Assembly: GCA_020050685.1 (NCBI GenBank)
Contig: JAGVKG010000058.1
Span: 1-64,000, forward strand
Direction of reading: 5' to 3'
Length of the DNA: 64,000 bases
Origin: Candidatus Obscuribacterales bacterium
Lineage (GTDB): Bacteria; Cyanobacteriota; Vampirovibrionia; Obscuribacterales; Obscuribacteraceae
Shown here: positions 1 to 64,000 of the stretch, piece by piece
Layout: each line of letters opens with the position of its first letter
How positions within the stretch are numbered: position 1 is the stretch's first letter
Made by a program: the position numbers and the translations under genes
Notes under the pieces: generated by a model
The model's database searches: none
Told to the model about the DNA's origin: nothing
The model's input: only the letters and a program-made list of their open reading frames with translations

Positions 1-1312
1 CTAGCAGGCTGTTGAAAATCACTCCCAGTGGTGGCAGATTTCTCCTTCGTCTACAGGAAGAGAGGCTTGGCTTCTGGTTTTAGAGTGGTCCAGCTTGGAA
101 AGCGCTTGCTTCTGTTAAGCCACTTCACCAAGCCATTGCCAGATTTCGGATTCTAATCAGGTTGTAGGCGGCCATATTCATTGTCGTTATTGAATGCACG
201 AGTTCCAATCCTCGGTGTTTTACTTTGCGCAGGCAGCCGACTGTTTTACCCCATCCAAAAATCTGCTCAACCAGTTTTCTCTTCCTCTGGCTGACATGGT
301 AGCCCACATGCCGCAATGTTCTTTGGTCAATCGAGCTGGTTCTGTTTACATGATCATTTTTGGCAATATGCGGTGTGACTCCCATTGCTCGTAAGCTTCG
401 AAGTAACTCGTTTGAATCGTAGCCTTTGTCACCGCCAAGCGTAACCCGACGCTTGCCTTTGATCGCCGTGGCCATACTTGCCGCAGCCTTCTCTTCCGCC
501 TTGCCTTCGGCATGTGTCACTCGAATATCCACTACAAGCCCGTTGCGGTTTTCCATCAACGCATGCCCCAAGTAAGACATCTGGGCTCCAGTGCGTTTGG
601 ATTTACGATAGAGTCGAGCGTCCGGATCAGTCTTTGATTCGTGGGTGTCATTTTTTCTCTTCTGACCTTTGTAATCAATGTCCGGATTTCTGCCACCGCC
701 GGTACTGTTCGGAGGATCATCACCGCTATTGCCGTTGTCCTTCAGCTGAAAGCTCTTGTGACTTGCCCATGCTTCAATTATTGTGCCGTCAACGGTGAAA
801 TGCTCCTGTGAAACCAGTCCTTGTTCCTTCGCTAATTTCAAAACCTCTTCAAAGAAGCGCTGAGCAATCTCCCCTTCCAACAGCCGGTCCCGGTTCTTTG
901 TAAAAGTAGAGTGATTCCATATATCATCATCTAAGTTCAGCCCAACAAACCACTTGAACATCATATTGTATTCAAGTTGCTCTACCAGCTGTCGCTCGCT
1001 TCTAACCGAGAAAAATATTTGTAGCAGCAAGGCTCTCAATAACTGCTCCGGCGGAATCGATGGACGCCCTGTTTTTGAGTACAGCCGGTCAAAATCCCTT
1101 GAAAGACTTTCAAGAGCTTGGTCAACTAATTTCTTGAGCGGCCGTATCGGGTGGTCCTGAGGAATTCGATCTTCGATCGACTTGAAGCTAAAAAATACCT
1201 GCTGCTTCATATCCTTGCTTCTCACAACACGCCCTCCAGCCGCTAACCACGCTATTATCGCGCAAATTAACAGCTGGAACTTGTGTTGCTAAGTTTTTCA
1301 ACAGCCTGCTAG
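1..1312. mobile_element. Complete IS5-like insertion sequence with CTAG target duplication
   Basis: A 14-bp perfect terminal inverted repeat, CAGGCTGTTGAAAA, lies at 5-18 and inverted at 1295-1308. It is flanked on both sides by CTAG (1-4 and 1309-1312), which fits the YTAR target duplication known for IS5-type elements. One transposase gene fills the element. Both ends and the open reading frame are intact, so the element may be active. The first base of the window is the first base of the target repeat, which suggests the source contig begins at this repeated element. Confidence 0.9.
125..1225 (-). CDS. IS5-family DDE transposase
   Basis: The 366-residue product catalyses cut-and-paste movement of the surrounding IS. 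An N-terminal DUF772/InsH-like helical domain (roughly residues 15-90, with GRPSIPPEQLLRALLLQ) is followed by a DDE nuclease core. The three acids are visible in TVDGTIIEAW, GGDKGYDS and EQIFGWGKT. A charged Gly/Asn/Lys-rich insert sits between the first and second acid. The start is a GTG preceded by GGAGGG at good spacing; an in-frame ATG five codons later is the alternative. The gene is full length for the family, with no frameshift. The family is secure; the exact IS5 subgroup was not determined. Confidence 0.9.
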   Translation of the reverse strand: MRSKDMKQQVFFSFKSIEDRIPQDHPIRPLKKLVDQALESLSRDFDRLYSKTGRPSIPPEQLLRALLLQIFFSVRSERQLVEQLEYNMMFKWFVGLNLDDDIWNHSTFTKNRDRLLEGEIAQRFFEEVLKLAKEQGLVSQEHFTVDGTIIEAWASHKSFQLKDNGNSGDDPPNSTGGGRNPDIDYKGQKRKNDTHESKTDPDARLYRKSKRTGAQMSYLGHALMENRNGLVVDIRVTHAEGKAEEKAAASMATAIKGKRRVTLGGDKGYDSNELLRSLRAMGVTPHIAKNDHVNRTSSIDQRTLRHVGYHVSQRKRKLVEQIFGWGKTVGCLRKVKHRGLELVHSITTMNMAAYNLIRIRNLAMAW

Positions 1313-1753
1313 TGTGGTTTTGCTAGCTCTCCAGGGTCCGGAAATCGCAAAAGAGCCAGCAAAGGCAACATCATTTGGTCCAATTTCTTTCAATCCAGGA
1401 TCGCCTAGACCTTTTTGTTCGTAAAACTCATTTATTGGTTTGATAGTACCTTTTGCGACAACGCCATCGATGAATCCCAAGGGAGGAGATTCTTCTCGTG
1501 CGCTCTTTAATTGCTGGAGCAAACGCTGTTGCTCAGGATTTGTTGCTTTCCATTTATCAGGATTAGCTGCCTCTGGTAGATATTTTTCGGCTGCCTTAAA
1601 GGCCGCTCCAACCGTATACGCTGACGGGAACCCTTCTGATTGACCCTTTGTCGAAGCAGAAGTATCTTTTGGCTTCAATTTTTCAAAGGCTTCACCAAAG
1701 TGAGGCGTATTCTGTCCTAGGGCGCTCATCTCCACATGTTCTAATTTGCTCAT
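1298..1753 (-). pseudogene. Unknown acidic protein gene, 3' end cut off by the IS
   Basis: A start with a good Shine-Dalgarno (AGGAG, 8 bases upstream of the ATG) opens a 151-codon frame that I do not recognise. It is hydrophilic, rich in Lys/Glu/Pro and has no signal peptide. Host sequence ends at the target duplication (1309-1312). The last four codons (LAGC then stop) are read from the inverted repeat of the IS. The native C-terminus is therefore probably lost and should lie beyond the other side of the IS, outside this window. A chance natural end near this point cannot be excluded. Confidence 0.65.
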
Positions 1754-2021
1754 TACACTTTTCTCCTAATATTGTTATTTGAACATTTGAATCTTCCCGA
1801 CACGCTAAATGGCGACCAAAGCAAGTCAGAGGAATCATGTTTGATTTTTTTTCGTAAGGCTCAAGAAATTATCTATATGGGCGCAGCTAATTAGCCCTCC
1901 AATTTGAATGTTAATGGGAAATAGCAATGCTTAAACGACATGGTTACTTAGCGGCAACCAATCCTCGCTCCGGTTGCGAATGCTTACTGTCTAAGCAAGT
2001 AAAAACCAAATCTGCACACAC

Positions 2022-2270
2022 TTATTTTTTATAGATATCGGTGCAAACTATTTCAACACCACCAGTGTTTTGATTCTTTTGAAGCTGCACCTGTTCTTTT
2101 GCCTCAGAGCTTAGGTGCTTTGGAATCCAAAGACGATCTCGATCGTCATGATTTGGTCCATTAATCTCCTTAAGATCCTCATGTAAGTTCTTGGAATCGC
2201 TGGCAACGTCTTCATTAATTCTCTTTGCCATCTTCTCTCCGGCTATTTCATCTTCTGCTTTAAGAGTCAT
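2022..2270 (-). CDS. Small hydrophilic protein of unknown function
   Basis: An 82-residue charged protein (many Lys, Glu, Asp, Asn) with no membrane segment or recognised domain. A strong GGAGG Shine-Dalgarno lies about 7 bases before the ATG, which is the main reason to call it real. It is on the same strand as the truncated unknown gene downstream, and both have strong ribosome sites and acidic, probably disordered products. The flanking gaps (1754-2021 and 2271-2488) hold no further gene. Function unknown. Confidence 0.55.
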   Translation of the reverse strand: MTLKAEDEIAGEKMAKRINEDVASDSKNLHEDLKEINGPNHDDRDRLWIPKHLSSEAKEQVQLQKNQNTGGVEIVCTDIYKK

Positions 2271-2488
2271 ATTCTAATTCCTCCAATTCAAATGCAATAC
2301 AACTGAGACATAGTAATGTTTATCCAGCCAGGTCAGCGATTGATGATCAATCATCGATCCGGCAAACGATCGGATGATGAGTATTGCATCAGATTTTCAG
2401 CTTGTAAATTCGCAAGAACGACTACACACAAACGTGTATAAACCAGCGGCAACGCTCTTGTTTGCTGCCTTCTTGCCCTTATTTGGAA

Positions 2489-3805
2489 TTACAAAAGTCC
2501 GCGTGCTTTAATTTCTAAATAACGATTGACTAATTGTGTGGATAATTCTGAAGCTGGGCAATCAAGGACCAAACAGCCTTTGCGCGTCAGGTTGGCATGC
2601 ACTCTTTCGCGTGCCCAAATTAATTCTGTTGCCACGGCTTTACGATAAACATCGTCAATATTTCCAGATTTGGCTTTAGCAATTTCACCTATTTGTCTAT
2701 CGGCCAAAGCGACACAGAAAGGCAAATGCTGAGGCGTAAGATTCATCAAACCGGCCAAAAGTGAATTTGATCCTTCGGCATCAGCTAGGTCAGTTAAGAC
2801 AACAATTAAGGCACGTCCTTTTTGTTGCGCAGAAAAATGTGCCAGCAAGCGACCGTAATCTGGTTCACACGATCGTGTTTCAACTGTTGCTACTGATTCC
2901 AAAATGTTTTTGAAATGCGCGCGTCCACGACGTGGTGGCAAATAAAGTAATGGTTTGTCAGCAAACACGGCAAGACCGACTTGATCGTTGCGAGCAAGGC
3001 CTGTCATCGCCAAGCAAAGTGCTGCGTTCAAAGCATGTTCAAATCGAGGTAGTCCATCTAAGTCACAAGCCATGCTTCTGCCAGCATCAACCAAACATAG
3101 CAAAGTCTGCTCTTGTTCAACTTCGAAATTACGCACGATTGGTCGTCCACGCCGAGCCGTTGCTTTCCAATCTATTAATCGACAGTCATCGCCAACGGCA
3201 TATTCACGCAAGGAAGCGAAATCGGTTCCTTGACCGCGGCGGCGTCCGGAAAATTCCGATATTTCATTGGCACATTTGAGCTTGATTGAAAGTTCATGTA
3301 GGGCTTGCAAGTCACTAAAGACGCGCACTTCCTTGGCAATTCCCAAAGACAGTTGCCGCCAAAAAAAACCCAGCGCACTCAAATAGGCAATATTGACTTT
3401 GCCAAACTTGTATTCACCGCGCACATTAGGTCTGAGCATATAGTGCAAATCAACTTGCGAGCCGGCCGGGCAAGCAAAGCTAAAGCGCTGAACACTGGCC
3501 TCCATTGTTCTTGGATAATCATCTCTCAGCCGGCAGTGTAAATCCTGCAAACCAGAATTAAATACTGTCAGCGAGACTTTATTAGACCGGCCAATTGAAA
3601 GACGATCAGAAACTTCTCTTGCACAAGCAAGCTTGTCCTTGCTTTGGGTCATAAACCAATCCAGACAAACAAGTGCCAAGAGAACAAAATCAATTGCCAA
3701 GCCGAGATTAATGAACAAGGCTTGTTGACCAGAAAAAATGCAGGCAAGCAGAAATGGCACCACTGCTAGTATCACTGCCGCATAAGTAAGCTTGCTTGCT
3801 GTCAT
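2489..3805 (-). CDS. DUF58 / vWA-like domain protein of a MoxR locus
   Basis: A 438-residue membrane protein with two N-terminal hydrophobic helices (about residues 5-50). The DUF58 core follows, with its diagnostic stretch FASLREYAVGDDCRLIDW and a following ARRGRPIVRNFE. A MIDAS-like DAGRSM then starts a von Willebrand A-type fold. In known systems DUF58 proteins are partners of MoxR AAA+ ATPases and act in envelope or protein-complex maturation. It is the last gene of the operon and starts 4 bases after the moxR stop. The client of this locus is not known. Confidence 0.88.
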   Translation of the reverse strand: MTASKLTYAAVILAVVPFLLACIFSGQQALFINLGLAIDFVLLALVCLDWFMTQSKDKLACAREVSDRLSIGRSNKVSLTVFNSGLQDLHCRLRDDYPRTMEASVQRFSFACPAGSQVDLHYMLRPNVRGEYKFGKVNIAYLSALGFFWRQLSLGIAKEVRVFSDLQALHELSIKLKCANEISEFSGRRRGQGTDFASLREYAVGDDCRLIDWKATARRGRPIVRNFEVEQEQTLLCLVDAGRSMACDLDGLPRFEHALNAALCLAMTGLARNDQVGLAVFADKPLLYLPPRRGRAHFKNILESVATVETRSCEPDYGRLLAHFSAQQKGRALIVVLTDLADAEGSNSLLAGLMNLTPQHLPFCVALADRQIGEIAKAKSGNIDDVYRKAVATELIWARERVHANLTRKGCLVLDCPASELSTQLVNRYLEIKARGLL

Positions 3806-3809
3806 TTTG

Positions 3810-4787
3810 TTACCGAGGTACGGGGACTTGATTGAGCAAGTTGATAATCACTTGCGACACGCCAATTCCCTCTAATTCGGATTCTGCTTTCAACAAAAGG
3901 CGGTGTCGCAGCACAGGCTCAGCCATGGCTTTGATATCATCCGGACTCAAATAATCGCGCCCATTCAAATAAGCATGTGCCTTAGCACAAGCCAACCAAT
4001 GGATAGCAGCACGCGGGCTGGCACCGAGCTGCAGATCAGAAAGCTTGCGAGAGCGTCCGACAAGCTCAGCCACATAAGTTAAAAGACTTTCCTCAACAAA
4101 AATGCCAGCCAGTTGTTTGCGGCATTCAAGAATATCGCCGGCACTTAAGCATGTACCTTCATTTTTTTTCTGCAACTGGGAGTGTCCCGGCTTGCCGTAC
4201 AAACCATCTTGCCAATTTGACAGCATACTTACTTCGGCGGCAGTGGACGGATAGTCAACCAAAACCTTGAGCATGAAGCGATCAAGTTGCGCTTCCGGCA
4301 GCGGATATGTACCCTCAAACTCAATTGGGTTTTGAGTTGCTACTACCATGAACAAATCTGGCAAGTATTCGATATGTCCATCCAAAGTTACCTGACCTTC
4401 TTCCATGGCCTCAAGCAAAGCCGATTGTGTCTTCGGTGGCGTACGGTTTATTTCGTCGGCCAAAAGCAAACTGGTAAAGAGCGGTCCTTTTTTGAGATGA
4501 AAAGTTTTCGTATTCAAATCATAAATACTGGTACCAAGAATATCGGCAGGCAGCATATCCGGTGTCAACTGAATACGAGAAAATGGTGAAGAGATTAAAC
4601 TGGCCAGACTCTTAACTAAAAGCGTTTTTGCTGTACCTGGCACACCTTCCAAGAGAACGTGTCCGCCGGCCAAGAGTGCCACCAAAAGTTGATCGATAAC
4701 CTGAGACTGACCAACAACAATGGAATTAAGCCCTTGTCTAAGACTGCCGATAATCGTAGTGGAAACTTCCTGCATAATTATTTGCAA
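3810..4787 (-). CDS. MoxR-family AAA+ ATPase
   Basis: A 325-residue cytoplasmic chaperone-like ATPase. Walker A GVPGTAKT is at about residues 48-55 and Walker B LLLADE at about 107-112. The sensor region VVATQNPIEFEGTYPLPEAQLDRF is typical of MoxR, and the C-terminal AAA lid is present with ASPRAA. The given start is a TTG directly after the upstream stop, with GAGG at good spacing; the in-frame ATG at 4775 is the alternative. It sits between the DUF4350 and DUF58 genes, the classic MoxR neighbourhood, where the ATPase is thought to remodel or activate a vWA-type partner. Confidence 0.93.
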   Translation of the reverse strand: MQIIMQEVSTTIIGSLRQGLNSIVVGQSQVIDQLLVALLAGGHVLLEGVPGTAKTLLVKSLASLISSPFSRIQLTPDMLPADILGTSIYDLNTKTFHLKKGPLFTSLLLADEINRTPPKTQSALLEAMEEGQVTLDGHIEYLPDLFMVVATQNPIEFEGTYPLPEAQLDRFMLKVLVDYPSTAAEVSMLSNWQDGLYGKPGHSQLQKKNEGTCLSAGDILECRKQLAGIFVEESLLTYVAELVGRSRKLSDLQLGASPRAAIHWLACAKAHAYLNGRDYLSPDDIKAMAEPVLRHRLLLKAESELEGIGVSQVIINLLNQVPVPR

Positions 4788-6029
4788 CTATCCTCGCTCT
4801 TTCTTGGCCAGTTCGACTTCCTTGCTAACCGTTTCACAGCCTTTAGCAAAAGCTAAAACACCCTGGTCAAGTAGTTTCCCTTCGGACTTTTCAAAATATT
4901 CCACTTGAGCTAAAAGCTTAAGCACTTGGTTACGATCTAAACCATAATTCTCGGCACCGACCTGGGCAATTCTGGCTGAGGATTCAGATGCAGCAACGCC
5001 AACTGCCTTAGCTAACTTCAATCTAAAATTGCGACCAATCACATCTGCCACAAGTTTATTGGCTTCCGCCCGGCGATAAGTATTTTTCAGCCCTTCCAGA
5101 AATTCCAGGTTTGAGGGTTTTCTCCGGCGGCTAATAGTTTCCGGCGTGCCAAAACGTTGGAAAGAGCCAATTAAGGCAATGAATAATATGATAAACAACT
5201 GACCAACCACAAAGCCTACAGGACCTTTAAGAGCATAAGCAAAGATATTTCCGCCCGTGGAAAAACCGTGGCAGCGCTCATCAAAGAGAATTGTCTTTTC
5301 TGTATTACCAGACTGTTGAGAAATCCAGTTTGCCAGAAACTGAAAATTGCTCCAATCGTCCTTATCTGCCAAGTGCCGATTGGCAAGGAATTGCGCATCA
5401 CAACCAAGAAGAATTCTGCCTTGCCCATGCCTTACCTGGCCAAAGACAATCCCATCTTTGTCCTTACAAAGGGCCCGGATATTACCATCGTCAATTAACC
5501 TGCCTGATGTTGACACCACCAAATGATCAACGTGCTGAAATAACGGCGAGCCGTAATTTGCTGCGATTATCTGATCGTAAGATCGTTTTCTCGTGGCTCG
5601 CCACTCCAGAGCCAGTTTATCCAAGACACGTCGCTCGAATCGGTACGTAAAACCATCGAGATAAATCAAGTCATTGCCCTTCGCCACCCAAGCGAGAATT
5701 TCGTCAACATCATAATTTCCGGGCACTTCGCTCGGTCCCACTATTACCAAAATGCCATTACTCACTTTAGACAAATCACGATAGGGCAATTCCCAAGAAC
5801 TTCTTGCTTTGCCAATCTTCTTTACCAGATCATAAAATCCGGAACCTCCGCTTGCTTTTCGATTGCGCACGGAAGGGAACTGCCTCGCCTCAGGCATATA
5901 GTCCGACCACTGACCATTAACACTATAGAAGAAGGAAACCACAAGCAAAACAAGAAATACACCAACTCCAATGCGCAAACGCATGGAAAATCCTGTGCTT
6001 CCGTTTGGCGCTTGTAGACTGGATTTCAT
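4788..6029 (-). CDS. DUF4350 membrane-anchored protein
   Basis: A 413-residue protein with one N-terminal membrane helix (about 17-37) and a DUF4350 domain. The domain has GSGFYDLVKKIG near the start and ILVIVGPSE leading a Rossmann-like fold. A second hydrophobic helix (about 265-290, VGFVVGQLFIILFIALIG) precedes a cytoplasmic C-terminal helical tail containing the RRKPSNLEFLEGLKNTY segment usual for the family. The start lies 1 base after the DUF4129 stop, implying coupled translation. DUF4350 regularly accompanies MoxR-DUF58; its biochemical role is not established. Confidence 0.85.
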   Translation of the reverse strand: MKSSLQAPNGSTGFSMRLRIGVGVFLVLLVVSFFYSVNGQWSDYMPEARQFPSVRNRKASGGSGFYDLVKKIGKARSSWELPYRDLSKVSNGILVIVGPSEVPGNYDVDEILAWVAKGNDLIYLDGFTYRFERRVLDKLALEWRATRKRSYDQIIAANYGSPLFQHVDHLVVSTSGRLIDDGNIRALCKDKDGIVFGQVRHGQGRILLGCDAQFLANRHLADKDDWSNFQFLANWISQQSGNTEKTILFDERCHGFSTGGNIFAYALKGPVGFVVGQLFIILFIALIGSFQRFGTPETISRRRKPSNLEFLEGLKNTYRRAEANKLVADVIGRNFRLKLAKAVGVAASESSARIAQVGAENYGLDRNQVLKLLAQVEYFEKSEGKLLDQGVLAFAKGCETVSKEVELAKKERG

Positions 6030-6030
6030 A

Positions 6031-6684
6031 CTATGCTCCCAGCCTGTCTTTGGCAGTTAGCTTCGATAATTCTTCTTCAATGCGATTCAAATGATCTAGG
6101 CAAGCACTAGCTGCCTTTTCATCAGCTGGTTTGCCACCATACGTAACTCCTTCTTGCAGGAATGCTAGTTTGCTAAAAATTTCTTGTATGACAGGATAAT
6201 TGCGCAAGCTGGCATAATATTCAAAATTTGTTTTCTCCAGAGAAATTGCCACCATTTTTTGTTCATCAAAATGATGCAAGGCGCTAAAGTAAAAGGCTCG
6301 CACAGCCTGCTCAAATTGCCCTGACTGTACTAGTGCAGCACCTTTCTTTTTCCAATTGCGAGCGGACACAACCGGTTGTATCTTATCTGCACCAGCTTCT
6401 TCCAAATTCTGGGCGCTCAATTGATCTTTCAAACGCAAGAAATAGGCAGCAACTAAGGCAAGCAAAAAGGCGATCACCAGCAGTGCCAAAACAGCTTGCA
6501 ATTGAATGCTCGCCTTGTCCTGGAAATCAGGCACGCTGAATTGAATTCTCGATATCAATTCACGCAAAAAACCAATCGCTTCCGACAGAAGATTCTGAAA
6601 AAAGACAAGCCAATCCGGTGTCTTTCCCAACATATATGATTCGGCAATTTGCGAAAGCTCTGGCGTAATATCTCTATATTCCAC
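6031..6684 (-). CDS. DUF4129 domain protein
   Basis: About 217 residues. I choose the GTG at 6684 because a GGGGGAGGCG Shine-Dalgarno precedes it and it overlaps the upstream stop by only 11 bases. An upstream in-frame start at 6786 would overlap by 113 bases. One membrane helix (about residues 65-87, LQAVLALLVIAFLLALVAAYF) is followed by a C-terminal DUF4129 helical domain. That domain covers the segment from AVRAFYFSALHHFDE to the ACLDHLNRIEEEL end. DUF4129 is a usual fifth member of MoxR/DUF58/DUF4350 operons. No catalytic motif is visible. Confidence 0.8.
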   Translation of the reverse strand: MEYRDITPELSQIAESYMLGKTPDWLVFFQNLLSEAIGFLRELISRIQFSVPDFQDKASIQLQAVLALLVIAFLLALVAAYFLRLKDQLSAQNLEEAGADKIQPVVSARNWKKKGAALVQSGQFEQAVRAFYFSALHHFDEQKMVAISLEKTNFEYYASLRNYPVIQEIFSKLAFLQEGVTYGGKPADEKAASACLDHLNRIEEELSKLTAKDRLGA

Positions 6685-7804
6685 TAGAGTCGCCTCCCCC
6701 AGTATCTTGACCAAGTTCCTTGGCCAATTCACTAGAGCTGTGACCGCCAATGTTTTTGTCAAAGTCTTTGCCAAACTGCTGAGCAAAGAGGCTTTCCGAT
6801 GCCGATTTTGTCAGCCCGGCAGTGCCTGCCTTTGCTGATTGCAATAAATGCAATTTATGCATTATGTCCAGCCCCTCAGTTTGCCGGCAAAGCTCAAAAT
6901 AAAAGAAGCCAAATGCCACAACCATGACTGTCCAAGTCAGCATGTTAATAAACGACTCCCAAACTTGTCCAACCAACATGACATAAAGCGGCATTTGATA
7001 AGTATCACTAGTAATTCCTTGACGCATCACGTCAAAAATTGAAAGCGCCACCATGGGCAAAGAAAAGGCATAGGAAGTAGCAGTCATAACCAGAAAAATC
7101 AACGAGCCAAAGCGCAGTGATTCAATTGATTGGTTAAAGCACAAGCTTATGCCACGATTGATCACCGCCGACAGTGTGCCACCCTCACAAGCAATCACAG
7201 AAAAAATGATGAATCCACTGATCGTGGCAAAACTCAACAAGCCAAAACTGATGCAAGCACCACTCAACAATATTGGTAAGACAAAAACTGGTGTGCCCAC
7301 ATAAGCCAATAAAGCAGTAAGCACTATCAAGCCTGTGACCAAAATGCTAACAAATAAAATGCCAAAAACCAAAAGAGCTAAAATGTGCCACTTATAGGTC
7401 ATCATGTAATGCAGTGCATCGTTTTGGTCATCAGCAAATCCCAGACTTAGGCGAACAACCACAAGTTGCCTCGTAATCAAAATCCATTTAGCCAAAAGAG
7501 CAACCAGCAAGGCAAAAGCCACAACGCCAACCTTCCACCACTCAAACACAGACTTGTAGTCAATGCCGCCGGACACGACTAACTGCAAAGCCAGCGAGGC
7601 AAGGCAAGCCCAAACGGCTGGTGCAATTAAAAGTTGGATAATCTGACGAAAGTTCTGCCTAAAATAGCGGAAGGAACGACCGATAATGTCGGCACCGGTA
7701 GGATTGCCGTACAAATAGTAGGAATTGCTGGGAACAAGTGCCAAGATAAAAGTCTCAAAAGTGGTGGTAAGGTCAATTTTTATATCCCCAGTCCGCCCCT
7801 TCAA
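6674..7804 (-). CDS. Polytopic membrane protein heading the MoxR operon
   Basis: A roughly 376-residue protein with about six to seven hydrophobic helices spread from residue 60 to 320. A short hydrophilic Ser/Gly-rich C-terminus carries the ribosome site of the next gene. It resembles the glycerophosphoryl-diester-like/YciC-type membrane proteins that often precede DUF4129 genes, but I see no catalytic motif and do not name it. The start is uncertain: the first usable codon is a TTG (7804) with no ATG nearby, and another TTG about 20 codons in is possible. It is the first gene of a five-gene minus-strand operon. Confidence 0.7.
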   Translation of the reverse strand: MKGRTGDIKIDLTTTFETFILALVPSNSYYLYGNPTGADIIGRSFRYFRQNFRQIIQLLIAPAVWACLASLALQLVVSGGIDYKSVFEWWKVGVVAFALLVALLAKWILITRQLVVVRLSLGFADDQNDALHYMMTYKWHILALLVFGILFVSILVTGLIVLTALLAYVGTPVFVLPILLSGACISFGLLSFATISGFIIFSVIACEGGTLSAVINRGISLCFNQSIESLRFGSLIFLVMTATSYAFSLPMVALSIFDVMRQGITSDTYQMPLYVMLVGQVWESFINMLTWTVMVVAFGFFYFELCRQTEGLDIMHKLHLLQSAKAGTAGLTKSASESLFAQQFGKDFDKNIGGHSSSELAKELGQDTGGGDSSGI

Positions 7805-7998
7805 AAATCAAAGACAATTTAAAATCTTGGCCAGGCCGCACGGCATAGTCACCACCAAGACCTGCAGATTTTATCTGACGCTTTGCAATAAATCTCAATG
7901 CAAATTTCAACCAACGCAATAAAAATAAGAGATACTTGTTAATTGAGTTTTGGTTAGGAGCTAATTTTGGGAATAAGCCAAATGAAAGGAAAAAACAA

Positions 7999-10428
7999 AT
8001 GGCCCAAGCCCTTATCGAAAAACTAACAGGCGTTAGGGATTTGAAGAAAATCCTAGAAACAACCGTCCAGGAATTAGGAGAGCAGTTTGGGGCTGAGGCC
8101 TGTCAGATAATGCTCGGCAATCCTTTGGATGCAAACGTTACTTCCATTTGCGAATATCGCGCCTCAAAAACCGACTTAGCCGATTTACCATCCCTCAAAT
8201 TACCGATTGTCCTGCAAGGCAATGCGACAGGAATGGTATCACTTGCTTGGAACCAACCGATTGATAAAGAGCAAGTCAATGCAATCCGCACAATCCTTAC
8301 CGAACTGGCTGAAATCATTCGCCTTGCCCAAATTAACGACATTGTTCAACGCAATACATTTAGGGAAACCTTCTTAGTTGAAATCAGCAATGTCATGGCC
8401 TATTCGCTTGGCATAGGCGATGCGCTTTTTATGGTGGTGAATATTCTGGGCAAAGTGCTGCATTCCAGCCGTTGCATTTTCGTTTGTACAGATGACACTC
8501 AAAAGGGTTGGCGCTGTTACGAATACTGGCAACAAGGTGAAGTGGCAAGCTGCCAGGACTACCGTTGGCCAACTACAGATTCGCCAATTGTGGCTCAGAC
8601 TCTTCTATCCACGCAGCCTGTAATTGTTTACGAAGGTCAAGAAAACTCTTACTTAACGCCGGCGCAAGAAGAATTGCAATTAATTGATGCCCGCTCGCTT
8701 TTAGGTCTGGCTTTACGCACGGATTCGACCACTCATGGTTGTGTGATATTGCAACAATGCGATTGGCGCCGGGCTTGGACGCGTCAAGAAATTGATATGG
8801 TGCAAAACGTAGCTGATAAAGTTGCCGAAGCGTTGGCCAAATTGCCAGCCGAAAAGCTTGCCCGCGAACCAATTATGCAATTGCACCAACGAATTGTCAC
8901 CGCTGGTGAAGCACCACCGGACAAAGAAAGCATTCAAGCAGTACGTCGCGCTCTCAAGGAAGCCTTGGGACAGAAGTCAATTCCGACTGCCCAAAAGACT
9001 TCCATGCCACCACCGGCCCAAACTCAGATGCCGGCGGCACAACAAGCTCCACCGCCAGAGCCGGCTGCCGCACAAGAACCGGCTCAGACATTTGCGCCAC
9101 CACCTGTGGTGCCAGAGGCTCCCGCTCAAGCACCTACAACTAATGCACCGCAATTGGGTTTTAGTCAGGCAGAAGAATTTGCCCCACAACCAGATGCAGC
9201 ACCGCCTCCTCCAACTAAAGGCAAATCACTTGGCTCGATTTTAGGTGGTGGCAAATCAACCTCAATGCCATCGCTTGATTTTGGTGTCACTATGGAAGGC
9301 GAAGCAGCACCACAAGCAAAACCAGAAGCACAGGCTGCTCCAGCTTACGATCAGTTTTGGGAAACTCCCGAGGCCCAAGCTAAGACAGAGTCCCCACAGG
9401 TCGAACCGCAAGCTCCTCCCGAACCAGAAGCAAGTGAGGCTCCCGAAGTTCAGGCAGAAATTCCGCAAGCCGAAGTACAATTCGAGCCTGAAGCACCGCC
9501 CGCCGCCGGTTGGGGTGATCTGGACAAAATTCCTACACCGGGTGCAAGTGCTCCGGCAAGTGAAAGTGCTTGGTCAGAGCTTGAGTCCATTCCAACACCA
9601 GCTGCTGGACCGGCTTCGCATGGACTGGCCGCATCAATGTTTGGCAAACCCAAAGGACCAACGGCTCAAGCGCAATCAAGCTCTCTGCTTGCCTCTTTAC
9701 ACAAAGACAAAAGCATGTTTGAACAACCAGCCAATCATGTTGAATTTGTCGAAGGTCCACCTCTAGAGATCGACGAGAAAACGGCTGAGGCAAAATTGAA
9801 GGCACTCATGTCTGAGTCTGATCCGACATCAGACTATATATTTGCCACACCAAATGTTGATATGAGAATTCTCGGTCGCATTGATGGTTGGGTAACAGAA
9901 ATTGAGGCCAAGGACAAATACAAATCCGGACATGCAAAAGCTGTTGCTGAATATTCGCAAGCCATTGCCAAACAAATTGGCATGGCAGAAACAGAAATTG
10001 CCGAAATTCGTTTGGCAGCCCTGCTGCATGATGTTGGCAAATTAGGACTACCAAAAGAAGTTTTGCAAAAATCAGAAGAAGAACTTTCAGACGAAGAATT
10101 AGTTTGGATCATGAAACATCCACTCGATGGCTCCGAGCTTATCGAATCAATTCCTGAGCTTGCCCATCTTGCCCCAGTTGTGCTTGCCCATCACGAAGAA
10201 TATAACGGCAATGGTTATCCGGCGGGTCTGGCAGGCGAAGATATTCCACTTGCCGCCCGCATTATTCACTTAGCTGATAGCTACCATCAAATGACCACCG
10301 ATCTTACATATCGCAAAGCGATGAAGGCCCAAGACGCACAAGTCGAACTAACCAAAGGCGCCGGCTCCCAATGGGAAGCCCGCTTAGTCGAAGCCTTGAT
10401 TCTTTGCTTAATGCAAAAAGTCGTCTAG
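7999..10428 (+). CDS. GAF and HD-GYP domain signalling protein
   Basis: About 809 residues from the ATG at 7999, which has AGGA 8 bases upstream; a TTG 63 bases earlier lacks one. Two GAF-like sensor regions (about 5-120 and 125-280) are followed by a linker of about 300 residues rich in Pro, Ala, Gln and Glu. The C-terminus is an HD-GYP domain with LLHDVGKLGLP (HD at about 676-677), HPLDG, HHEEYNGNGYP and HLADSY. HD-GYP enzymes hydrolyse cyclic di-GMP, and the metal-binding His/Asp residues appear intact. The last conserved block is unusual (GSQWEARLVEAL). It is transcribed divergently from the MoxR operon and probably alone. Confidence 0.88.
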   Translation: MAQALIEKLTGVRDLKKILETTVQELGEQFGAEACQIMLGNPLDANVTSICEYRASKTDLADLPSLKLPIVLQGNATGMVSLAWNQPIDKEQVNAIRTILTELAEIIRLAQINDIVQRNTFRETFLVEISNVMAYSLGIGDALFMVVNILGKVLHSSRCIFVCTDDTQKGWRCYEYWQQGEVASCQDYRWPTTDSPIVAQTLLSTQPVIVYEGQENSYLTPAQEELQLIDARSLLGLALRTDSTTHGCVILQQCDWRRAWTRQEIDMVQNVADKVAEALAKLPAEKLAREPIMQLHQRIVTAGEAPPDKESIQAVRRALKEALGQKSIPTAQKTSMPPPAQTQMPAAQQAPPPEPAAAQEPAQTFAPPPVVPEAPAQAPTTNAPQLGFSQAEEFAPQPDAAPPPPTKGKSLGSILGGGKSTSMPSLDFGVTMEGEAAPQAKPEAQAAPAYDQFWETPEAQAKTESPQVEPQAPPEPEASEAPEVQAEIPQAEVQFEPEAPPAAGWGDLDKIPTPGASAPASESAWSELESIPTPAAGPASHGLAASMFGKPKGPTAQAQSSSLLASLHKDKSMFEQPANHVEFVEGPPLEIDEKTAEAKLKALMSESDPTSDYIFATPNVDMRILGRIDGWVTEIEAKDKYKSGHAKAVAEYSQAIAKQIGMAETEIAEIRLAALLHDVGKLGLPKEVLQKSEEELSDEELVWIMKHPLDGSELIESIPELAHLAPVVLAHHEEYNGNGYPAGLAGEDIPLAARIIHLADSYHQMTTDLTYRKAMKAQDAQVELTKGAGSQWEARLVEALILCLMQKVV

Positions 10429-10475
10429 CTTCAATCAACTTTTAAGTTGCAGCTGCGCTTGCCATTCCAAAAGAC

Positions 10476-10512
10476 TGCGACCGGAGTATGTCAAAATATT
10501 CCGGTCGCATTT
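10476..10512 (+). terminator. Probable Rho-independent terminator after the HD-GYP gene
   Basis: TGCGACCGGA (10476-10485) pairs perfectly with TCCGGTCGCA (10500-10509). The stem extends by four further pairs (one G-U) around a 6-base loop. Only three T follow, so termination may be partial. It separates the HD-GYP gene from the toxin-antitoxin promoter. Confidence 0.6.
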
Positions 10513-10547
10513 CGGAGCCGTGGTCTCTTTCAGGACGCAGTATGGAC

Positions 10548-10575
10548 TTGACATTGAGTACTCCCGTGATAACAT
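10548..10575 (+). promoter_or_regulatory. Promoter of the vapBC-type operon
   Basis: A consensus -35 box TTGACA (10548-10553) is followed at 16 bases by TAACAT (10570-10575), a four-of-six match to a -10 box. The predicted transcript starts just before the antitoxin Shine-Dalgarno, giving a very short leader. The -10 region lies inside the operator palindrome. Confidence 0.6.
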
Positions 10576-10595
10576 AATTAAATGGAGTGTTATCA
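10567..10595. promoter_or_regulatory. Operator palindrome of the toxin-antitoxin operon
   Basis: A perfect 8-bp inverted repeat, TGATAACA (10567-10574) and TGTTATCA (10588-10595), is separated by 13 bases. It covers the -10 box at one end and the antitoxin start codon at the other. Ribbon-helix-helix antitoxins usually bind such paired half-sites to repress their own operon, so this is the expected autoregulatory site. Binding is inferred. Confidence 0.65.
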
Positions 10596-10819
10596 TGATT
10601 CGTACGCAAATCAGTTTAAATAAGAAGGAATATGCCGCCGCCAAACGGGAGGCGAAACGCTTAGGAGTTTCGTTGGCTGAGTTATTGCGTCGCTCTCTGC
10701 GCAGCGTATTACCGGCTGACGAGTCTAAACCATGGATGAGATACGCTGGCATGGTAGAGTCTGGAAACAGCAATTCAAGCCAACAAATTGACGAAATCAT
10801 TTATGGACAAAAAGACTGA
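10595..10819 (+). CDS. Ribbon-helix-helix antitoxin (VapB-like)
   Basis: 74 residues from the ATG at 10595, with GGAG 6 bases upstream; a longer frame beginning at 10520 has no ribosome site and would cross the promoter. The N-terminal strand IRTQISLNKKEY, followed by helices AAAKREAKRLG and SLAELLRRSLRSVL, is a typical CopG/Arc-type ribbon-helix-helix DNA-binding fold. The C-terminal 25 residues would wrap the toxin. The gene overlaps the PIN toxin gene by 17 bases, the standard antitoxin-first arrangement. The family is clear; the VapB name is by context. Confidence 0.85.
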   Translation: MIRTQISLNKKEYAAAKREAKRLGVSLAELLRRSLRSVLPADESKPWMRYAGMVESGNSNSSQQIDEIIYGQKD

Positions 10820-11213
10820 CGCTTATCTAGATACCTCGGCTTTTATCGCCTTTGTCGATCGGTCAGATACATATCACCCGCTCTTCCGTCGCTTGTTTGC
10901 AGAACCTCCTCACCTGATTACCACGCCGTTGGTTATTGCCGAGGGACATGCCTGGTTCTTGCGCCGCTATGATCGCATAAGAGCCATGCAGTTTTTAGCT
11001 ATGATTGAAGACATGAAGCCCCTTGAAGTTATACAAATTGGCAAGGTCGAGCAAGCAGGCGCGATTGAATTGGTTCGCAAATTCTCAGACCAAAATCTGA
11101 CAATGGCTGATGCACTAGGCTTACATATCATGCGCCTGCGCAAACTCAAACGCTGTTGGTCAACTGACTTTCACCTCGGGTTGACCGGTGCAACCCTGGC
11201 AATTGATGAATAG
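10803..11213 (+). CDS. PIN-domain toxin (VapC-like ribonuclease)
   Basis: 136 residues from the ATG at 10803. The four PIN acids are visible: D10 (YLDTSAF), E47 (VIAEGHAW), D103 (TMADALG) and D122 (STDFHLG). This argues for an intact magnesium-dependent endoribonuclease. VapC toxins cut tRNA or rRNA when the antitoxin is degraded; the target here cannot be read from sequence. It overlaps the antitoxin gene by 17 bases. An upstream TTG (10788) is a less likely start. Confidence 0.88.
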   Translation: MDKKTDAYLDTSAFIAFVDRSDTYHPLFRRLFAEPPHLITTPLVIAEGHAWFLRRYDRIRAMQFLAMIEDMKPLEVIQIGKVEQAGAIELVRKFSDQNLTMADALGLHIMRLRKLKRCWSTDFHLGLTGATLAIDE

Positions 11214-11230
11214 TGATTTTTGCGCTCAAG

Positions 11231-11265
11231 AAAAAACAAGGTCGCAATTTACATTGCGACCTTGT
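11231..11265 (-). terminator. Rho-independent terminator of rpsA
   Basis: A 13-bp perfect stem, ACAAGGTCGCAAT (11236-11248) with ATTGCGACCTTGT (11253-11265), encloses a 4-base loop. On the minus strand it is followed by a run of U (the A run at 11231-11236). It lies 25 bases past the rpsA stop. On the plus strand there is no U run, so it serves rpsA, not the toxin gene. Confidence 0.9.
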
Positions 11266-11289
11266 AAGTTACTTTCTTGAGGCGACTGG

Positions 11290-12429
11290 TTAGGCGCCGA
11301 TTAAGTCAGAAACATCCATGCCTCTCAAGCTCAAGCTGATCTTGTGATCTTTGGGCGAGAACTTCTTGATGATGGCCTTAACTTCTTGACCAACTTGGAC
11401 AATTTCTTCCGGCTTGATGTTTGGTTGCTCGGACATTTCTGTAGTTGGCAACAAGGCATCAACACCTGGATAGATTTGCACGAAAGCACCGAAGCTTTGG
11501 ATCTTGCGCACTTTACCGGTGACAACTTGACCATCTTGGAACTTGTCTTCGATTTCTTTCCAAGGATCTGGTTGCATTTGCTTGAGCGAAAGGCTGATAT
11601 GACCTTTCTCTTGATCCACCTTGAGCACCTTGGTCGTAACATTCTGTCCAACCTTAAGAACATCAGATGGGTGCGAAACACGCTCCCAGGAGATTTCGGA
11701 AATTGGCAACAAGCCATCAATGCCACCAAGGTCGATGAAGGCGCCGAAGTCGGCAATACGCACAACTTCGCCGGAAACAACCTGACCAGACTCCAAAGTT
11801 GCGAGGATCTTCTCGCGCTGAGCAGCTTTTTCTTCTTGGACAGCCATACGTTGGCTCAAAATCAACTTATTGCGTTTGATATCGGTTTCCAGAATCTTCA
11901 TTGGAATTTCCATGCCAATCAATTCTTCTGGAGTTGTGCCCTTCACGCGCAATTGGCTTGCTGGTACGAAACCACGCAATCCATAAACATCTACAACTAC
12001 GCCACCTTTGACCACTGCTGAAATGCGGGCACGAATGGTTTCGTCGTTCTTCTTTTGCTCTTCCAACTGCACCCAGCCACGTGCTTGTGCAACGCGCTTG
12101 AGTGACAATGTCAATTGACCGTTCTCATTTTCTTCTCTGAGGATGTAAAACTCGTAACGGTCACCAACTTTGACTACATCACCGATAGAACCGATTGGGA
12201 TATTCGATATCTCTTTAAAGGGTACAAAGCCTTCTGATTTACTGCCAACGTCAACGAGCAAGCCGTCCTTTTCTATACGAACAACATTGCCGGTGATAAT
12301 GTCACCCTGTTCGAATTTGTAGTTAAAGGTCTCCCCGAGGAGACGCTCAAATTCGGACCTGGAATTTTCCTCTACTTTATTGTCTACCACTGAAATGGAT
12401 TCTCCCTTTCGTTCTAGTGTGTTAATCAT
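11290..12429 (-). CDS. rpsA: 30S ribosomal protein S1
   Basis: About 379 residues from the ATG at 12429, with GGAGAG upstream. Four S1 RNA-binding domains follow one another (about 36-110, 123-190, 208-278 and 294-364). Each has the G-x-V-x-x-I pattern and a C-terminal xxLSLK/R strand (LTLSLKRV, LILSQRMA, ISLSLKQM, ISLSLRGM). S1 binds mRNA leaders on the 30S subunit. E. coli S1 has six domains; a short form of about four is usual in cyanobacteria and Gram-positives. The gene is monocistronic with a strong terminator and a long leader. Confidence 0.93.
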   Translation of the reverse strand: MINTLERKGESISVVDNKVEENSRSEFERLLGETFNYKFEQGDIITGNVVRIEKDGLLVDVGSKSEGFVPFKEISNIPIGSIGDVVKVGDRYEFYILREENENGQLTLSLKRVAQARGWVQLEEQKKNDETIRARISAVVKGGVVVDVYGLRGFVPASQLRVKGTTPEELIGMEIPMKILETDIKRNKLILSQRMAVQEEKAAQREKILATLESGQVVSGEVVRIADFGAFIDLGGIDGLLPISEISWERVSHPSDVLKVGQNVTTKVLKVDQEKGHISLSLKQMQPDPWKEIEDKFQDGQVVTGKVRKIQSFGAFVQIYPGVDALLPTTEMSEQPNIKPEEIVQVGQEVKAIIKKFSPKDHKISLSLRGMDVSDLIGA

Positions 12430-12992
12430 CAAATTGACTCTCCATTGGACCCGGGCAAATTTCGGGCAAAATATCTAGACCACGGTCGCAAATATCTGAC
12501 CGACCCAAAATCCCCACTTAGTTTACCCGTACCATGGGAATTAAACAGTATACAACAGCTTATATATATATCTTTCTCAATTAGAAGTGGCTCAGACACA
12601 ATATTTAGAGTTCTTTTATAGTTTGCGCGGCCACGAAGGACAAAATGACAAACATCAAACGTCTGCTTCTCAAAATCGGCATAACCAATGGGTTTCATCG
12701 CATTCGACTTTTGAACAAGAGCAAAAGTGACGAAATCACGCTCGGCCGAACCTGATCACTTTGAGCGATATATACAAAGGATAGACATTGGATCTTCTCT
12801 CGAAATGCGCTCCATAGCTTGATTTTGCCCGCGGTTAAAATTTTTGATAATTATCAGTTGCCTGTATATAATTACGTTAATCAAAGGGCTTGGTTAGACC
12901 TTCGCCCCAAATGCCCTCTTGAATTTCTTCTTCTAACAGTCGGCAATTACCAAAAATCCAACCCACAACCTTCTACGAGGCACGTTGAATTG
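12430..12992. other. 563-bp divergent control region between rpsA and an exported-protein gene
   Basis: No convincing gene lies here. A possible 89-codon minus-strand frame just before rpsA has no ribosome site and unusual composition, and is rejected. The region must hold the rpsA promoter and leader; it also contains a clear plus-strand promoter at 12844-12872. Confidence 0.6.
12844..12872 (+). promoter_or_regulatory. Strong promoter with overlapping TGATAATTATCA palindrome
   Basis: TTGATA (12844-12849), a 17-base spacer and a perfect TATAAT (12867-12872) make a near-consensus sigma70 promoter for the exported-protein gene at 12993. The 12-bp perfect palindrome TGATAATTATCA (12845-12856) covers the -35 box and could be a repressor site. 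Confidence 0.75.
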
Positions 12993-13469
12993 ATGAAACT
13001 ACAATACGGACTATACATATCTGCATTTGCTCTAGCACTTACTCTTTCAAGTGGTATCAGCTGCGGTGCTGCCACCCAGACTGGTGAGCCAGCATCTACC
13101 GGTTTGCCACAAACACCGGAGCTTATGTTGGCAGAATCGCAACTGTCCAAGGTCAAAGCTCAGCTCGCCCTGGCCCGCAAACAACTGAATGCAGCTCGCG
13201 CCAACGTACGTGCTTGTGAATCCGAGTTCAAAGCGGCTCGCGCTCAAAGAGATGCTGTTGCCATGCGCAATGCTGCTCAAGTTGAGCAAGATAAAGCCAT
13301 GCTCGAGCCACCGGTACCTGTTGCTTACAAGGAGCCTGTGACTCGCGCTGAAACACCAAAAACCAAAGTGCAAGATCTAAGGCAAGCACCGGCTCAAAAC
13401 CGTGCTCAGCGTTTGGATTTCAATGCCGAACCACAAGCACAAGACGATCAAAGTCCCTTGATGCCGTAA
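12993..13469 (+). CDS. Small exported coiled-coil protein, unknown function
   Basis: 158 residues from the ATG at 12993. I choose it because a signal peptide (KLQYGLYISAFALALTLSSG) starts there, whereas the longer frame from 12819 would cross the promoter. A cysteine at the cleavage region (GISCGA) could be a weak lipobox. The mature protein has one long Ala/Lys/Glu-rich helix (about residues 45-115, likely coiled coil) and a Pro/Gln-rich tail. No enzyme motif is visible. It is probably monocistronic, with a strong promoter and terminator, so it may be abundant in the periplasm. Confidence 0.75.
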   Translation: MKLQYGLYISAFALALTLSSGISCGAATQTGEPASTGLPQTPELMLAESQLSKVKAQLALARKQLNAARANVRACESEFKAARAQRDAVAMRNAAQVEQDKAMLEPPVPVAYKEPVTRAETPKTKVQDLRQAPAQNRAQRLDFNAEPQAQDDQSPLMP

Positions 13470-13527
13470 TTGGTCAGTTGGCGCAACCTAGATCAGATCG
13501 TAATATAACGATCATTGAATAAGTAAC

Positions 13528-13559
13528 AAGAGAGGGCGGGATATCCTGCCCTCTCTTTT
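13528..13559 (+). terminator. Rho-independent terminator between convergent genes
   Basis: AAGAGAGGGC (13528-13537) pairs with GCCCTCTCTT (13548-13557). The inner GGGATATCCT can pair further, and the stem is followed by a short T run. It ends the exported-protein transcript and touches the stop codon of rnc, which arrives from the other side. Confidence 0.85.
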
Positions 13560-14298
13560 AAGAGAATTTGCTCAAAGCTTCTTTCGCTGCTTGCTGCTCG
13601 GCCAATTTTCTGGAATGCCCCGAGCCTTGTCCACAAACATTACCGCTAACCGAAACTTGAACTATAAAAAATGGATCATGATCCGGTCCGCGCTTTTCAA
13701 CAATTTCATAAGCCGGTATGCCTAATTTTTTTGACTGCGTGTAAATCTGCAAGCGAGCCTTGAAGTTTTCAAGCGAGGCATCTTGGTGAATCTGATCAGC
13801 CTTTTCTTCAAACAGGCGAATGATCAAAGGTGTCACGTGCTCGAAACCAGAATCTAAATAGATGGCACCGAAAATCGCTTCCATTGATCGCGCCAGAATC
13901 GAGGCGCGTAAGTTGACGCGCCGGCCCATGAGGATATATTTCCCCAGATCCAAAGCCTCGGCCATTTCTTCCAACATGCCAGCCGAAACAAGAACAGCTC
14001 GAATTTCTGTCAGGCGTCCTTCCGGATAAGTTTCAAATCGCCTAAACAAATACTCACTTGCAACAAACTTGAGAACCGCATCACCAAAAAATTCCATACG
14101 CTCATAGTCAGCCAAGAGCGACTGGGGGACAGTTCCACCATCACCTCTGGCATTGTGCGCATCAATCACATCTCCCTTATAAGAGGAGTGCGTCAAAGCC
14201 TGGTTGAGATATTCCAGCCTTGTAAAGGGAATGCCGAGCTTCTGACAAAGCTCATTGAGCTCTGAGCGGCGATTTGGCGATAACTGATCTGATTCCAT
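13558..14298 (-). CDS. rnc: Ribonuclease III with an altered active-site residue
   Basis: A 246-residue double-strand RNA endonuclease for rRNA and mRNA processing. The nuclease domain (about 15-160) carries the signature ERMEFFGDAVL (E66, E69, D73), and a C-terminal dsRBD (about 175-245) ends in HSRKLAEQQAAKEAL. Two things are odd. The second active-site motif, usually SILAD..E, reads SILARSMEA, so the metal-binding Asp (E. coli D114) is Arg137, while E140 is kept. A Gly/Asp-rich insert of about 20 residues (41-62) precedes the signature. It is otherwise full length. A palindrome lies just before the start. Confidence 0.9.
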   Translation of the reverse strand: MESDQLSPNRRSELNELCQKLGIPFTRLEYLNQALTHSSYKGDVIDAHNARGDGGTVPQSLLADYERMEFFGDAVLKFVASEYLFRRFETYPEGRLTEIRAVLVSAGMLEEMAEALDLGKYILMGRRVNLRASILARSMEAIFGAIYLDSGFEHVTPLIIRLFEEKADQIHQDASLENFKARLQIYTQSKKLGIPAYEIVEKRGPDHDPFFIVQVSVSGNVCGQGSGHSRKLAEQQAAKEALSKFS

Positions 14299-14304
14299 AA
14301 TTGC

Positions 14305-14325
14305 TTACTATGTTAACCATAGTAA
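14305..14325. promoter_or_regulatory. Palindrome in the rnc leader
   Basis: TTACTATG (14305-14312) and CATAGTAA (14318-14325) form a perfect inverted repeat around TTAAC, ending 7 bases before the rnc start codon. It could be an operator, or a short hairpin in the leader such as the sites through which RNase III trims its own mRNA. Function is inferred only from position. Confidence 0.4.
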
Positions 14326-14374
14326 CCACTCGATATCCAGCAGCCAAATCATGGCATGCCCGAGATTATCTGGC

Positions 14375-14380
14375 TATAAT
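14375..14380 (+). promoter_or_regulatory. Possible -10 box of the nuo operon
   Basis: A perfect TATAAT lies 164 bases upstream of nuoA in the only gap before the operon. No good -35 box is found at 16-18 bases upstream, so the call is tentative. A leader of about 155 bases would follow. Confidence 0.4.
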
Positions 14381-14543
14381 CAAGCGGGGCTGCGCGTTTG
14401 CCTCCGCCCTGATATCCTTAATTGATGTCCTGCAATTGATATCGTAAGAAATCAATTTGCCAAGGACTTGTCATCTGGCGGTTCAAGATTTTGCAAAAAA
14501 TCTGACCAAAACAAAACTAGCAAAATAAAACTACAGAGTAGCC

Positions 14544-14936
14544 ATGTATCAATTTCAAGTCGCCCAAATCGTATTGTTCGTACTGATGGGGTTTGCTTTA
14601 CCTGCACTCGGCATGATTCTCCTTGCCTGGGTTTTGCAAAGCCTCTTTGGTTTTCACAGACCAAATCCAATTAAGAATATGCCTTACGAGTGCGGCATGA
14701 AACCGCTGCAAGAAGCGCACGTACAATTTGACATACGTTACTACCTTTACGCGCTTCTCTTCATCGTCTTTGATATAGAAATTGTTTTCTTGGTTCCCTG
14801 GGCTCTTACCACCAATTACATAAAACAACAATTCCAAACTCCGTGGTTGAGTCCAATTGAAATTAGCATTTTCATTGCCATTCTGGCGGTCGGCTTGGCT
14901 TATGCCTGGAAGAAGGGAGCCTTGAAGTGGGAGTAA
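14544..14936 (+). CDS. nuoA: NADH dehydrogenase subunit A (NuoA/NdhC)
   Basis: A 130-residue inner-membrane subunit of complex I with three membrane helices (about 8-33, 70-95 and 103-123). Diagnostic features are MPYECGMKP, with the loop cysteine, and [22 protein letters not shown]. It is the first gene of a plus-strand operon with nuoB, C, D, H, I, J and K and a TPR gene. Its stop lies 2 bases before the nuoB start. Confidence 0.96.
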
Positions 14937-14938
14937 AT

Positions 14939-15634
14939 ATGAGCAACGAAACTATGAGCAATGCAGTTCCCCAAGAACTAAAAGACACCATCACGTTGAC
15001 GACTGTCGACAGGGCTGTCGAACTTTTGAGCACAATTGTTGATCCGGTGGCAAACTGGGCGCGTTCCAATTCAGTTTGGCCGCTCACCTTCGGCACATCG
15101 TGCTGTGCAATTGAAATGATGTGCGTTGGTATGTCGGCCTTCGACATATCGCGTTTTGGTTCGGAAGTATTTCGTGGCACACCACGTCAGGCTGACCTGA
15201 TCATTACCGCCGGCACCATCACGCGCAAAATGGCACCGGCGCTGATCACACTTTACGAACAAATGCCAGAGCCCAAGTACGTGATTGCTATGGGTGCCTG
15301 CACTGTGACCGGTGGCATGTTCAACGATTCTTATTCTGTCGTGCAAGGTGTCGACCGGATTATTCCAGTCGATGTTTATTTGCCTGGTTGCCCACCAAGA
15401 CCGGAAGCGATTCTTGACGCGTTGATCAAACTGCAACAAAAGATCCGCACCGAGTCTTACGTCGAGCGCCGCAAGCGTACGTATAATCAGCGCGCTGTGC
15501 GTTATGTCGATTACGACACAGGACGCCCGGTGGAAGATCTGGTCGACGAAGCCAGTGAAGCGACAAGTCTAGAGTTGGCGAAAATGAAAAACGATCCACA
15601 AGCAATTGATGAAGCCGGCGAAAAGACGGTCTAG
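14939..15634 (+). CDS. nuoB: NADH dehydrogenase subunit B (NuoB/NdhK)
   Basis: 231 residues from the ATG at 14939, with GGGAG 5 bases upstream; a GTG 12 bases earlier is less likely. It carries the terminal 4Fe-4S cluster N2 that passes electrons to quinone. The cysteines are seen in [17 protein letters not shown] and PGCPPRPE. The C-terminal about 60 residues after the core are charged and extend beyond the E. coli protein. It acts in the hydrophilic arm at the junction with the membrane arm. Confidence 0.96.
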
Positions 15635-15695
15635 AAGTTGCAGAATGAATCAATCAGTCTAATAAGTGAATTGTCCGAAGGAAGTCAAAAAAATC

Positions 15696-16259
15696 ATGAC
15701 AGACGAAGCAAAACCACAACCAACACCAAGTCCCGCACCAGCAAAAGCAGAGCCAACACCTCTGGAAATCGGACGCTACGGCAAAATCTTGCAAGCCAAT
15801 GGCATCGCCTCAAAGCGCTTACCTGATTCTTGCGGTGTCGAAACTGTAGAAATTGATGCAAAGGATTTGCAAAAGGCCGCCAAGACCTTGCGCGACAATC
15901 AAGAAGTAAAATTGAATTTGCTCAATTGCTTGGCCGGTGTAGATAACCTCGAGACTTTTGATTCTGTCTATCACCTTTGGTCTTACGAAAATACCAATGA
16001 ATTTGTCATGAAGGTATCAATACCGAAAACGCAAGTTGCTGAAGGCAAATTGCCGGATGTACCAAGCTTGGTACCAATTTGGAATGCAGCCAATTGGCAC
16101 GAGCGCGAGTCTTACGATTTGGTTGGTATCAACTATGTTGGCCATCCATACATGAGAAGAATACTCAACCCTTGGGATTGGGAAGGTCATCCACTCAGGC
16201 GTGATTACAAACAGCCAGTTGACGCTCTCAACGACAAGAACCCACACAGCATGCGCTAA
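15696..16259 (+). CDS. nuoC: NADH dehydrogenase subunit C (NuoC/NdhJ)
   Basis: 187 residues from the ATG at 15696; AAGGA lies about 13 bases upstream, a long spacing, and a GTG at 15666 is possible. The core 30-kDa subunit domain ends with the family signature [20 protein letters not shown] followed by [14 protein letters not shown]. The first 25 residues are Pro/Ala/Lys-rich and probably disordered. NuoC and NuoD are separate genes here, not fused as in E. coli. Confidence 0.95.
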
Positions 16260-16274
16260 TACAGGAAATTTCAG

Positions 16275-17495
16275 ATGGCAATCGATACAGCCGGTCTCAC
16301 ATCAGACGACCTAAAAACAGAAGAGATGGTAATCAACATGGGTCCACAGCACCCAGCCACCCACGGTGTGCTGCGTTTGCTTTTGACTCTTGATGGTGAA
16401 TATGTCACTCACGTTGAACCAGTGATTGGTCACTTGCACCGAGCCCAAGAATGGCAAGGACAAAATCGCACTTGGTTTCAATACCAAGCATTGATCGACC
16501 GAGTTGATTACTTGTCCGGCATGTTCACATCGTGGGCATTGTCTCGTGCAGCAGAAACAATCGACGAGTGTCACGTTCCTGAACGTGCAGAATACATGCG
16601 CGTGATAGTCGCTGAGATGAATCGTATTACTTCGCACTTGCTCTGGTTGGGCACATACCTGATCGACTTGGGCGCGATGTTTGGTTTCCCATTCTATCCA
16701 TTCCGCGAACGCGAAAAGCTGTTGGATTTATTCGAAGCAATTGCTGGCCAACGCATGATGTTCAATTACATCCGCATTGGTGGTGTACAGCGCGAAGCAC
16801 CGTTTGGTTGGTTCGCCAAGTTGAAAGCATTTACGGAAGAATTTCCCGATCGCATTGATGAATACGAAGCAATTGTCACGCAAAACCCCATCTTCTTAAA
16901 GCGCACCAAAGGCGTTGGTATTTTGAAGAAATCAGTGGCCATGGACTATGGCGTTACTGGTCCATGCATTCGCGCCTCTGGTATCAATATGGATTTGCGC
17001 CGCTTCAAACCATATTCTGTTTATCCCAAACTAAAATTTGAAGTACCAGTAATTGAAGGCGATGGCGACACCTGGGCACGTTACATGTGCCGCATTCAGG
17101 AAATGCGCCAATCGAACGAAATCATCAAGCAGTGTCTCGATCAAATTACTGGCGGTTGGCCGGAAGAATTGGCTGAGCGCCGCAAATCTTGTAATTCCTG
17201 CGGTAAAGAAGATTGCGCCAATTGTGGCGGCGATCTAAAGATCATGGCTAAGAAACAAAACGCCGGCTTGCGTGTAAAAGCTGGCGAAGCCTTTGCAGCT
17301 GTGGAATCACCGCGCGGAACTCTTGGTTGCTATGTCATTTCCAACGGATCTGACAAGGCTTTCCGTTTCAAATGGCGCAACCCATCATTCTGCAACCTTT
17401 CAGTTTTGCATGAATTGTTGGTCGGTCATCCAATTGCCGACATCATGGCAATATTTGGATCAATAGATGTGATTTTGCCGGACGTGGACAGATAA
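16275..17495 (+). CDS. nuoD: NADH dehydrogenase subunit D (NuoD/NdhH) with extra cysteine cluster
   Basis: A 406-residue, 49-kDa-type subunit that forms the quinone pocket with NuoB. The motifs MGPQHPATHG, IGHLHR, RVDYLSGM, GVTGP, YSVYPKLKFEVP and the C-terminal GSIDVILPDVDR are present. Between the core and the last domain the usual spacer is replaced by a stretch containing C306, C309, C314 and C317 (CX2CX4CX2C). This is a likely zinc or iron-sulfur site that the standard subunit does not have. Otherwise the length is normal and the frame intact. Confidence 0.95.
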   Translation: MAIDTAGLTSDDLKTEEMVINMGPQHPATHGVLRLLLTLDGEYVTHVEPVIGHLHRAQEWQGQNRTWFQYQALIDRVDYLSGMFTSWALSRAAETIDECHVPERAEYMRVIVAEMNRITSHLLWLGTYLIDLGAMFGFPFYPFREREKLLDLFEAIAGQRMMFNYIRIGGVQREAPFGWFAKLKAFTEEFPDRIDEYEAIVTQNPIFLKRTKGVGILKKSVAMDYGVTGPCIRASGINMDLRRFKPYSVYPKLKFEVPVIEGDGDTWARYMCRIQEMRQSNEIIKQCLDQITGGWPEELAERRKSCNSCGKEDCANCGGDLKIMAKKQNAGLRVKAGEAFAAVESPRGTLGCYVISNGSDKAFRFKWRNPSFCNLSVLHELLVGHPIADIMAIFGSIDVILPDVDR

Positions 17496-17514
17496 AACGA
17501 GTTAGACGAATAAA

Positions 17515-18897
17515 GTGAGTACAACGACAATGACTTCAAGCACCATTACCCGTGAGATTCCAAAACCGGGAATCAATTTCCAGCTTTACGAGCTTGGCAA
17601 ATTTATTCGCCTCAGTTTGACTTGGTTGACCATCATATTTGGTGCCGTATGGATTGCTTCCTGGTTGGTTGGTGTTTTGTTACCAGCAGCAATTGAGCAA
17701 TTCATGCAAGGTGACAACGCCCACTTTATTGGCAATGTCTTACGCGCCCTCACACCAATTGTTTCCGTCATGGTCTTTATTCCCATTAATGCCATGTTCA
17801 TGGTGCTCTGCGAGCGCCGTGCTCTTGCGCTTTTCACAGTACGTAAAGGACCAAACCGCGTCGGTCCGGATGGCTATCTGCAAACGGCCGCTGACGCCGT
17901 CAAACTCCTCTTTAAAGAAGACATTACGCCTCACGGCGCCGATGCGATTATGTTTACGCTTGCACCAATTATCTTCTTTGCCCCATCTATATTTGGTGCG
18001 CTGCCACTTTTAGCAGCAGTCACTGCCGATCATCCGCTTTATTCATTTGTGAATTTGCCTACCGGTATCTTCTATGTATTAGCCATGTCTTCCATTCCAG
18101 TAGTCGGATTGGTCATGGGTTCATGGGCATCTAATAATAAGTACTCGCTGGTCGGTGGACTACGCTCTGCTGCACAAGCAGTTTCCTATGAAATTCCCCT
18201 TGTGCTTTCCATCATCACCGTTTGCTTTATGGCCGGTTCACTTGATGTCGTGCAAATTGCCCGTCAACAAGCCGGCGGACTTTTAAACTGGAACGTCTTT
18301 GGTGGTGGTGCTCTCACGCATGCTAACCTCGGCTCCATCACTTCAATTGTTGCAGCTCTGATCATGTCGCTTTCCTGCGTCATACTATTTTGCATGTACT
18401 TGATAGCTGCTTGCGCAGAAGTTAATCGCATCCCGTTTGACTTGCCGGAAGCAGAAAGCGAACTGGTCTCCGGTTACAACACGGAATACAGTGGCATCAA
18501 GTTTGCCATTTTCTTCTTGGCTGAATTTACAAACCTATTTATTGTCTCAACAGTTGCCACCGTCATGTTCTTAGGTTGCGGTGCAGCACCACTACCAATA
18601 TTGGATGAAGTCATGGTTGGTACAGTCACAAGCCTCCTGGCTTGGGCGCAAAACAATCTTGGTGCCAACTTCGGTCAATTGGGTTGGTTGATCAATTCGC
18701 TGATTAATCCGACCACTTTTGTTGCAGCCCTCTGGGTGATTCTCAAAGTTTATTCGTTGGTTGTTTTTGCCATCTTAGTTCGCGGCACTCTGCCAAGATT
18801 CCGCATTGATCAATTGATGGATTTTGGCTGGAAGCGACTAATTCCATTGTCGCTGATCTTATTGATTGCAATTACTTTTCTCAAGGAGCTTGTATAA
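17515..18897 (+). CDS. nuoH: NADH dehydrogenase subunit H (NuoH/NdhA)
   Basis: A 460-residue membrane subunit with about eight to nine helices that links the quinone site to proton pumping. Diagnostic segments are RKGPNRVGPDGYLQTAADAV, LFKEDITPHGAD and EVNRIPFDLPEAESELVSGY. It is longer than the E. coli protein (325 residues). The surplus lies in an extended N-terminus with an additional hydrophobic helix and in two loops (about 255-290 and 360-400). The start may be the GTG at 17515 or the ATG at 17530; neither has a clear ribosome site. Confidence 0.94.
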   Translation: MSTTTMTSSTITREIPKPGINFQLYELGKFIRLSLTWLTIIFGAVWIASWLVGVLLPAAIEQFMQGDNAHFIGNVLRALTPIVSVMVFIPINAMFMVLCERRALALFTVRKGPNRVGPDGYLQTAADAVKLLFKEDITPHGADAIMFTLAPIIFFAPSIFGALPLLAAVTADHPLYSFVNLPTGIFYVLAMSSIPVVGLVMGSWASNNKYSLVGGLRSAAQAVSYEIPLVLSIITVCFMAGSLDVVQIARQQAGGLLNWNVFGGGALTHANLGSITSIVAALIMSLSCVILFCMYLIAACAEVNRIPFDLPEAESELVSGYNTEYSGIKFAIFFLAEFTNLFIVSTVATVMFLGCGAAPLPILDEVMVGTVTSLLAWAQNNLGANFGQLGWLINSLINPTTFVAALWVILKVYSLVVFAILVRGTLPRFRIDQLMDFGWKRLIPLSLILLIAITFLKELV

Positions 18898-18900
18898 GCA

Positions 18901-19602
18901 ATGATGGGTATCGTCGGTCGTGCCGTTGAAGGCCTTTATCAGGTAATGCGTGGACTAACCACTGTGGGAAAACACACAGTGCGGGAGCCAATTACAAAAG
19001 AATACCCGGACCTTGTGTCGGATCTACCAGCACACTTCCGTGGCAGATTGGCCCTGACAGTCAATCCGGAAACGGGCGAGCATCTGTGTATTTCTTGCCG
19101 TCAATGCGAGCGTGTCTGCCCAGACAAATGTATTGAGATTACGGCACACAAATCACCGGAGACTAATAAGCTTGAACTGATTGATTTCAAAATCGATCAC
19201 GGGCTTTGCATGTTCTGCGGACTTTGCACGGAAGTTTGCCCGACAAGCTGCATCATCAATACAAATGATTTTGAGATGGCAGATTACACCCGCGCATCCC
19301 TTATATATGATCTGAAACGTCTGACTTTGACACAAGACGAATCAGACTACTACTTCTCCAAAAAAGAATTGCCGTTGCCAAAACCAAAACCGGTCAAGGC
19401 TCCGGCACCAGCGGCAGCCGCAGCAAAGCCCGCGGCCCCAGCCGGTGATGCCAAGCCACAAGCAGCTGCTGCACCAAAAGCACCGGCAGCCGAAGCAGCA
19501 CCTGCTCCCGAAGCAAAGGCAGCACCAGCCAAGGCGGAAGAAAAGCCAGCCGCTGATGCACCAGAAAAATCCCCAAATGGTCAAGACAAGAAGGATAGCT
19601 AA
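18901..19602 (+). CDS. nuoI: NADH dehydrogenase subunit I (NuoI/NdhI) with Ala/Pro-rich tail
   Basis: A 233-residue, 8Fe ferredoxin-type subunit with two 4Fe-4S motifs, CISCRQCERVCP (from about residue 63) and CMFCGLCTEVCP (from about 103). These pass electrons towards NuoB. The folded part ends near residue 160. About 70 further residues made almost only of Ala, Pro, Lys and Glu follow, which the standard protein lacks. The tail is in frame and has the same codon style as its neighbours. The start lies 3 bases after the nuoH stop. Confidence 0.94.
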   Translation: MMGIVGRAVEGLYQVMRGLTTVGKHTVREPITKEYPDLVSDLPAHFRGRLALTVNPETGEHLCISCRQCERVCPDKCIEITAHKSPETNKLELIDFKIDHGLCMFCGLCTEVCPTSCIINTNDFEMADYTRASLIYDLKRLTLTQDESDYYFSKKELPLPKPKPVKAPAPAAAAAKPAAPAGDAKPQAAAAPKAPAAEAAPAPEAKAAPAKAEEKPAADAPEKSPNGQDKKDS

Positions 19603-19605
19603 CCA

Positions 19606-20184
19606 ATGGAAAATATCATTAGCTTTTCGCAAGCAACTGTAGAGCCAATCATGTTTTATGCATTGGTACTCTTGATGGTACCGCTTGCCTTTGGTGTGAT
19701 CTTTGACAGATCAATTATCCGAGCCGGTTTCATCCTGATCGGAGTCTTCGGCACCATATCAGGCATCTTCCTTTTGCTGCAAGCACAATTTCTTGCCATG
19801 GCGCAAATCATGATTTATGCAGTCGGCATAACTCTGGTTGTCGTAATTGCCTTGATGTTAACCAATCCAACACTTGACGAGGACAGGGCACCGACACAAG
19901 CCGCCAATCGGCTTCCCGGATTTCTCATTGCTCTTCTCGTATTTGCCACCATATTTCTAGCCATTAGATCTGAGCTATGGCCAATGGCTCCGGAACTTAT
20001 TCAAAGCGATCCGACAAAAGCAATCGGCTACTTCCTGCTCACCTTCTATTCCTTGCCATTTGAATTTTCTTCAATTTTGCTTTTGGCTGCTTTAATTGGC
20101 TCGGTGATGCTGGCTAAATCAGACAGAGCACCAATGAAAACCGAAAAGGGAAATGCCAAAGCCCTGGCAAAATCCACTCGCTAA
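19606..20184 (+). CDS. nuoJ: NADH dehydrogenase subunit J (NuoJ/NdhG)
   Basis: A 192-residue membrane subunit with five predicted helices. The first three (FYALVLLMVPLAFGVIF, SIIRAGFILIGVFGTISG and AQFLAMAQIMIYAVGI) match the conserved NuoJ core, including the helix with the MIYAVG bulge. The C-terminus is a short Lys-rich tail. It starts 3 bases after nuoI. Confidence 0.92.
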   Translation: MENIISFSQATVEPIMFYALVLLMVPLAFGVIFDRSIIRAGFILIGVFGTISGIFLLLQAQFLAMAQIMIYAVGITLVVVIALMLTNPTLDEDRAPTQAANRLPGFLIALLVFATIFLAIRSELWPMAPELIQSDPTKAIGYFLLTFYSLPFEFSSILLLAALIGSVMLAKSDRAPMKTEKGNAKALAKSTR

Positions 20185-20212
20185 ATTCTCAGACTGAACA
20201 CAGGTAAAAATC

Positions 20213-20767
20213 ATGCTTTCCAAACCGCTTGCCTTTTCATTTGCTTACATAATTTGCGCAATAATTGTGACGACGCTTTATGCAATCGGCGTTGTCGGCG
20301 ACACAATCATGCAGGCTGGATTCAATCCGGAAATGGCAGGGCTGTTTACAGCTTCTGCTCTATTTGCTCTTGGTGCTCTTGCCGCGATTTGCGGTGGTCA
20401 CGGTAAGACAATTGCCGTTGCCGGAATAGCCTTGGCATTTTGTGTACTAGTGGCACACGAGCAACCACTCGTGCGATACATGACTTTGTCTGCCCTATTA
20501 TTCTCAATTGGTATGTACGGTATGGTTGTTTCACGCAATGCCGTTCGTATGCTCATGTCGATTGAATTGATGCTCAACGCCGTCAACATCAACATGGTGG
20601 CACTGGCCAGATACATTGATCCAATTGCCGTGCGTGGACAACTTTTCGCCATCTTCATTTTGACAGTGGCAGCGGCTGAGGCTGCAGTCGGCTTGGCTAT
20701 CGTGCTTGCTATTTATCGCAACAACGCCAGCATTGACATGGAAAAGTTCAACACGCTTAAGTGGTAG
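20213..20767 (+). CDS. nuoK: NADH dehydrogenase subunit K (NuoK/NdhE) with N-terminal extension
   Basis: 184 residues, where NuoK is usually about 100. The canonical subunit begins near residue 90 (LSALLFSIGMYGMVVSRNAV) and continues through LMSIELMLNAVNINMVAL, with the conserved Glu in helix 2. The preceding about 89 residues hold three extra hydrophobic segments. No ribosome site precedes the internal ATG at 20480, so the long form is favoured. It is the last nuo gene here; nuoL, M and N do not follow. Confidence 0.9.
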   Translation: MLSKPLAFSFAYIICAIIVTTLYAIGVVGDTIMQAGFNPEMAGLFTASALFALGALAAICGGHGKTIAVAGIALAFCVLVAHEQPLVRYMTLSALLFSIGMYGMVVSRNAVRMLMSIELMLNAVNINMVALARYIDPIAVRGQLFAIFILTVAAAEAAVGLAIVLAIYRNNASIDMEKFNTLKW

Positions 20768-20771
20768 GTCT

Positions 20772-21524
20772 TTGAAAAACTCAAGCATTAGTTTTAGGTC
20801 CGCTTCGGTTTTGCTGTCGGCCTTTGCTTTGCTCTCGACATTACTCACTGCTTGTTCCGGGCCTTCCTATGAACAAGAGATGAAGGCTGGCAATCAAGCA
20901 CTAACAGCTGGTGAATTCACCCAGGCAGAAACATCATTTAAATCAGCCACCAAGCTAGCAGAAAAATTTGGCGGAAAAGATCCTCGCCTGGAAGACGCTT
21001 TGATTGGCAATGGTGATGCCTGCGTTGGACTGGGGCATCTTGACCAAGCGGAGTTGCTTTACCAAAAGGCTCTCGAGATTGATACGAATCTTTCTGATCC
21101 AGAAAATGCCGATAGCGGGCAAGTCTTGCAAAGACTCGGGCATGTTTATTTGGAAGCTGGCAAACTCTCAGATGCAGAGAATGCCCTCAAGGAAGCTCAG
21201 CCGATTCTGGAAAAGTGTCTTGCTCAGGACTCTCCGGACATGGCCAATCTTTATACCGACTTAGGCAATTTGCACGCCAGACAATCACGCTATCGCAAAG
21301 CCGAAGAAGAATACCAAGCCGCCTACGCAATTCTCGAGCCATCCGTCGGCAATTATCAAAGACAAAAAGAAGTAGTCCTCAATGCCTTGGCTGCTCTCTA
21401 CAATCAAACAGAAGACCTAGATAAATTGGCCCGCATCAATCAAAAACTCGAACTCTTAAGAGTGCAAGACGCCAGAAACGTCACTAAAGTCTTGCCCTAT
21501 GTTAACCAAAGTCAGTCTAACTAG
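20772..21524 (+). CDS. TPR lipoprotein at the end of the nuo operon
   Basis: 250 residues from a TTG at 20772, 4 bases after nuoK. The start is chosen because it gives a clean lipoprotein signal ending in LLTAC (lipobox L-T-A-C); the longer frame would overlap nuoK by 62 bases. Four to five tetratricopeptide repeats follow, such as AGNQALTAGEFTQAETSFKS and LGHLDQAELLYQKALEI. The product is probably a membrane-anchored periplasmic scaffold. Its position suggests a link to complex I, but no partner can be read from sequence. It resembles the TPR protein at 54836. Confidence 0.8.
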   Translation: MKNSSISFRSASVLLSAFALLSTLLTACSGPSYEQEMKAGNQALTAGEFTQAETSFKSATKLAEKFGGKDPRLEDALIGNGDACVGLGHLDQAELLYQKALEIDTNLSDPENADSGQVLQRLGHVYLEAGKLSDAENALKEAQPILEKCLAQDSPDMANLYTDLGNLHARQSRYRKAEEEYQAAYAILEPSVGNYQRQKEVVLNALAALYNQTEDLDKLARINQKLELLRVQDARNVTKVLPYVNQSQSN

Positions 21525-21582
21525 ATATCAGTACTCTGAACTGCTCCTCGCAATTCTATGCTTCGCTGATCCTTGGTTACAA

Positions 21583-23007
21583 TTACTTGCAAGAAACAGC
21601 TTGTTTGAGAAATGCCATTGCCCAATCGTGCAGTTGATTCCAGCCAACCACGTGACGCATGGAGAGCATTCTTCTGCGTTTTTCTTCTACGTTCATTGTC
21701 AGAGCGTGAGCAATTGAGCGGCCGATTTGGTTGGCGTCGTGTGCGTCGACAACTAAGGCACCAGAGGCAAGTTCTGCCGATGAGCCGGCTTGCTTGGAGA
21801 CAATCAGAACACCTTGCTCATCTATACGGCAAGCAACGTATTCTTTGGCAATCAGATTCAAGCCATCACGAACTGGTGTAACTAACAAAACGTCTGCTGC
21901 CATGTACCAGGCTGCAAGTTCTTCGTGACCAAGACTTTCATCCAAAAGTAAAATTGGTTCCCAATCATCGGCGCGGAAAGAATTGTTTACCTGGTCGACT
22001 TTGGCTTTCACCATTTCCGCATATTCGCGATTGGCTTTCGATTCATTTTGTACACTCTGAGCAATTTGCACAAAGTGAAAGCGCCTATGCCAATGTGGCT
22101 GCGTTTGCAAAAATGCTTCAATGCCGTAGAGCTTTTCAAAAACTCCTTTGGCATAATCCAAACGATCGATACCCAAGATCACTTGACTTGCCAGGCTGTA
22201 TTTTTTGGGAATCACGGCTGCCTTCGGACGACTAGCATTAGCCATGTGTTGCCAATGGGCGAAATCCAAACCAAGCGGCATGACAACTACACTGGTTGTC
22301 TGTCCATTTATGCGCACTTCCATTTTCATCAAATCGACTTGAGCACTTGGCAAGAACTCTTGCACCGAGTTGAGAAAATTCAGCGCATATTCTGTTGTAT
22401 GAAAACCGAGAAGCTTGTTGCTCAGCAATGCCAAGATGAGATCGGCAATAATTGGCGAACCAATCAGTTTATCTGGCGCGGGCCAGCTCACATGCCAGAA
22501 CTGACAGGGCACCATTCCGGCTTCTGAGGCAATTGAAGGCGCCAAAAAAGCAAAATGGTAATCGTGTATCCAGGCAATGGTCGGAAACGATCCTTTAGAC
22601 AAAGCAATCGCATCATTACCCATTGCCTTGTTCAGTTGCTTGTATGCCTTCCAATCGCTGGCCTCAAAAACAGCAAGCTCGGGCATTCCGTGAAAAAGCG
22701 GCCACAAATAATCGCGACAAAAGCTTTCGTGCCCTTCAATTACAGGTAGAGGAAATTGTCCGTAGCGAACCGCAAAGTCATCTGTCCTTTTCTGGCTGGC
22801 ATCGGCTTTCACGCTTTCTGCCAGAGCCGGCGCCAGCCAATTGACTTTGGAATTGAGCTGCTTAATTAGCGGCTTCAATCCCTTCGATACGCCGCCTGTG
22901 TCTTGCGGTCCGCGAAAGGAAATGACGGTAACCTGGGGCAAACTCTGGCTGAGCTCACTTGCATTGACGTGAGTTAAGAGCGGCGGGCTGACAATTGAGG
23001 TCAACAT
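21583..23007 (-). CDS. otsA: GT20 sugar-phosphate synthase (trehalose-6-phosphate synthase-like)
   Basis: A 474-residue GT-B glycosyltransferase that would join a UDP/ADP-sugar to a phosphorylated acceptor. Family motifs are WIHDYHF, GFHTTEYALNF, GIDRLDYAKG (phosphate-binding Arg) and VRDGLNLIAKEYVAC. The region after HDYH reads HVSWPAPD instead of the usual HIPFP-type sequence. The acceptor could therefore be glucose-6-phosphate (trehalose) or glycerol-3-phosphate, as in cyanobacterial GgpS. No phosphatase gene (otsB) is adjacent. It converges with the nuo operon. The fold is certain; the product is not. Confidence 0.85.
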   Translation of the reverse strand: MLTSIVSPPLLTHVNASELSQSLPQVTVISFRGPQDTGGVSKGLKPLIKQLNSKVNWLAPALAESVKADASQKRTDDFAVRYGQFPLPVIEGHESFCRDYLWPLFHGMPELAVFEASDWKAYKQLNKAMGNDAIALSKGSFPTIAWIHDYHFAFLAPSIASEAGMVPCQFWHVSWPAPDKLIGSPIIADLILALLSNKLLGFHTTEYALNFLNSVQEFLPSAQVDLMKMEVRINGQTTSVVVMPLGLDFAHWQHMANASRPKAAVIPKKYSLASQVILGIDRLDYAKGVFEKLYGIEAFLQTQPHWHRRFHFVQIAQSVQNESKANREYAEMVKAKVDQVNNSFRADDWEPILLLDESLGHEELAAWYMAADVLLVTPVRDGLNLIAKEYVACRIDEQGVLIVSKQAGSSAELASGALVVDAHDANQIGRSIAHALTMNVEEKRRRMLSMRHVVGWNQLHDWAMAFLKQAVSCK

Positions 23008-23358
23008 ATAGAGCAGCTAGCTCCCCCAGAGAATTAGGGTAGAAATGCTCCCGAACGGATATTCAAGAGCTATAGAAATACTTGCCCTATTAACTTATTC
23101 TATGAGGCGCCAGTAATCAAATTATTTTTGATCCTTTTTTAGATCTTTTTTTGATTTGGTTTTAGGTTGGCTTTTGTTTTGGTTTTATATGCGACGTTAG
23201 GATTATTATGAGCAGCAATTCAGCCTCGGATGTAAACAGATCACCAAGAGCAAAAGATATATCCTTTGGCTATACGCAGAAATTTCCCAAAGCCCCATTT
23301 TGAATTTTTCTTGTGATACCACATTTAGTACCATTGTCAGATAAGGCAATTACAGATC
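23008..23358. other. 351-bp divergent intergenic region with a T/G-rich tract
   Basis: No gene is seen between the GT20 gene and the M48 protease gene, which are transcribed away from each other. The plus strand from about 23123 to 23188 is almost only T and G, with repeated TTTTG/TTTGG words and hardly any C. No confident promoter was found on either strand. Confidence 0.5.
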
Positions 23359-24555
23359 ATGCCCGCAACTAATCCATTTAGCCCCGAAGAACTTTCAGCC
23401 ATGCAGGCAGCTGGCGTCACACCGCCTGTCATTTCGGAACAGATGCTCGCTTATTGCCACATTCGTTATGCCTTGATATTCGTGGGATTCATTTATCTCG
23501 TTCTTGTTCTTTGGGCGCTTTTACAATCAGGAATGATTACCAAACTTGCAGACTACTGCCGGCGTGTAACTAAATCCACTCAGCACCACAAGCCTTCTTT
23601 CCCTTCAATATTCTGCTTTTATGCTTGCCTGACAATTATTTTGACATCGATGATGTTTCCGCTTTTGGTTTACTCCGGGTTCAGCCTGGAACATACCTTT
23701 GGTCTTTCCAACGAATCATTTACAGCCTGGTTTGTCGATCTCCTAAAAGCCAAATCAGTCAGCATCGTCCTCGGCTCGCTGGCATTCTGGATCCTATTTT
23801 TCACTATCAATCGCGCAGCGAAATTTTGGCCAATCATTGCCTGGGCTGCTCTATCGACATTTTTAGCAATCATGATTTTCGCTATGCCGCTTGTGTTCGA
23901 TCCCATGTTCAATCGATTTACATCGATGCCAGCAGGTGAGCTGCGCACGCAAATAGAAAGTCTCGCCGGCAAAGCAAATATTGCCAATGCAGCAATTTTT
24001 GTGGTCGACAAAAGTAAACAAACAAAATCTCTCAATGCTTATGTAACCGGCTTAGGATCATCGACGCGCATTGTTATTTGGGACAACACACTCAACAAAA
24101 TGCCCACCGATCAAGTTCTTGCTGTTGTCGGTCACGAGATCGGCCATTATGTCTACCGTCATGTTTATTGGGGATTTGCTCTAGCCAGTGCTTGCCTCTT
24201 TATTCTGCTCGGCACAATTGCCATGTATCACAAGGCTCTGCTTTCCTATTTGCCTAAGCGATGGCAAATAGAATCGCTCACTGAACTTTCAGTCATTCCT
24301 GTGATTATGGCGGCCATGGCCATCATTTCGTTTTCGACTGATCCAATCTTCAGTTCCATCGGCAGAGGAATGGAAAGACAAGCAGACGCCTACGGGCTGA
24401 CGCTAACCAAAAATGGCCCGGCAATGGCACGCAGCTTTGTCACCTTGTCGGAAGCAGATCTTATTGAACCCGATCCACCAGCCCTAATTCAATTTTGGTT
24501 TTTCAATCACCCATCAATTCGCCAAAGAATAGAAAGCGCACTCTCGCATAATTGA
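23359..24555 (+). CDS. M48-family (Ste24/HtpX-type) membrane metalloprotease
   Basis: 398 residues with about six hydrophobic helices. The zinc site is VVGHEIGHYVYRH (HExxH, about residue 258), with the distal Glu in RGMERQADAYGL. The N-terminal helices and the placement of the catalytic motif after a long loop fit the Ste24/CAAX-protease branch (M48A) better than short HtpX. Such enzymes degrade or trim membrane proteins. The gene is apparently transcribed alone. AAGG lies about 12 bases before the ATG. Confidence 0.88.
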   Translation: MPATNPFSPEELSAMQAAGVTPPVISEQMLAYCHIRYALIFVGFIYLVLVLWALLQSGMITKLADYCRRVTKSTQHHKPSFPSIFCFYACLTIILTSMMFPLLVYSGFSLEHTFGLSNESFTAWFVDLLKAKSVSIVLGSLAFWILFFTINRAAKFWPIIAWAALSTFLAIMIFAMPLVFDPMFNRFTSMPAGELRTQIESLAGKANIANAAIFVVDKSKQTKSLNAYVTGLGSSTRIVIWDNTLNKMPTDQVLAVVGHEIGHYVYRHVYWGFALASACLFILLGTIAMYHKALLSYLPKRWQIESLTELSVIPVIMAAMAIISFSTDPIFSSIGRGMERQADAYGLTLTKNGPAMARSFVTLSEADLIEPDPPALIQFWFFNHPSIRQRIESALSHN

Positions 24556-24631
24556 GATGCGCGAATGGCACGCAGCAAAAATGTACGCTAAACTGTTAAC
24601 GCTATCTCCTTAGTGCTCAAAGAAGGATCAA

Positions 24632-25000
24632 ATGAGAAAGATACTTTCAGGAATTTGCTTAGTTTCAATAGCTGGTCTAGTCATGCTGACACCGGCAATA
24701 AGCAAGAAAAGTGAAGCGAAGAAAATAGACGGCGAAGTGGTTTTCAAACAGCATTGCGCAAGTTGTCACGCAGACGGCGGCAATAGCATCAAGCCCAATC
24801 ATCCCGTCGCCGAAGCCAAAGAGTTGGGAACGTTAGCTACTTTCAAAAACTATTTGAGCAAACCGCCGGGCCACATGCCTTATTACAAGAATGTTGTTGA
24901 CGACAAAGGCACTCTGGAAGCACTCTACAAGTACTGCAAGACTTTGAAAAAACCAAAACACCAGCAAGCATTTGAAAAAACGCCCAAAACGGCCAGCTAG
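24632..25000 (+). CDS. Periplasmic class I cytochrome c (c6-like)
   Basis: A 122-residue electron carrier. It has a signal peptide (first about 25 residues), the haem site CASCH (C42, C45, H46) and a probable axial Met82 in PPGHMPYYKN. The spacing and the DGEVVFKQHCASCH lead-in resemble cytochrome c6 and cytochrome c553. AGGA lies 5 bases before the ATG. It would shuttle electrons in the periplasm, possibly between a quinol oxidoreductase and a terminal oxidase; neither gene is in this window. A strong terminator follows inside the convergent rimM. Confidence 0.85.
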   Translation: MRKILSGICLVSIAGLVMLTPAISKKSEAKKIDGEVVFKQHCASCHADGGNSIKPNHPVAEAKELGTLATFKNYLSKPPGHMPYYKNVVDDKGTLEALYKYCKTLKKPKHQQAFEKTPKTAS

Positions 25001-25005
25001 TTAAA

Positions 25006-25575
25006 TTACTGCGGTTCTAAAAGTCCAGGCAAATCTACGACCTGGACTTTTTTTGCCTTGATATCTACAGTCGGAACCAATGACTCCACAAAGGGAATCA
25101 GGATTGTCTTTCCTTCCGATCGCGACATGTCGACGAACTTAGGATCTGGTATCACTTCCAGAGTAGTGCTTGGTCCGGGAATCACGCTGCCTATGACACC
25201 AACCAGTAGTCCCTCTTCGGTGAAGACTTGCATGCCGACCAAATCTGATTCCCACCATTCATCTTTTGCCAGTTCGATGTTGGCCGTGTGTTCGATGAAC
25301 ACTTGCCCGCCCAACAGTTTTTCTACCGCAGTTCGATCGGGATATTCCGCAAAGGAAAGCAAAAGATTGCCTTTGTGATCGCGCACACTCTTTATGGCTG
25401 CCGGAATTTCCTTTCCGGTTTTCAGACAAATCAAACAATTACTTTCATCAGAATCGGATTCGGAAAGCAACTCAACTGCCTTGGAGTCTACGCCACCAGT
25501 ACGCAATTTGACTTCGCCACGCAAACCGTGAAAGCCAACAATTTCACCAATTAGAAGATGACCGCTCTTAATCAT
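25006..25575 (-). CDS. rimM: Ribosome maturation factor RimM
   Basis: A 189-residue 30S assembly factor that binds S19 and 16S rRNA. The N-terminal RimM domain begins LLIGEIVGFHGLRGEVKLRT. The C-terminal PRC-barrel runs from EWWESDLVGMQVF to VDLPGLL, with the conserved ILIPFV. It overlaps the end of ubiX by 4 bases (ATGA), so the two are translationally coupled. Its last codons contain the terminator of the opposite cytochrome gene. Confidence 0.93.
   Translation of the reverse strand: MIKSGHLLIGEIVGFHGLRGEVKLRTGGVDSKAVELLSESDSDESNCLICLKTGKEIPAAIKSVRDHKGNLLLSFAEYPDRTAVEKLLGGQVFIEHTANIELAKDEWWESDLVGMQVFTEEGLLVGVIGSVIPGPSTTLEVIPDPKFVDMSRSEGKTILIPFVESLVPTVDIKAKKVQVVDLPGLLEPQ
25019..25054 (+). 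terminator. Rho-independent terminator of the cytochrome gene, inside rimM
   Basis: AAAAGTCCAGG (25019-25029) pairs perfectly with CCTGGACTTTT (25041-25051), and the T run continues to 25054. The hairpin lies within the last codons of rimM on the other strand, so the same bases encode the RimM C-terminus (QVVDLPGLL). Confidence 0.88.
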
Positions 25576-26288
25576 TTTGATTCTTGCGTTTCAATTTGAT
25601 TGCAGGCAGAAAAGTAAGGCAATGGCTGCGCATCTTCTTTCCAACGCTTGAATAAGCTGTGATCAAAACCAAATTGATCGAGCACACGCCCAACCACAAA
25701 ATCAATTTGATCGGCGATTGTCTTTGGTTTGTGATAGAAACCAGGCGAAGCAGAAGCAACAATTGCACCGGCTTCGGAAAGCGTCAACATATTCTTCAGC
25801 TGAATGTGGCCAAAAGGCATTTCCCGCAAGAGCACTAAAAATGGCCGTCTTTCTTTTAGCGCCACCTGGCTAGCACGATAGATCAAACTTTCAGTTAGAC
25901 CAGAGGCGATTGCGCCAAGCGTTCCTAAACTGCACGGCACCACGGCCATTCCCATTGTGCGATAGGAACCACTGGCCACCGATGCGCCATAATTATCCAA
26001 ACGATGCAATCGCAATGCCACATGATCAGGCAGATCAACCGGCAAGCTCAGATATGAAAGCACACGCGAAATAAATGCCTCTGGTTGATCGATAGAACCA
26101 AAGTCCAGATCCAACTCTTCCTTCATCACACAAAGCGCACCTTTGGAAATAAGCAGCTCGACTGGCTGCTCAATCTCCAATAGATATTGCAAAAGTCTCA
26201 AGCCATAAATTGAACCAGACGCACCAGTAATTGCCAGAACAAACGGCAATTTATTTTCAGTGTTGGATTCTGGTGTTGCGTTGCTCAT
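25572..26288 (-). CDS. ubiX: UbiX-type flavin prenyltransferase
   Basis: 238 residues. The enzyme attaches dimethylallyl phosphate to FMN to make the prenylated cofactor of UbiD decarboxylases, used in quinone synthesis. The motifs ITGASGSIYGLRLL, VVPCSLGTLGAIASGLTES, LREMPFGHIQLKNM and SASPGFYHKP are all present. It is somewhat longer than E. coli UbiX, with an extra N-terminal 17 residues and a middle insert. No ubiD is adjacent. It is coupled to rimM and lies 14 bases past the downstream end of the 26303 gene. Confidence 0.92.
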   Translation of the reverse strand: MSNATPESNTENKLPFVLAITGASGSIYGLRLLQYLLEIEQPVELLISKGALCVMKEELDLDFGSIDQPEAFISRVLSYLSLPVDLPDHVALRLHRLDNYGASVASGSYRTMGMAVVPCSLGTLGAIASGLTESLIYRASQVALKERRPFLVLLREMPFGHIQLKNMLTLSEAGAIVASASPGFYHKPKTIADQIDFVVGRVLDQFGFDHSLFKRWKEDAQPLPYFSACNQIETQESK

Positions 26289-26302
26289 TTTAAGAGAATG
26301 AT

Positions 26303-27766
26303 TTAAAAGGACTTGTCTTCCAGTTGATGGACTTGCTCGATAGTAGTTTGCTTGAAAGTTTCACTTGATGAATTTTTCATCTGTGAATCCAACTTGGCTT
26401 TGTCGTCAATTATGCCAGGAGCAGGAATTATCTCACCTGGGCTTGCAGATGGCAACTGCGATCCTGCCGAATCCCCCAAGTTTCCTGAAGAATTGGTCAT
26501 CTTGGGCGCCTCTGTCGGCAATTTGGGCGTAGCAGCATTTGATGGAGCCATACTTTCTGGAACCAGATTTGCTGGAGAAACATTTGCTGGAGCAGCATTG
26601 GCTGGAACAACACTCGTGGAAGCAGGACTTTCTTGAATACTGGGCATACCATCGCTCGGTATGATTGGCGCCGCATCATTGTTCGCGTCACTACTCACGT
26701 CCGGAATCTCTTCCATTGGTCGATTGATAGCAATCTTAAATGGTGCATTCAATCTTATAGTCAAAGGAGATCCGGCAAAGATGAACAAGTCGCCATTTCG
26801 TTTTACCAGCGAGCGGATAACCGAATTAGCATTTTCCTTGTCAGTGCCCTCTTCACCTTCCTGATCAAGTACACCACGGCTATAGGCGCCGGCTCTGGTC
26901 CTGTCTGATCTATGAGACCAGGTGTCTACCGTCTCATCTTCTTCGCCGGTAGCTTCACCTGAGCGGCGATCATTAGGACTACGTTTCTTTTTCTTCTTCC
27001 CAACTTGATTGAGCTCCTCGGCAGTACCTACATATCCTTTGCTCGTGCCAAGCCCAGTGATTTGTGCTTTGCCTGATTTTGTATTGACCAATTCACCAGC
27101 CAGCGAAGCTACCAAAGGAAACGTTGTGCCCTCTGGAGTGCGTATCGAAGTAAGCTGTGTTCTAAGTTTTCCCGTTACAGGCGGTGTATTCTTTGGATGC
27201 GGAATGGTTTTCGAGGGAATAGCTTCAACCACTTCACCAATTATTTCCGTGCCGGCTGGAATCACTACATCTTGTCCATTAGATAATACAGGGCTCGAAA
27301 GCGTAATTTTGAAGATCTCACCTTGCTGGCTCGCACTTGAGCCAATTGTTTTGTCGATCCGTCCTTCAAATGTCGAGCCTTTTGGTATCAAAGCATACTT
27401 GGTTGCTTCTCCCTTAAGGTAAACACCTTGAGCATGGCCAGGCAAAATCTGATTGCTTAATAATGCAATAACACCGCCTGCCACAATGAAGGCAGCTAAG
27501 TGACCTTTATCCGCACTACCATTGCCTTCCGGATTTGCAGTCACGGTATTTGATGAGTCAGTCTGTGCTTTGCCTCTCGACCTCAGCCAAAGTGTAAACA
27601 AAGCCAGTGCCAAGGCAAACGCAAGCACAATGCCAATCCACAGGACAAGCCGACCCACACCAACTAAATATTGCATTGCCCCGGAAACCATGATGCAAGC
27701 AGCAGCAACGACAACCAAGATACTGCCGATACATTTCAATTTTTCAATTAAGTCGTTTGCTTTCAA
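26303..27766 (-). CDS. Membrane protein with a possible VirB10/TrbI-like beta domain
   Basis: 487 residues, not confidently recognised. Three hydrophobic segments (about 13-62 and 89-106) precede a beta-rich domain (about 125-240) with the pattern IPKGSTFEGRIDKT...VVIPAGTEIIGEV...RTPEGTTFPL. The order KGT - IPxGS - G - PdG faintly resembles the VirB10/TrbI C-terminal barrel. A Lys-rich stretch (GKKKKKRS) and a long Pro/Ala/Ser tail with short PANxxPAN repeats follow. The start is a TTG 2 bases after the previous stop, so translation is probably coupled. It lies in the minus operon opposite the T4SS genes. The VirB10 link is a hypothesis. Confidence 0.5.
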   Translation of the reverse strand: MKANDLIEKLKCIGSILVVVAAACIMVSGAMQYLVGVGRLVLWIGIVLAFALALALFTLWLRSRGKAQTDSSNTVTANPEGNGSADKGHLAAFIVAGGVIALLSNQILPGHAQGVYLKGEATKYALIPKGSTFEGRIDKTIGSSASQQGEIFKITLSSPVLSNGQDVVIPAGTEIIGEVVEAIPSKTIPHPKNTPPVTGKLRTQLTSIRTPEGTTFPLVASLAGELVNTKSGKAQITGLGTSKGYVGTAEELNQVGKKKKKRSPNDRRSGEATGEEDETVDTWSHRSDRTRAGAYSRGVLDQEGEEGTDKENANSVIRSLVKRNGDLFIFAGSPLTIRLNAPFKIAINRPMEEIPDVSSDANNDAAPIIPSDGMPSIQESPASTSVVPANAAPANVSPANLVPESMAPSNAATPKLPTEAPKMTNSSGNLGDSAGSQLPSASPGEIIPAPGIIDDKAKLDSQMKNSSSETFKQTTIEQVHQLEDKSF

Positions 27767-27768
27767 GT

Positions 27769-28200
27769 CTAAAACTCACGATTAAGATGCTCTTCGAAAC
27801 GCCCAATCATTACCGGTGCAACGACACGCGCGCCGGCAAAATAGGCCAACGCCAGCACAAGCGGTGGTACCAAGGCGCGCACCAGAGGCGGAAAAAAGGA
27901 ATAGAAGAGATTGATCAAGATGATCGAAACACCCATAGTCATAATGATACAAATTCGGCTGATTAGAGATTCTTGCTGTTCTCGACTCATGCGCTTAAAG
28001 CTATTTGAGAGCGTTTGCAAATAATTGCCCCAGAGGGTCTTAATGCCAGAAGTAGAATCCTTCCAGACTTTCGTATCTTGCACAGAGCGCAAGGCCTGAT
28101 TTAATTCTTGTCCTTGTGATTCCGGACTAGCATCAATCGTGCCCCCGAGATCATCTCGACCGCTCTTTGCGTCTGGTTTGGCCCTTTTGCCGTAGTTCAT
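27769..28200 (-). CDS. Small two-helix membrane protein, unknown
   Basis: 143 residues. The first 80 are hydrophilic (Asp, Ser, Gln, Lys), and two hydrophobic helices follow (about 85-105, CIIMTMGVSIILINLFYSFF, and 107-127). A short charged tail ends the protein. No domain is recognised. It lies between a TPR gene and the possible VirB10-like gene with which it is coupled, so it is probably a component of the same envelope assembly. Confidence 0.65.
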   Translation of the reverse strand: MNYGKRAKPDAKSGRDDLGGTIDASPESQGQELNQALRSVQDTKVWKDSTSGIKTLWGNYLQTLSNSFKRMSREQQESLISRICIIMTMGVSIILINLFYSFFPPLVRALVPPLVLALAYFAGARVVAPVMIGRFEEHLNREF

Positions 28201-28236
28201 AGAATTATCCTCAGGTTAAACTGACCTATATAGATT

Positions 28237-30036
28237 TTACTTCTTCTTATACTTTTCCATGCGCTGTTTCAATTGTTTCAATTTGGCCGTGGTCATTTCT
28301 ACATCCTTGCGCTGGGGATTAGAATCATCGGCTGCCTCCAAAAAACACTGCGCATAGTTCAATGCCTTATCAAAATCTGGTTTCTTAACTTTGCCATACA
28401 AAGAGAAAAGCCCGTAGTAAGCATCGGCAAATTGCGGATCGGCAATCAAGGCTTGCTTATAATGATCAAGCGCAACCTCGGGCATCGTACGTGTTGCATC
28501 ACCGAGCTTAGTTTGTCTGGCGGCTTCATTGCGCTGGCTGATAATTTTATCCAGTCCTTGCTCAGCTCTTGGTGCTACTTCCGAAATCTCCTTGGCATAA
28601 GTATAGGCTTGTTGAGCAGCACTAAGATCGCCGTCATTGAAAGCTTGCTCACCCAAAGTCAATAATTCATAAGGATCATCCTTGTGATTATTAATCACCT
28701 GCGAAAGCAATTGCCTGGCTTCGCGGAATTTATTTTGAGACAAAGCCTTTTCGGCTTCCGTCAACTGAATATTTTCTTGCAGATCCTTGGCACCGGAACC
28801 AGAAGTGATCACCTTACCTTTTACCGTTTGTTCAGAAATTACGTTTTGCAATTGATCCATAATTTGCTGCCAGCCGGGCGGATATTGACCCTCTTTGCGC
28901 GCCTTGCGGAAGTAGACCCGCGACAAACCAAGTAATGCCGAAGCATCATCTGGCTTGGCGGCAAGAATAGTTCTGTATTCGGCTTCCGCTACTTCCAATT
29001 TATCTTGACGCAAAGCAAGCTCAGCCAGCTGCGCCCGCAAAAGCATATCGTTCGGCAAAAGCTCAAGCGAATCGTGCAGCTGCGAAATTGCCAATTCGCC
29101 ATCGCCACGTACAGCATAATATTCAGCCATATGCCGATAAGGCTGAGGGTTGTGCGGTTCAAGCCTTATGGACTCTCTCCAGGAAGCAATTGCTGCCGGT
29201 CCGTCGCCTTGCCGGCGATAAATGTCACCCTCAACTTGAAACCAATCGTAAGTACGATACTGCTGCGGAATATTGTGCAGTTCCATGAAAGCATCTTCCG
29301 GCTTACCGTTATGATTGAGAACTATTGATTTTTGTAAATGGGCCGGCTGATAATTCTTGTTCAGCTCCAGTGCCTTTTCAACGTAGGCTTGGCCTTCTTT
29401 GCTTTTCGGATCAATCCTGAGCAAGCATTGGGCTAACAACGTCAAATTCACTGGGTTTTCACTCAGTTCAGCCGCCTTTCTCAACGGTGCTTCTGCCTGT
29501 TCTGGTTCGTCTTGGGCAAGCTTCACCAGTCCCAGCGTCTGCTGCGCAATCAAAATATCAGGATTTGATTTTATTGCCCGCGTGCACAATGTATCCGCCG
29601 CTTCTAAATAAAGATCGCGCTTGGCCGGCGATGCCACGTTTTTGGAATGCACGTAAGACACATAGCCAGCTGCCGCTAAGACATTGGTATTCTCATCATA
29701 TTTTGATTTGGCTTGACGTAAAATCTTTTCTGCCTCAAGCACTTTGCTTGGCCAGGCTTGCTTAGCCAAGGCAACGGCCAAACCAGCATAAGAATCACCA
29801 TTTGCATCTTGATCAAGAAGCGAGCGATAAGCTTCTTCCGCTTCTTTGTATTTGTTTTCCGTCAGCAAACGATCAGCATCTTCAACCGTTTGTGCCGCAA
29901 CTGCAGCCCAAACCACTGAATTGAAATTACCAACACTGGCAAGACACGATGCCACCACCAAACACGAAAACAACTTCACGCCCGCAAGCGATATCTGTCT
30001 TCCTGTTTGTCGTGCTCTTCTTTTGTTCATATCCAT
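28237..30036 (-). CDS. Exported TPR protein
   Basis: 599 residues. A long N-terminal signal with a Lys/Arg-rich start and hydrophobic core (about 20-45) ends near VVWAAVAAQ. At least ten tetratricopeptide repeats then run to the end, for example LTENKYKEAEEAYRSLL, AVRGDGELAISQLHDSLELL and LGDATRTMPEVALDHYKQAL. No catalytic domain is seen. TPR arrays act as protein-protein scaffolds; the location is probably periplasmic. It starts 3 bases after the stop of the TPR gene before it, so both come from one message. Confidence 0.82.
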   Translation of the reverse strand: MDMNKRRARQTGRQISLAGVKLFSCLVVASCLASVGNFNSVVWAAVAAQTVEDADRLLTENKYKEAEEAYRSLLDQDANGDSYAGLAVALAKQAWPSKVLEAEKILRQAKSKYDENTNVLAAAGYVSYVHSKNVASPAKRDLYLEAADTLCTRAIKSNPDILIAQQTLGLVKLAQDEPEQAEAPLRKAAELSENPVNLTLLAQCLLRIDPKSKEGQAYVEKALELNKNYQPAHLQKSIVLNHNGKPEDAFMELHNIPQQYRTYDWFQVEGDIYRRQGDGPAAIASWRESIRLEPHNPQPYRHMAEYYAVRGDGELAISQLHDSLELLPNDMLLRAQLAELALRQDKLEVAEAEYRTILAAKPDDASALLGLSRVYFRKARKEGQYPPGWQQIMDQLQNVISEQTVKGKVITSGSGAKDLQENIQLTEAEKALSQNKFREARQLLSQVINNHKDDPYELLTLGEQAFNDGDLSAAQQAYTYAKEISEVAPRAEQGLDKIISQRNEAARQTKLGDATRTMPEVALDHYKQALIADPQFADAYYGLFSLYGKVKKPDFDKALNYAQCFLEAADDSNPQRKDVEMTTAKLKQLKQRMEKYKKK

Positions 30037-30039
30037 TGC

Positions 30040-31866
30040 CTAGGTCTTTTCCAGTTCTTGGGCTTTCTTCATTTCTCGATCTGCTTCTTTGGTATCACCA
30101 AGAAGACGTAAGACTTCAGCTAGCTTGCGGTGCACCAAAGGCAAGTTGGGTGCAATGCTGGCTGCTTCACGCAATGAAGCAGCAGCAGCCACAGTATTTC
30201 CTTCCTTCATAGATTTATCTGCCGCCTGCAACATCGGTTGAACACGCGATGTGTTTATTTGGCGCAGCGCACCATCGGCTGCCGGATCTTTTAAGAAACT
30301 TGCTTGGCGGTAAGAAACCGCAGCCTCGTCTAACCTGCCCATTTTCTCTTGCGTGTTACCAAGCAAGAGCCAAGCATGCGCATCGTTATGATTTTTATCC
30401 ACTGCCGCCAAAAGATCGGTTTGTGCGCCATTCAAATCACCGGAGGACATTTTGCGTTCAATTTCGGCAAATGCTTGTTGAGCCTTGATTGCCTCTTTCT
30501 TAGCTGCTTCTTCTTTGGCTAAAGCTTCTTCCTTAGCTTTCCTGGCTTTTTCCTGCTTAGCCAGTTCTTCTTCCGATGGTGGCTTCATTTGCTTTTCTTG
30601 CTGGCCCACGGGCACTCCACTGAGCACGGCTATTCTCTGAGCCAAATCAGTATTTACATAAGGATCGATTGAACGAGCCCGGTTGTAGGCAGCCATGGCC
30701 ATATCACGATCGCCTTGCGCTTCCTTGCCCCGTCCATATATATATAGAAGCTCAGCATCACTTTGATTTTCGTGCACAGCGCGTTCTACCTTTTGCACCG
30801 TAGCATTCAATAATTGCGGCGAAACCGTGGGCGACTTAACCACAGAAGTCCAGAAACTTCTCTGGGCTTTTGCCAAACGATAATCTTCCGGATTGATTTT
30901 CCAGGCCTTTTCATATTCGTCTTTGGCGCGGTCGAAATCTCCACCCAACTGATAGGCTCCACCTAACATCAAGTGATTGTCAAAACTCTTTGGTTTGATT
31001 GAAACTGCCTCGCGCGCTGTTTCAATCAAACCTCTAATTGCATTTGAATCGTTCGGATTGATGGTTACTGCCCGGCGAAATTCCGTACCAGCGTTGAGCA
31101 AACGCTTCATGCCAATTTCCATGCGACCTTGATCGCGTGCCGTGTAGGCGTAATTGAGCAAGATATCTCCCAACTCTCGATGGCAATCACCCAGTCCACG
31201 AATGTAATCCGGGTCTTTGGTATCCCAATTTGATACCAGTGCCTTTTTCAATTCTTTGAAGGCCTCGACGTCTTTGCCAGCCTTGTGATACACCGTTCCC
31301 AACGACTTATGACTTGGGCCGTTATCTACCATCTTCACCAATTTGTTGAATTCGACAATTGCTGTTTCCCAATCACCTTTGGTGTCAGCATCATCGCCCA
31401 TGCCGCGCCGCACATTTGGATCGTCAGGATTTTTGCCCATGCGTTTGAGGCAAGCATCGAGATGCTCATCTGCCGGACCATTGTTAGGATCGACATACAA
31501 TGCGCCACGATATTGCTTGCTTGCTTCGTAATACTTTTTCTGATTGGCTAAATAGTCACCATAGCGCAATTGTGCTGCAGACAAATTTGTCCGATAGGTA
31601 GCGTTGGTCGGATCTGCTTTCAAGGCAGTTTCGTGCTCACGAATGGCATCCTGCCATAAACCTTTGTTGCCCAACTCAACGCCGCGGTTATTGTGCTCAT
31701 CTGGCGTTTGCGGCTCCGGCGTTTGCAAATAAACACCACCGCTTGGTCCAGAATGTCTGCGTCTGGCGGCATGACTATCCGGGACACAAAATATCGTGCC
31801 AATAAAAAGACTTGTTGCAATCAGCAACAATAACGTTTTATTTTTTTTGGGTGGTGAGATTGACAT
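30040..31866 (-). CDS. Exported TPR protein heading the minus operon
   Basis: 608 residues with a signal peptide (LLLLIATSLFIGTIFCVPDS, ending before ARRRHSG). TPR repeats occupy about 60-430. A very charged helix of Lys, Glu and Ala (about 440-490, probable coiled coil) follows, then more TPRs to the end. It is the first gene of the minus operon that diverges from the T4SS-like genes, so a shared control region is likely. It may be a periplasmic scaffold for the same machine; direct evidence is lacking. Confidence 0.82.
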   Translation of the reverse strand: MSISPPKKNKTLLLLIATSLFIGTIFCVPDSHAARRRHSGPSGGVYLQTPEPQTPDEHNNRGVELGNKGLWQDAIREHETALKADPTNATYRTNLSAAQLRYGDYLANQKKYYEASKQYRGALYVDPNNGPADEHLDACLKRMGKNPDDPNVRRGMGDDADTKGDWETAIVEFNKLVKMVDNGPSHKSLGTVYHKAGKDVEAFKELKKALVSNWDTKDPDYIRGLGDCHRELGDILLNYAYTARDQGRMEIGMKRLLNAGTEFRRAVTINPNDSNAIRGLIETAREAVSIKPKSFDNHLMLGGAYQLGGDFDRAKDEYEKAWKINPEDYRLAKAQRSFWTSVVKSPTVSPQLLNATVQKVERAVHENQSDAELLYIYGRGKEAQGDRDMAMAAYNRARSIDPYVNTDLAQRIAVLSGVPVGQQEKQMKPPSEEELAKQEKARKAKEEALAKEEAAKKEAIKAQQAFAEIERKMSSGDLNGAQTDLLAAVDKNHNDAHAWLLLGNTQEKMGRLDEAAVSYRQASFLKDPAADGALRQINTSRVQPMLQAADKSMKEGNTVAAAASLREAASIAPNLPLVHRKLAEVLRLLGDTKEADREMKKAQELEKT

Positions 31867-32319
31867 TTTATGCGGCTTGAACCTAGTAAGAAAAAGCGCG
31901 AAGACAAATTTACTATGCCCTCGTAGTCTTCATTCTAGCTATGCCCATTTCTTTTTACTCAGTAGTTTCTATCCGATCCTATATATTCCTCTTTATCTAC
32001 ATATAGCTTTTTGCTTACCTGATCTTCCTTCCAAATTTCCGGCAATACCAAACCACCAAATGAGGAAAAGTGTTATCCACAATACATAATTGCGGCTCGC
32101 TCTCATAAAGCTATTGACAAGCGCCGATAAAAGCATTAAAAATTAGTCACTTCAGTGCCCGATGCCAGTCACGGTGCGGCAAATCCATAACTAAGATCTA
32201 TTTCATTCTGATAGACTGGGAATAGGGTACTGGGCGGGTAGCGCTGCTTTTTAAACCGCTTACTAGACGACCAAACCGCGCGCTTTCCGCTCTTAAAGGG
32301 TTCTCCTTTGGAGGGAACG
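31867..32319. other. 453-bp divergent control region of the T4SS-like locus
   Basis: No gene is supported here. The left part, next to the TPR gene, is T-rich and AT-rich. A good plus-strand promoter lies at 32114-32142. A minus-strand frame at 32169-32381 overlaps the leader, lacks a ribosome site and is rejected. Confidence 0.6.
32114..32142 (+). promoter_or_regulatory. Promoter of the T4SS-like operon
   Basis: A consensus TTGACA (32114-32119), a 17-base spacer and TAAAAA (32137-32142, four of six) form a plausible sigma70 promoter. It would give a leader of about 170 bases before the ATG at 32320, where a strong GGAGGG ribosome site stands. Confidence 0.6.
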
Positions 32320-33438
32320 ATGTTGGAAAATAAGTTTGTCACGAGCGCTTGCGCCTCAGTTAGATTTGGATTTGCCACCAAAGCTCGACTTTCCTTTGGC
32401 TTGGTTTTTGGCGTTGCGGCGCTGATAAATTTTGCTTTGCCTGGCTTAGCTCAACTGCCACCCACAAACATGGGCAAGTTTGTCCATCAACCAGGTGATA
32501 ATCAATATAGCGATGCGACACAACGCGAGCGCCATCCTGTCGCTCCGCCACCGCAGTTTCGCCAAGGAGCACGCATGATGCTGATGCCGGCTGCTCCGGC
32601 GACACCACAAGTAGATGTTTCCATCGAACCAATTGCTTGCGATGAGCCCATTCCGATTGCTGGTTTTCCGCCGCTTCCGGATCGCTTGGAACTGCCTGTG
32701 CAAGAGGGCGGCTCCTGGTCAAGCAAGAAATCATCAGGTGGTAGTGGTGGCACCGGTGGTGACGTGACTTTTCACCAGCATTACGGACATGTACCCATGT
32801 CGACATTTGCTAAACCAAAAACTTTGCCTGGCGCACAACAAGAAGATTCCGAAGCTGGCGAAGGAGAAGAGTCTCAGTCGAGTAGCGCAAGCGGAGGATC
32901 TGGTGGTGGCGTTGGTTATTACAAAGCCCGCACTGCACCAGTGATCACCCGACAAGGATCTAATTCCGGTGGTGGCTCAGTTGGTTACTACAAAGCCGGC
33001 AATGCCCCAGTCATGATTCAACAAAATAACGGTTCAGTCGGTTACTACAAAGCCGGCAGCGTCCAACCAATGACTCAACAAGGTACTGGTAATGTTGGTT
33101 ATTACAAAGCCCGCCCGCAAGGCGGCGATGTCTACAACACAAACAATGCCGGCGGTGGTGCACCACAATACGGTGGAGCATCTGATAAAGATTTGAAAGC
33201 ACTGGGCAAAGAGCCAAAACTTGGTCCGGACGGCAAACCACAAATCGACCCAGCCGACTCCATCACAATCAACCAAAGTACCACCCAAGATCTTTCTTTG
33301 CCGGACGACACGGCAACTTACAAATATTCTGGCCAATCACCAGAGAAAAGTATGGGCAAAGGTGCTGCTAAGAACATGGGCAAAATGCTCAAAGGTCCGC
33401 TTAGCAGGTTTGGCGGAATGGGAGGCATGCACTTTTAA
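32320..33438 (+). CDS. Secreted protein with GYYKA repeats
   Basis: 372 residues from the ATG at 32320, with GGAGGG 5 bases upstream; an upstream TTG lies before that site. The signal region (about 20-45, LSFGLVFGVAALINFALPGLAQ) is followed by a Pro/Gln-rich part. Four copies of (S/N/G)VGYYKA(R/G) then recur every 19-23 residues, separated by Gly/Ser/Gln spacers. The C-terminus is basic and Gly/Met-rich. No known domain was recognised. As first gene of the operon it may be an abundant surface or structural component. Confidence 0.75.
   Translation: MLENKFVTSACASVRFGFATKARLSFGLVFGVAALINFALPGLAQLPPTNMGKFVHQPGDNQYSDATQRERHPVAPPPQFRQGARMMLMPAAPATPQVDVSIEPIACDEPIPIAGFPPLPDRLELPVQEGGSWSSKKSSGGSGGTGGDVTFHQHYGHVPMSTFAKPKTLPGAQQEDSEAGEGEESQSSSASGGSGGGVGYYKARTAPVITRQGSNSGGGSVGYYKAGNAPVMIQQNNGSVGYYKAGSVQPMTQQGTGNVGYYKARPQGGDVYNTNNAGGGAPQYGGASDKDLKALGKEPKLGPDGKPQIDPADSITINQSTTQDLSLPDDTATYKYSGQSPEKSMGKGAAKNMGKMLKGPLSRFGGMGGMHF
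32911..33114 (+). repeat. Four GYYKA-encoding repeats
   Basis: Near-identical 21-base units GTTGGTTAyTACAAAGCCsG begin at 32911, 32980, 33037 and 33094. The spacings are 69, 57 and 57 bases, all multiples of three. The units differ mainly at third positions, so selection on the peptide is likely. Confidence 0.85.
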
Positions 33439-33555
33439 ATATACGGTTTAGATATATAAACTTATAGTTTGCTTTATTTACTACAAAACCGGGATTAATA
33501 CAGAAGGATTAATACAAAAGCACCCAACAAGGATTTGGCTAACAGGACAAAGACA

Positions 33556-34188
33556 ATGAAAAACTTAGCATTATTATCAGTAGCGTTTACCTTGGCTTTC
33601 TTTTCGCCATTGCAGGTGCAAGCGCAAAAGGTCAATACCAAGAAAATCGACAAAGTCGATTGGTTCCATGGCCGCCGTCAGTTTCAAATTATTGACGAGC
33701 GACCGGAAGTGCACGACTTTCGTGAAGCGCCATCTGCGCCACAATCAATGGATTTACCTCCTGGACCGCAAGGTTTCGATGGCTCAGGTGGTTATAACGG
33801 CCCCGGCTCAACAGGCGAAGGCGGACCCGGTGGTGGCACCGCACCAATTCAACTGGGCGGACCGAATCCCGGTTATCGCAATGCACCGTCTGCGTTACAA
33901 TCCTTGCCCAAATCCGGTTTCGGCAGAGAGAGCAATATTCCTGCCCGGGGATTAGGACCAAAAGGTCCATTGCCCGGTGTGACCACAGGTGTCTTAGGCA
34001 AATTAATGACTCCGACTAAGGGTCAAGGCATGAATGCTGGCGCACCGAGAGGCATGTCCGGTAATCGCGCGCGTGCAGCAGCACCAGCACAAAGTTACTC
34101 TGGCGGTTATGGACAAGGCTCCGGCGCAAGTTCTGGTGGTGGACGTACCGAGGGAATAGTTCGGGGCACACTCTTAAGAAGCAAGTAA
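33556..34188 (+). CDS. Secreted Gly/Pro-rich protein, unknown
   Basis: 210 residues from the ATG at 33556; AGGA lies 11 bases upstream, and a TTG at 33535 is possible. It has a clear signal peptide (LALLSVAFTLAFFSPLQVQA, cleavage after AQA). The N-terminal 50 mature residues are charged (KIDKVDWFHGRRQFQIIDER). The rest is Gly, Pro, Ser and Ala-rich and probably disordered. No family is recognised. It stands second in the T4SS-like operon, between the GYYKA protein and the lipoprotein, and is likely an exported partner of them. Confidence 0.72.
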   Translation: MKNLALLSVAFTLAFFSPLQVQAQKVNTKKIDKVDWFHGRRQFQIIDERPEVHDFREAPSAPQSMDLPPGPQGFDGSGGYNGPGSTGEGGPGGGTAPIQLGGPNPGYRNAPSALQSLPKSGFGRESNIPARGLGPKGPLPGVTTGVLGKLMTPTKGQGMNAGAPRGMSGNRARAAAPAQSYSGGYGQGSGASSGGGRTEGIVRGTLLRSK

Positions 34189-34196
34189 CAGGTAAC

Positions 34197-36092
34197 ATGC
34201 GAAAAACGTCCTTTGCCATTCTGACAACAATCACATTATCTGGTTGCGCCCAGCAAAGCATGACCAACGATTCCAATGTGCCGTCGGCCGATGGTTCAGG
34301 AAGTTCAATGTCGGTTTTGGGAAGTTTGCGTCCCAAAACCGATCCGGCGCTTGTAGAAAAGATCAAACAAGAACAACAAATGGCACAAGTTGCCCTGGTA
34401 AAGCAGCAGCAGCAAGCAGAGAGCACCAAGTCGCCGGAACAAGTAGCACGCGATCTTCCCCAAGTTTCCATGGCTCCGATTGCACCACCGGCAGATCAAA
34501 TCGCTCAAACAGCTCAAGCACCGGGTGGCATTGTCACCGGCATGCCTATGGCGATGCCAACTTCATCATCATCGCCATTTCCGTTTTGGCCATTTGCGCA
34601 GAACAATCAATCAAGACCACCGGCCAGCTATGGTGGTTATGGCTCAGTGCCACCACCGCCACCAGAGGCAGTCGGAGGAGGCGGCGGCTCCGGTTTAGTG
34701 CCGCCACCACCCGCGGTATCACTCTCCACGCAAGCTCAAACCATGCCTTATGGCACGATGCAAGATCCATACGCTAACCCGTATGCCAACCCTTACGCCA
34801 ATCCTTATGGCAATCCTTATCAGCAGCAAGCCCCGCAGCAAGTAGCAGCAGTGCCGCCCCAAAAGAGTCCTGGCAGTTTGTTTGGTTCAGGAAGTCGAGC
34901 ACGTTCGGGCGACGACAACAATGCAGGAGAAGAGCGTCCACGCAAGTCGCAAGACTTCGTGCCAATTACGCCAACCGGCATGGAAGCACGCTCTGCTTAT
35001 AAGCAGCGTGACGATTTAAAAGTATTGCTCAAAGGAGCTCTCGCCGTTTCACCATTGCAAGGTTTGGCCAACCAGGATGAAAGAATTGCCCAGTCCTTAG
35101 CTGGTCTGGATGTGGCTCTACCGCAAGAGTCTTCTAAAGGCAGTTTCAACATTTCTCAAAGACAACTCGAAATTCTTTTTCATTCTGCTAATGTCGACAA
35201 ACGCATTGCTCCTCAAGTAAAGAAATTGCAAGCAGACATTGCTCAAGTCTATTACCGTTATTTGTTCTCATACAACAAGTTTGCTTTGGCGCACCAAACA
35301 CTGGCAGCTCGCAAACAGCAAGCAGAAGTTGCCGACAGCCAAGCCGAACAACAAAGAGCAGCTGCCGATATTGCTCAAGCCCAAGACAATTCCGAACAAG
35401 CAAAAGAAGAAATCAAATCAGCCCAAGTGGAATTAGCATCAGTAGCAGGAGCGCAAGCAGCCAAAGCAATCATCACTCGTATTTCCGGTGCCGCACCACA
35501 AATGGATGCTTTGAACGCTGCAGAAAATAACACAGTCGCCCAGCAACAATCAGCTGGTGGACATTCATCCGGTTTTTTGGGTTCCATTCTTGGCTTCAGC
35601 AAATCGCACGATTCACAAGACACGAGCGCCCAAGTAGCCAGTGCAAAACCAGAGAAAAAGAAGAAGGAAAACAAGGCAAAGAAAGAAGAAAGCAAACCTC
35701 CAGCGCAAGACTTGGCAATGGCACCGGAGAGCAAACCAGTTGAACTGGCTGCCAAGCCGGCCGCATCAATTGCGCCACCACGCCCTCGCTCAGGGAGCGA
35801 ATCAATTTCCTTCATTTTGAAAGATGTGTCGGTAACGGCACGCAAATCGATATTGAAAGTTGCGGTACGCAATCAAGGTGCCTCAAGTTTTTCATTTAAC
35901 CCAGATTCAATTTCAATTTCGGAAGGCAATCACAGATTATCGGAGGCAAGCTTGCGCGCGGACTTTGAGACCAATTGCATTCAACCGAATCAAGAGGTAG
36001 TTGGCACCATTACTATCTATGGTCATCCCTGGAATGAAAGACTATCCGTACTTTTGCCTAGTGGTGACCGCAACATTCAATTAAGACGTTAG
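34197..36092 (+). CDS. Large lipoprotein with NPYA repeats and coiled coil
   Basis: 631 residues. The short signal ILTTITLSGC ends in a good lipobox (L-S-G-C), so the product is lipid-anchored. A long low-complexity part (Pro, Gln, Gly) contains PYANPYANPYANPYGNPY at about 191-208. A helical region (about 255-430, Ala/Gln/Glu-rich, likely coiled coil) and a Lys-rich linker follow. A C-terminal beta domain (about 530-631, starting SISFILKDVSVTARKSILKV) ends the protein. Position and lipid anchor are compatible with a VirB7-like or outer-membrane role, but no sequence family was recognised. AGG lies 7 bases before the ATG. Confidence 0.75.
   Translation: MRKTSFAILTTITLSGCAQQSMTNDSNVPSADGSGSSMSVLGSLRPKTDPALVEKIKQEQQMAQVALVKQQQQAESTKSPEQVARDLPQVSMAPIAPPADQIAQTAQAPGGIVTGMPMAMPTSSSSPFPFWPFAQNNQSRPPASYGGYGSVPPPPPEAVGGGGGSGLVPPPPAVSLSTQAQTMPYGTMQDPYANPYANPYANPYGNPYQQQAPQQVAAVPPQKSPGSLFGSGSRARSGDDNNAGEERPRKSQDFVPITPTGMEARSAYKQRDDLKVLLKGALAVSPLQGLANQDERIAQSLAGLDVALPQESSKGSFNISQRQLEILFHSANVDKRIAPQVKKLQADIAQVYYRYLFSYNKFALAHQTLAARKQQAEVADSQAEQQRAAADIAQAQDNSEQAKEEIKSAQVELASVAGAQAAKAIITRISGAAPQMDALNAAENNTVAQQQSAGGHSSGFLGSILGFSKSHDSQDTSAQVASAKPEKKKKENKAKKEESKPPAQDLAMAPESKPVELAAKPAASIAPPRPRSGSESISFILKDVSVTARKSILKVAVRNQGASSFSFNPDSISISEGNHRLSEASLRADFETNCIQPNQEVVGTITIYGHPWNERLSVLLPSGDRNIQLRR
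34767..34820 (+). repeat. Short tandem repeat encoding NPYA units
   Basis: Four and a half 12-base units coding for Asn-Pro-Tyr-(Ala/Gly), with third-position variation between copies. It lies within the lipoprotein gene. Confidence 0.8.
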
Positions 36093-36133
36093 TCAGGCGT
36101 TAGTCAGACGCTAGCCAAGCCAAGGAAATTTCG

Positions 36134-38779
36134 ATGAAACCCAACCACCCCTTACTAGACTTAAGAGCACAAACGCTGCAAATTGCACGTTGGGTTTCCG
36201 CACGTCTGATTATGATCATCGCCTTGGCTATGGCAACTTTGTTTTTACCATCGCAGGCCCAGGCTCAGTCACAAGACTCACCGCTTGGTTCTGGTGGTGA
36301 ATCATCCGGTATTGTGCAAGACTCAAACGAACGCCATCTTTGGGATATCCGTAAGGATTACTACTTACGTTTTCCCTTTGCAAAATTAGCCGGACCATTC
36401 CACCCGAAGGAGAACCCCCAAGGAAACGACATTCTTGTAGTTGCCGGAATTCAGCAGCAAGAGAAGGGTGCAAAGGTTGAAATTAAGAAATCAGAAGGTC
36501 CTGGTTTTGGCAAAGTGCTGGCTTATGATATCTGCCACGTACATTGTGATGGTGTGGGACATTGGCTGCCTGGAGCCGAAATTTATCACCAACCACAAAT
36601 CCCTTGTCCGTTGCCGGCTTGCTACTTTCAGCCAAAGCTTTGGGCATTCGATGTGCCTGCCACCAAACGCGACAACGAATTATTCCTTACAGCACTCGGA
36701 ACTTATGGCGGCAAACCACAAGTCAATTTGGCCGGCGTAAATGGCTTGCCATTATCTGATACACAGTTTCAGATTATCGATCGGGAAAACAATCAACGCT
36801 TCTTAGAGCTCCTCTATGACCCTGAGCGTTTTGTCTGGATGTCCACATCGGTTGGTCAAATTCAAGGAACCGCTCTGGCTAATTCAGAAGCCGGTGCTGC
36901 TGAAAAATCTTTCAACAATGCATATGATCGCGTGCGCAATGAAAACCTGATCAACATGGCCAATGAAACTGCGCTTGTGCCAACTTCTGCCCAGAACCCC
37001 AAGAAGACCATTCCACAGGCCTGCTGGATGGTGATGAAGATGTATAAGGAATTATACCTGCCGATGGCACTGCTCTTCTTGCTTCCTGGTGCCGTGCTCA
37101 CGCAAGTCCAGAGCTTTGTGCACAAAGGCATGCTTGCCGGAGAAGGCAAGATGAATATGCCATTTGAAGGCATACTGCGTGCCATGATTGCTATATTTTT
37201 GATTCCTGCTACACAAATGATTGTCAGCTATTCCATTGACATTGGCAACACTATGGCGAATTCAGTTGCGCAATGGATAGTGCAAGAAACTATTTTTGAT
37301 TGGGCACATGAGCAAAGCTACAATTGCCCGCAATCAAATATCATCAACTACATTCCGCCACCGGAAACAGTTCGAACTGAATGGGGCGTGACGCAAGAAA
37401 AGCCGTCACCGGGAAGCGGTGAACTGGGTAAAGGCTTAGAAGCATCCGAAGACGATGCTGTACAAGAAAAGCAACTCTTCCTCTCGCAAGTTGTGCAGCT
37501 TGCCTTCAATGCTGCGATTCATGGATTTAGTTATGCCGTGATCGTTCTTACCGGCTTCCAACTTGTCTACATGTGCTATCTCTTTTTACTTGGGCCATTA
37601 TCCGCTTGTTTCTTTGCCTGGCCTGCGCTGGAAGGTGGCGCGCATTTATTCCGAGACGTGTTCAGCAAGTGGCTCAATGCTGTAATTACAATTTCGCTTT
37701 GGCGATTTTATTGGTGCGTGATTTTAGCAATCATGACCGTACGTCTGCAATGGCTTGCAGACATGGGAATGAAGCATACAACATTGACTTTCGAAATGAT
37801 GGTCTTTACCTGTTTTCTTGGCCTGATGCTCTATGTGCCATTTGCACCATTTCAGTTTGATCCCGGTGGTGCAGTTACTGCTGTTTTGCAGCAGGGCGCG
37901 TCAATGGGCAGTGGCATGAGCCAAGGAATGACCCAGGCCGGCAAAGACATGGGAATACCGGAGTCGACAATGAAAACCGTTACCGGACCAATGGACCAAG
38001 CAGTGGCCCAGGTTGGTCAAGTTGGCAGTGCCATGGTACACGACACACAATTACAGATGGCCCAAAAAGGCTTAATGCCTATGGATGCAGCCAGTGGTGG
38101 TCATGGTGCTGGTGCTGGACAAGGCGCTGGCGGTCACGGTGGCGGTCATGGTGGCGGCGGAAGTTCTGGTGGCGGCGGAGGCGGAACAGCCGTTTCAGAC
38201 TCGCAAGTTAGCACCACAGGTGGTGGCGGATCTTCGGCCGGCGGACCACCTCCTATGACTGCCAATCAACAAATGGCTATATTGTCGCAGCCAATGACGC
38301 CGCAAACACAAACGCTTCTTGGTGGCATGGCTCAAATGGGTGTGCAAAACATGAGCATGCCTCCAGCTGCTGGACAATCACCAATGCCACTTACGCCTCA
38401 AGCACCAATAGCATCCGGCATGAGCGGCGGCGGCAACCAATCAACATTCATTCCGACCAATGCTGCTATGCCGATGAGTCAAATTGCTCAAGCGATTCCA
38501 GCCATGATGCAGAATCCGCAACTACAACAAGCAATGAGCATTGCACCGCTTGGCACATTATCGCAAGTTGTTTCTGCCAGCCTGAACGTCAGTTCTTCTG
38601 CCCCACAAACCGGCGCGCCAAGTCCAGGTCCATCGCAGGCATCTAGTTCGCCACAACCACCGACGCCATCGCAACCGCAGCAAGCACCACCACCTGCACC
38701 CGGTCCCGGAAATATTCCCCCGCCACCACCTCCTCCTCCGCCGCCACCACCGCCTTCCGGACCATCAAAATCAGCTTAA
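36134..38779 (+). CDS. VirB6/TrbL-like polytopic membrane protein A
   Basis: 881 residues. A signal-like helix (about 20-45) is followed by a soluble domain (about 60-290) with YYLRFPFAKLAGPF and SDTQFQIIDRENNQRFLELL. Membrane helices at about 315-335, 345-375, 460-500, 510-535 and 545-580 form the VirB6/TrbL-like core (LLFLLPGAVLTQVQSF, AMIAIFLIPATQMIVSYSID). The last about 300 residues are Gly-, Gln-, Met- and Pro-rich, ending in a run of prolines. AAGGAA precedes the ATG. It is paralogous to the next gene through the soluble and membrane parts. VirB6 proteins form the inner-membrane channel base of T4SS; the assignment rests on topology and on VirB3/VirB4 neighbours. Confidence 0.68.
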   Translation: MKPNHPLLDLRAQTLQIARWVSARLIMIIALAMATLFLPSQAQAQSQDSPLGSGGESSGIVQDSNERHLWDIRKDYYLRFPFAKLAGPFHPKENPQGNDILVVAGIQQQEKGAKVEIKKSEGPGFGKVLAYDICHVHCDGVGHWLPGAEIYHQPQIPCPLPACYFQPKLWAFDVPATKRDNELFLTALGTYGGKPQVNLAGVNGLPLSDTQFQIIDRENNQRFLELLYDPERFVWMSTSVGQIQGTALANSEAGAAEKSFNNAYDRVRNENLINMANETALVPTSAQNPKKTIPQACWMVMKMYKELYLPMALLFLLPGAVLTQVQSFVHKGMLAGEGKMNMPFEGILRAMIAIFLIPATQMIVSYSIDIGNTMANSVAQWIVQETIFDWAHEQSYNCPQSNIINYIPPPETVRTEWGVTQEKPSPGSGELGKGLEASEDDAVQEKQLFLSQVVQLAFNAAIHGFSYAVIVLTGFQLVYMCYLFLLGPLSACFFAWPALEGGAHLFRDVFSKWLNAVITISLWRFYWCVILAIMTVRLQWLADMGMKHTTLTFEMMVFTCFLGLMLYVPFAPFQFDPGGAVTAVLQQGASMGSGMSQGMTQAGKDMGIPESTMKTVTGPMDQAVAQVGQVGSAMVHDTQLQMAQKGLMPMDAASGGHGAGAGQGAGGHGGGHGGGGSSGGGGGGTAVSDSQVSTTGGGGSSAGGPPPMTANQQMAILSQPMTPQTQTLLGGMAQMGVQNMSMPPAAGQSPMPLTPQAPIASGMSGGGNQSTFIPTNAAMPMSQIAQAIPAMMQNPQLQQAMSIAPLGTLSQVVSASLNVSSSAPQTGAPSPGPSQASSSPQPPTPSQPQQAPPPAPGPGNIPPPPPPPPPPPPPSGPSKSA

Positions 38780-38818
38780 CTACCTTTGCCATCATCGTCC
38801 CTCATGAGGTCTAATAAA

Positions 38819-41800
38819 ATGTTCGCCACACCACAGATCACCAAATTCACCGTAAAAATGCTGCTTGCATTGATGTTGGTTGCGGCGCTACCTCAACTTA
38901 CTTTCGCCCAAAAAGGCGGTGGACCAGCTATGCCGGCAGGCGGCGCACCAGGAGCCTCTTCCTCATCCAAAGGTGGTAGCTCGGGAAGCACCACAGGCGG
39001 TGACAACGCAGCCCACGACGACTCCAATCCATCAACTCCTTCAAAAATTCGCGATAACTATTTCTTGCGTTTTCCCGTAGCTAAAGAACATGGTCCTTAT
39101 GCACCGGACAAGGGTTGGACAGGCCATGACATATTGATTGAAGTTGCCGGTGAGGGCAACGACAAGGGCAAGAAGATGAAGAAGAAAAAATCAGACGGCC
39201 CTGGCACGATTATTCACTGCAAATCCGGTCCAGTGCAGGTGTGGCCTCTTTTGGTGCCCTGCGCAGTATCTAATGTACCAACAAAGCGCGACGAAGGCAT
39301 CATGGATGACCTCTTCCAAACCTTCGGTTATCCGGTGTCGGACACTCAATTCCAGGTTATCCAACGTTACAACCAGAACCGTTTACTAGAACAACTCTAC
39401 GATCCGGAAAAATTAGACTGGCTCAGCACTTCGATCGGTGCTGTACAAGCCACCACCGCCGCAAACTCCGCAGCCAACTTGGAGCGCAACCAATCAGCCG
39501 GTGCAATTGAGTACGCCCAACAATATCTCTACAATTTTACTTCTGATGGTGGCAATCGCTGGAATAATATCCGCGACAAGCTGTTTGTACCAATTGCCAT
39601 CTTGCTCTTGTTACCAGGAGCAGTTGCAGCACAAGTAAAAGTAATCATCCAACAAGGTTCTCCTGTTTTGGGAGAGGCAGTCAATCCATTTGAAGGCATC
39701 ATTCGTTCCATAATTGCCGTCTTTATGATTCCTGCCACCTGGTTTGTGCTCAACTATGGCATAGACATTTCCAATTCAATTGCCTTGTCAATTAACGACA
39801 AGTACAAACAAGCATTTCACGGCGACATGTATAAGGATGCGCAATGTGCCCATGCTCGTGCGTTCCAAATCCGCGACCCCAATTCCAATGAAAACGCTAT
39901 TACTCCTCCTGATTATGCAGGTGGTGGTGGTGGCAACGACCCGAAGTCTTGGAGCGACGTAGAAAAACATAGTTTCGACATCACGACAGAAGATCCTTGT
40001 AAACAATGGGGATCGCAAGGTGGTGGCGGAAACCAAGACAGAAAAGACGAGCACGAAACCATGCTTAACTCTGCACAGCGCGCGGCAATCAACGCAGCCA
40101 ATGCTGCGCTTTGCGGAGCCTGGGCAGTTATGTGCGCCTTCCAAACTTGCTACCTATTATATCTGTTCTGCATGGGACCAATTGTGGCAGCCTTATGGGT
40201 CTGGCCAATTGACTCGTTCCGCAAAGCACTGGGCTCTTGGATCGAAGGTGTTGTAACCATTTGCTTTTGGAGTCTATTTTGGAATACAACCATTTTGCTC
40301 ATGGCTTGCTTCAAAGGCGTAGCTGACACGGGAACCGTGATCATGACTGCTTTGAATTATCTCGCTAACATTTGTGTGGTCTATGCCTTTAAGTTTGCCG
40401 ATCTCGCCGGATCTGCCGGACAGCAAGCTGCTGGTGCAGCAAAAGGTGCTGCCAGCAGTGGAGCAGGCAGAGCCGGAGCTGGTGCCATGGCCGGACACGC
40501 TGGTGCTGGTGCCGGTGCCGGAAGAGGCGGTGGCGGACACGGAACCGCAACAGCCGGTGGTGGTCATCCTGCAGGAGCTGCCGCCGGTGGCGGCGCAGGC
40601 GCTACAGCTGGTCAAGCAGCAGCCATGGCAGTGCATGGAGCCGTCATGGGAGGCGGTGGTGGCATGTCAGCCGGACAAGTACTTGGTGGCACAGGTGGTG
40701 CCACATCAGCAGACCACGTACCTGGAGGTTCAGGTGGTGGCACAGGAATGGGAACCGGTGGTTCATCCGCAGGCCCACTTGGCGCTGGCGGACTTGGTGG
40801 TGGTCTTAGCGGATCACAGCCTGGCGGTGGAGGCACCACAGGTGGTGGCACAACAGACAGCAGCGCTTCCGCAGCAATGGGCGGCGGAGGTGCCGGCGGC
40901 TCTCTTGCCGGAGGCATGTCCAATCTCGCATCAAACGTTCCTGGTGGCGCTCACGGTGGCGTCGGTGGTGGTCATGCCACGCAGGGCGGAGGCGGCATAG
41001 GTAGCGCCGTCGGTGGTGCCTTGGGTGGCGGTGGTGCCGGAGCACCCGGAGCGCCAGGAGCTGGCATCGGTGGTGCTGGCGGAGCTGGTGGCATCGGTGG
41101 TTCCGGTGCAACAGGCGCAACTGGAGCAACCGGACAATTATCTGGATCTTTATCGAGTGACGCCAAGGGACTAGGTTCAATACCTGGCGACATCAGCGGT
41201 GCAAAAACCTCATTGGGTGATACCAATGTTTCAGGTGGACCGCCAGGAGCTATCAGCGCCGGAGCACCCGGTGCACCAGGCGGTCTTGCCGATGCCTCTT
41301 CCGGAGCGCGCCCGAACATACCTGGTGTTACAGATTTGAATGCACCACTCGGTCAAGGAACAGCACAAGGACTGCCTACAGGACAAATTCCTGGTCAACA
41401 AAATCTTGGAGTGACAGGCGCTGAAACAGCATTTATTGCTGGAGCCGTGGGAGGGTTATTTGCGGCTTCACAAATTCCTGGTGGAGTACCACAGCCTGCA
41501 CCAGAACAAGTGGCTTCAGCGCCACCACCTCCTCCGCCACCGGCTCAACAAGCACCGGCACCACCAGTGGAGGCCGCGCCGATAGTACAACAGCCTGTAC
41601 CGCAGCAACAGACAGTCCAGTCTGCACCACAAACTGTTGTAAATGAAACACAGATTGCCCAAAGTTCACCACAAGTGCAATACACGCAATCACAAGCACC
41701 AGCTCCTCCTCCAGTGGAAGTGAGGTACGATACTGCATACAATGCACCGGCGCCGACTTATCCGTCGGCACCACCGCCTCCTCCACCGCAAGCACCTCCG

Positions 41801-42211
41801 CCTCCGGCTCCGGCACCAGATTATCAATATGGTGCAAATTATCAGGCGGCACCACCGGCTCCACAACAACCGGCCCCGCCGCAACCTCAGGCTCCGCCGC
41901 AGGTCGCCAGTGCTCCGCTTGTTGAGCAGCAACAAGGCCCGCCAATTACTCCAGCTCAAGCAGCAGCTGCTGCTGCCGGAACTGTATTTGTTGCCAAAGC
42001 AGCACCAGAGCAAGTGCCTGCCCCGAGTCCATCGCAGCCAGCACAAGAGCAAGCACAAGAAGTTGCCTATAGTGGTCCAGCGAGATCAATAGACGCATTT
42101 AGCGCAATGCGGGCTAGCGCCCAGAAAAAGGGCAACAAGCTCACGGCTCAGGAGAAAAAAGAACTGGAAGAAGCCGAAGCATACGCGCGATCACAAGGTT
42201 GGATATCATAG
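38819..42211 (+). CDS. VirB6/TrbL-like polytopic membrane protein B with Gly-rich and Pro-rich tails
   Basis: About 1130 residues from the ATG at 38819, with GAGG 10 bases upstream; an in-frame ATG at 38804 is possible. The signal peptide ends at LTFAQ. The soluble domain (YFLRFPVAKEHGPY, SDTQFQVIQRYNQNRLLEQL) and membrane helices (ILLLLPGAVAAQVKVI, SIIAVFMIPATWFVLNYGID) mirror protein A. A Gly/Ala-rich region of about 300 residues follows, partly with collagen-like G-x-y triplets. A Pro/Gln/Ala-rich region comes next, then a small helical C-terminus (IDAFSAMRASAQKKGNKLTA). The C-terminal tail may reach across the periplasm. Same functional call and caveats as protein A. Confidence 0.68.
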   Translation: MFATPQITKFTVKMLLALMLVAALPQLTFAQKGGGPAMPAGGAPGASSSSKGGSSGSTTGGDNAAHDDSNPSTPSKIRDNYFLRFPVAKEHGPYAPDKGWTGHDILIEVAGEGNDKGKKMKKKKSDGPGTIIHCKSGPVQVWPLLVPCAVSNVPTKRDEGIMDDLFQTFGYPVSDTQFQVIQRYNQNRLLEQLYDPEKLDWLSTSIGAVQATTAANSAANLERNQSAGAIEYAQQYLYNFTSDGGNRWNNIRDKLFVPIAILLLLPGAVAAQVKVIIQQGSPVLGEAVNPFEGIIRSIIAVFMIPATWFVLNYGIDISNSIALSINDKYKQAFHGDMYKDAQCAHARAFQIRDPNSNENAITPPDYAGGGGGNDPKSWSDVEKHSFDITTEDPCKQWGSQGGGGNQDRKDEHETMLNSAQRAAINAANAALCGAWAVMCAFQTCYLLYLFCMGPIVAALWVWPIDSFRKALGSWIEGVVTICFWSLFWNTTILLMACFKGVADTGTVIMTALNYLANICVVYAFKFADLAGSAGQQAAGAAKGAASSGAGRAGAGAMAGHAGAGAGAGRGGGGHGTATAGGGHPAGAAAGGGAGATAGQAAAMAVHGAVMGGGGGMSAGQVLGGTGGATSADHVPGGSGGGTGMGTGGSSAGPLGAGGLGGGLSGSQPGGGGTTGGGTTDSSASAAMGGGGAGGSLAGGMSNLASNVPGGAHGGVGGGHATQGGGGIGSAVGGALGGGGAGAPGAPGAGIGGAGGAGGIGGSGATGATGATGQLSGSLSSDAKGLGSIPGDISGAKTSLGDTNVSGGPPGAISAGAPGAPGGLADASSGARPNIPGVTDLNAPLGQGTAQGLPTGQIPGQQNLGVTGAETAFIAGAVGGLFAASQIPGGVPQPAPEQVASAPPPPPPPAQQAPAPPVEAAPIVQQPVPQQQTVQSAPQTVVNETQIAQSSPQVQYTQSQAPAPPPVEVRYDTAYNAPAPTYPSAPPPPPPQAPPPPAPAPDYQYGANYQAAPPAPQQPAPPQPQAPPQVASAPLVEQQQGPPITPAQAAAAAAGTVFVAKAAPEQVPAPSPSQPAQEQAQEVAYSGPARSIDAFSAMRASAQKKGNKLTAQEKKELEEAEAYARSQGWIS

Positions 42212-42260
42212 CTAGACTGACATTAAGTTGGAGAGGCTTGAGCCTCTGATCGGAGAGTAA

Positions 42261-42908
42261 ATGCACGTAGCAGACATAGGAGTAAAATGCCCTGTTTGTG
42301 GCGTCAAATTTAGTTCGAAGCAGTTGCCGGTAATTGTTGACACCAATCGCCGCAACTCAGAACTCCGTCAAGACTTCGAAGGAAAGATTCCTCAATTCGA
42401 GCAATATGCAGTATGCACTTGTCCTTCCTGTGGTTATGCCGACTGGGCGCATCGATATGAAGTGACCAACGAAACTTCCGTCTTGACCGCGCGCAAATTG
42501 ACACCACACATTCAATTTCGCTCGGCTGCGATTGCTGCCGAAAAAGAAGGACGCGACTTTTATTCCATCGGCATCTTTTACCTTTATGCTGCCTGGTGCG
42601 CAGACGACAGTTATGCGGTTCAACAAGCAAAAGAATATCGGAAACTGGCAGTGGATTTCTTGAAGAAGTCTCTCGTCGACGGCTCTTGCCCAAAAAACCA
42701 GAAGGAAGAAATCCAATATCTGGTCGGTGAGATCATGCGCCGCGCCGGTGACTTTGAACAATCCAAAGACCACTTCCGTCAGGTCATGCCGCGTCTTTCA
42801 TCCAAATTCGCCCTCATGGCGCGAAAGTTAATGAAACTTGCCGAATCTCAGGATTCTAATCCCATAGAATTTGAATGGGGAGAGAAAACAAGCGAGGTCC
42901 AAAAGTAG
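42261..42908 (+). CDS. DUF2225 zinc-ribbon protein
   Basis: 215 residues with two Cys pairs near the start, CPVC (about 10-13) and CPSC (about 54-57), typical of the DUF2225 zinc-binding fold. A helical, TPR-like C-terminal half follows (DFYSIGIFYLYAAWCADD, AGDFEQSKDHFRQVM). It has no signal peptide, so it is cytoplasmic. GGAGAG lies 4 bases before the ATG. Its stop is immediately followed by the VirB3-like start (TAG ATG), tying it to the secretion genes. DUF2225 function is not established. Confidence 0.8.
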   Translation: MHVADIGVKCPVCGVKFSSKQLPVIVDTNRRNSELRQDFEGKIPQFEQYAVCTCPSCGYADWAHRYEVTNETSVLTARKLTPHIQFRSAAIAAEKEGRDFYSIGIFYLYAAWCADDSYAVQQAKEYRKLAVDFLKKSLVDGSCPKNQKEEIQYLVGEIMRRAGDFEQSKDHFRQVMPRLSSKFALMARKLMKLAESQDSNPIEFEWGEKTSEVQK

Positions 42909-43280
42909 ATGTCACAGATTCATCGTGTGATTATCTTGAATAAGCCACTAAAAATCCGCGGGAAGACTCCTTTCCAGTGGGTACTTTTGGTTGGTTCGGC
43001 CGCGCTTGGATTTTTCATCGCCTCCAAAGTTCCGAAGGAATGGCAATTTAATCACATCCCAGCTGGATTTTTTGTCTTCGGCACAGTATTTGGCTTGGCC
43101 CTAATTTTTGTCACCGCCTCGGAAATGAAACCGCTTCAGTGGTGGAGAAATGTCATTCTCTATGGGTGCAAACTAATGCCCTTGATGTTCTTTCCTCATT
43201 CAGAGCCCGCCAGGGAATATATAGATGAGAATATGATTGAAAGTAAGAAGGAAAAAGTGTTGGTTGAATTTGAGCAATAA
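42909..43280 (+). CDS. VirB3/TrbD-like small membrane protein
   Basis: 123 residues. An N-terminal segment, VIILNKPLKIRGKTPFQW, is followed by two membrane helices (about 24-42 and 50-70) and a cytoplasmic tail. This matches the size and topology of VirB3, which in T4SS operons sits directly before virB4 and works with it at the inner membrane. Here too the VirB4 gene follows after 11 bases. Sequence similarity is short, so the call leans on context. Confidence 0.65.
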   Translation: MSQIHRVIILNKPLKIRGKTPFQWVLLVGSAALGFFIASKVPKEWQFNHIPAGFFVFGTVFGLALIFVTASEMKPLQWWRNVILYGCKLMPLMFFPHSEPAREYIDENMIESKKEKVLVEFEQ

Positions 43281-43291
43281 GGAGGATTTGG

Positions 43292-45964
43292 ATGACCGAC
43301 ACAATGAAACCATCAAACCAGACAGATGCTTATCCAAATTCCCCTAAGCAAGGAAATGGACAGGCAAGCAAGCCAAATCCGCTTGCTAGTTTTTTGCCGT
43401 CACCAATTCGGGAAATGATTTTGGGACCGCAAGACGATCTTTCCGGTCCGCCGCCAGACAAACGGGTGGACACAAGCTGGCAAGATATTTGTTTCCTGCA
43501 TGCAATTCCTGGCGATGACAACGACGAAGGTCTAGTCATATTAGCTGATGGTTCTATGCGCAAATACATTGGCTGCAAGGGCGTAAACGCATTGCTGTTC
43601 GATGAAGCTGAGCGCGAACAACTGGCTCGTCACTTTGCCCAACTAGCAAATTCAGCAGAAACCGATTTACAAGTCATCGTCAAGTCTCGCCACTTATCTG
43701 TCGATGAGTACCTTGAGCATTATCAGTCTGTGATTAAGACGGACAATGAATATCTCAAATGGTATGCAGAATGTACCGATCGTTGGTTTCGTCAAGTACA
43801 AGATTTGTCCTATATTCCCCAGCGTGATTTTTACGTTGTCGTAAGTTACCAACCGCCTGACTCAAAGAGTTTGACAAAACCTTGGTCCGGCAGACGATCA
43901 ATTCAAAAGCACGAGGAGTTTCTTGACATTCTCGATCGTTACGTAAGAACGTCGATCGAGCAATTGCGTCAGTCCAATTTGCGCCCTCAAGTTCTTTCGC
44001 GTCGCGAAGTCAGAAATTTGATCTATGAAGATCTCAACCCAACCTTATCGCATGCAGAGCCAGAAGCACCACCATCACGATTGGATGTGTCTGAATCATC
44101 GGCACTTGCTTGTTCTGCACTAAAAGTCACCAATGAACATTTATGGTTGGACGGCAAATATGTCGCAACACAGTATTTATCTCAGCCTCCGCATGAATCG
44201 TGGATGGGGTGGCTTGTCGATCTTTTGACTTTGAATATGGAATATACAATGTCCATATTCATTCACAATTGCGATCAAGATTCTGTGCGCAAGAAATTGC
44301 AGATGAATTATCGCATGGGCGTTGTGTCCAGTACGCAATTGGCCACTCCAGACCTTGAAGGAATTGAATCCACTCGTTCTGCCGCTTCTGCAATCCAAGA
44401 ATTTTTGCGCTCATCGAACAAAGCATTTGATCTCAGCTTATACATCACGACTTATGCAGAAACGCAAGAGAAGCTGGCAAATTATGCTGATGAAATCCGC
44501 CGAGTCTTCAAGAACAAGGGTGCAATTTTAGATCGCGGGCAAATGCTGCAATTAGATTGCTGGCAATCAACGCTTCCAGTTGGTGTCGACAAATTAGCAA
44601 TTGTCCATCAGGTTATGTCACCGATTGTCGGAACGTTTTGGCCATTCTTCACTGCCCAATGTGGAACACCGGATGGTGTGCCATTTGGATTTGCCCTTGC
44701 ATCGCGCGAGCCTGTCTTGCTCAATCCTTTTTATAGAGGCGCGGGAAAAGAAGCTAACAACATGTTTGTTGTAGGCACCACCGGTGCTGGTAAATCATTT
44801 GCCGTGTCGATGATGATTCTGCGCTTGCTGCCCCTTGGTGTACGCTTTGTGCTTATAGATAAGACAGTGGATAAATTTGGAGCCTATCGATTCATCACTG
44901 AAATTCTTGGACCAGAGCTTTGTAATTACATTGACCTTGGACCGAGCTCGGGTTACATTCTCAATCCGTTTGATCTCGGACCAGAAGACAAACCAGGCGA
45001 ACCATCGGCGGACAAAATAAGCAACTTGCTTTCGCTTCTGGACATTATGTTGGCACCAGAAGGCCGAGATGAATTGAGCGTTGAGGAAAAGTCACTTCTC
45101 GACGGATTGATTCGGGTTGCCTACATGGAAGCTGGCTTCCAGGGATCTGTGCCAACAATGTCTGATCTGGCGCGCGTTACTGCTCAAGCAGCTCAGTCGG
45201 AAACGGATCCTGTTCAGCGTGAACGCCTAGGTGCATTTGCCCGCGGTCTTTCACTTTTCACAAGACAAGGCGCGTTCGGTGGACTGGTTGATGGTCTGAC
45301 AAATATTGATACCGAAAAACTATTCATGGTATTTGATACACGTGAAGTCAACGAGCCGCGTTTAGAAAGAATCGCAGTCTTTATCCTCACAGAATTCATT
45401 CGCTGTAAAGCTGCCGAATGCAAAGCTCGTTCAATTCGATTTGCTGCTATCATCGACGAAGCGGCAACACTCATGCGCTTCAGAGCAGGCGCACGACTGC
45501 TCGACGACCTATCAAGACGCGCTCGCCACTACGGTATGATGTTGGTGGCAATTACTCAGCAATTGAAAGACTTCTTCAAGCAAGCCGAGCAAGCCGATTC
45601 CGTTATAAAAAACTCACACATGAAGATCCTTCTCCGACAAGATCCAAGCGACTTGCGATTGCTCAAAGATACACTTCGTCTTACCGATGCAGAAGTTGCC
45701 GCGGTTGAAAACTTTGGTCACTCCGAAGAAAAGCGCAGGCAAAGTCAATGTCTTTTCATTGTTGGTGGCATTCACGGCACCATCGCGCTGCCACCAAGTC
45801 CAATGGATTATTGGATTTGTACATCAGAACCAATTCGCGATATTCCTTTGCGCTTAAATACAATTCGCGAGATCATGGAAAAGAATCCCGGTTGCACCTA
45901 CACGCAAGCCTGCCGGCAAGCAGTCTACCTCCTCGGCCAACAATGGGAACGCGGCTTGCTGTAG
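43292..45964 (+). CDS. virB4: VirB4/TraC-type T4SS ATPase
   Basis: 890 residues. A Pro/Asn-rich start is followed by the CagE/TrbE/VirB N-terminal domain (about 65-440). The P-loop ATPase domain carries Walker A VVGTTGAGKSF (about 493-503) and Walker B FAAIIDEAATL (about 716-726). The downstream RRARHYGMMLVAITQQLKDF and LLRQDPSDLRLL are characteristic of VirB4. GGAGG at 8 bases precedes the ATG. VirB4 energises T4SS assembly and substrate passage at the inner membrane. It is the last gene of the plus operon and the firmest evidence that the locus is T4SS-related. Confidence 0.92.
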   Translation: MTDTMKPSNQTDAYPNSPKQGNGQASKPNPLASFLPSPIREMILGPQDDLSGPPPDKRVDTSWQDICFLHAIPGDDNDEGLVILADGSMRKYIGCKGVNALLFDEAEREQLARHFAQLANSAETDLQVIVKSRHLSVDEYLEHYQSVIKTDNEYLKWYAECTDRWFRQVQDLSYIPQRDFYVVVSYQPPDSKSLTKPWSGRRSIQKHEEFLDILDRYVRTSIEQLRQSNLRPQVLSRREVRNLIYEDLNPTLSHAEPEAPPSRLDVSESSALACSALKVTNEHLWLDGKYVATQYLSQPPHESWMGWLVDLLTLNMEYTMSIFIHNCDQDSVRKKLQMNYRMGVVSSTQLATPDLEGIESTRSAASAIQEFLRSSNKAFDLSLYITTYAETQEKLANYADEIRRVFKNKGAILDRGQMLQLDCWQSTLPVGVDKLAIVHQVMSPIVGTFWPFFTAQCGTPDGVPFGFALASREPVLLNPFYRGAGKEANNMFVVGTTGAGKSFAVSMMILRLLPLGVRFVLIDKTVDKFGAYRFITEILGPELCNYIDLGPSSGYILNPFDLGPEDKPGEPSADKISNLLSLLDIMLAPEGRDELSVEEKSLLDGLIRVAYMEAGFQGSVPTMSDLARVTAQAAQSETDPVQRERLGAFARGLSLFTRQGAFGGLVDGLTNIDTEKLFMVFDTREVNEPRLERIAVFILTEFIRCKAAECKARSIRFAAIIDEAATLMRFRAGARLLDDLSRRARHYGMMLVAITQQLKDFFKQAEQADSVIKNSHMKILLRQDPSDLRLLKDTLRLTDAEVAAVENFGHSEEKRRQSQCLFIVGGIHGTIALPPSPMDYWICTSEPIRDIPLRLNTIREIMEKNPGCTYTQACRQAVYLLGQQWERGLL

Positions 45965-46005
45965 GAGCGCGCGCCAGCCGTGATCAAAGACCTTTAAAAG
46001 ACGAC

Positions 46006-46101
46006 TGTCATCCTGAGGAGCGCGAAGCGCGACGAGGGACCTCTCGTGTTTCAACGAAACACCATGAGAGGTCCTTCGGCACTTCGTGCCTCAGGATGAC
46101 A
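46006..46101. repeat. REP-like palindromic element between convergent genes
   Basis: TGTCATCCTGAGG (46006-46018) pairs with CCTCAGGATGACA (46089-46101). Inside are three smaller hairpins: GCGCGAAGCGC; an ACCTCTC/GAGAGGT stem with TGTTTC/GAAACA; and GGCACTTCGTGCC. The whole 96 bases can fold as a branched cruciform. GTCATCCTGAG-type palindromes of this kind recur in many bacterial genomes. It could also end transcription from both sides. Confidence 0.85.
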
Positions 46102-46129
46102 TGATCAATTATGTGACGATGATCCGGTT

Positions 46130-48610
46130 TTAGAAATACAACGTCAATGGTTCGCTGGGGAAGCCGACTGGCAGGCCGTATTGATCGACGGCAACGATGC
46201 GTACTTGGCGGAGGTTCTTCGTATTTGATCCAGAAGAATTAGGATCTGTGCTGGCGACAGAAAAATCGTTTGGCAAATTGATTTTGCCTTTGACACCATT
46301 TTGGCTTATGACCGTCGAATCACGCTCACCTGCCGTGCCGGATTTGGCGGCAGTCATGTCCGTTTCGTTTGCAGAATCGAAAGTAGTACCGACTGGAGAA
46401 ACAAGCAACTGAACGCCATGAGCATTGGCAATTTTACTCACGTCGTAGTTGATTGCGTTCTGACTCAGTACAAAACTCGGAACATATTTGGCATCAGAGA
46501 AAAGTCGAACGCCGCGAAAGTCAATAAAGTATTCTCCTGGTTCCAATCGCAAACCAAATTCTTTGATCGTGCTGGACAAAGTCCAAGCGCGATAGCGCCC
46601 AAGCCATGCTAAGTGCTCACCACGAACAACTTCGCCGGCACTAGCTTGTGCATCGCCACCAGCAAAAGACGATTTCCATACGAATCTTACTTTCGCTCCC
46701 ATACATGTAGTGCATCCCCGTGAGTCATAAAGCGCAAAGTCAGCGCTAGCAAAATTGGCAGACAACGGATTAAGGTCAACATCAGGGAAATACAAAGTCA
46801 CACCGGTACTTCCAGGATAAATTCGTAAGTGATCAGCAAAGCGAACCAAGCTCGGCAGTTTGCTCGACATGACATGCCAATTGTTGCCCTCGCCCCAAGA
46901 GGCATTTTCCGGAATCACTTTCAATTGTCTGCAATTGTTCGGAGTAACAGCAAAGGTAAACTGATCATTCCCATCTGCTTTGGCGAAACTCTGAAACTGA
47001 CCAGACGTCCTATCCCACAGATAAGCTTGAACGTTGTTTGGATCCACAATCATCTGCTTGAAGTTCTGCGGCCAGATGTAATCATGACTGCCAGAAATTG
47101 GCGGCTCAATTGTGACTAAACGTGATGCATAATCAACTTCAGAAAATGGTGGCTTAGCAGCTATGGCTAAATATTGCGGGCGAGTCAACATACCGGCACC
47201 AGAAAAATCGCGAGGCAGATCAAGTAATAAAACATGCTTACCATCAGGAGTCTCGCGAGCAATGGTTCTCACCTGACTGAGCAAAGTTTCCATTTGCTTG
47301 CCGGCAGTTATCCACGGTTGCAAATTCCCTTGCAATTCGTAAGACCATAAGCCAAACAATAAAGTCAAAAGCAGCGTGCCTATCGCTGTGACAGCGATAG
47401 CCTGCCTACGCTTCATTGCATCCACCGCTGGTAATAGCAGGAGTGCTAGCAACATGCACAAGGGAGCAGAAGAAATAAAGAATAAGCGACTGCCTACCAG
47501 ATTGGGATAAATGTGCCACACCTGAATGGTTGGCAATATTGCCACCACTGCCCAACACAACAAGAAGAGAAATGGCCTGACCTTGGTCGAGCCGGCAACC
47601 AAACGAAATAGAAAAATCACCAAAGCACCAGCATAAATTGCCAGCGACGCAGGTTTAACAAAGGAAGCAAATTGCACTTCCTCATTCATTGGCAAAATTA
47701 TTTTGACAAGGCTTGCCTTATCCAAAAAGACACGCCAGCTATTGGCAAATACGCTTAGTCCACCTTCGCCATAACCGCCGACGACAGCACCAAGCAATGC
47801 AGTTCGGAATGCAGCATATAAAGCAAGCGCAATAAAGAACAATCCGACATATTTGAATTTGGCAATTGAATAATCTTTAGCCTCGCCTTTCCAGGTTGTC
47901 TTGACCAAGAGAAGTTCGGCCAAAGCAATTACGGCTGGCAAAGTTGCAGCCATCTCTTTGCTGGCAAGCGCCAAGACAAAACAAACCAACGATGCCCAAA
48001 GGTAAACCGGCTCTCTGATCAAACGAAAGCGCAAATAAGAATGAATGGATGCCAAATAAAACAGTGAGCAAAGCAAATCGACTCGGCCAATCGCCCAAGC
48101 ACAAGCCTCGGGATGCAATGGATAAACAGCAAACAACAATGCCGCCCACAAAGCACAAGCCGTACCGAGTCTGTTACCACTCAGACCAGTCACTTCAAGC
48201 ACAATCAAGGCAACGAAAAATGCGCTACCGAATAGAAGCAAAATGTTAGTCAGGTGAAAACCGAGGGCATTCGTCTTCCAAAACAAGTAGTCCACAAAAA
48301 AGGACAACGATGAAAGCGGTCTATAACTCTTCATTATATCCGAGTCAGCCCAATTGCCGTAGAAATTGTGCAAAAGCCCTTGCCAGTGACCAGCCTGCGC
48401 TTGAGCAACATAATTTAGATGCAAAAAGTCATCGAGCAAAAACCCAACCTTAAGTGTGGACCAGTAGGAAACAAAACAAGCAATCAGCACAAGAGCAAAT
48501 CCGGTCATCATTTGCAATTTCAAGGAGGCAAGATCATAACTGGCCTTCTCCAGCGTAATCTGGCTGGATGGCGGTTGTGATGACTGGTTGACTAATTCTT
48601 GATCTGACAT
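46130..48610 (-). CDS. GT-C-type membrane glycosyltransferase (TMTC/PMT-like), copy 1
   Basis: About 826 residues from the ATG at 48610, 1 base after the upstream stop; ATG 48622 and GTG 48646 are alternatives. Some ten to twelve membrane helices fill residues 30-440. GT-C hallmarks are LLDDFLHLNY (acidic pair in the first loop), YRPLSSLSFF, HPEACAWAIGRVDLL and ASKEMAATLP. These match protein O-mannosyltransferase/TMTC-type enzymes, which use lipid-linked sugars. A large periplasmic beta-rich domain (about 450-826) follows. Paralog of the adjacent gene. Acceptor and sugar are unknown. Confidence 0.75.
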   Translation of the reverse strand: MSDQELVNQSSQPPSSQITLEKASYDLASLKLQMMTGFALVLIACFVSYWSTLKVGFLLDDFLHLNYVAQAQAGHWQGLLHNFYGNWADSDIMKSYRPLSSLSFFVDYLFWKTNALGFHLTNILLLFGSAFFVALIVLEVTGLSGNRLGTACALWAALLFAVYPLHPEACAWAIGRVDLLCSLFYLASIHSYLRFRLIREPVYLWASLVCFVLALASKEMAATLPAVIALAELLLVKTTWKGEAKDYSIAKFKYVGLFFIALALYAAFRTALLGAVVGGYGEGGLSVFANSWRVFLDKASLVKIILPMNEEVQFASFVKPASLAIYAGALVIFLFRLVAGSTKVRPFLFLLCWAVVAILPTIQVWHIYPNLVGSRLFFISSAPLCMLLALLLLPAVDAMKRRQAIAVTAIGTLLLTLLFGLWSYELQGNLQPWITAGKQMETLLSQVRTIARETPDGKHVLLLDLPRDFSGAGMLTRPQYLAIAAKPPFSEVDYASRLVTIEPPISGSHDYIWPQNFKQMIVDPNNVQAYLWDRTSGQFQSFAKADGNDQFTFAVTPNNCRQLKVIPENASWGEGNNWHVMSSKLPSLVRFADHLRIYPGSTGVTLYFPDVDLNPLSANFASADFALYDSRGCTTCMGAKVRFVWKSSFAGGDAQASAGEVVRGEHLAWLGRYRAWTLSSTIKEFGLRLEPGEYFIDFRGVRLFSDAKYVPSFVLSQNAINYDVSKIANAHGVQLLVSPVGTTFDSANETDMTAAKSGTAGERDSTVISQNGVKGKINLPNDFSVASTDPNSSGSNTKNLRQVRIVAVDQYGLPVGFPSEPLTLYF

Positions 48611-48611
48611 C

Positions 48612-51068
48612 TTAGATTGCATATCTCTTGATTTTTGCCTTCCCACTTAGTCTTTTCTTCCCGGCAAACTCACTAACTTGTAAGTTAATCGAGTCAGACA
48701 CGAAGCCAATTACTTCACCTTGCTTATTTAGGCAGGCAAGTCGAACTTGATAATATGCCGGCATTGGAAAGACTCGCGATTGAATCTCAAACTTTCCCTT
48801 CGACTCTTTTAAAACAATTCTCGTCAACGCATGCTTGGACAATTCTTGATCGCGCATTTGTCCAGAGTAATGCTCAAACCAAGAATTTGGTTTAGAGACT
48901 TCGACAACAAAAGAATCCGCGCCATCAATTTGTGATGCATCATATTCAAATACAGCTTTCTCTTTGGTTAGGCGGCTAACACCGTCTGCGTCTTCGCGCA
49001 AATAATTCTCGTCTGCAAAAAGCTGCGGAATTAACTTCTCACCAGATAGAAATGTCATGCCGTTTAGCTGCACATCTGCGAGGGGAGTCGGTAAGTCCAA
49101 ACGCACTAGATTGACTCTTTCGGTAAGCGCCCAGTTTTTGTGTTGGGAAACGGCAAAGCGATACTTATGGTTCTTTCCATCCAAAGTTGCCGGTAATGCC
49201 AATCGCCTTGTCCCATCAAACAAAGGCTTCTGAGCGCTCGTCCAAGACAAGAAGATATATGGCGGGATGTTTTTTGCCTGCGAAGGTAATGTCGCGCTCA
49301 AATCAAGATCAACAAAATCTGTCGCCATTGATGAAATATCTATAGGTGGCGATGCTAGAAACTGATCTGCCCCCAGGCTCACAACTGAAAAACCCGGAAG
49401 TTTTATTTCTCGTGACAGCTTTTCCGCGCCTGCCAAATTGAGGGCGACCAACCGGCGCGTCTGCGAATCCCAGACATAAATATCATAGTTCTGCGCAGAC
49501 TTGAGCAGATTACGCAAGCGGGCAATATTCACAAGTTCCGAATCACCGTACATCATCGGCTCAAACGTCAGTATGCGTGAGGACAAGTTGTTTACACAAA
49601 GCGGCCATTGCATAAGCACCCAGAGCATGGCGGCATTATATATTTGATGTGCTCCACCAATTCTTTGCGGCAAATTCATCAGAACCAATTTCTTTGGCTC
49701 TGGCAGCGAACTCAGTTTGGCTTCCAGCGCCTCACGCAGATCGCGCACTTCCTGACCAGCATGCACCCAAGTCAAATTGTTCTTGTAAGCAATGGTGGCA
49801 TAGCAGAGAACAAGTACAACAAGCGTCAGAGCGCAAGCACGCTGGATCAATTTAAAACGCGATTGATCGAGAGTCTCTCGATTTACAGCTTTCACCAGAG
49901 GGAAAACAAGCAAGCCAATCAAAAGACAAAGCGGTGCTGTGGACATATACATAAAACGACTGCCCAACAAATTGTCCGTCAAATTCCAAACCTGATAGGT
50001 CGGTATCAAAGAAAGCACTAACCAGCCGAAGGCAAAAATAATCCAGCGACTTAATCCTGAATCAGCGCGGAGCCACAACAAACGAACAACCACACTTGCC
50101 GCACAAACAATATATATAGTTTTGAGATAGCGACGCAGATGATCAAATGGTGAAAACACTTCAATATCAAAAGGGAACAAGACGCGCAACATACCACCGT
50201 CTTCAAAGAATCGCTTCCAGAGCGACCCTGAAAGTCCTTCACCAACTGAACCTGTGTAACCCCCGGCAATGGTGCCCAGCGAAAGTGTACGGACAATCAA
50301 ATACAAACCGAGCGTCAACCAAAAGGGCCAAGTCCTCGCCCATGCTTGTCTGAGTCTCTCAAGCACAGCGTTTGATTCACGAACCTGAGCCTCGTCCTTT
50401 GGAGCAAATAAACACCAGAGAAATAAAAGCGGTGGTAATGTAATTGCCATTTCTTTGGAAATCAGGCTAACAACAAAGCAAACAATCGCAACCCCATAGG
50501 CCAAACGATTCTTTTCTTGCTGTCCTTTCAAAAAGAGCCAAAACGCCGCCAAACTAAAACAAGTGCAGACTGAGTCCACGCGACCAATTATCCAACTGAC
50601 CACTTCCGGATGAAGCGGGTGTACAGCAAAAAGGGCAGCCGCCAAAAACGCGCAAAGCGTAGCTTGCCAATCACCAAATTCTCGCAAGAGCCGCCGCGAG
50701 AGCAAGAAAAGAAAAATGGTCGAGCCCACTTGGTACAAAATATTCGTCAGATGGAAACCCAAGGCATTTGCTTTCCAAAAGAGCCAGTCCAAGGCCAAGG
50801 TCAAAGAAATGAAGGGGCGATAAAACTGTGTGCCCTCGGTTTGCATCCAATTTGTCCAAAAATTCTGCAAGAGCATTTCCGGATGCCCGGCAAACACCCT
50901 CTGCAAATAGGCAACGTGCACAAAATCATCGGCTAAAAAATATCCACTCAGGCTGCGCCAATAGACGAGCAAATTGAGCCCAAGCAAAAGCACAACAAAC
51001 AGAAGATCGATGCCGCGGCGGCAAAGAGCAGATTTCTCGTTTTCAGATTTTGCTTGGCAAAAAAGCAT
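48612..51068 (-). CDS. GT-C-type membrane glycosyltransferase (TMTC/PMT-like), copy 2
   Basis: 818 residues with the same layout as its downstream neighbour. The first helix is at about 22-42, then FLADDFVHVAYLQRV, FYRPFISLTLALDWLF, HPEVVSWIIGRVDSV and ISKEMAITLPPLLF. About ten membrane helices and a C-terminal beta-rich periplasmic part (about 440-818) follow. The likely role is glycosylation of envelope proteins or glycolipids from a polyprenyl-phosphate sugar. The stop is 1 base before the next start, so the pair is coupled and probably arose by duplication. The gap upstream is 264 bases to the long GH1 frame. Confidence 0.75.
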   Translation of the reverse strand: MLFCQAKSENEKSALCRRGIDLLFVVLLLGLNLLVYWRSLSGYFLADDFVHVAYLQRVFAGHPEMLLQNFWTNWMQTEGTQFYRPFISLTLALDWLFWKANALGFHLTNILYQVGSTIFLFLLSRRLLREFGDWQATLCAFLAAALFAVHPLHPEVVSWIIGRVDSVCTCFSLAAFWLFLKGQQEKNRLAYGVAIVCFVVSLISKEMAITLPPLLFLWCLFAPKDEAQVRESNAVLERLRQAWARTWPFWLTLGLYLIVRTLSLGTIAGGYTGSVGEGLSGSLWKRFFEDGGMLRVLFPFDIEVFSPFDHLRRYLKTIYIVCAASVVVRLLWLRADSGLSRWIIFAFGWLVLSLIPTYQVWNLTDNLLGSRFMYMSTAPLCLLIGLLVFPLVKAVNRETLDQSRFKLIQRACALTLVVLVLCYATIAYKNNLTWVHAGQEVRDLREALEAKLSSLPEPKKLVLMNLPQRIGGAHQIYNAAMLWVLMQWPLCVNNLSSRILTFEPMMYGDSELVNIARLRNLLKSAQNYDIYVWDSQTRRLVALNLAGAEKLSREIKLPGFSVVSLGADQFLASPPIDISSMATDFVDLDLSATLPSQAKNIPPYIFLSWTSAQKPLFDGTRRLALPATLDGKNHKYRFAVSQHKNWALTERVNLVRLDLPTPLADVQLNGMTFLSGEKLIPQLFADENYLREDADGVSRLTKEKAVFEYDASQIDGADSFVVEVSKPNSWFEHYSGQMRDQELSKHALTRIVLKESKGKFEIQSRVFPMPAYYQVRLACLNKQGEVIGFVSDSINLQVSEFAGKKRLSGKAKIKRYAI

Positions 51069-51383
51069 TTGAAGACTTGCGTAACGACCAACCTGAAATA
51101 GGGGTCAAAAGGTATTAATAGGATCAGTTGTCCGGACAGGCAGATTTAAAAGTCCCTGTCATACACCCGTCTCGGCAAACGAACACCATATTATAGCGAT
51201 TGCCAGCATGCCAAGCGGCAGATTCCAGCTGCCTCCACGTCACCTGCTCCCCAAAATGGCGCAAAAGCAACAGATTGCCACGAGCTTCTTCATCTAATAA
51301 GCAACATCGCCTAAGAAAGTTTAAACTCTAGTATGGAGGCCCGGCGATTTGTCAGGAGAAGAGTTGAATTGGAGGACGCAGTT
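51069..51383. other. 315-bp divergent intergenic region
   Basis: No gene is seen between the glycosyltransferase pair (leftward) and the beta-glucosidase operon (rightward). A perfect 10-bp palindrome TGTCCGGACA lies at 51129-51138 and could be a regulator site. No confident promoter was identified. Confidence 0.45.
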
Positions 51384-52805
51384 TTGAAATTTCCAGAAGG
51401 GTTTCTCTGGGGAGCTGCCACATCGGCTTTCCAAGTGGAAGGGCATCCTGGCGAAATTACCGACCGCCTATCCGACTGGGCAGTTTGGACAACTATAGAC
51501 GGGAAAATCTCCGACAAAACAACCGCCGACCAGGCGTGCGAATTTTTCACACGCTATCAAGAAGACGTCGATCTTTGCAAGTCGCTCAACCTCAATTGCT
51601 TCCGCTTGAGCTTGAATTGGCCGGCACTCTGCCCGACGGAAGCCCATCAAGATTACTTCGATGCAGAATCAGTCGAGTATTACCGTGCCTTGTTGAAGTC
51701 GCTTAAGGCGCAAGGTATGACCACCTTCGTTACGCTCTTTCACTTTTGCACACCACGTTGGTTAGCAGATCTAGGCGGCTGGACAAGCCCGCGCGCAGTT
51801 GAGGCATTTACCAAGTATGCCGACCTGGCCGCCAAACATTTTGGTGACTTGGTTGATTATTGGATTACACATAACGAGCCACTGGTCTACGCATATTACG
51901 GCTATGTTGGTGGTGAGTGGCCACCAGGACACCGTCAAGATTATTTGAAAGCCTTCAAATGCATTCGCTATTTATTGGAAGGGCACGCCAAAGGTTTTGC
52001 TGCCATTCGCAAACATTCGCCAAACGCGCAAATTAGTTTTGCCATGCATTGGCGGCCATTTTTCGCGCACAATGTATTCAATCCTTTTGATCAATTGTCA
52101 CGTTATTTGCGTGACTATGTATTCAATGAAATGTTTCCGCTGGCAGTCGAGACCGGCAAGCTGGACTTTCCCTTTCCGATTTCACTTGAGCCGACGGTGC
52201 GTGCTCTTTCCGGCGAAATTCCCGGACTCAAAGGATCAATGGATTACTTGGCGATTAACTATTACACGCGCGAGTTTTGCGAATTCAATTGGGGACCGCC
52301 GCCGGACCCATTTGGTAAGCAATCACCAAAAACAGAATTTGAATCGAGCGAAATGGGCTGGGAAATGTATCCGGAAGGTCTCTATTATTTATTGACCGAA
52401 GATATGGCTCAATTTGCCCGCAAAACCGATGGTGAGTTGCGTCCGATTTTCATTACCGAAAATGGCATGGCAGAAATGCACCCAGCCCACCTGGATGAAG
52501 GCGACTGGTCGTTGGAAGATGATACGCGGCAACGTTACTTGGTATCGCATTTGGTGGCATTGCGCAAAGCCATCGCCGATGGTGCCAACGTTAAGGGTTA
52601 TATGTATTGGTCGCTTATGGATAATTTTGAGTGGGCGCACGGACTGCAACCACGTTTCGGACTGGTGCGGATTGCCTATCCCACACAAGAGCGCACCTTA
52701 CGCACCAGTGCAAAATTATATGGGGACGTCGCACAAGCAAACGGCATTCCCAGTCAGTACATTAGTTTAGGAGTGGATCGCCTTAACAGCACAAATTATG
52801 AATAG
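51384..52805 (+). CDS. Glycoside hydrolase family 1 (beta-glucosidase-like)
   Basis: 473 residues from a TTG at 51384. I choose it because GGAGG lies 8 bases upstream and the product then begins KFPEGFLWGAATSAFQVEG, the usual GH1 N-terminus; an upstream ATG at 51333 would add 17 basic residues. The acid/base is E165 in WITHNEP and the nucleophile E359 in FITENGM. MYWSLMDNFEWAHGL is the conserved C-terminal motif. It would split beta-linked glucosides or galactosides in the cytoplasm. It overlaps dsbD by 8 bases. Confidence 0.92.
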   Translation: MKFPEGFLWGAATSAFQVEGHPGEITDRLSDWAVWTTIDGKISDKTTADQACEFFTRYQEDVDLCKSLNLNCFRLSLNWPALCPTEAHQDYFDAESVEYYRALLKSLKAQGMTTFVTLFHFCTPRWLADLGGWTSPRAVEAFTKYADLAAKHFGDLVDYWITHNEPLVYAYYGYVGGEWPPGHRQDYLKAFKCIRYLLEGHAKGFAAIRKHSPNAQISFAMHWRPFFAHNVFNPFDQLSRYLRDYVFNEMFPLAVETGKLDFPFPISLEPTVRALSGEIPGLKGSMDYLAINYYTREFCEFNWGPPPDPFGKQSPKTEFESSEMGWEMYPEGLYYLLTEDMAQFARKTDGELRPIFITENGMAEMHPAHLDEGDWSLEDDTRQRYLVSHLVALRKAIADGANVKGYMYWSLMDNFEWAHGLQPRFGLVRIAYPTQERTLRTSAKLYGDVAQANGIPSQYISLGVDRLNSTNYE

Positions 52806-54852
52806 CACGCGTATTAGATCAACACGAATAGTTCTTCTTCTCGCAAGCCTTTTCACTTTACAGGTTTTGCTTAGCGGCGTTTGTTTGCCAACTCTTGCGC
52901 AAAAATCAGAGACAGCGAATGAATCTGTGTCCAGAGATGCGGCAGCCGACGCCGAACAAGCTAACAGTGTCGTTGCTCATTTCAAATCCAGTGTCGACAA
53001 AATAAATTCATCGAATCCATTTACTTTGTCTGTGGATTTACAGATGGCACCAGGCTGGCATACTTATTATAAGGAACCAGGCGATGCTGGCATGCCAACA
53101 AAAATCGAATGGGCTCTCCCTGCCGGCTTTCAAGCTAGCGAATTGATTTGGCCTAAACCGGAAAAATTCAACGATAGCGGCATAGTTACTTATGGCTATG
53201 AAAAGCGAGTACAGCTATCCGCCACAATTACGCCACCGGCTCGCTTGCCAAAGGTAAAATCTCTTACCTTCACGGCAAAGGTTAAGTGGCTTGCTTGCAA
53301 AGATCTTTGCGTGCCAGGCAAAGCAGAACTAACGATGACAATTCCTGTCAAAGCAAATCAAAATCAAACTGAGCCACAAGCAACACCAGAGCCAACTGAT
53401 TCTAGCGACCAAAGTCAGCCCGACCAGAGCCAACTGTCCGGCAAAGTTCCCGGCAGTGCCACCACTCACGAAGCAGAAACAAAAAGTGCAAAAGGAGCGA
53501 ATAAGCCAGTCAATATTCTCAATGAGACCTTGACACTGGATGGTGGCAAACACGAGAGTATCTGGATCTACTTTCTCTTTGCCTTTATTGGCGGCTTTAT
53601 TCTCAATTTTATGCCCTGTGTTTTGCCCGTTATTTCCATAAAAATTCTTAGTTTCATGGAACAAGCTGGTGAAGACCCCAAGCGCGTCTTTCGCTTAGGA
53701 CTAACATTTTGTTCAGGCATCCTTGCGTCCTTTTTATTCTTAGCACTGCTAGTGATTACTATTCAACAAGCCGGACAAAAAGTCGGCTGGGGTTTCCAAT
53801 TTCAAAATCCACTCTTTTTGATTGGCATGTCAGTGCTTCTATTAGTGTTTGCCTTGAGTCTCTTTGGTCTCTTTTACGTTTCCTGTCCTGGACAATCGTC
53901 GGTCGACAAGCTTGCCTGCAAGGAAGGGCACTTGGGCACTTTTGGTAAGGGCGTTCTCGCCACCACGCTCTCCACACCTTGCACTGCACCATTTTTGGGC
54001 GCTGCCTTAGGTTTTGCATTTTCTCAATCTCAAGCAATTATCATCGCCATCTTCCTCACCGTCGGATTAGGCATGGCATTTCCTTATTTACTTTTGACAG
54101 CTAATCCGGCTTGGATGAAATATTTACCTAAACCTGGTGCTTGGATGGAAACTTTTAAACAAGCCATGGGTTTTCTACTCTTAGCGACAGTTGTCTGGCT
54201 GCTTTGGGTTCTCGGAGATCAAGTAGGTTTGACGGCAACGCTTTATGCGACAACATTTTTGTTTGTCATCGGATTTGCTACCTGGTTTAACGCCAGTTTG
54301 ATTCATCTCGATACGACACTGCCAAAAAAGTCTGTCGTCTGGCTAATCACGTTGGGCATGGTAGCAGCTGCCTGGTCTTTGTGTATTGCAAACGTACCAG
54401 GACTAGGAAAGCCCGCACCACAGGTAGTGCAAACTAAAGAATTACAGCCTGCCACCAATGCCGAATCAATTGCCTGGTTGCCTTTTACGCTCGAGCGTTT
54501 AAACGCTGAGCTGGCATCAGGCAAAACAGTATTCTTAGATTTCACGGCAGATTGGTGCCTGACTTGTAAAGTCAACGAACAAACAGTAATTAACACCAAA
54601 CCGGTTGTCGAAAAGTTTCATGCCCTAAATGTGGTGGCACTAAAGGCCGATTGGACTTCCGAGAATCCGGAAATCAGCAAAATAATGCAGAAGTTTGGCC
54701 GCTCTGGCGTGCCACTCTATGTTATATTTCCGGGCGGCAACCCCACGCATCCAATCATATTGCCGGAAGTTGTCACTCCCGAGATTGTCATGGACAAACT
54801 TGATCAAGCAGGAAGCAGACAGGCACAAAATCCCAATGAAACGAAACACTAG
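52798..54852 (+). CDS. dsbD: DsbD-family thiol:disulfide interchange protein
   Basis: A 684-residue protein that carries electrons across the inner membrane to periplasmic thiols. A signal peptide precedes a DsbD/ScsB-like N-terminal domain (about 55-185, GWHTYYKEPGDAGMPTKIEW, with C-KDLC). A Ser/Gln linker leads to a transmembrane domain of about eight helices with the active cysteines in NFMPCVLP and STPCTAPFLG. The C-terminal thioredoxin domain has DWCLTCK (C587, C590). All redox cysteines are present. The likely clients are cytochrome c maturation and oxidised envelope proteins. It overlaps both neighbours. Confidence 0.92.
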   Translation: MNSTRIRSTRIVLLLASLFTLQVLLSGVCLPTLAQKSETANESVSRDAAADAEQANSVVAHFKSSVDKINSSNPFTLSVDLQMAPGWHTYYKEPGDAGMPTKIEWALPAGFQASELIWPKPEKFNDSGIVTYGYEKRVQLSATITPPARLPKVKSLTFTAKVKWLACKDLCVPGKAELTMTIPVKANQNQTEPQATPEPTDSSDQSQPDQSQLSGKVPGSATTHEAETKSAKGANKPVNILNETLTLDGGKHESIWIYFLFAFIGGFILNFMPCVLPVISIKILSFMEQAGEDPKRVFRLGLTFCSGILASFLFLALLVITIQQAGQKVGWGFQFQNPLFLIGMSVLLLVFALSLFGLFYVSCPGQSSVDKLACKEGHLGTFGKGVLATTLSTPCTAPFLGAALGFAFSQSQAIIIAIFLTVGLGMAFPYLLLTANPAWMKYLPKPGAWMETFKQAMGFLLLATVVWLLWVLGDQVGLTATLYATTFLFVIGFATWFNASLIHLDTTLPKKSVVWLITLGMVAAAWSLCIANVPGLGKPAPQVVQTKELQPATNAESIAWLPFTLERLNAELASGKTVFLDFTADWCLTCKVNEQTVINTKPVVEKFHALNVVALKADWTSENPEISKIMQKFGRSGVPLYVIFPGGNPTHPIILPEVVTPEIVMDKLDQAGSRQAQNPNETKH

Positions 54853-55726
54853 GGTATTGATTCCGTATTTAGTGCTGACACTTATGCTGGCTTGGTCAGC
54901 AGACTTTGCATCGCTGCCAGCTGCATTTGCCCAAGATGCAAAATGGGAACAATACTTGGACTCGAGTGAGCAAGCCTTGCGAGATGGCCAACCAGATGTT
55001 GCTGCCAAACTGTTTCAATCTGCCCTAGCCGAAACAGAGAAGCTACCGCTTGGCGATCCACGCCTTGAAAGAACCTTGAAAGCTTATGCGGATTTTGATT
55101 ATGAATATGGTCACTATCAAGACGCGTTCGATCTCTACAAACGCTTGCTCAAATCCAAACGTTCGCACCTGACTCAAGAATTATCCAACTCTGGTGGCAA
55201 CTCTGGTGACACATCTGCTTCTGCCCCTTCTATACCCGACAAGGACATTGGCACAAAAGCGGTATTTGATCAGCCGTCAGAGACTGCCACAAGCTCGACA
55301 GATGACGCAATTGCCACTGCCAATGTTCTAATTTCATTGGGCGATTGCTCTGACTCATTGCACAATGGACAGGCAACTCACTATTTTGAAGAAGCCCGGG
55401 CACTTTTAGAAAAACACCTTCCAGCCAATGATCCAAAAATTGCAGACGTACTGGTCGATCTCGGAGGGTCAGAAGCAGACAATCAAGATTATTGGATAGC
55501 CGAAGGGCGCTTCAAAAATGCGGTTGCTATTTACGAGAACAATTATCAAGCAAGCAAAAACATTCATGTTCGTCGTAAATTAGTCGGTGCACTTGAGCAG
55601 CTTGCCAATGTCTTGGTTTTAAACAACAAGAATACTGAGGCCAAGAAAGTTCAAGACCGCATAATCGCCCTAAACGGCGTACCGGATATTAGACCACAAG
55701 AACCAACGGATATAATCAGCCGATGA
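54836..55726 (+). CDS. Exported TPR protein in the dsbD-ppk2 operon
   Basis: 296 residues from the ATG at 54836 (overlap of 17 bases with dsbD); the longer frame from 54695 runs deep inside dsbD and has no signal. A signal peptide with core LIPYLVLTLMLAW, ending at AFAQ, is followed by tetratricopeptide-like repeats (LRDGQPDVAAKLFQSALAET, YEYGHYQDAFDLYKRLL) with a Ser/Gly/Asp-rich insert at about 115-150. It resembles the TPR lipoprotein after nuoK in layout and in the DPRLE segment. It is probably a periplasmic adaptor; the partner is unknown. Confidence 0.78.
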   Translation: MKRNTRVLIPYLVLTLMLAWSADFASLPAAFAQDAKWEQYLDSSEQALRDGQPDVAAKLFQSALAETEKLPLGDPRLERTLKAYADFDYEYGHYQDAFDLYKRLLKSKRSHLTQELSNSGGNSGDTSASAPSIPDKDIGTKAVFDQPSETATSSTDDAIATANVLISLGDCSDSLHNGQATHYFEEARALLEKHLPANDPKIADVLVDLGGSEADNQDYWIAEGRFKNAVAIYENNYQASKNIHVRRKLVGALEQLANVLVLNNKNTEAKKVQDRIIALNGVPDIRPQEPTDIISR

Positions 55727-56592
55727 ATTTCAAAGACTCAACAGAAAAGTTTATAGTCACACCGGGAAAGAAAGTTTCCCTCAAGAGGGATTTTGATCCT
55801 TCTTTCAAACCAGCGGATCTCGACAAAGAGACAGCCAAACAATTATTAGATGAGAACTTGGCAAAGCTCACTGAATATCAGGCAAAGCTTTATGCTCAAA
55901 ACAAATATGCCGTACTGGTTATTATACAAGCCCTTGACGCTGCCGGCAAAGACGGCACAATCAAGCACGTCATGTCCGGGGTAAATCCTCAAGGCTGCCA
56001 TGTGCGCAGCTTCAAGCCACCATCACACGAAGAGCTGGATCATGATTATCTCTGGCGTTGCGTGAAAGCACTTCCCGAGCGCGGGCAAATTGGGTTATTT
56101 AACCGTTCGTATTATGAAGAGGTTTTAGTGGCCAGAGTTCATCCGGAGGTTTTAGCCAAGCAACAACTACCTCCGCGCGACAAATCATCTTCCATTTGGA
56201 AAGAACGTTTTGAAGAAATAAACAATTTTGAAAAATATTTGGTCAACAACGGCACACTTGTTCTGAAATTTTTTCTCTACGTTTCTAAAGATGAACAAAA
56301 GAAACGCCTACTGGAAAGAATTGAAATGCCAGAGAAAAACTGGAAATTTTCCCTTCAAGATATCGAGGAAAGACAATTCTGGAATGACTATATGGAAGCT
56401 TACGAAGATTGTTTCAATCAAACAAGCACCAACTGGGCTCCTTGGTATGTAATTCCTGCAGACTACAAGCCTTTTACCAGACTGGCCGTCGGTACAATCA
56501 TCTGCCAAGCATTAAAGTCGCTCAAGCTTAGTTATCCAACCCTGAGCAAGGATCAGCAAGCCATTCTGCTTAAAGCAAAAGACCGACTCTAA
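55723..56592 (+). CDS. ppk2: Polyphosphate kinase 2 family phosphotransferase
   Basis: A 289-residue enzyme that moves phosphate between polyphosphate and nucleotides. Walker A-like DAAGKDGT (72-79), Walker B region GLFNRSYYEEVLVARVHPE (from about 125) and lid segment KKRLLERIEMPEKNWKFS are typical. The one-domain length and the motifs fit PPK2 class III, which phosphorylates AMP and ADP at the expense of polyphosphate. The ATGA overlap with the TPR gene couples the two. Polyphosphate metabolism is a described trait of Obscuribacter, consistent with the proposed host group. The preferred nucleotide is inferred. Confidence 0.92.
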   Translation: MNFKDSTEKFIVTPGKKVSLKRDFDPSFKPADLDKETAKQLLDENLAKLTEYQAKLYAQNKYAVLVIIQALDAAGKDGTIKHVMSGVNPQGCHVRSFKPPSHEELDHDYLWRCVKALPERGQIGLFNRSYYEEVLVARVHPEVLAKQQLPPRDKSSSIWKERFEEINNFEKYLVNNGTLVLKFFLYVSKDEQKKRLLERIEMPEKNWKFSLQDIEERQFWNDYMEAYEDCFNQTSTNWAPWYVIPADYKPFTRLAVGTIICQALKSLKLSYPTLSKDQQAILLKAKDRL

Positions 56593-56595
56593 GCC

Positions 56596-58356
56596 TTAGA
56601 CAAACGCTACCGTTTGAAGTGCTTCTAAAAGACCGCTGAGTTTGTCGAAGTCTTGCTTATCAGAAAATACTGCCAAGATACCGCGATCGGTATCTGTGAG
56701 AATTGCCACTTTATCCTGCGAAGTGAGAATGGTCTGTTTGAATTTCCCCCAAGACAATTTCTTACTCACAGAATGCGTATGGTTATAAATAGCCAAACTC
56801 AAAGCACCGAGCGACATTGCTTCCATTTCTTGTTCTATGGTCGATGCCATAACAAGACCATCATGGCCAACAATTAGACTGCCCGATACACCAGGATGAG
56901 TGTTTATTTTGCGCAGCATATCTTGAATGATCTGCCCCTGTACTGTGTTGATCACACAAGCGGTTGGTGAATGCAAGCCTCTGCTTTCTCCACCGTTGAT
57001 GATATTTTCCACAGCCTTTACGTCCAAGAGCATTTTGCCAATCGTGCGCATCGAGCCGGCAGCATGTCCTTCAAGTGGTGCTTTCCCCTTCAACGAAAGT
57101 CGATCGTATTCTGTGAATTTAGTCTGAGGCGGTGGAGCTTGCGCCTCTTCAACCGATGGCACCGGAGTGACAACTGGTGCAGCAAATGGCTCTGCTTGCA
57201 CTTGCTCGAAAGCCGCTTGCGTCTCTGCTGCCTTTGGTGCTGGTGCATCATCGGAAACACCAGCGAATAACTTATCGATATCATCAGCAATATTTTTTTC
57301 AAAGATTTTCAACGGCGCATCTGCACTAGCTATGCCAGTTGTTGCCACCACTTGTTGTGCAGACTCCTGCGCATCGGACGGTTCTTTTGGCTTGTCTTGC
57401 ACAGGCTGAGCAATTTTTTCTACCGGCTCCACCACTTGGCGCATAGCCTCGACTGCTTGACCAAGATCACTTTCTGCTGCTGCATCTATCTGCGTCTTCA
57501 AGAGATGTTCCGCATCTGTAATCGCTGGATCTTTGGGCGGACTACTCAGGTCTCTGCCTTTCATTTGGAAACTAACGGGTCGATCTTTGCCCTTACCCGG
57601 AGCAGCAACCGTATGTTCATCAAACAAAGTCTCGAGCGACATTTGCTCAGGATTGAGACTCTTTTCCAACTGATTAATTCTGTCCACATTTAATTTTTCG
57701 AGAATATCCTTAGCCGATTCAGCTTTGCTAATCGCGCTGGCAGCCGCCGCGGCTTCCGCAGATTCGCCAGGAGCGGCCGGAACACTAGAGTCGCTGGGGG
57801 CACTGGCAGCCGCGGGAGCTTGGGGCTTGGCACTTTCTTCCGGTGGAGAAAAATCCTCTGGCTCAACAGCCTGACGTGGTGCTACCGAACGTGTTGCATA
57901 TGTTTCGGGCGCTGGTCCAGGCTCTGGAATTCCCATATGCCGGTGTGCCTGTCCCATAACTACGTGATACCGCTCGGTTGGCTCTAGCTTGAGAAAACCA
58001 AGGCAACAAGCGACGCCAAAAACATTCATGAATGCCAGCTGAATCCAACTAATCAGAACAAAATTCTCCGGCAACATTTGCGTAACCTGGGCAGTTGAAT
58101 TAATCACCCCACCAATCAGCATGATAAAACCCAAGAGCGCTGCAGCCAGCCTGAGCGATTGCAGCGTCGAGGCACTTTCGTAAACCAAAAGAGCAAGAAG
58201 CAAGGACAAACCAATCTCACCGGCATAAAGCGCTATATACGGCACTTCCACCATTTTGTCCGGGAAAAGCGAAGGCACATAAATCCCCAAGCCGATGCCT
58301 AAGACAAGCGCCAGAAGGAAAAACACCAAATTTTTTCGGCGAACTATTTTGAACAT
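56596..58356 (-). CDS. Membrane-anchored Roadblock/LC7 domain protein
   Basis: About 586 residues from the ATG at 58356 (MFKIVRRKN); a TTG at 58398 is the alternative. Four membrane helices (about 10-130) are followed by a long disordered Ala/Pro/Glu-rich segment (about 145-460). A C-terminal Roadblock/LC7 domain (about 470-585) ends the protein, with HPGVSGSLIVGHDGLVMAST and DKVAILTDTDRGILAVF. Roadblock proteins such as MglB regulate small Ras-like GTPases in polarity and motility. No MglA-type GTPase gene is adjacent. It converges with ppk2, with only 3 bases between. Confidence 0.82.
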   Translation of the reverse strand: MFKIVRRKNLVFFLLALVLGIGLGIYVPSLFPDKMVEVPYIALYAGEIGLSLLLALLVYESASTLQSLRLAAALLGFIMLIGGVINSTAQVTQMLPENFVLISWIQLAFMNVFGVACCLGFLKLEPTERYHVVMGQAHRHMGIPEPGPAPETYATRSVAPRQAVEPEDFSPPEESAKPQAPAAASAPSDSSVPAAPGESAEAAAAASAISKAESAKDILEKLNVDRINQLEKSLNPEQMSLETLFDEHTVAAPGKGKDRPVSFQMKGRDLSSPPKDPAITDAEHLLKTQIDAAAESDLGQAVEAMRQVVEPVEKIAQPVQDKPKEPSDAQESAQQVVATTGIASADAPLKIFEKNIADDIDKLFAGVSDDAPAPKAAETQAAFEQVQAEPFAAPVVTPVPSVEEAQAPPPQTKFTEYDRLSLKGKAPLEGHAAGSMRTIGKMLLDVKAVENIINGGESRGLHSPTACVINTVQGQIIQDMLRKINTHPGVSGSLIVGHDGLVMASTIEQEMEAMSLGALSLAIYNHTHSVSKKLSWGKFKQTILTSQDKVAILTDTDRGILAVFSDKQDFDKLSGLLEALQTVAFV

Positions 58357-58504
58357 GAAGGTCGTTTCGTCCGATTGCCTAGACCGATAGGGGCCCAACC
58401 AACTTTAAATATACCCTTCAATTATCAATAAAAATTAGTATTGCTATTATCGGCCTTTGTTCGCTTAAGAATCGGAAAAGTTAATTCTCTTCACAGGCGA
58501 CTTT

Positions 58505-61009
58505 TTATGCCCGGAAGCTCGCTTTGACTTCCTCTGCCAGAGCCTGGCGAATTTTAGCCAAAACGTTTTCAATTTCCTCGTTGGTCAAAGTCTGGTCTGC
58601 GTGCCGGAATGTTAAGCGGTACGACAAGCTTTTCTTCTCTCCACTATGGAATATGCTGACCAGATCAACTGCCACGAGCAGAGACCCGCCCGCCTGCGCA
58701 ATTGAATTAGCGAGAGACTGATATTCTTTTTCCAAATCGACATCCACGGTCAAGTCGCGCACAACTTGTGGCTGAGTGCCAATTTCCACAAATGGTTTCT
58801 GGAAAGAAAGTTTTTTGATGCTATCCAAAGAAAGTTCAAAGAGATAAACGCTCTTCTTTAAACCAAACTCCAAGGCACAAAGTGGATGCAGCTCGCCTAG
58901 ATATCCCAATACCTTGCCGCCCGCCTTATCCTTGACTGGCATTTCGATGCGGCAGGTTCGCCCGGGATGAAAGACTTGGGGCGGCTGATCATCGGCAATA
59001 AATTCAATCTTGTTTCCCGTTTTATCCTCACAAGCGCCAAGCTCTTGCAAGAGATTCTCCACAATTCCTTTAGCGGTGTAAAAATCCGTAGTCCGCTCGA
59101 GATTTTTTTCTGACTTTCCAGCGGCTGCATTTTGTGCGTTTGTCTCAAGCCAATTTGCCAGACAAGGCGCACCAGAAATAGCACCAGAGACATTTAGTTC
59201 TTCTTTGGCACCAGTATGTTTCTTGGTGTCTTGGATGGAATTTTTACCGATGCTTTTGTAAATTCGTCCGACTTCGAAAAGCCAAGCATCGGCCTGTCCA
59301 TGATCAAGATTGTAGGCAATAGCGCGAATCAAGCCCGGCAACAAACTTTGACGCAAGACTTGGTGATCGGGAGACAAAGGATTGCGCACTGATACCAAAC
59401 TGGTTTCCGCATCAGCGGACCACTTAGTATCAGACTGTGGCACCAAACTGGAAATCCATGCCTCACTCATGCCTTGAGCAGCAAGCGCCCGTTTGGCTAA
59501 AAGCGCGATTGGCTCAGCCGGACTTGGCGCACTGGTAGTTTTTGGCATTGAGGCAGGCAGGCGATTGTAGCCCCAGAGACGACAGACTTCTTCAATCAGA
59601 TCAATTTCTCGTTTGATATCGCGCTGGCGGAAGCTGGGCACGGACACAGCAAGTGTGTCTGCATCCTTGCTCTCAACGCCGAATCCCAAAGGAGAAAGCA
59701 AACTTTCTGTTTCCTGGGGATTGCTTTCAATTTCAGTCAAGCGTTTCAATTGCGAAAAACGCATGTTGACCGAAACTGATACCACTTTATCCGAACCAGC
59801 CGTGCTAATCTTGCCCAGTTTGCCGCCTGCATGTTTGAGCAAGAGATAACTGGCTCGATCAGAGGCATAAGCAACTGATGCCACATCGACACCACGCTCA
59901 AAACGCAAAGAAGAATCAGAAGAAAGTCCCAAAAGACGAGAGGATCTTCTTACCCGTGCTAACTGGAAAGCGGCTGCTTCCAGGGCAATGTCACAAGTTT
60001 GATTGGAGATTTCCGAATCCTTGCCACCCATCACACCGGCAACACCAACTACATTTTTAGCATCGGCAATTACCAGCACTTCGTCAGAAAGTTCTCTTTG
60101 CCTGCCGTCGATTGTGTAAAGTTTTTCGCCAGATTTTGCCCTGCGGCAAGCCAATTGTCTGCCTGCAACTTTGTTCAAGTCATAAGCATGCAATGGTTGA
60201 CCAAGCTCATGCAAAACGTAATTAGTCACATCAACAATATTGCTTACCGGACGCACACCAATTGCCTCCAGCCTGCGAATTATTTCCCCCGAAGATGGCC
60301 CTACTTTCAAACCAGTCAATAAACGGATGGAGAAAAATGGGCAATCATCAGGACTTTCAATCGATACATTGAGAGGTTCAATTGCTTCCGGCTCTGGCAA
60401 CTTCCACTCCGGGCGACGCATAGGCCTGCCCAACAAAGCACAAACTTCGCGTGCTAAACCCAAAACGGACAAGGCATCACCACGATTAGATCTTGGCTCT
60501 ACATGCAAAACCCAATCGCCGAACAAGCCGAGCAAAGACTGGACATCGTCACCGACTTTGGTATCACCGTTGAGAATTAAAATGCCTTCCGATTCGCCAT
60601 AATTTATGCCAAGTTCCGGTGGCGAGCAGAGCATGCCACAAGAATTAGCACCACGAATCTTGCTTTCCTTAATCACAAGTTTGCTGCCATCATGGCGATT
60701 AACTACTTCGGCACCAGGCAGTGCCACTGGTACGCGCTGGCCAACTTCAATGTTGTGCGCACCACAAACAATGTCCACAGGCTCGGCGTTCGGTGCTACC
60801 TTCACTTTGGTCAAGCGAATTTTGTCCGCATTCGGATGCGGGTTGATTTCGCAAATTTCACCAACAACCAGTGGTCCTTTTATATTGGCACCAATCTTGT
60901 TCACTTCTTCAACTTCAAATGCACCCATGGTGAGCTTTTCGGCTACCTCTTGGGCAGAGACGCCGGACAAATCAACAAAGTCACCAAGCCAATTATATGA
61001 AAGTCTCAC
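58505..61009 (-). CDS. pheT: Phenylalanyl-tRNA synthetase beta subunit
   Basis: 834 residues; with PheS it charges tRNA-Phe. Domains in order: N-terminal MRLSYNWLGDFVDL; tRNA-binding OB fold (about 40-150, VGEICEINPHPNADKIRLTKV); B3/B4 editing domain (about 215-385); B5 (about 400-480); catalytic-like domain; and C-terminal FDX-ACB (about 740-834). An insert of about 30 residues in the catalytic-like domain (about 610-645, Lys/Asn/Ala-rich) is the only oddity. It starts 16 bases after the pheS stop. Confidence 0.96.
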   Translation of the reverse strand: MRLSYNWLGDFVDLSGVSAQEVAEKLTMGAFEVEEVNKIGANIKGPLVVGEICEINPHPNADKIRLTKVKVAPNAEPVDIVCGAHNIEVGQRVPVALPGAEVVNRHDGSKLVIKESKIRGANSCGMLCSPPELGINYGESEGILILNGDTKVGDDVQSLLGLFGDWVLHVEPRSNRGDALSVLGLAREVCALLGRPMRRPEWKLPEPEAIEPLNVSIESPDDCPFFSIRLLTGLKVGPSSGEIIRRLEAIGVRPVSNIVDVTNYVLHELGQPLHAYDLNKVAGRQLACRRAKSGEKLYTIDGRQRELSDEVLVIADAKNVVGVAGVMGGKDSEISNQTCDIALEAAAFQLARVRRSSRLLGLSSDSSLRFERGVDVASVAYASDRASYLLLKHAGGKLGKISTAGSDKVVSVSVNMRFSQLKRLTEIESNPQETESLLSPLGFGVESKDADTLAVSVPSFRQRDIKREIDLIEEVCRLWGYNRLPASMPKTTSAPSPAEPIALLAKRALAAQGMSEAWISSLVPQSDTKWSADAETSLVSVRNPLSPDHQVLRQSLLPGLIRAIAYNLDHGQADAWLFEVGRIYKSIGKNSIQDTKKHTGAKEELNVSGAISGAPCLANWLETNAQNAAAGKSEKNLERTTDFYTAKGIVENLLQELGACEDKTGNKIEFIADDQPPQVFHPGRTCRIEMPVKDKAGGKVLGYLGELHPLCALEFGLKKSVYLFELSLDSIKKLSFQKPFVEIGTQPQVVRDLTVDVDLEKEYQSLANSIAQAGGSLLVAVDLVSIFHSGEKKSLSYRLTFRHADQTLTNEEIENVLAKIRQALAEEVKASFRA

Positions 61010-61025
61010 AGGATTTCCTCAACAA

Positions 61026-62066
61026 TCAAAACTGTTTCAAAAAGCGCAAATCAGAAGTGTAGAAATGGCGAATGTCATTGATGCCGTACTTGAGCATTGC
61101 CAGTCTTTCTAAACCGACACCAAAAGCAAATCCGCTCCATTCCATGGGATCAATGCCGGCGCCTTCCAGCACAGCCGGATCAACCATGCCACAACCAAGC
61201 AATTCAATCCAGCCGCGATGACCACATGTGCGGCAACCGGAGCCCGTGCAAAATGGACATTCACAATCTAATTCGGCTGACGGCTCTGTAAAGGGAAAGA
61301 AATCCGGGCGAAAACGCGTCTTCAACTGCTTGCCAAATAAAAGTCGGATGAACTCATTTAGTGTACCTTTTAACTGACCAAAGGTAACGTCACGATCAAT
61401 GAGCAGTCCTTCCATTTGATGGAAGATGGGAAACTTGCGAGCGTTAATTTCCTCATTGCGATAAACACGTCCGGAAACCACAAAGCGAAATGGTGGCTTG
61501 CCTTTTTCCATTGCGCGAATTTGCATTGGCGAGGTTTGACTGCGCAAAATTACATGGTCGCCCATGTTTGTATAAAAAGTATCTTGCTCATCGCGCGCCG
61601 GATGATCGGAAGGCGTGTTCAAAGCATCAAAGTTATAGTATTCGGTTTCAATTTCCGGTCCGTCTTCCACCGAAAATCCCATGCCATAAAAAATTTGCGT
61701 CAACTCTTCGGTCAGCTTGGTCATCGGATGCAAGTTGCCGAGCTTTCGCCCAAACCCTGGCAAAGTCACGTCAATTTTTTCTTGGCTCAAGCGCGCGCTG
61801 ATTTCCAGATTCAAAATTGCTGCTTTGCGCTCATCCAATCGCACTTGGATTTTTTCTTTCACGCTATTGGCCAAGGCACCAACTTTTGGGCGCTCCTCTT
61901 TCGAAAGCTCACCCAATCCCCGCAAAATTGAAGTCAGAACACCCTTGCCACCCAAATAATTGAGGCGAATTTCTTCCAACGCCGCGGATGTTTCCGCTTT
62001 ATCAAGAGCACTAAGTGCCTCTTGTTCTGCCTGAGCAAGTTGTTCTGTTATGAGAGCCAAAGCCAA
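61026..62066 (-). CDS. pheS: Phenylalanyl-tRNA synthetase alpha subunit
   Basis: 346 residues. A coiled-coil N-terminus (about 1-90) is followed by the class II catalytic core with HPMTKLTEEL, GFSVEDGPEIETEYYNFDAL, the FRPDFFPFTEPSAE motif and the C-terminal GFAFGVGLERLAMLKYGI. A cysteine-rich CPFCTGSGCRTCGHRGW loop, seen in many bacterial PheS, is present. The start is uncertain: TTG at 62066 or the next TTG two codons later; no ATG fits. Divergent from the Nudix gene. Confidence 0.95.
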   Translation of the reverse strand: MALALITEQLAQAEQEALSALDKAETSAALEEIRLNYLGGKGVLTSILRGLGELSKEERPKVGALANSVKEKIQVRLDERKAAILNLEISARLSQEKIDVTLPGFGRKLGNLHPMTKLTEELTQIFYGMGFSVEDGPEIETEYYNFDALNTPSDHPARDEQDTFYTNMGDHVILRSQTSPMQIRAMEKGKPPFRFVVSGRVYRNEEINARKFPIFHQMEGLLIDRDVTFGQLKGTLNEFIRLLFGKQLKTRFRPDFFPFTEPSAELDCECPFCTGSGCRTCGHRGWIELLGCGMVDPAVLEGAGIDPMEWSGFAFGVGLERLAMLKYGINDIRHFYTSDLRFLKQF

Positions 62067-62177
62067 ATACCCACAAAAGTTCGTCCAAAATCCTTATTTA
62101 CAGTATCAGACAACAGTAAAAGATGCTTTTGTTTTTCTTTTCACTTAAAATTGGTAAGCACTGGAAAGGCAACTTTT

Positions 62178-62654
62178 GTGACTAAGAATCGATTTCGACG
62201 CAGACCAGCCCCAACCATCCCGACCACGCGGATTTCAGTCATCATTATTGATGAAAACAAGAAGATCCTTTTGGTCCGCCACCGCAAAGGTAATCGCTCT
62301 TACTGGGTGTTGCCAGGAGGAAGATTGGAATATGGCGAAACCTTCAATGAGTGCGCCATTCGCGAATTAAAAGAAGAGACCGGTCTGGAAATTCATCCGG
62401 AAAGAATTGTCTTTCTTTCCGAGGCAATTGCTCCCGACCGCTCGCGCCACATTGTCAACATATACATTACCGGCAAAGTCACTGGTGGCTCAATGCAATT
62501 GGGCAATGAACCGGTTTTGGCGGGCGTGGACTTTTTTGCCTTGTCCGAGCTTGAGCGCTTGACTTTATTCCCACCTATTGGCAAGAACATCATCAATGCC
62601 ATTGCCAATGGTTTCCCTAACGACATTCAATACCTTGGCAACATTTGGGTCTAG
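62178..62654 (+). CDS. Nudix hydrolase
   Basis: 158 residues from a GTG at 62178 with AAGG upstream; the longer frame from 62022 overlaps pheS on the other strand and is Cys/Phe-rich, unlike the rest. The Nudix box GGRLEYGETFNECAIRELKE followed by ETGLEI matches GX5EX7REUXEEXGU completely. Such enzymes cleave nucleoside diphosphates linked to another group. The basic N-terminus (KNRFRRRPAP) and the substrate are undefined. Confidence 0.9.
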   Translation: MTKNRFRRRPAPTIPTTRISVIIIDENKKILLVRHRKGNRSYWVLPGGRLEYGETFNECAIRELKEETGLEIHPERIVFLSEAIAPDRSRHIVNIYITGKVTGGSMQLGNEPVLAGVDFFALSELERLTLFPPIGKNIINAIANGFPNDIQYLGNIWV

Positions 62655-62731
62655 TTACAAAGCACTTGTAGTATCATATGTGCTCTTCGCCAAAAAAAAC
62701 CCCAGTGAAACACTAAGGAATTCATACTGTC

Positions 62732-62863
62732 ATGCCACAACAAAAAGGTGCCAAAAGAGCCGTCAAAGTTGCCAAACGCAAGCGCAAACTTACTGCCAAG
62801 GCCAAAGTCGCAACCCAAAAACGCCTAGTCCGCCAAGCCTCGGAAGACAAAACCGAAGAGTAA
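62732..62863 (+). CDS. Very small, highly basic protein
   Basis: 43 codons encoding MPQQKGAKRAVKVAKRKRKL, then TAKAKVATQKRLVRQASEDK and TEE. About 14 Lys/Arg lie in the first 34 residues and an acidic end follows. AAGGAA lies 13 bases upstream. The amphipathic basic helix suggests nucleic-acid or ribosome binding, like small histone-like or ribosome-associated proteins, but no family is recognised. The regular codon use and uninterrupted frame argue for a real gene; it is shorter than most gene finders report. Confidence 0.6.
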   Translation: MPQQKGAKRAVKVAKRKRKLTAKAKVATQKRLVRQASEDKTEE

Positions 62864-62967
62864 TCGAAGCAACCGCAAACACCAGCGGAACGCAGCGCCG
62901 CGAGGAGCGGTGCGCAGTAAAGCGTATTAACGCGCGGAGAAGCCGAGAGGCGCTTAAATCAAATCCC

Positions 62968-64000
62968 TTACATCAAATTTTCGCCAAATGTAAATTTGAT
63001 CTCGCCGATCACTACTTCCGCTCCCGGCTGAACGCCAAGAGTAATAAGTTCATCGATCACACCCATGGCTCTGATGATCCGTTGGAAGTGATGGATAGAT
63101 TCTGGCGAGCGCAAATCAGTTACGGTTAGAAGTCGCTCGATGCGTTTCCCTTCTATATAAAAGATGTTCTTGGCTCGACTGACCTTGAAACTGTCATCTT
63201 CCTGAGCCTGCGCTTTCAAGTCCGGCGTAATTTCCACTTGCGGCGCGGCAACTTCGAGCTTGGGCAAATTGGTAATCAAATAGTTGTTCAAATCCTCGAT
63301 GCCGAAATTAGTGGCACAAGAGATTGCCATAATTTGATCGGCAAACTTCTTGCCGTTTTGTTTGGCAAGCTTGGCAGAAATATCTTTGATGATTTCTTTG
63401 CGTGTCTCTTCATCAACCAAATCGCATTTGTTCAGAACCAGAATTTGCGGCAAATTCTGCAAGCGTTCACTGTGCAAACCAAGTTCTTTATTAATTGTCG
63501 TAATGTCCGCCAGCAGATCAACTTGGCTGATATCGACCAGGTGAAGCAAAAGGCGCGTACGTTCTATATGACGGAGGAATTGATGACCAAGACCGACACC
63601 TTCATGCGCGCCTTCAATTAGCCCTGGGATATCGGCAATCACATAACCGCCGCCTTCCGGTTTTTTGATCACGCCCAGATTTGGTATCAGTGTGGAAAAT
63701 GGATAGCTGGCAATTTTTGGTTTGGCGGCAGTTAGCCTCGACAGTAAAGATGATTTACCGGCGTTTGGCAGTCCCACCAAACCCACATCCGCTAAAAGCT
63801 TGAGTTCAAGTTCCAAGACTCTTTCCACACCCGGCTCACCTGGTTCGCAGTGATAAGGGGAGCGATGTGTCGATGAGGCTAATTCCGAATTGCCTCTGCC
63901 GCCGCGACCGCCGGCTGCCACCAAAACACGTTCACCGTCGGTAGCCAAATCAGCAATTGCTTGATGACTTTCCGCATCGAAGACGAGAGTGCCAACCGGC
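62968..64000 (-). CDS. obgE: Obg/CgtA ribosome-assembly GTPase, 5' end outside the window
   Basis: The frame is open to the window edge, where it reads PVGTLVFDAESHQAIADLA, the Obg-fold end, so the true start lies beyond 64000. The visible 343 residues contain the glycine-rich AAGGRGGRGN and the GTPase domain with G1 GLPNAGKSS, G3 DIPGLIEGAHEG and G4 NKCDLVD. An OCT C-terminal domain (from about RAKNIFYIEGKRIERLLTVT) follows. Obg acts in 50S maturation and the stringent response. The spacer to the small basic gene (62864-62967) is GC-rich with partial inverted repeats. Confidence 0.95.
   Translation of the reverse strand, partial: PVGTLVFDAESHQAIADLATDGERVLVAAGGRGGRGNSELASSTHRSPYHCEPGEPGVERVLELELKLLADVGLVGLPNAGKSSLLSRLTAAKPKIASYPFSTLIPNLGVIKKPEGGGYVIADIPGLIEGAHEGVGLGHQFLRHIERTRLLLHLVDISQVDLLADITTINKELGLHSERLQNLPQILVLNKCDLVDEETRKEIIKDISAKLAKQNGKKFADQIMAISCATNFGIEDLNNYLITNLPKLEVAAPQVEITPDLKAQAQEDDSFKVSRAKNIFYIEGKRIERLLTVTDLRSPESIHHFQRIIRAMGVIDELITLGVQPGAEVVIGEIKFTFGENLM

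Follow-up and report, generated by a model that had tools for sequence, protein, structure and literature searches.

A four-cysteine block beside the putative electron-donor dock of complex I subunit NuoD in Candidatus Obscuribacterales

The complex I subunit NuoD of a Candidatus Obscuribacterales bacterium carries a tetracysteine block with the spacing CX2CX4CX2C, and this represents a lineage-specific new form of a well-known subunit. The block was examined in a stretch of 64,000 nucleotides, hereafter the window (assembly GCA_020050685.1, contig JAGVKG010000058.1, positions 1 to 64,000 of the forward strand). As judged from the sequences compared, the motif is a real, clade-specific feature of metal type that is kept by selection, and the block is the sequence neighbour of the predicted dock for the electron donor, a placement that is the useful new point. 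With little better than even confidence, we regard the four cysteines as a short tetrathiolate site, most likely for one structural zinc, that stiffens the donor-docking edge of the complex.

The nuoD gene (16275 to 17495, forward strand) encodes an NdhH-type complex I subunit of 406 aa in an intact reading frame, and its product matched PF00346 at 3.9e-92 over residues 131-406 in a Pfam search, with 6hum_H as the best PDB sequence match. The gene order in the window is nuoA-B-C-D-H-I-J-K, all on the forward strand, with nuoA, nuoB, and nuoC at 14544 to 16259, nuoH at 17515 to 18897, nuoI at 18901 to 19602, and nuoJ and nuoK at 19606 to 20767; nuoA, nuoB, and nuoC are conserved neighbours in related loci. 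Apart from NuoD and NuoI, the names were given by order and, for the first three genes, also by signatures, by which these are presumably nuoA, nuoB, and nuoC. NuoD contains ten cysteines in total, and its only CxxC pairs are those at 306/309 and 314/317. These four cysteines, pointed out by a first-pass annotation, are real: C306 (codon 17190-17192), C309 (17199-17201), C314 (17214-17216), and C317 (17223-17225) form CNSCGKEDCANC (17190 to 17225, forward strand). The annotation was also right that cysteine is absent from the same stretch of the Thermus and cyanobacterial subunits, as indicated by alignment, and of E. coli K-12 NuoCD, in which the nearest cysteine, C480, lies ahead of the spacer; the aligned chloroplast subunits likewise have none there. 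Misassembly, which it had discounted, is excluded by the presence of the block in 9 independent genomes.

A NuoD was collected at E <= 1e-60 from 50 of the 53 genomes of the order, the three genomes without it being 65-77% complete. The block, with the consensus CxxCGKx[D/N]CxxCGGDL, was present in an all-or-none manner in 9 of these 50 NuoD, the nine carriers spanning 7 genera and each having the full set, and no spacer cysteine was found in the 72 other NuoD of the class that were examined (0/72) or, taken by themselves, in the 31 examined from its other families. When genomes of the class were scanned with a DNA pattern for CxxCGKxxCxxCGG, matches occurred in 9 of 382, all Obscuribacterales, as a single copy in each and always in nuoD, and the backwards pattern used as a control gave 0 among the matches listed; the occurrence of the pattern in nuoD is beyond chance. 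A stricter, related pattern gave the nuoD of the window and one cyanobacterial match among 386 genomes of the phylum, and the latter was dismissed as it sits in a 47-residue open stretch outside ndhH. Conservation in close relatives, which the first-pass annotation would have counted against its proposal if poor, proved to be mixed: ranked by search score, the best 7 of the 50 NuoD, that of the window included, have the block, and the following four lack it.

Among 19 more distant named NuoD, the spacer is mostly short and no CxxC pair was found in it, single cysteines being present in the spacer of L135, L136, and L149 and right at the spacer end of L151. In L135 and L136, which are Sericytochromatia NuoD, the short spacer reads PxGPCLKKK, with the lone cysteine immediately ahead of the basic docking strip. 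A literature search, mostly outside the subscription papers, found no title or abstract opening on a cysteine cluster in NuoD or NdhH, and searching for cysteine or zinc in this subunit listed no tetracysteine NuoD of an 11-subunit complex I; to our knowledge, no such NuoD has been described in complexes without NuoEFG.

The NuoD of the nine carriers are 71-99% identical, and all four cysteines are invariant in 9/9. Of the 32 spacer positions (294-325), 13 are invariant among carriers, namely G294, L299, R303, and ten within C306-L321 that include every cysteine, the glycine after each pair, K311, D320, and L321. Any 4 of the 32 positions drawn would all be invariant at p = 0.02, which is a rough value as the cysteines were picked after looking. 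Each of the four cysteine codons occurs as both TGC and TGT among carriers; therefore, it is the protein and not the DNA that is conserved, and selection holds the residues.

The block lies in a length-variable spacer (residues 294-325; 17154 to 17249, forward strand) that links a long helix (266-290) to the domain at the C-terminus. Counted from G293, the spacer is 33 residues long in 9/9 carriers and also exactly 33, without cysteine, in 10 of the 31 outgroup NuoD of the class. Six close relatives have a long spacer without cysteine (five of 32 residues and one of 24), and in 35 of the 50 Obscuribacterales NuoD the spacer is nearly deleted, down to 6-8 residues, the range across the class being 6 to 62. 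Its opening, GGxTExL, is common to Obscuribacterales and the outgroup families, and cyanobacterial NdhH has GGPYENL. The block had been described as a true insertion, which is not borne out by the ten outgroups with a 33-residue cysteine-less spacer and the five close relatives with one of 32. Because the same-length cysteine-less spacer is found in outgroups, we argue that the cysteines arose inside a pre-existing spacer. Regrowth of the spacer from a short form may be an alternative, because the tree does not settle the base of the order and the spacer is short in the majority of distant bacteria. In the NuoD tree, for which 63 of 81 NuoD rows were used and the spacer columns were left out, the 15 long-spacer sequences of the order form one clade (99/97), and a single spacer loss in the other 35 was not rejected (lnL difference 0.24, p-AU 0.485). 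The block, placed as a label on this tree, needs three changes, with L015, a carrier on a long branch, being placed among cysteine-less sequences, and a constraint of the nine carriers as a clade was not rejected (p-AU 0.073). One gain with one or two losses and two gains both fit the history of the block.

The position of the block relative to the dock is given by alignment with NdhH of the Thermosynechococcus NDH-1L, in the ferredoxin-bound structure of which NdhH Lys315 and Lys321 contact ferredoxin (PMC7021789). K327 (17253 to 17255, forward strand) aligns with Lys315 and R333 (17271 to 17273, forward strand) with Lys321, so that basic residues for ferredoxin contact are present in NuoD; they are located 10 and 16 residues past C317, and the segment from C317 to R333 aligns gap-free with NdhH, the numbering of which was verified via M22 and H23 (PMC6992706). 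Position 327 is K and position 333 is R in 50/50 NuoD of the order, the latter being K in 31/31 others of the class, and both residues are kept even in the 35 relatives without nearly all of the spacer. PMC6992706 describes the basic ferredoxin patch as composed of NdhI and a C-terminal fragment of NdhH. A tie of the block to the quinone site, proposed earlier, is not supported, as the block abuts the residues aligned with these ferredoxin-contacting lysines (PMC7021789). The quinone-site residues themselves, NdhH H23, Y72, and D124, the roles of which are taken from PMC6992706, are matched by H30 and Y79, both invariant, and by D131, kept in at least 90% of 57 aligned sequences.

The genome of the window is 98.7% complete, and no match to the NuoF domain (PF01512) or the NuoG 4Fe-4S domain (PF10588) was found in it. 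The NuoF domain was not found in 42 of the 53 genomes of the order, and its presence in 1/9 carriers versus 10/44 others gave no sign of a link with the block across the 53 genomes. NdhS was found in 0/53 genomes, with a positive Synechococcus control. PF00361, the domain of antiporter-type subunits, had five matches on three contigs elsewhere in the genome. Melainabacteria with a partial complex I lacking NuoEFG have already been described (PMC6349859). With no NuoF or NuoG domain found and the basic contacts present, the complex would be of the ferredoxin-type, NuoEFG-less kind, for which ferredoxin is a putative donor. A plant-type 2Fe-2S ferredoxin was not found in the genome, and its two Fer2 matches belong to longer ORFs (233 aa and 508 aa), which we take to resemble molybdenum-hydroxylase subunits. 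The genome also encodes, on another contig, C55, a stand-alone 116-aa ORF (L175) that matches the NuoE family, i.e., the 2Fe-2S thioredoxin-like family of NuoE type, and is a candidate small electron carrier.

NuoI in the order has a long low-complexity tail rich in Ala, Pro, Lys, and Glu after a PKPK segment (residues ~155-233 in the window), and tail length differs greatly between relatives (13 named relatives listed, with equivalents in L082-L137). The NuoI ORF of L088 (from about 10652) is a 531-residue open frame. Its tail closes with an acidic unit, GGIM-x-VSD-x-EMD-x-LFDNVL, in four near-repeats that resemble a tandem short binding motif. The NuoD open frame of L102, with 461 residues, exceeds those of relatives.

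Turning to the function of the block, CxxCG occurring twice is a knuckle of the zinc-ribbon and rubredoxin type. The first-pass suggestion of a bound zinc or an additional Fe-S cluster was a fair guess in view of this CxxCG-like spacing and of conservation as a block of four in 9/50; both the presence and the kind of metal are inferred here, as are the partner that docks and the role in stiffening. In the structural-zinc reading, the two knuckles, with four residues between C309 and C314, would fold the loop around one zinc ion, and the zinc-held loop would act as a rigid clip fixing the K326-K327...R333-K335 strip, which aligns with the ferredoxin-contact strip of cyanobacterial NdhH (PMC7021789). 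The strip is kept in all 35 spacer-poor relatives, which argues that such a clip would tune docking rather than make it. Spacer net charge is -2 to -4 in the cysteine-less relatives and -1 to +2 in carriers; the more acidic cysteine-less spacers hint that the clip may alter the contact of the edge with an acidic partner. The site is dispensable, since 6 close relatives have the cysteine-less spacer and 35 lack nearly all of it. Searched alone against Pfam zinc fingers, the spacer gave RIM2a_ZnF at 0.006 and FYVE at 0.0062, both below the cut-off, and a PDB sequence search with it found no true relative (best E 0.49). AlphaFold2 gave the cysteine stretch no regular structure, with confidence in the middle range (means of 73 and 76 over ten residues each), and the cysteine-less control spacer of L085 (its 291-320) had means of 89, 81, and 72; the comparison showed no difference bearing on the metal question, the confidence of the carrier being no better.

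Among other explanations, it is conceivable, though improbable, that a metal-held loop anchors a clade-specific electron-donor module or assembly factor. Cyanobacteria have the extra subunits NdhS, NdhV, and NdhO at the same edge (PMC7021789), and the lack of NdhS in the order leaves room for a partner; however, no carrier-only gene was found in the comparison, which covered the nuo genes. We consider it slightly less probable that the four cysteines are ligands of iron, either a rubredoxin-like Fe or in an Fe-S cluster, that relays donor electrons to N6a of NuoI. Two CxxCG knuckles are also common to rubredoxin, and the loop adjoins the docking strip in the alignment (PMC7021789), but a relay would be unneeded where the cluster of ferredoxin is already 9.6 A from N6a, as in Fd-NDH-1 (PMC6992706). 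Moreover, the block is lost or missing in close relatives, and the cluster motifs of NuoI, which in the window are two 4Fe-4S motifs, are intact whether or not the block is present; no co-variation of NuoI or NuoB with the block was seen among the sequences listed. That a redox-active iron centre at the dock serves this NuoEFG-less complex I, either as an extra site of electron entry or as a sensor for the donor of this clade, is more doubtful still; if true, the centre would sit in a subunit otherwise without any. As doubtful as the relay is a thiol switch, in which reversible disulfides would open and close the docking loop according to the redox state of the cell: the cysteine pairs are near the ferredoxin dock and their presence is clade-specific, but four cysteines occurring as a set, with glycine after each pair, look like metal knuckles and unlike a single regulatory pair. 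Neutral drift in a hypervariable and frequently lost loop, with conservation through short shared history alone, is very improbable given that all carriers keep the four cysteines across their genera with synonymous codon changes while neighbouring positions vary.

A metal-type site that is present in some relatives and missing from others, and that directly adjoins the strip of donor contacts, indicates the place in which to seek electron entry into the NuoEFG-less complex I of the non-photosynthetic sisters of cyanobacteria, and the relatives with cysteines, without cysteines, and without the spacer represent a natural comparison set.

With respect to known systems, the FYVE zinc finger includes the CX2CX4CX2C spacing and needs eight ligands for two zinc ions; FYVE identity was ruled out by the presence of just four cysteines in the NuoD block and by the match below the Pfam cut-off. 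The large subunit of group 4 NiFe hydrogenases binds NiFe through CxxC pairs near both of its termini, and it was ruled out since NuoD has no cysteine before residue 99 or after residue 373. The 4Fe-4S ferredoxin motif is CxxCxxCxxxC, which differs from the spacing in NuoD and was likewise rejected. The block is like a zinc-ribbon or rubredoxin knuckle in its two CxxCG pairs, with weak matches to zinc-finger models, but it has just 4 residues between the pairs, no surrounding hairpin domain, and no PDB sequence homolog. The complex resembles the 11-subunit complex I without NuoEFG of Melainabacteria and others (PMC6349859), the NuoF and NuoG domains not being found here. The closest solved subunits are the cyanobacterial and chloroplast NdhH (6hum, 6khi, and 6l7o; 6hum_H at E 9.4e-108), and the fold of NuoD matches that of NdhH 6nbq_H with a TM of 0.85 in Foldseek. 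NdhH differs in having a spacer without cysteine and in belonging to an NDH-1 complex with NdhS, the lack of which in the order sets the present complex apart from cyanobacterial NDH-1, but it is like the NuoD of the window in having a spacer of similar length that opens with GGxxExL and ferredoxin-contact lysines that align with the basic residues past the block (PMC7021789).

What the first reader, a model, noticed from the sequence alone, without database searches (positions are those of the whole stretch)
26303..45964. Reduced, non-mobile T4SS-like export locus with its own set of exported scaffolds
Seen: a plus operon with VirB4 ATPase, a VirB3-like protein, two VirB6/TrbL-like membrane proteins, a lipoprotein and two signal-peptide repeat proteins. 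A divergent minus operon encodes two exported TPR proteins, a small membrane protein and a protein with a faint VirB10-like domain. Missing: relaxase, VirD4 coupling protein, VirB11, integrase and att sites. T4SS genes are known in Vampirovibrio. This combination could be a dedicated protein or surface-fibre exporter in free-living relatives. The link between the two operons is inference from divergence.
Basis: partly seen in the sequence, partly recalled or inferred. Interest (0 to 1): 0.85.

Follow-up and report, generated by a model that had tools for sequence, protein, structure and literature searches.

The report
Order-wide chromosomal type IV secretion locus
This stretch encodes most of a type IV secretion machine (the kind bacteria use to pass DNA or proteins to other cells) that has become a fixed, inherited part of the chromosome across a whole order of non-photosynthetic cyanobacteria, without the genes that would make it a mobile plasmid system.

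Summary
The locus is real: a reduced, non-mobile T4SS-type locus conserved throughout Obscuribacterales. VirB4 is well supported and about 74% identical across the order. The small protein before it resembles PrgI/VirB3. TrbI/VirB10-like similarity is weak but occurs in 11 of 11 homologues. The two large membrane proteins are paralogues with a VirB6-like motif and gene position, but no profile or fold test proves them VirB6. Relatives keep one gene order across both divergent operons, so their link is no longer only inference. Relatives also carry two small genes after VirB4, one with a VirB8-type predicted fold; in this genome that pair lies on another contig. A second, paralogous locus in the same genomes has VirB4 and VirD4. 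Nearly every genome has just these two VirB4 genes. Relaxases occur in 40 of 53 genomes, usually beside their own coupling protein and, where inspected, never beside a VirB4, so mobile elements may borrow a resident machine. The B6 pair also occurs as stand-alone, multiplied cassettes. A specialised transfer channel is the best reading; whether it moves DNA or protein is untested. No published description was found in the open papers searched. New variant of a known kind.

The parts
26303..27766 (-). VirB10-like (TrbI-domain) protein, 487 aa; extra N-terminal hydrophobic segments that homologues lack
   Evidence: TrbI PF03743 6e-4 here, 11/11 homologues match, best 2.5e-5; conserved position
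27769..28200 (-). small conserved membrane protein (143 aa)
   Evidence: no family; conserved in 12 relatives' loci, median 37% identity
28237..30036 (-). exported TPR protein 2 (599 aa)
   Evidence: TPR families to 3e-19; conserved, median 63% identity
30040..31866 (-). exported TPR protein 1 (608 aa)
   Evidence: TPR families to 2e-28; conserved, median 46% identity
32308..33438 (+). exported low-complexity protein sec1 with four GYYKA repeats
   Evidence: signal peptide by eye, four GYYKA; conserved position
33535..34188 (+). exported low-complexity protein sec2
   Evidence: signal peptide by eye; conserved position
34197..36092 (+). large lipoprotein: lipobox LSGC, Pro-rich linker, probable coiled coil, C-terminal domain (weak DUF4352)
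   Evidence: conserved position
36134..38779 (+). B6a, polytopic membrane protein with Gly/Pro-rich tail; VirB6-like candidate
   Evidence: motif GP-x7-WP...W; paralogue of B6b; VirB6 profile test not significant
38786..42211 (+). B6b, polytopic membrane protein with ~600 aa Gly/Ala/Pro tail; VirB6-like candidate
   Evidence: only weak NCBIfam hits: ICE transmembrane protein 0.005 and conjugative-transposon TraJ 0.025; tail composition
42261..42908 (+). DUF2225 zinc-ribbon protein, conserved neighbour of VirB4 in both loci
   Evidence: PF09986 4e-15; also at the second locus
42909..43280 (+). VirB3/PrgI-like two-helix membrane protein
   Evidence: hhalign with PrgI family 73%, E 3e-5; control membrane family 5%
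43292..45964 (+). VirB4/TraC-type ATPase (type 1)
   Evidence: PDB profile match to VirB4-like structure 4ag5, 2e-15; ~74% identity order-wide
46006..46101 (.). dispersed palindromic repeat after virB4, where relatives have the two small VirB8-slot genes
   Evidence: inverted arms; 16 near-copies in the genome against 0 for the reversed-pattern control

Best explanation
A vertically inherited, chromosomally fixed type IV secretion machine, one of two paralogous ones in Obscuribacterales genomes. SHOWN: VirB4 ATPase; order-wide conservation; conserved two-operon gene order; absence of relaxase and coupling protein from the locus. SUPPORTED: PrgI/VirB3-like partner; VirB8-fold partner (encoded elsewhere in this genome); TrbI/VirB10-like periplasmic domain. 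INFERRED: VirB4 with VirB3, the B6 pair and VirB8 forms the inner-membrane motor and channel; the VirB10-like protein, lipoprotein, TPR proteins and exported low-complexity proteins carry the path across periplasm and outer membrane to the surface. Having no coupling protein, it must receive substrates from one encoded elsewhere, or take them from the periplasm. MOST LIKELY USE (inference): a resident cell-to-cell transfer channel that relaxase-plus-coupling-protein elements without a VirB4 use in trans to move DNA; the host's own benefit (DNA exchange or protein delivery) remains open.
For: VirB4 identity. Type-1 VirB4 in 51 of 53 sampled genomes of the order, the two without it being under 75% complete; full-length orthologues 71-77% identical to the window's. 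Gene order RimM-UbiX-VirB10like-smTM-TPR2-TPR1 <-> sec1-sec2-lipo-B6a-B6b-DUF2225-B3-VirB4-B8b-B8a is kept across genera and two families where the contig covers it, except some genomes lacking the B6 pair or DUF2225 there. VirB4 is more conserved (74%) than neighbours UbiX (66%) and RimM (40%). The B8a model (pLDDT 84) has mostly VirB8-family structures among its best PDB matches, E ~1e-4. B3-PrgI profile match with control. TrbI in 11/11. Two VirB4 per genome in most of 53 while 40 have relaxases; 15 of 17 inspected C60-type relaxase loci have a coupling protein at or near the relaxase and none a VirB4.
Against: No experiment. VirB6 identity is unproven; the B6a model is poor (pLDDT 58). VirB8-like matches are mixed with plastid ARC6/PARC6 domains of similar fold. 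Family f2 keeps the locus with no relaxase detected, so mobile elements cannot be its only reason to persist. Locus 2, with its own VirD4, could be the machine that serves the mobile elements. No VirB9 and no recognised outer-membrane pore.
Confidence: 0.55

Rival explanations
1. A dedicated protein exporter, for effector delivery or building surface fibres, specialised from a conjugation machine; the exported low-complexity proteins, lipoprotein or B6 tails are its products or surface structures.
For: No relaxase or coupling protein in the locus; conserved low-complexity secreted proteins in the operon; family f2 has the locus without detected relaxases; B6 cassettes with very variable tails multiplied in some genomes.
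Against: No effector-like gene in the locus; the secreted proteins carry ordinary Sec-type signals and would not need a T4SS; relaxase elements lacking VirB4 need some mating channel.
Confidence: 0.3
2. A DNA uptake or exchange machine of the host itself, like the domesticated archaeal Ced/Ted systems, unrelated to mobile elements.
For: Same situation: chromosomal, relaxase-free, VirB4 plus channel-like proteins, lineage-wide (PMC9905601).
Against: No DNA-processing gene (HerA, NurA, Rad50 type) in the locus; a different envelope and gene set.
Confidence: 0.1
3. A decaying remnant of an integrated conjugative element.
For: No relaxase, VirD4 or VirB11 in the locus; the VirB8-like pair is split off in this genome.
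Against: Intact ORFs, 74% VirB4 identity across two families, fixed synteny and flanks.
Confidence: 0.02

Closest known systems
Patescibacteria (CPR) chromosomal T4SS, MPF_FATA-like (PMC12102498)
   Same: Lineage-wide, chromosomal, VirB4 + PrgI/VirB3 + VirB6 with relaxase mostly absent; proposed to be co-opted.
   Different: Different phylum and envelope; there VirB4 is homologous to the monoderm (MPF_FATA) machinery and VirB8/VirB10 are scarce, whereas here VirB4 lies outside the sampled FATA clade, a VirB8-fold and a TrbI-domain protein are present, and two machines occur per genome.
Rickettsiales rvh T4SS (PMC10732058)
   Same: Duplicated VirB4 and VirB8, several VirB6 copies with large extra regions, scattered gene clusters.
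   Different: rvh is P-type with VirB9, VirB10, VirB11 and VirD4; here VirB9 is absent and VirB6 identity is unproven. That rvh is order-wide and relaxase-free is my own knowledge, not from the passages read.
CD1110-type conjugative plasmids of Firmicutes (MPF_FATA, e.g. Enterococcus raffinosus pHG52)
   Same: Best VirB4 profile; gene order membrane protein - PrgI - VirB4 matches.
   Different: VirB4 only ~22% identical and below the CD1110 curated cutoff (181.6 vs 325 bits); no VirD4, lysozyme or relaxase in the locus.
Archaeal Ced/Ted DNA-transfer systems (PMC9905601)
   Same: Domesticated, chromosomal, no relaxase, VirB4 and VirB6-like proteins.
   Different: No sequence link tested beyond a weak ATPase profile match (CedB 3e-7); function here unknown.
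Vampirovibrio chlorellavorus T4SS (PMC4451040)
   Same: Same class of bacteria; a T4SS.
   Different: MPF_T type, partly on conjugative plasmids with relaxases.

Membership tests
Type IV secretion superfamily | VirB4-type ATPase | tested here: met
Type IV secretion superfamily | VirB3/PrgI partner | tested here: met
   hhalign 73%, E 3e-5, control 5%; moderate strength
Type IV secretion superfamily | VirB6/TrbL polytopic channel protein | tested here: inconclusive
   position and motif only; profile tests not significant; poor model, its TrwI/VirB6 match E 0.17
Type IV secretion superfamily | VirB8 | tested here: met
   predicted fold of B8a from relatives, homologue on C20 in this genome; fold-level only
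Type IV secretion superfamily | VirB10 | tested here: inconclusive
   TrbI in 11/11; 6e-4 and below cutoff for the window protein, best 2.5e-5
Type IV secretion superfamily | VirB9 (CagX) | tested here: not met
   PF03524 absent from 52 of 53 genomes; many MPF classes of monoderms also lack it
Self-transmissible conjugative system | relaxase and coupling protein in the same module | tested here: not met
   absent from the locus; elsewhere in the genome
CD1110 / MPF_FATA class | VirB4 above curated cutoff and inside the FATA clade | tested here: not met
   181.6 vs 325 bits; the FATA rows form their own clade, 100/100
VirB11-containing systems | VirB11 ATPase | not tested
   none in the locus; genome-wide search not run, since PF00437 also matches type IV pilus ATPases
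Functional secretion system | substrate transfer | not testable with these tools
   needs experiment

The most novel reading that the evidence does not exclude
A whole bacterial order keeps a resident, chromosomal conjugation channel as shared infrastructure: mobile elements carry only relaxase and coupling protein and plug into it, while proliferating, interchangeable B6 cassettes with variable tails give it different surface or partner specificities.
Probability: 0.25. Interest if true: 0.85.

Novelty: new variant of a known kind. Interest (0 to 1): 0.6.

Why it matters
T4SSs are usually owned by mobile elements. A vertically inherited pair fixed across an order of free-living, non-photosynthetic cyanobacteria would be a new case of domestication beside Patescibacteria, Rickettsiales and archaeal Ced/Ted. 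It makes a question testable: do mobilisable elements in such a lineage depend on a host-owned channel? It also bears on what Obscuribacterales, recovered from groundwater, soil and wastewater metagenomes, do to neighbouring cells.

Tried and rejected
VirB6 identity by Pfam/NCBIfam, PDB profile, AlphaFold/Foldseek and hhalign: not significant. B6a fold search: meaningless top matches from a low-confidence model. The B8a profile against PDB gave spurious polyubiquitin hits, discarded in favour of the fold. B8b is not detectably related to B8a. Idea that relaxase elements carry their own B6 genes: rejected for the loci inspected. Idea that the palindromic repeat marks the breakpoint that moved the VirB8-like pair: not shown, since no copy lies at the C20 side. 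PF03524 in G030 goes with two extra MPF_T-like systems, not with this locus. The 690-733 aa 'third' VirB4-like ATPases of a few genomes were placed in the tree but not pursued.
Full report
Observation. VirB4 is a clear TraC/VirB4-class ATPase: NCBIfam CD1110 2e-53, TraC-F 5e-50, VirB4_CagE 2e-40, Pfam P-loop_TraG 9e-17, and a profile match to the solved VirB4-like structure 4ag5 at 2e-15. All curated NCBIfam cutoffs are missed, so no named VirB4 subfamily is claimed.

Distribution. Searching 194 genomes of the class found type-1 VirB4 in 51 of 53 genomes of the order (two families), some as partial matches; full-length orthologues are 71-77% identical to the window's. The two genomes without it are under 75% complete. 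A scan of genome contigs (84,980 species genomes) gave 51 loci, whose record titles are mostly Obscuribacterales, Melainabacteria or Cyanobacteria; a few carry other or generic names that I read as mislabelled bins. The patterns used are specific, so this does not exclude distant relatives. In 339 genomes sampled across the phylum only the own genome and three weak matches appeared. The best plasmid VirB4s are only 22-24% identical.

Synteny. Profiles built from window proteins, run on relatives, show one gene order: RimM-UbiX-VirB10like-smTM-TPR2-TPR1 <-> sec1-sec2-lipo-B6a-B6b-DUF2225-B3-VirB4-B8b-B8a. It holds across genera and in family f2 (L038/L111). Many contigs cover only part of it. 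Exceptions: L079/L112 and L074 lack the B6 pair at this place, and several loci lack DUF2225. The divergent operons therefore belong together by conserved position, which is strong but still circumstantial evidence of joint function. VirB4 (median 74%) is better conserved than neighbours UbiX (66%) and RimM (40%).

Missing pair. In relatives two small genes follow VirB4 wherever the contig reaches, apart from a few divergent VirB4 copies (L046/L087, L047/L088). In this genome both lie on contig C20, followed by riboflavin genes, as in relative L036 (riboflavin synthase read from its sequence). This is a rearrangement or an assembly join; it cannot be decided here. The longer one (B8a) was modelled from 26 relatives (pLDDT 84); Foldseek's best PDB matches are mostly VirB8-family proteins (TraM, DotI, TrwG, CagV, VirB8, TraE), E about 1e-4 to 1e-3, with plastid ARC6/PARC6 domains among them.

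Other components. The VirB3-like protein aligns with PrgI (hhalign 73%, E 3e-5; an unrelated membrane family from the same operon gave 5%). TrbI matched all 11 VirB10-like homologues, the best at 2.5e-5. B6a and B6b are paralogues; they share a GP-x7-WP...W element resembling the VirB6 loop motif listed in PMC10732058, with spacing that differs from it, and they sit where the VirB6-like protein sits in PrgI-VirB4 plasmids. Profile comparison with those plasmid proteins was not significant, so VirB6 identity is inconclusive.

Rest of the genome. A second VirB4 (27-32% identical) lies on C28 with DUF2225, a VirB3-sized and a VirB8-sized protein, a large membrane protein and a VirD4 (PF02534 5e-15); that VirD4 occurs in 47 of 53 order genomes. 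With TIGR00929, 52 of 53 genomes match and most have exactly two VirB4s, the two types; G030 has two further, MPF_T-like ones, and a few genomes have an extra type-1 copy or fragment. Types 1 and 2 are separate, well-supported clades; long branches make deeper relationships unsure.

Relaxases. PF03432 matches 40 of 53 genomes, none in family f2. In this genome the relaxase on C60 carries a motif-III-like H-x-D-x4-NPHVH stretch (read by eye) and is followed by a strong coupling protein (PF02534 1e-42). Of 17 loci inspected with C60-type relaxases, 15 have a coupling protein at or near the relaxase and none has a VirB4 by the profiles used. One exception is a contig end, one a short fragment. 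These profiles could miss a very divergent VirB4, but the genome-wide search agrees. So the only VirB4s recognised in most of these genomes are the two chromosomal ones. That is the basis of the resident-channel hypothesis; it does not say which locus is used, and VirD4-free locus 1 is only the more natural partner.

B6 cassettes. Profile A13 finds many extra B6 genes in some genomes (up to 25 matches in G051, 21 in G089, 20 in G095; matches can be fragments). The 12 regions inspected away from the core locus show B6a-B6b pairs or clusters without VirB4, B3 or B8 genes. G001, which lacks the pair at the core locus, has a cluster on C9. The own genome has only the core pair by this listing.

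Literature. Open-access searches found no description of this system; the founding genome paper of Obscuribacter contains neither 'secretion' nor 'conjug' in its main text. Subscription papers and supplements were not searched. Nearest precedents: Patescibacteria, archaeal Ced/Ted, Rickettsiales rvh.

Verdict. Identity as a conserved T4SS-derived machine: high confidence (about 0.9). Use as a resident transfer channel: inference, moderate. Novel within a known kind.

Noticed in passing
G000:C28:25026-31426 (L034, L035): Second, paralogous T4SS-type locus with its own VirB4 and VirD4; a Replic_Relax protein (PF13814 2e-14) lies nearby in this genome.
   Followed up: partly
G000:C60:2262-7295 (L118): Relaxase beside a dedicated coupling protein, with no VirB4 found on the contig; the same pairing recurs across the order.
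   Followed up: partly
L160-L172: Stand-alone B6a/B6b cassettes, sometimes several in tandem, without any VirB4 nearby; tails very variable in length.
   Followed up: partly
window 46006-46101: Palindromic dispersed repeat after virB4, 16 near-copies in the genome.
   Followed up: partly
window 26303-27766: The VirB10-like protein has ~115 extra N-terminal residues with hydrophobic segments that homologues lack; most homologues end in a C-terminal phenylalanine, as outer-membrane proteins often do.
   Followed up: no
L048:9342-11543 (G093:C3), G105:C65, G123:C177: A third group of shorter (690-733 aa) VirB4-like ATPases, without Pfam match in the one tested (L048), in a few genomes.
   Followed up: partly
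window 46130-51068: Two adjacent large membrane proteins after the locus; the 48612-51068 one has a weak PMT_2 glycosyltransferase match (8e-6).
   Followed up: no

Follow-up and report, generated by a model that had tools for sequence, protein, structure and literature searches.

Two consecutive genes upstream of a VirB4-type ATPase in Candidatus Obscuribacterales encode large membrane proteins, here called A and B, each ending in a long low-complexity tail, which raises the question of whether they are VirB6-type components of a secretion machine and on which side of the membrane their tails lie. The window analyzed here is a stretch of 64,000 nucleotides (contig JAGVKG010000058.1), the relevant features of which are collected in Table 1. 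A first-pass annotation, made from this DNA alone, had described A and B as tandem VirB6-like paralogs with different tails. The wider picture, comprising cassettes away from the main locus and a third long-tailed family with a VirD4-like link, is invisible from one window and needed the genomes of relatives.

Table 1. Genes of the A-B locus, with positions in the window and the basis of each assignment
Feature	Coordinates	Strand	Length	Basis
Second divergent TPR protein adjoining the operon	28237..30036	-		synteny in relatives, TPR models
Divergent TPR protein adjoining the operon	30040..31866	-		synteny in relatives, TPR models
c1, conserved, Gly-rich	32308..33438	+		synteny; no Pfam match
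c2, small secreted low-complexity protein	33535..34188	+		synteny; low complexity 57%
c3, predicted lipoprotein	34197..36092	+		lipobox-like LSGCAQ, conservation, synteny
Protein A, VirB6-like	36134..38779	+	881 aa	open reading frame
Protein B, VirB6-like	38786..42211	+	1141 aa	open reading frame
DUF2225 zinc-finger/TPR-like protein	42261..42908	+		PF09986, E 3.6e-15
VirB3/PrgI-like small membrane protein	42909..43280	+	123 aa	directly 5' of VirB4, hydrophobic segments
VirB4-type ATPase	43292..45964	+	890 aa	NF045971, E 2.3e-53; TraC; VirB4_CagE

A and B are paralogs. Their BLASTP alignment extends from the soluble domain as far as the last helices (E = 4e-54, 160/507 identical, 32%), and both contain the motifs FPxAK, SDTQFQxI, LLPGAV and F[LM]IPAT, confirming the common soluble domain and the LLPGAV and FxIPAT helices claimed at first pass. 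When segments were set against 500 shuffles, the soluble domain scored 262 (shuffled 30 ± 5, best shuffle 55), the first helix pair 173 (26 ± 5, best 57) and the later helices 143 (31 ± 5, best 52), so that all three stand above every shuffle. The anticipated multi-helix core is likewise present, with hydropathy of the window's A and B and averages over 46 A and 63 B proteins placing about five or more hydrophobic helices there. In A, an N-terminal export signal and a soluble domain precede a core at residues ~300-575 and a tail at 590-881; in B, the same elements lead to a core at ~260-540, a Gly-rich tail (556-890), a Pro/Gln-rich stretch (891-1090) and a charged end (1091-1141). Export signals were found in 45/45 A and 61/62 B proteins. 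The start codon of B is ambiguous: besides TTG at 38786, the ATG codons at 38804 and 38819 are candidates.

The duplication that produced the pair is ancient. A maximum-likelihood tree built from 100 cores separates A from B, with 100% SH-aLRT support for either group. Because A and B are both present in the sister family, the duplication predates the split of the two families. The proposed tandem duplication therefore holds as to paralogy, while a recent origin is rejected by the separate, fully supported groups. In counts that rest on draft assemblies and on the matches listed, the B family occurs in at least 50/146 relatives, all from the window's family or the sister family, and the A family in at least 50/289 class genomes, again only in these two families; among the matches listed for these 289 genomes, the other class members tested lack the A/B family. 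No relatives of B were found in viral contigs, plasmids or phages. One MAG contig labelled Chloroflexi (L001) carries an A nearly identical to that of G021 and adjoins a family member in the tree; this label is probably a binning error.

Many relatives possess additional copies of A and B that lie apart from VirB4, VirB3 and c1-c3, arranged as orphan cassettes of the form A-B, A-B-B, A-B-B-B or repeats of these. G012 has at least 8 B and at least 8 A loci on matching contigs and one close copy of VirB4, and G030 has at least 7 A and at least 7 B loci, also on matching contigs; in the window's own genome, no orphan cassette appears among the matches listed, the only A and B loci there being the two of the main locus. 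Cassettes usually run A then B on one strand, with divergent arrangements in G012:C41 and G030:C24, and orphan A and orphan B group with their own kind in the tree. Distances among A proteins correlate with those among their partner B proteins (Mantel r 0.77 for all pairs, 0.87 for orphans and 0.76 for canonical loci; 0/2000 permutations as high). Co-divergence at the canonical loci is partly species history, whereas the co-divergence of orphan partners indicates that the orphan cassette travels as a unit. Around the orphan cassettes lie otherwise mostly unrelated genes, for histidine kinases, response regulators, TPR proteins and metabolism; a cyclophilin-domain protein adjoins the cassette of L068.

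At the main locus, the genes form a chromosomal operon in the order c1-c2-c3-A-B-DUF2225-VirB3-like-VirB4, which is retained in about 25 loci of relatives, including contigs named Candidatus Obscuribacterales and Candidatus Melainabacteria, with the DUF2225 gene absent from some. The VirB4 of the locus has a close copy in nearly every relative with the family, normally single and at 71-82% identity; the main locus is thus vertical chromosomal heritage, and a mobile-element origin is rejected on the same grounds. A few genomes carry a second copy at about 60% (e.g., G023, G028, G033). The VirB3/PrgI-like protein is conserved in relatives and has no Pfam match, and the DUF2225 protein is probably cytoplasmic. 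The predicted lipoprotein c3, which combines a coiled coil with a conserved domain at its C terminus, is a candidate outer-membrane or periplasmic part. No VirB8, VirB9, VirB10 or VirB11 was established, which counts against a T4SS-like reading.

Several further genes surround the operon. A membrane protein encoded at 26303-27766 on the minus strand weakly resembles the TrbI/VirB10 C-domain (E 6e-4), and a comparable match recurs near the operon in many relatives; equally strong TrbI/VirB10 matches occur elsewhere, and the protein is not counted as a machine part. Downstream of VirB4, two large polytopic proteins on the minus strand (46130-48646 and 48612-51068) have similar N-terminal halves and look like tandem paralogs. 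Relatives have two small conserved genes after VirB4 (L037:2991-3937; also L042 and L066), and none was seen there in the window.

Nearly every genome contains a second locus, encoding a further polytopic protein with a long tail (C, the third such family), a DUF2225-like protein at the equivalent position, a 112-aa VirB3-like protein, a VirB4 about 31% identical to that of the main locus, a 219-aa protein and a VirD4-like ATPase matching PF02534; the main locus has no VirD4-like protein. C is present in at least 47/146 relatives, with open frames of up to about 2500 codons, and profile comparison links it to A (P 92-94%, E 8e-7 to 9e-8). From these matching gene sets it follows that VirB6-like, DUF2225, VirB3-like and VirB4 genes constitute a module present twice, with a coupling protein in one locus only.

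Whether A and B belong to VirB6 is harder to establish, and we call them VirB6-like on position, architecture and weak profile matches, membership being unproven. They adjoin the VirB3-like and VirB4 genes, as VirB6 does, and carry a large hydrophilic domain beyond the core, as extended VirB6 proteins do; the VirB6-like order ahead of VirB3-like and VirB4 is that of monoderm conjugation loci, in which the gene before PrgI weakly matches TrbL. At the level of sequence, the VirB6-like assignment of the first pass fared less well than it did on position and multi-helix core. PF04610 (TrbL/VirB6) matches neither A nor B at E <= 1, nor anything in their own genome, the Pfam TrbL/VirB6 model does not match the window genome's C, and no VirB6/TrbL model reaches its cut-off for A or B. 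The PF04610 test is a weak one, however, with monoderm VirB6 candidates from Enterococcus and Lacticaseibacillus themselves falling below the Pfam cut-off. A search for TrbL reference proteins from the same phylum gave only three weak matches in 292 genomes. NF045889 matches the window's B only (E 0.0047, 16 bits against a cut-off of 70), and this B is also weakly similar to TIGR03782 (TraJ; E 0.025). Profiles of A and B compared directly with three monoderm VirB6 candidates gave no significant match. Searched against 211 plasmid reading frames, the C profile placed the Enterococcus candidate at the top (E 0.004), aligning a helix region around a common A-P-I motif. An AlphaFold2 model of the B core (11 sequences) reached a pLDDT of 35, too low to inform on the fold, and sequence searches against solved structures, run with alignments of A/B and of c3, returned nothing credible.

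The tails differ in composition, in agreement with the first description of A as Gly/Met/Pro-rich and of B as Gly-rich, then Pro/Gln-rich, with a helical end. In A, residues 591-720 are 28% Gly and residues 721-881 are 25% Pro, with 7-9% Met; in B, residues 556-890 are 37% Gly, residues 891-1090 are 28% Pro and 17% Gln, and the charged residues 1091-1141 are probably helical. Aligned with each other, the tails scored 197 against a shuffled 129 ± 13 (best shuffle 174), and they have a common Gly-then-Pro order with no alignable homologous block. B and A contain the longest low-complexity runs among the genes ranked (580 and 255 aa), against a median low-complexity fraction of 0 over 50 genes of the window; c2 and c3 are likewise rich in low complexity. 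A family-model search of 25 long-tailed proteins found no convincing known domain in the tails.

Tail length varies widely among relatives. At canonical loci, tail length runs from roughly 100 to 500 aa in A and from about 585 to 1574 aa in B; because each tail was counted from where the BLAST match stops, all tail lengths are approximate. Among orphans, most A tails are short, and whole B proteins measure between 449 and 1873 aa. In the sister family, a B lacking a tail precedes one that has it. At the very C terminus, many B tails carry a short tip with Trp, such as NIWGS, SSWWS, GWIS or EWTI (e.g., L061, L067, L069, L057, L058 and the window's B). Tails diverge about 3-7 times faster than cores, with a dN of 0.19-0.41 in close pairs versus 0.06-0.12 for cores; synonymous changes are near saturation, so dN/dS values are rough. 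Aligned codon by codon, tails show whole-codon gaps and third positions that are least conserved, first and second positions being kept. Because of this codon-position pattern and the whole-codon indels, the tails are clearly translated and constrained.

Taking these observations together, we favor, with a probability of roughly 0.6, a reading in which A and B are a diverged VirB6-type pair in the inner-membrane translocon of a chromosomal T4SS-like machine, their tails more likely pointing outward. The clear VirB4, the profile link between A and C, and the position of C beside a second VirB4 and a VirD4-like protein speak for such a hetero-VirB6 translocon, for which we also counted the FKBP-type prolyl isomerase lipoproteins that adjoin three related orphan cassettes (L062:10915, L063:9744 and L075:6505). 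From their pairing and co-divergence we infer that A and B sit in one complex, probably as a mixed or stacked oligomer that would act jointly. The adjacent VirB4 would power the machine and the VirB3-like protein would anchor it. Given the export signals, the soluble domains at the N termini would lie beyond the inner membrane, and the helix core would form the membrane and stalk part. The tails, predicted to be disordered, more likely lie outside the cytoplasm, where they might line or fill a passage through the envelope or reach the surface.

The main alternative accepts A and B as VirB6-like and turns the tails inward, as disordered arms in the cytoplasm that would collect substrates or partner proteins (VirB4, the DUF2225 protein) at the base of the machine. 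Helix counts compatible with five or six membrane passes make a cytoplasmic tail possible, five passes with the tail inside would agree with the positive charges on either side of the later helices, a DUF2225/TPR protein is conserved beside a long-tailed VirB6-like gene in both loci, and the classical Agrobacterium VirB6 model has a cytoplasmic C terminus (model cited in PMC7648143). However, in some orphan B proteins, which have no C-terminal tail, a block of low complexity follows the signal peptide immediately and precedes the core, an arrangement that places the block outside the cytoplasm. The tails of Anaplasma VirB6-3 and VirB6-4 are surface exposed (PMC7648143), and R388 VirB6 is largely periplasmic, forming a pentamer there, with two membrane helices near its N terminus (PMC12857230). 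We regard inward tails as unlikely; the near-universal export signals and the N-terminal low-complexity variants favor the outward orientation, to which we lean with some reserve, the charge pattern near the last helices allowing the opposite.

It is distinctly improbable that A and B are a lineage-specific polytopic family merely adjacent to VirB4 and forming another export or DNA-uptake pore. The absence of a VirB6 family model above cut-off and the many A-B cassettes far from any VirB4 would fit such a pore, but the stable operon with VirB3-like and VirB4 genes in about 25 relatives and the link to C, itself beside a VirB4 and a VirD4-like protein, argue against it. A reading of the orphan cassettes and the tails as copies that are selfish or in decay and now serve no purpose is very improbable, since nearly all are open over 450-2200 codons and their partners remain paired and co-diverge, despite mostly unrelated flanking genes and a stop inside at least one orphan A (G005:C9).

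Within the VirB6-type translocon reading, orphan A-B cassettes could supply alternative tail-bearing subunits to one engine, a working hypothesis of subunit exchange. Extended to a modular machine, in which one conserved VirB4 engine serves interchangeable hetero-VirB6 cassettes, each with its own fast-evolving tail, it is doubtful and offered tentatively. If true, swapping a two-gene cassette would change channel specificity or surface contact.

Among known systems, the T4SS of Vampirovibrio chlorellavorus comes from the same class (Melainabacteria), but is Agrobacterium-like (T-type) and located on plasmids and a contig (PMC4451040). The Patescibacteria T4SS is, like the present one, chromosomal, of VirB4/PrgI/VirB6 type and outside classical conjugation, while the parts of its description considered here make no mention of paired or amplified VirB6 (PMC12102498). 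Monoderm MPF-FATA/FA systems (CD1110-type conjugative plasmids) agree in the VirB6-PrgI-VirB4 gene order and provide the best VirB4 model, yet the plasmids compared (n=3) each have one VirB6 candidate of ~280 aa, with no pair, no DUF2225 and no comparable soluble domain. Extended VirB6 with unstructured domains is known in MPF-FA, and the role of the extra domains is not known according to the same review (PMC12857230). On Thermus aquaticus plasmid p61, a 630-aa polytopic protein with an Ala/Gly/Pro-rich tail near VirB4 (L094:11034-12926) is a possible extended VirB6.

The extended VirB6 proteins of Rickettsiales (Anaplasma VirB6-1 to -4, Rickettsia VirB6a-e) resemble A and B, by description only, in that several VirB6-type genes stand in tandem beside virB3 and virB4, their tails are long and either hydrophilic or repetitive, the duplications are ancestral, and the T4SS is split over several loci (PMC7648143, PMC2653234), with T4SS genes of Rickettsia and relatives lying in separate clusters (PMC2653234). 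They differ in that the Rickettsia copies match PF04610 (PMC2653234), unlike A and B, which form a fixed pair with Gly/Pro/Gln-rich tails and scattered orphan pairs varying in number between relatives. The first pass supposed that such a likeness would be either convergent or anciently shared. A search of open papers in PubMed Central turned up no report of the A-B arrangement in the Obscuribacterales lineage; extended VirB6 is already known, and amplified paired cassettes appear to be new. Extension in three VirB6-like families (A, B and C), at either end of the core and at up to eight loci per genome, amounts to many natural replicates, which make VirB6 hetero-oligomers and tails as swappable specificity parts testable questions, and these replicates sit in uncultured relatives of cyanobacteria rather than in obligate intracellular pathogens.
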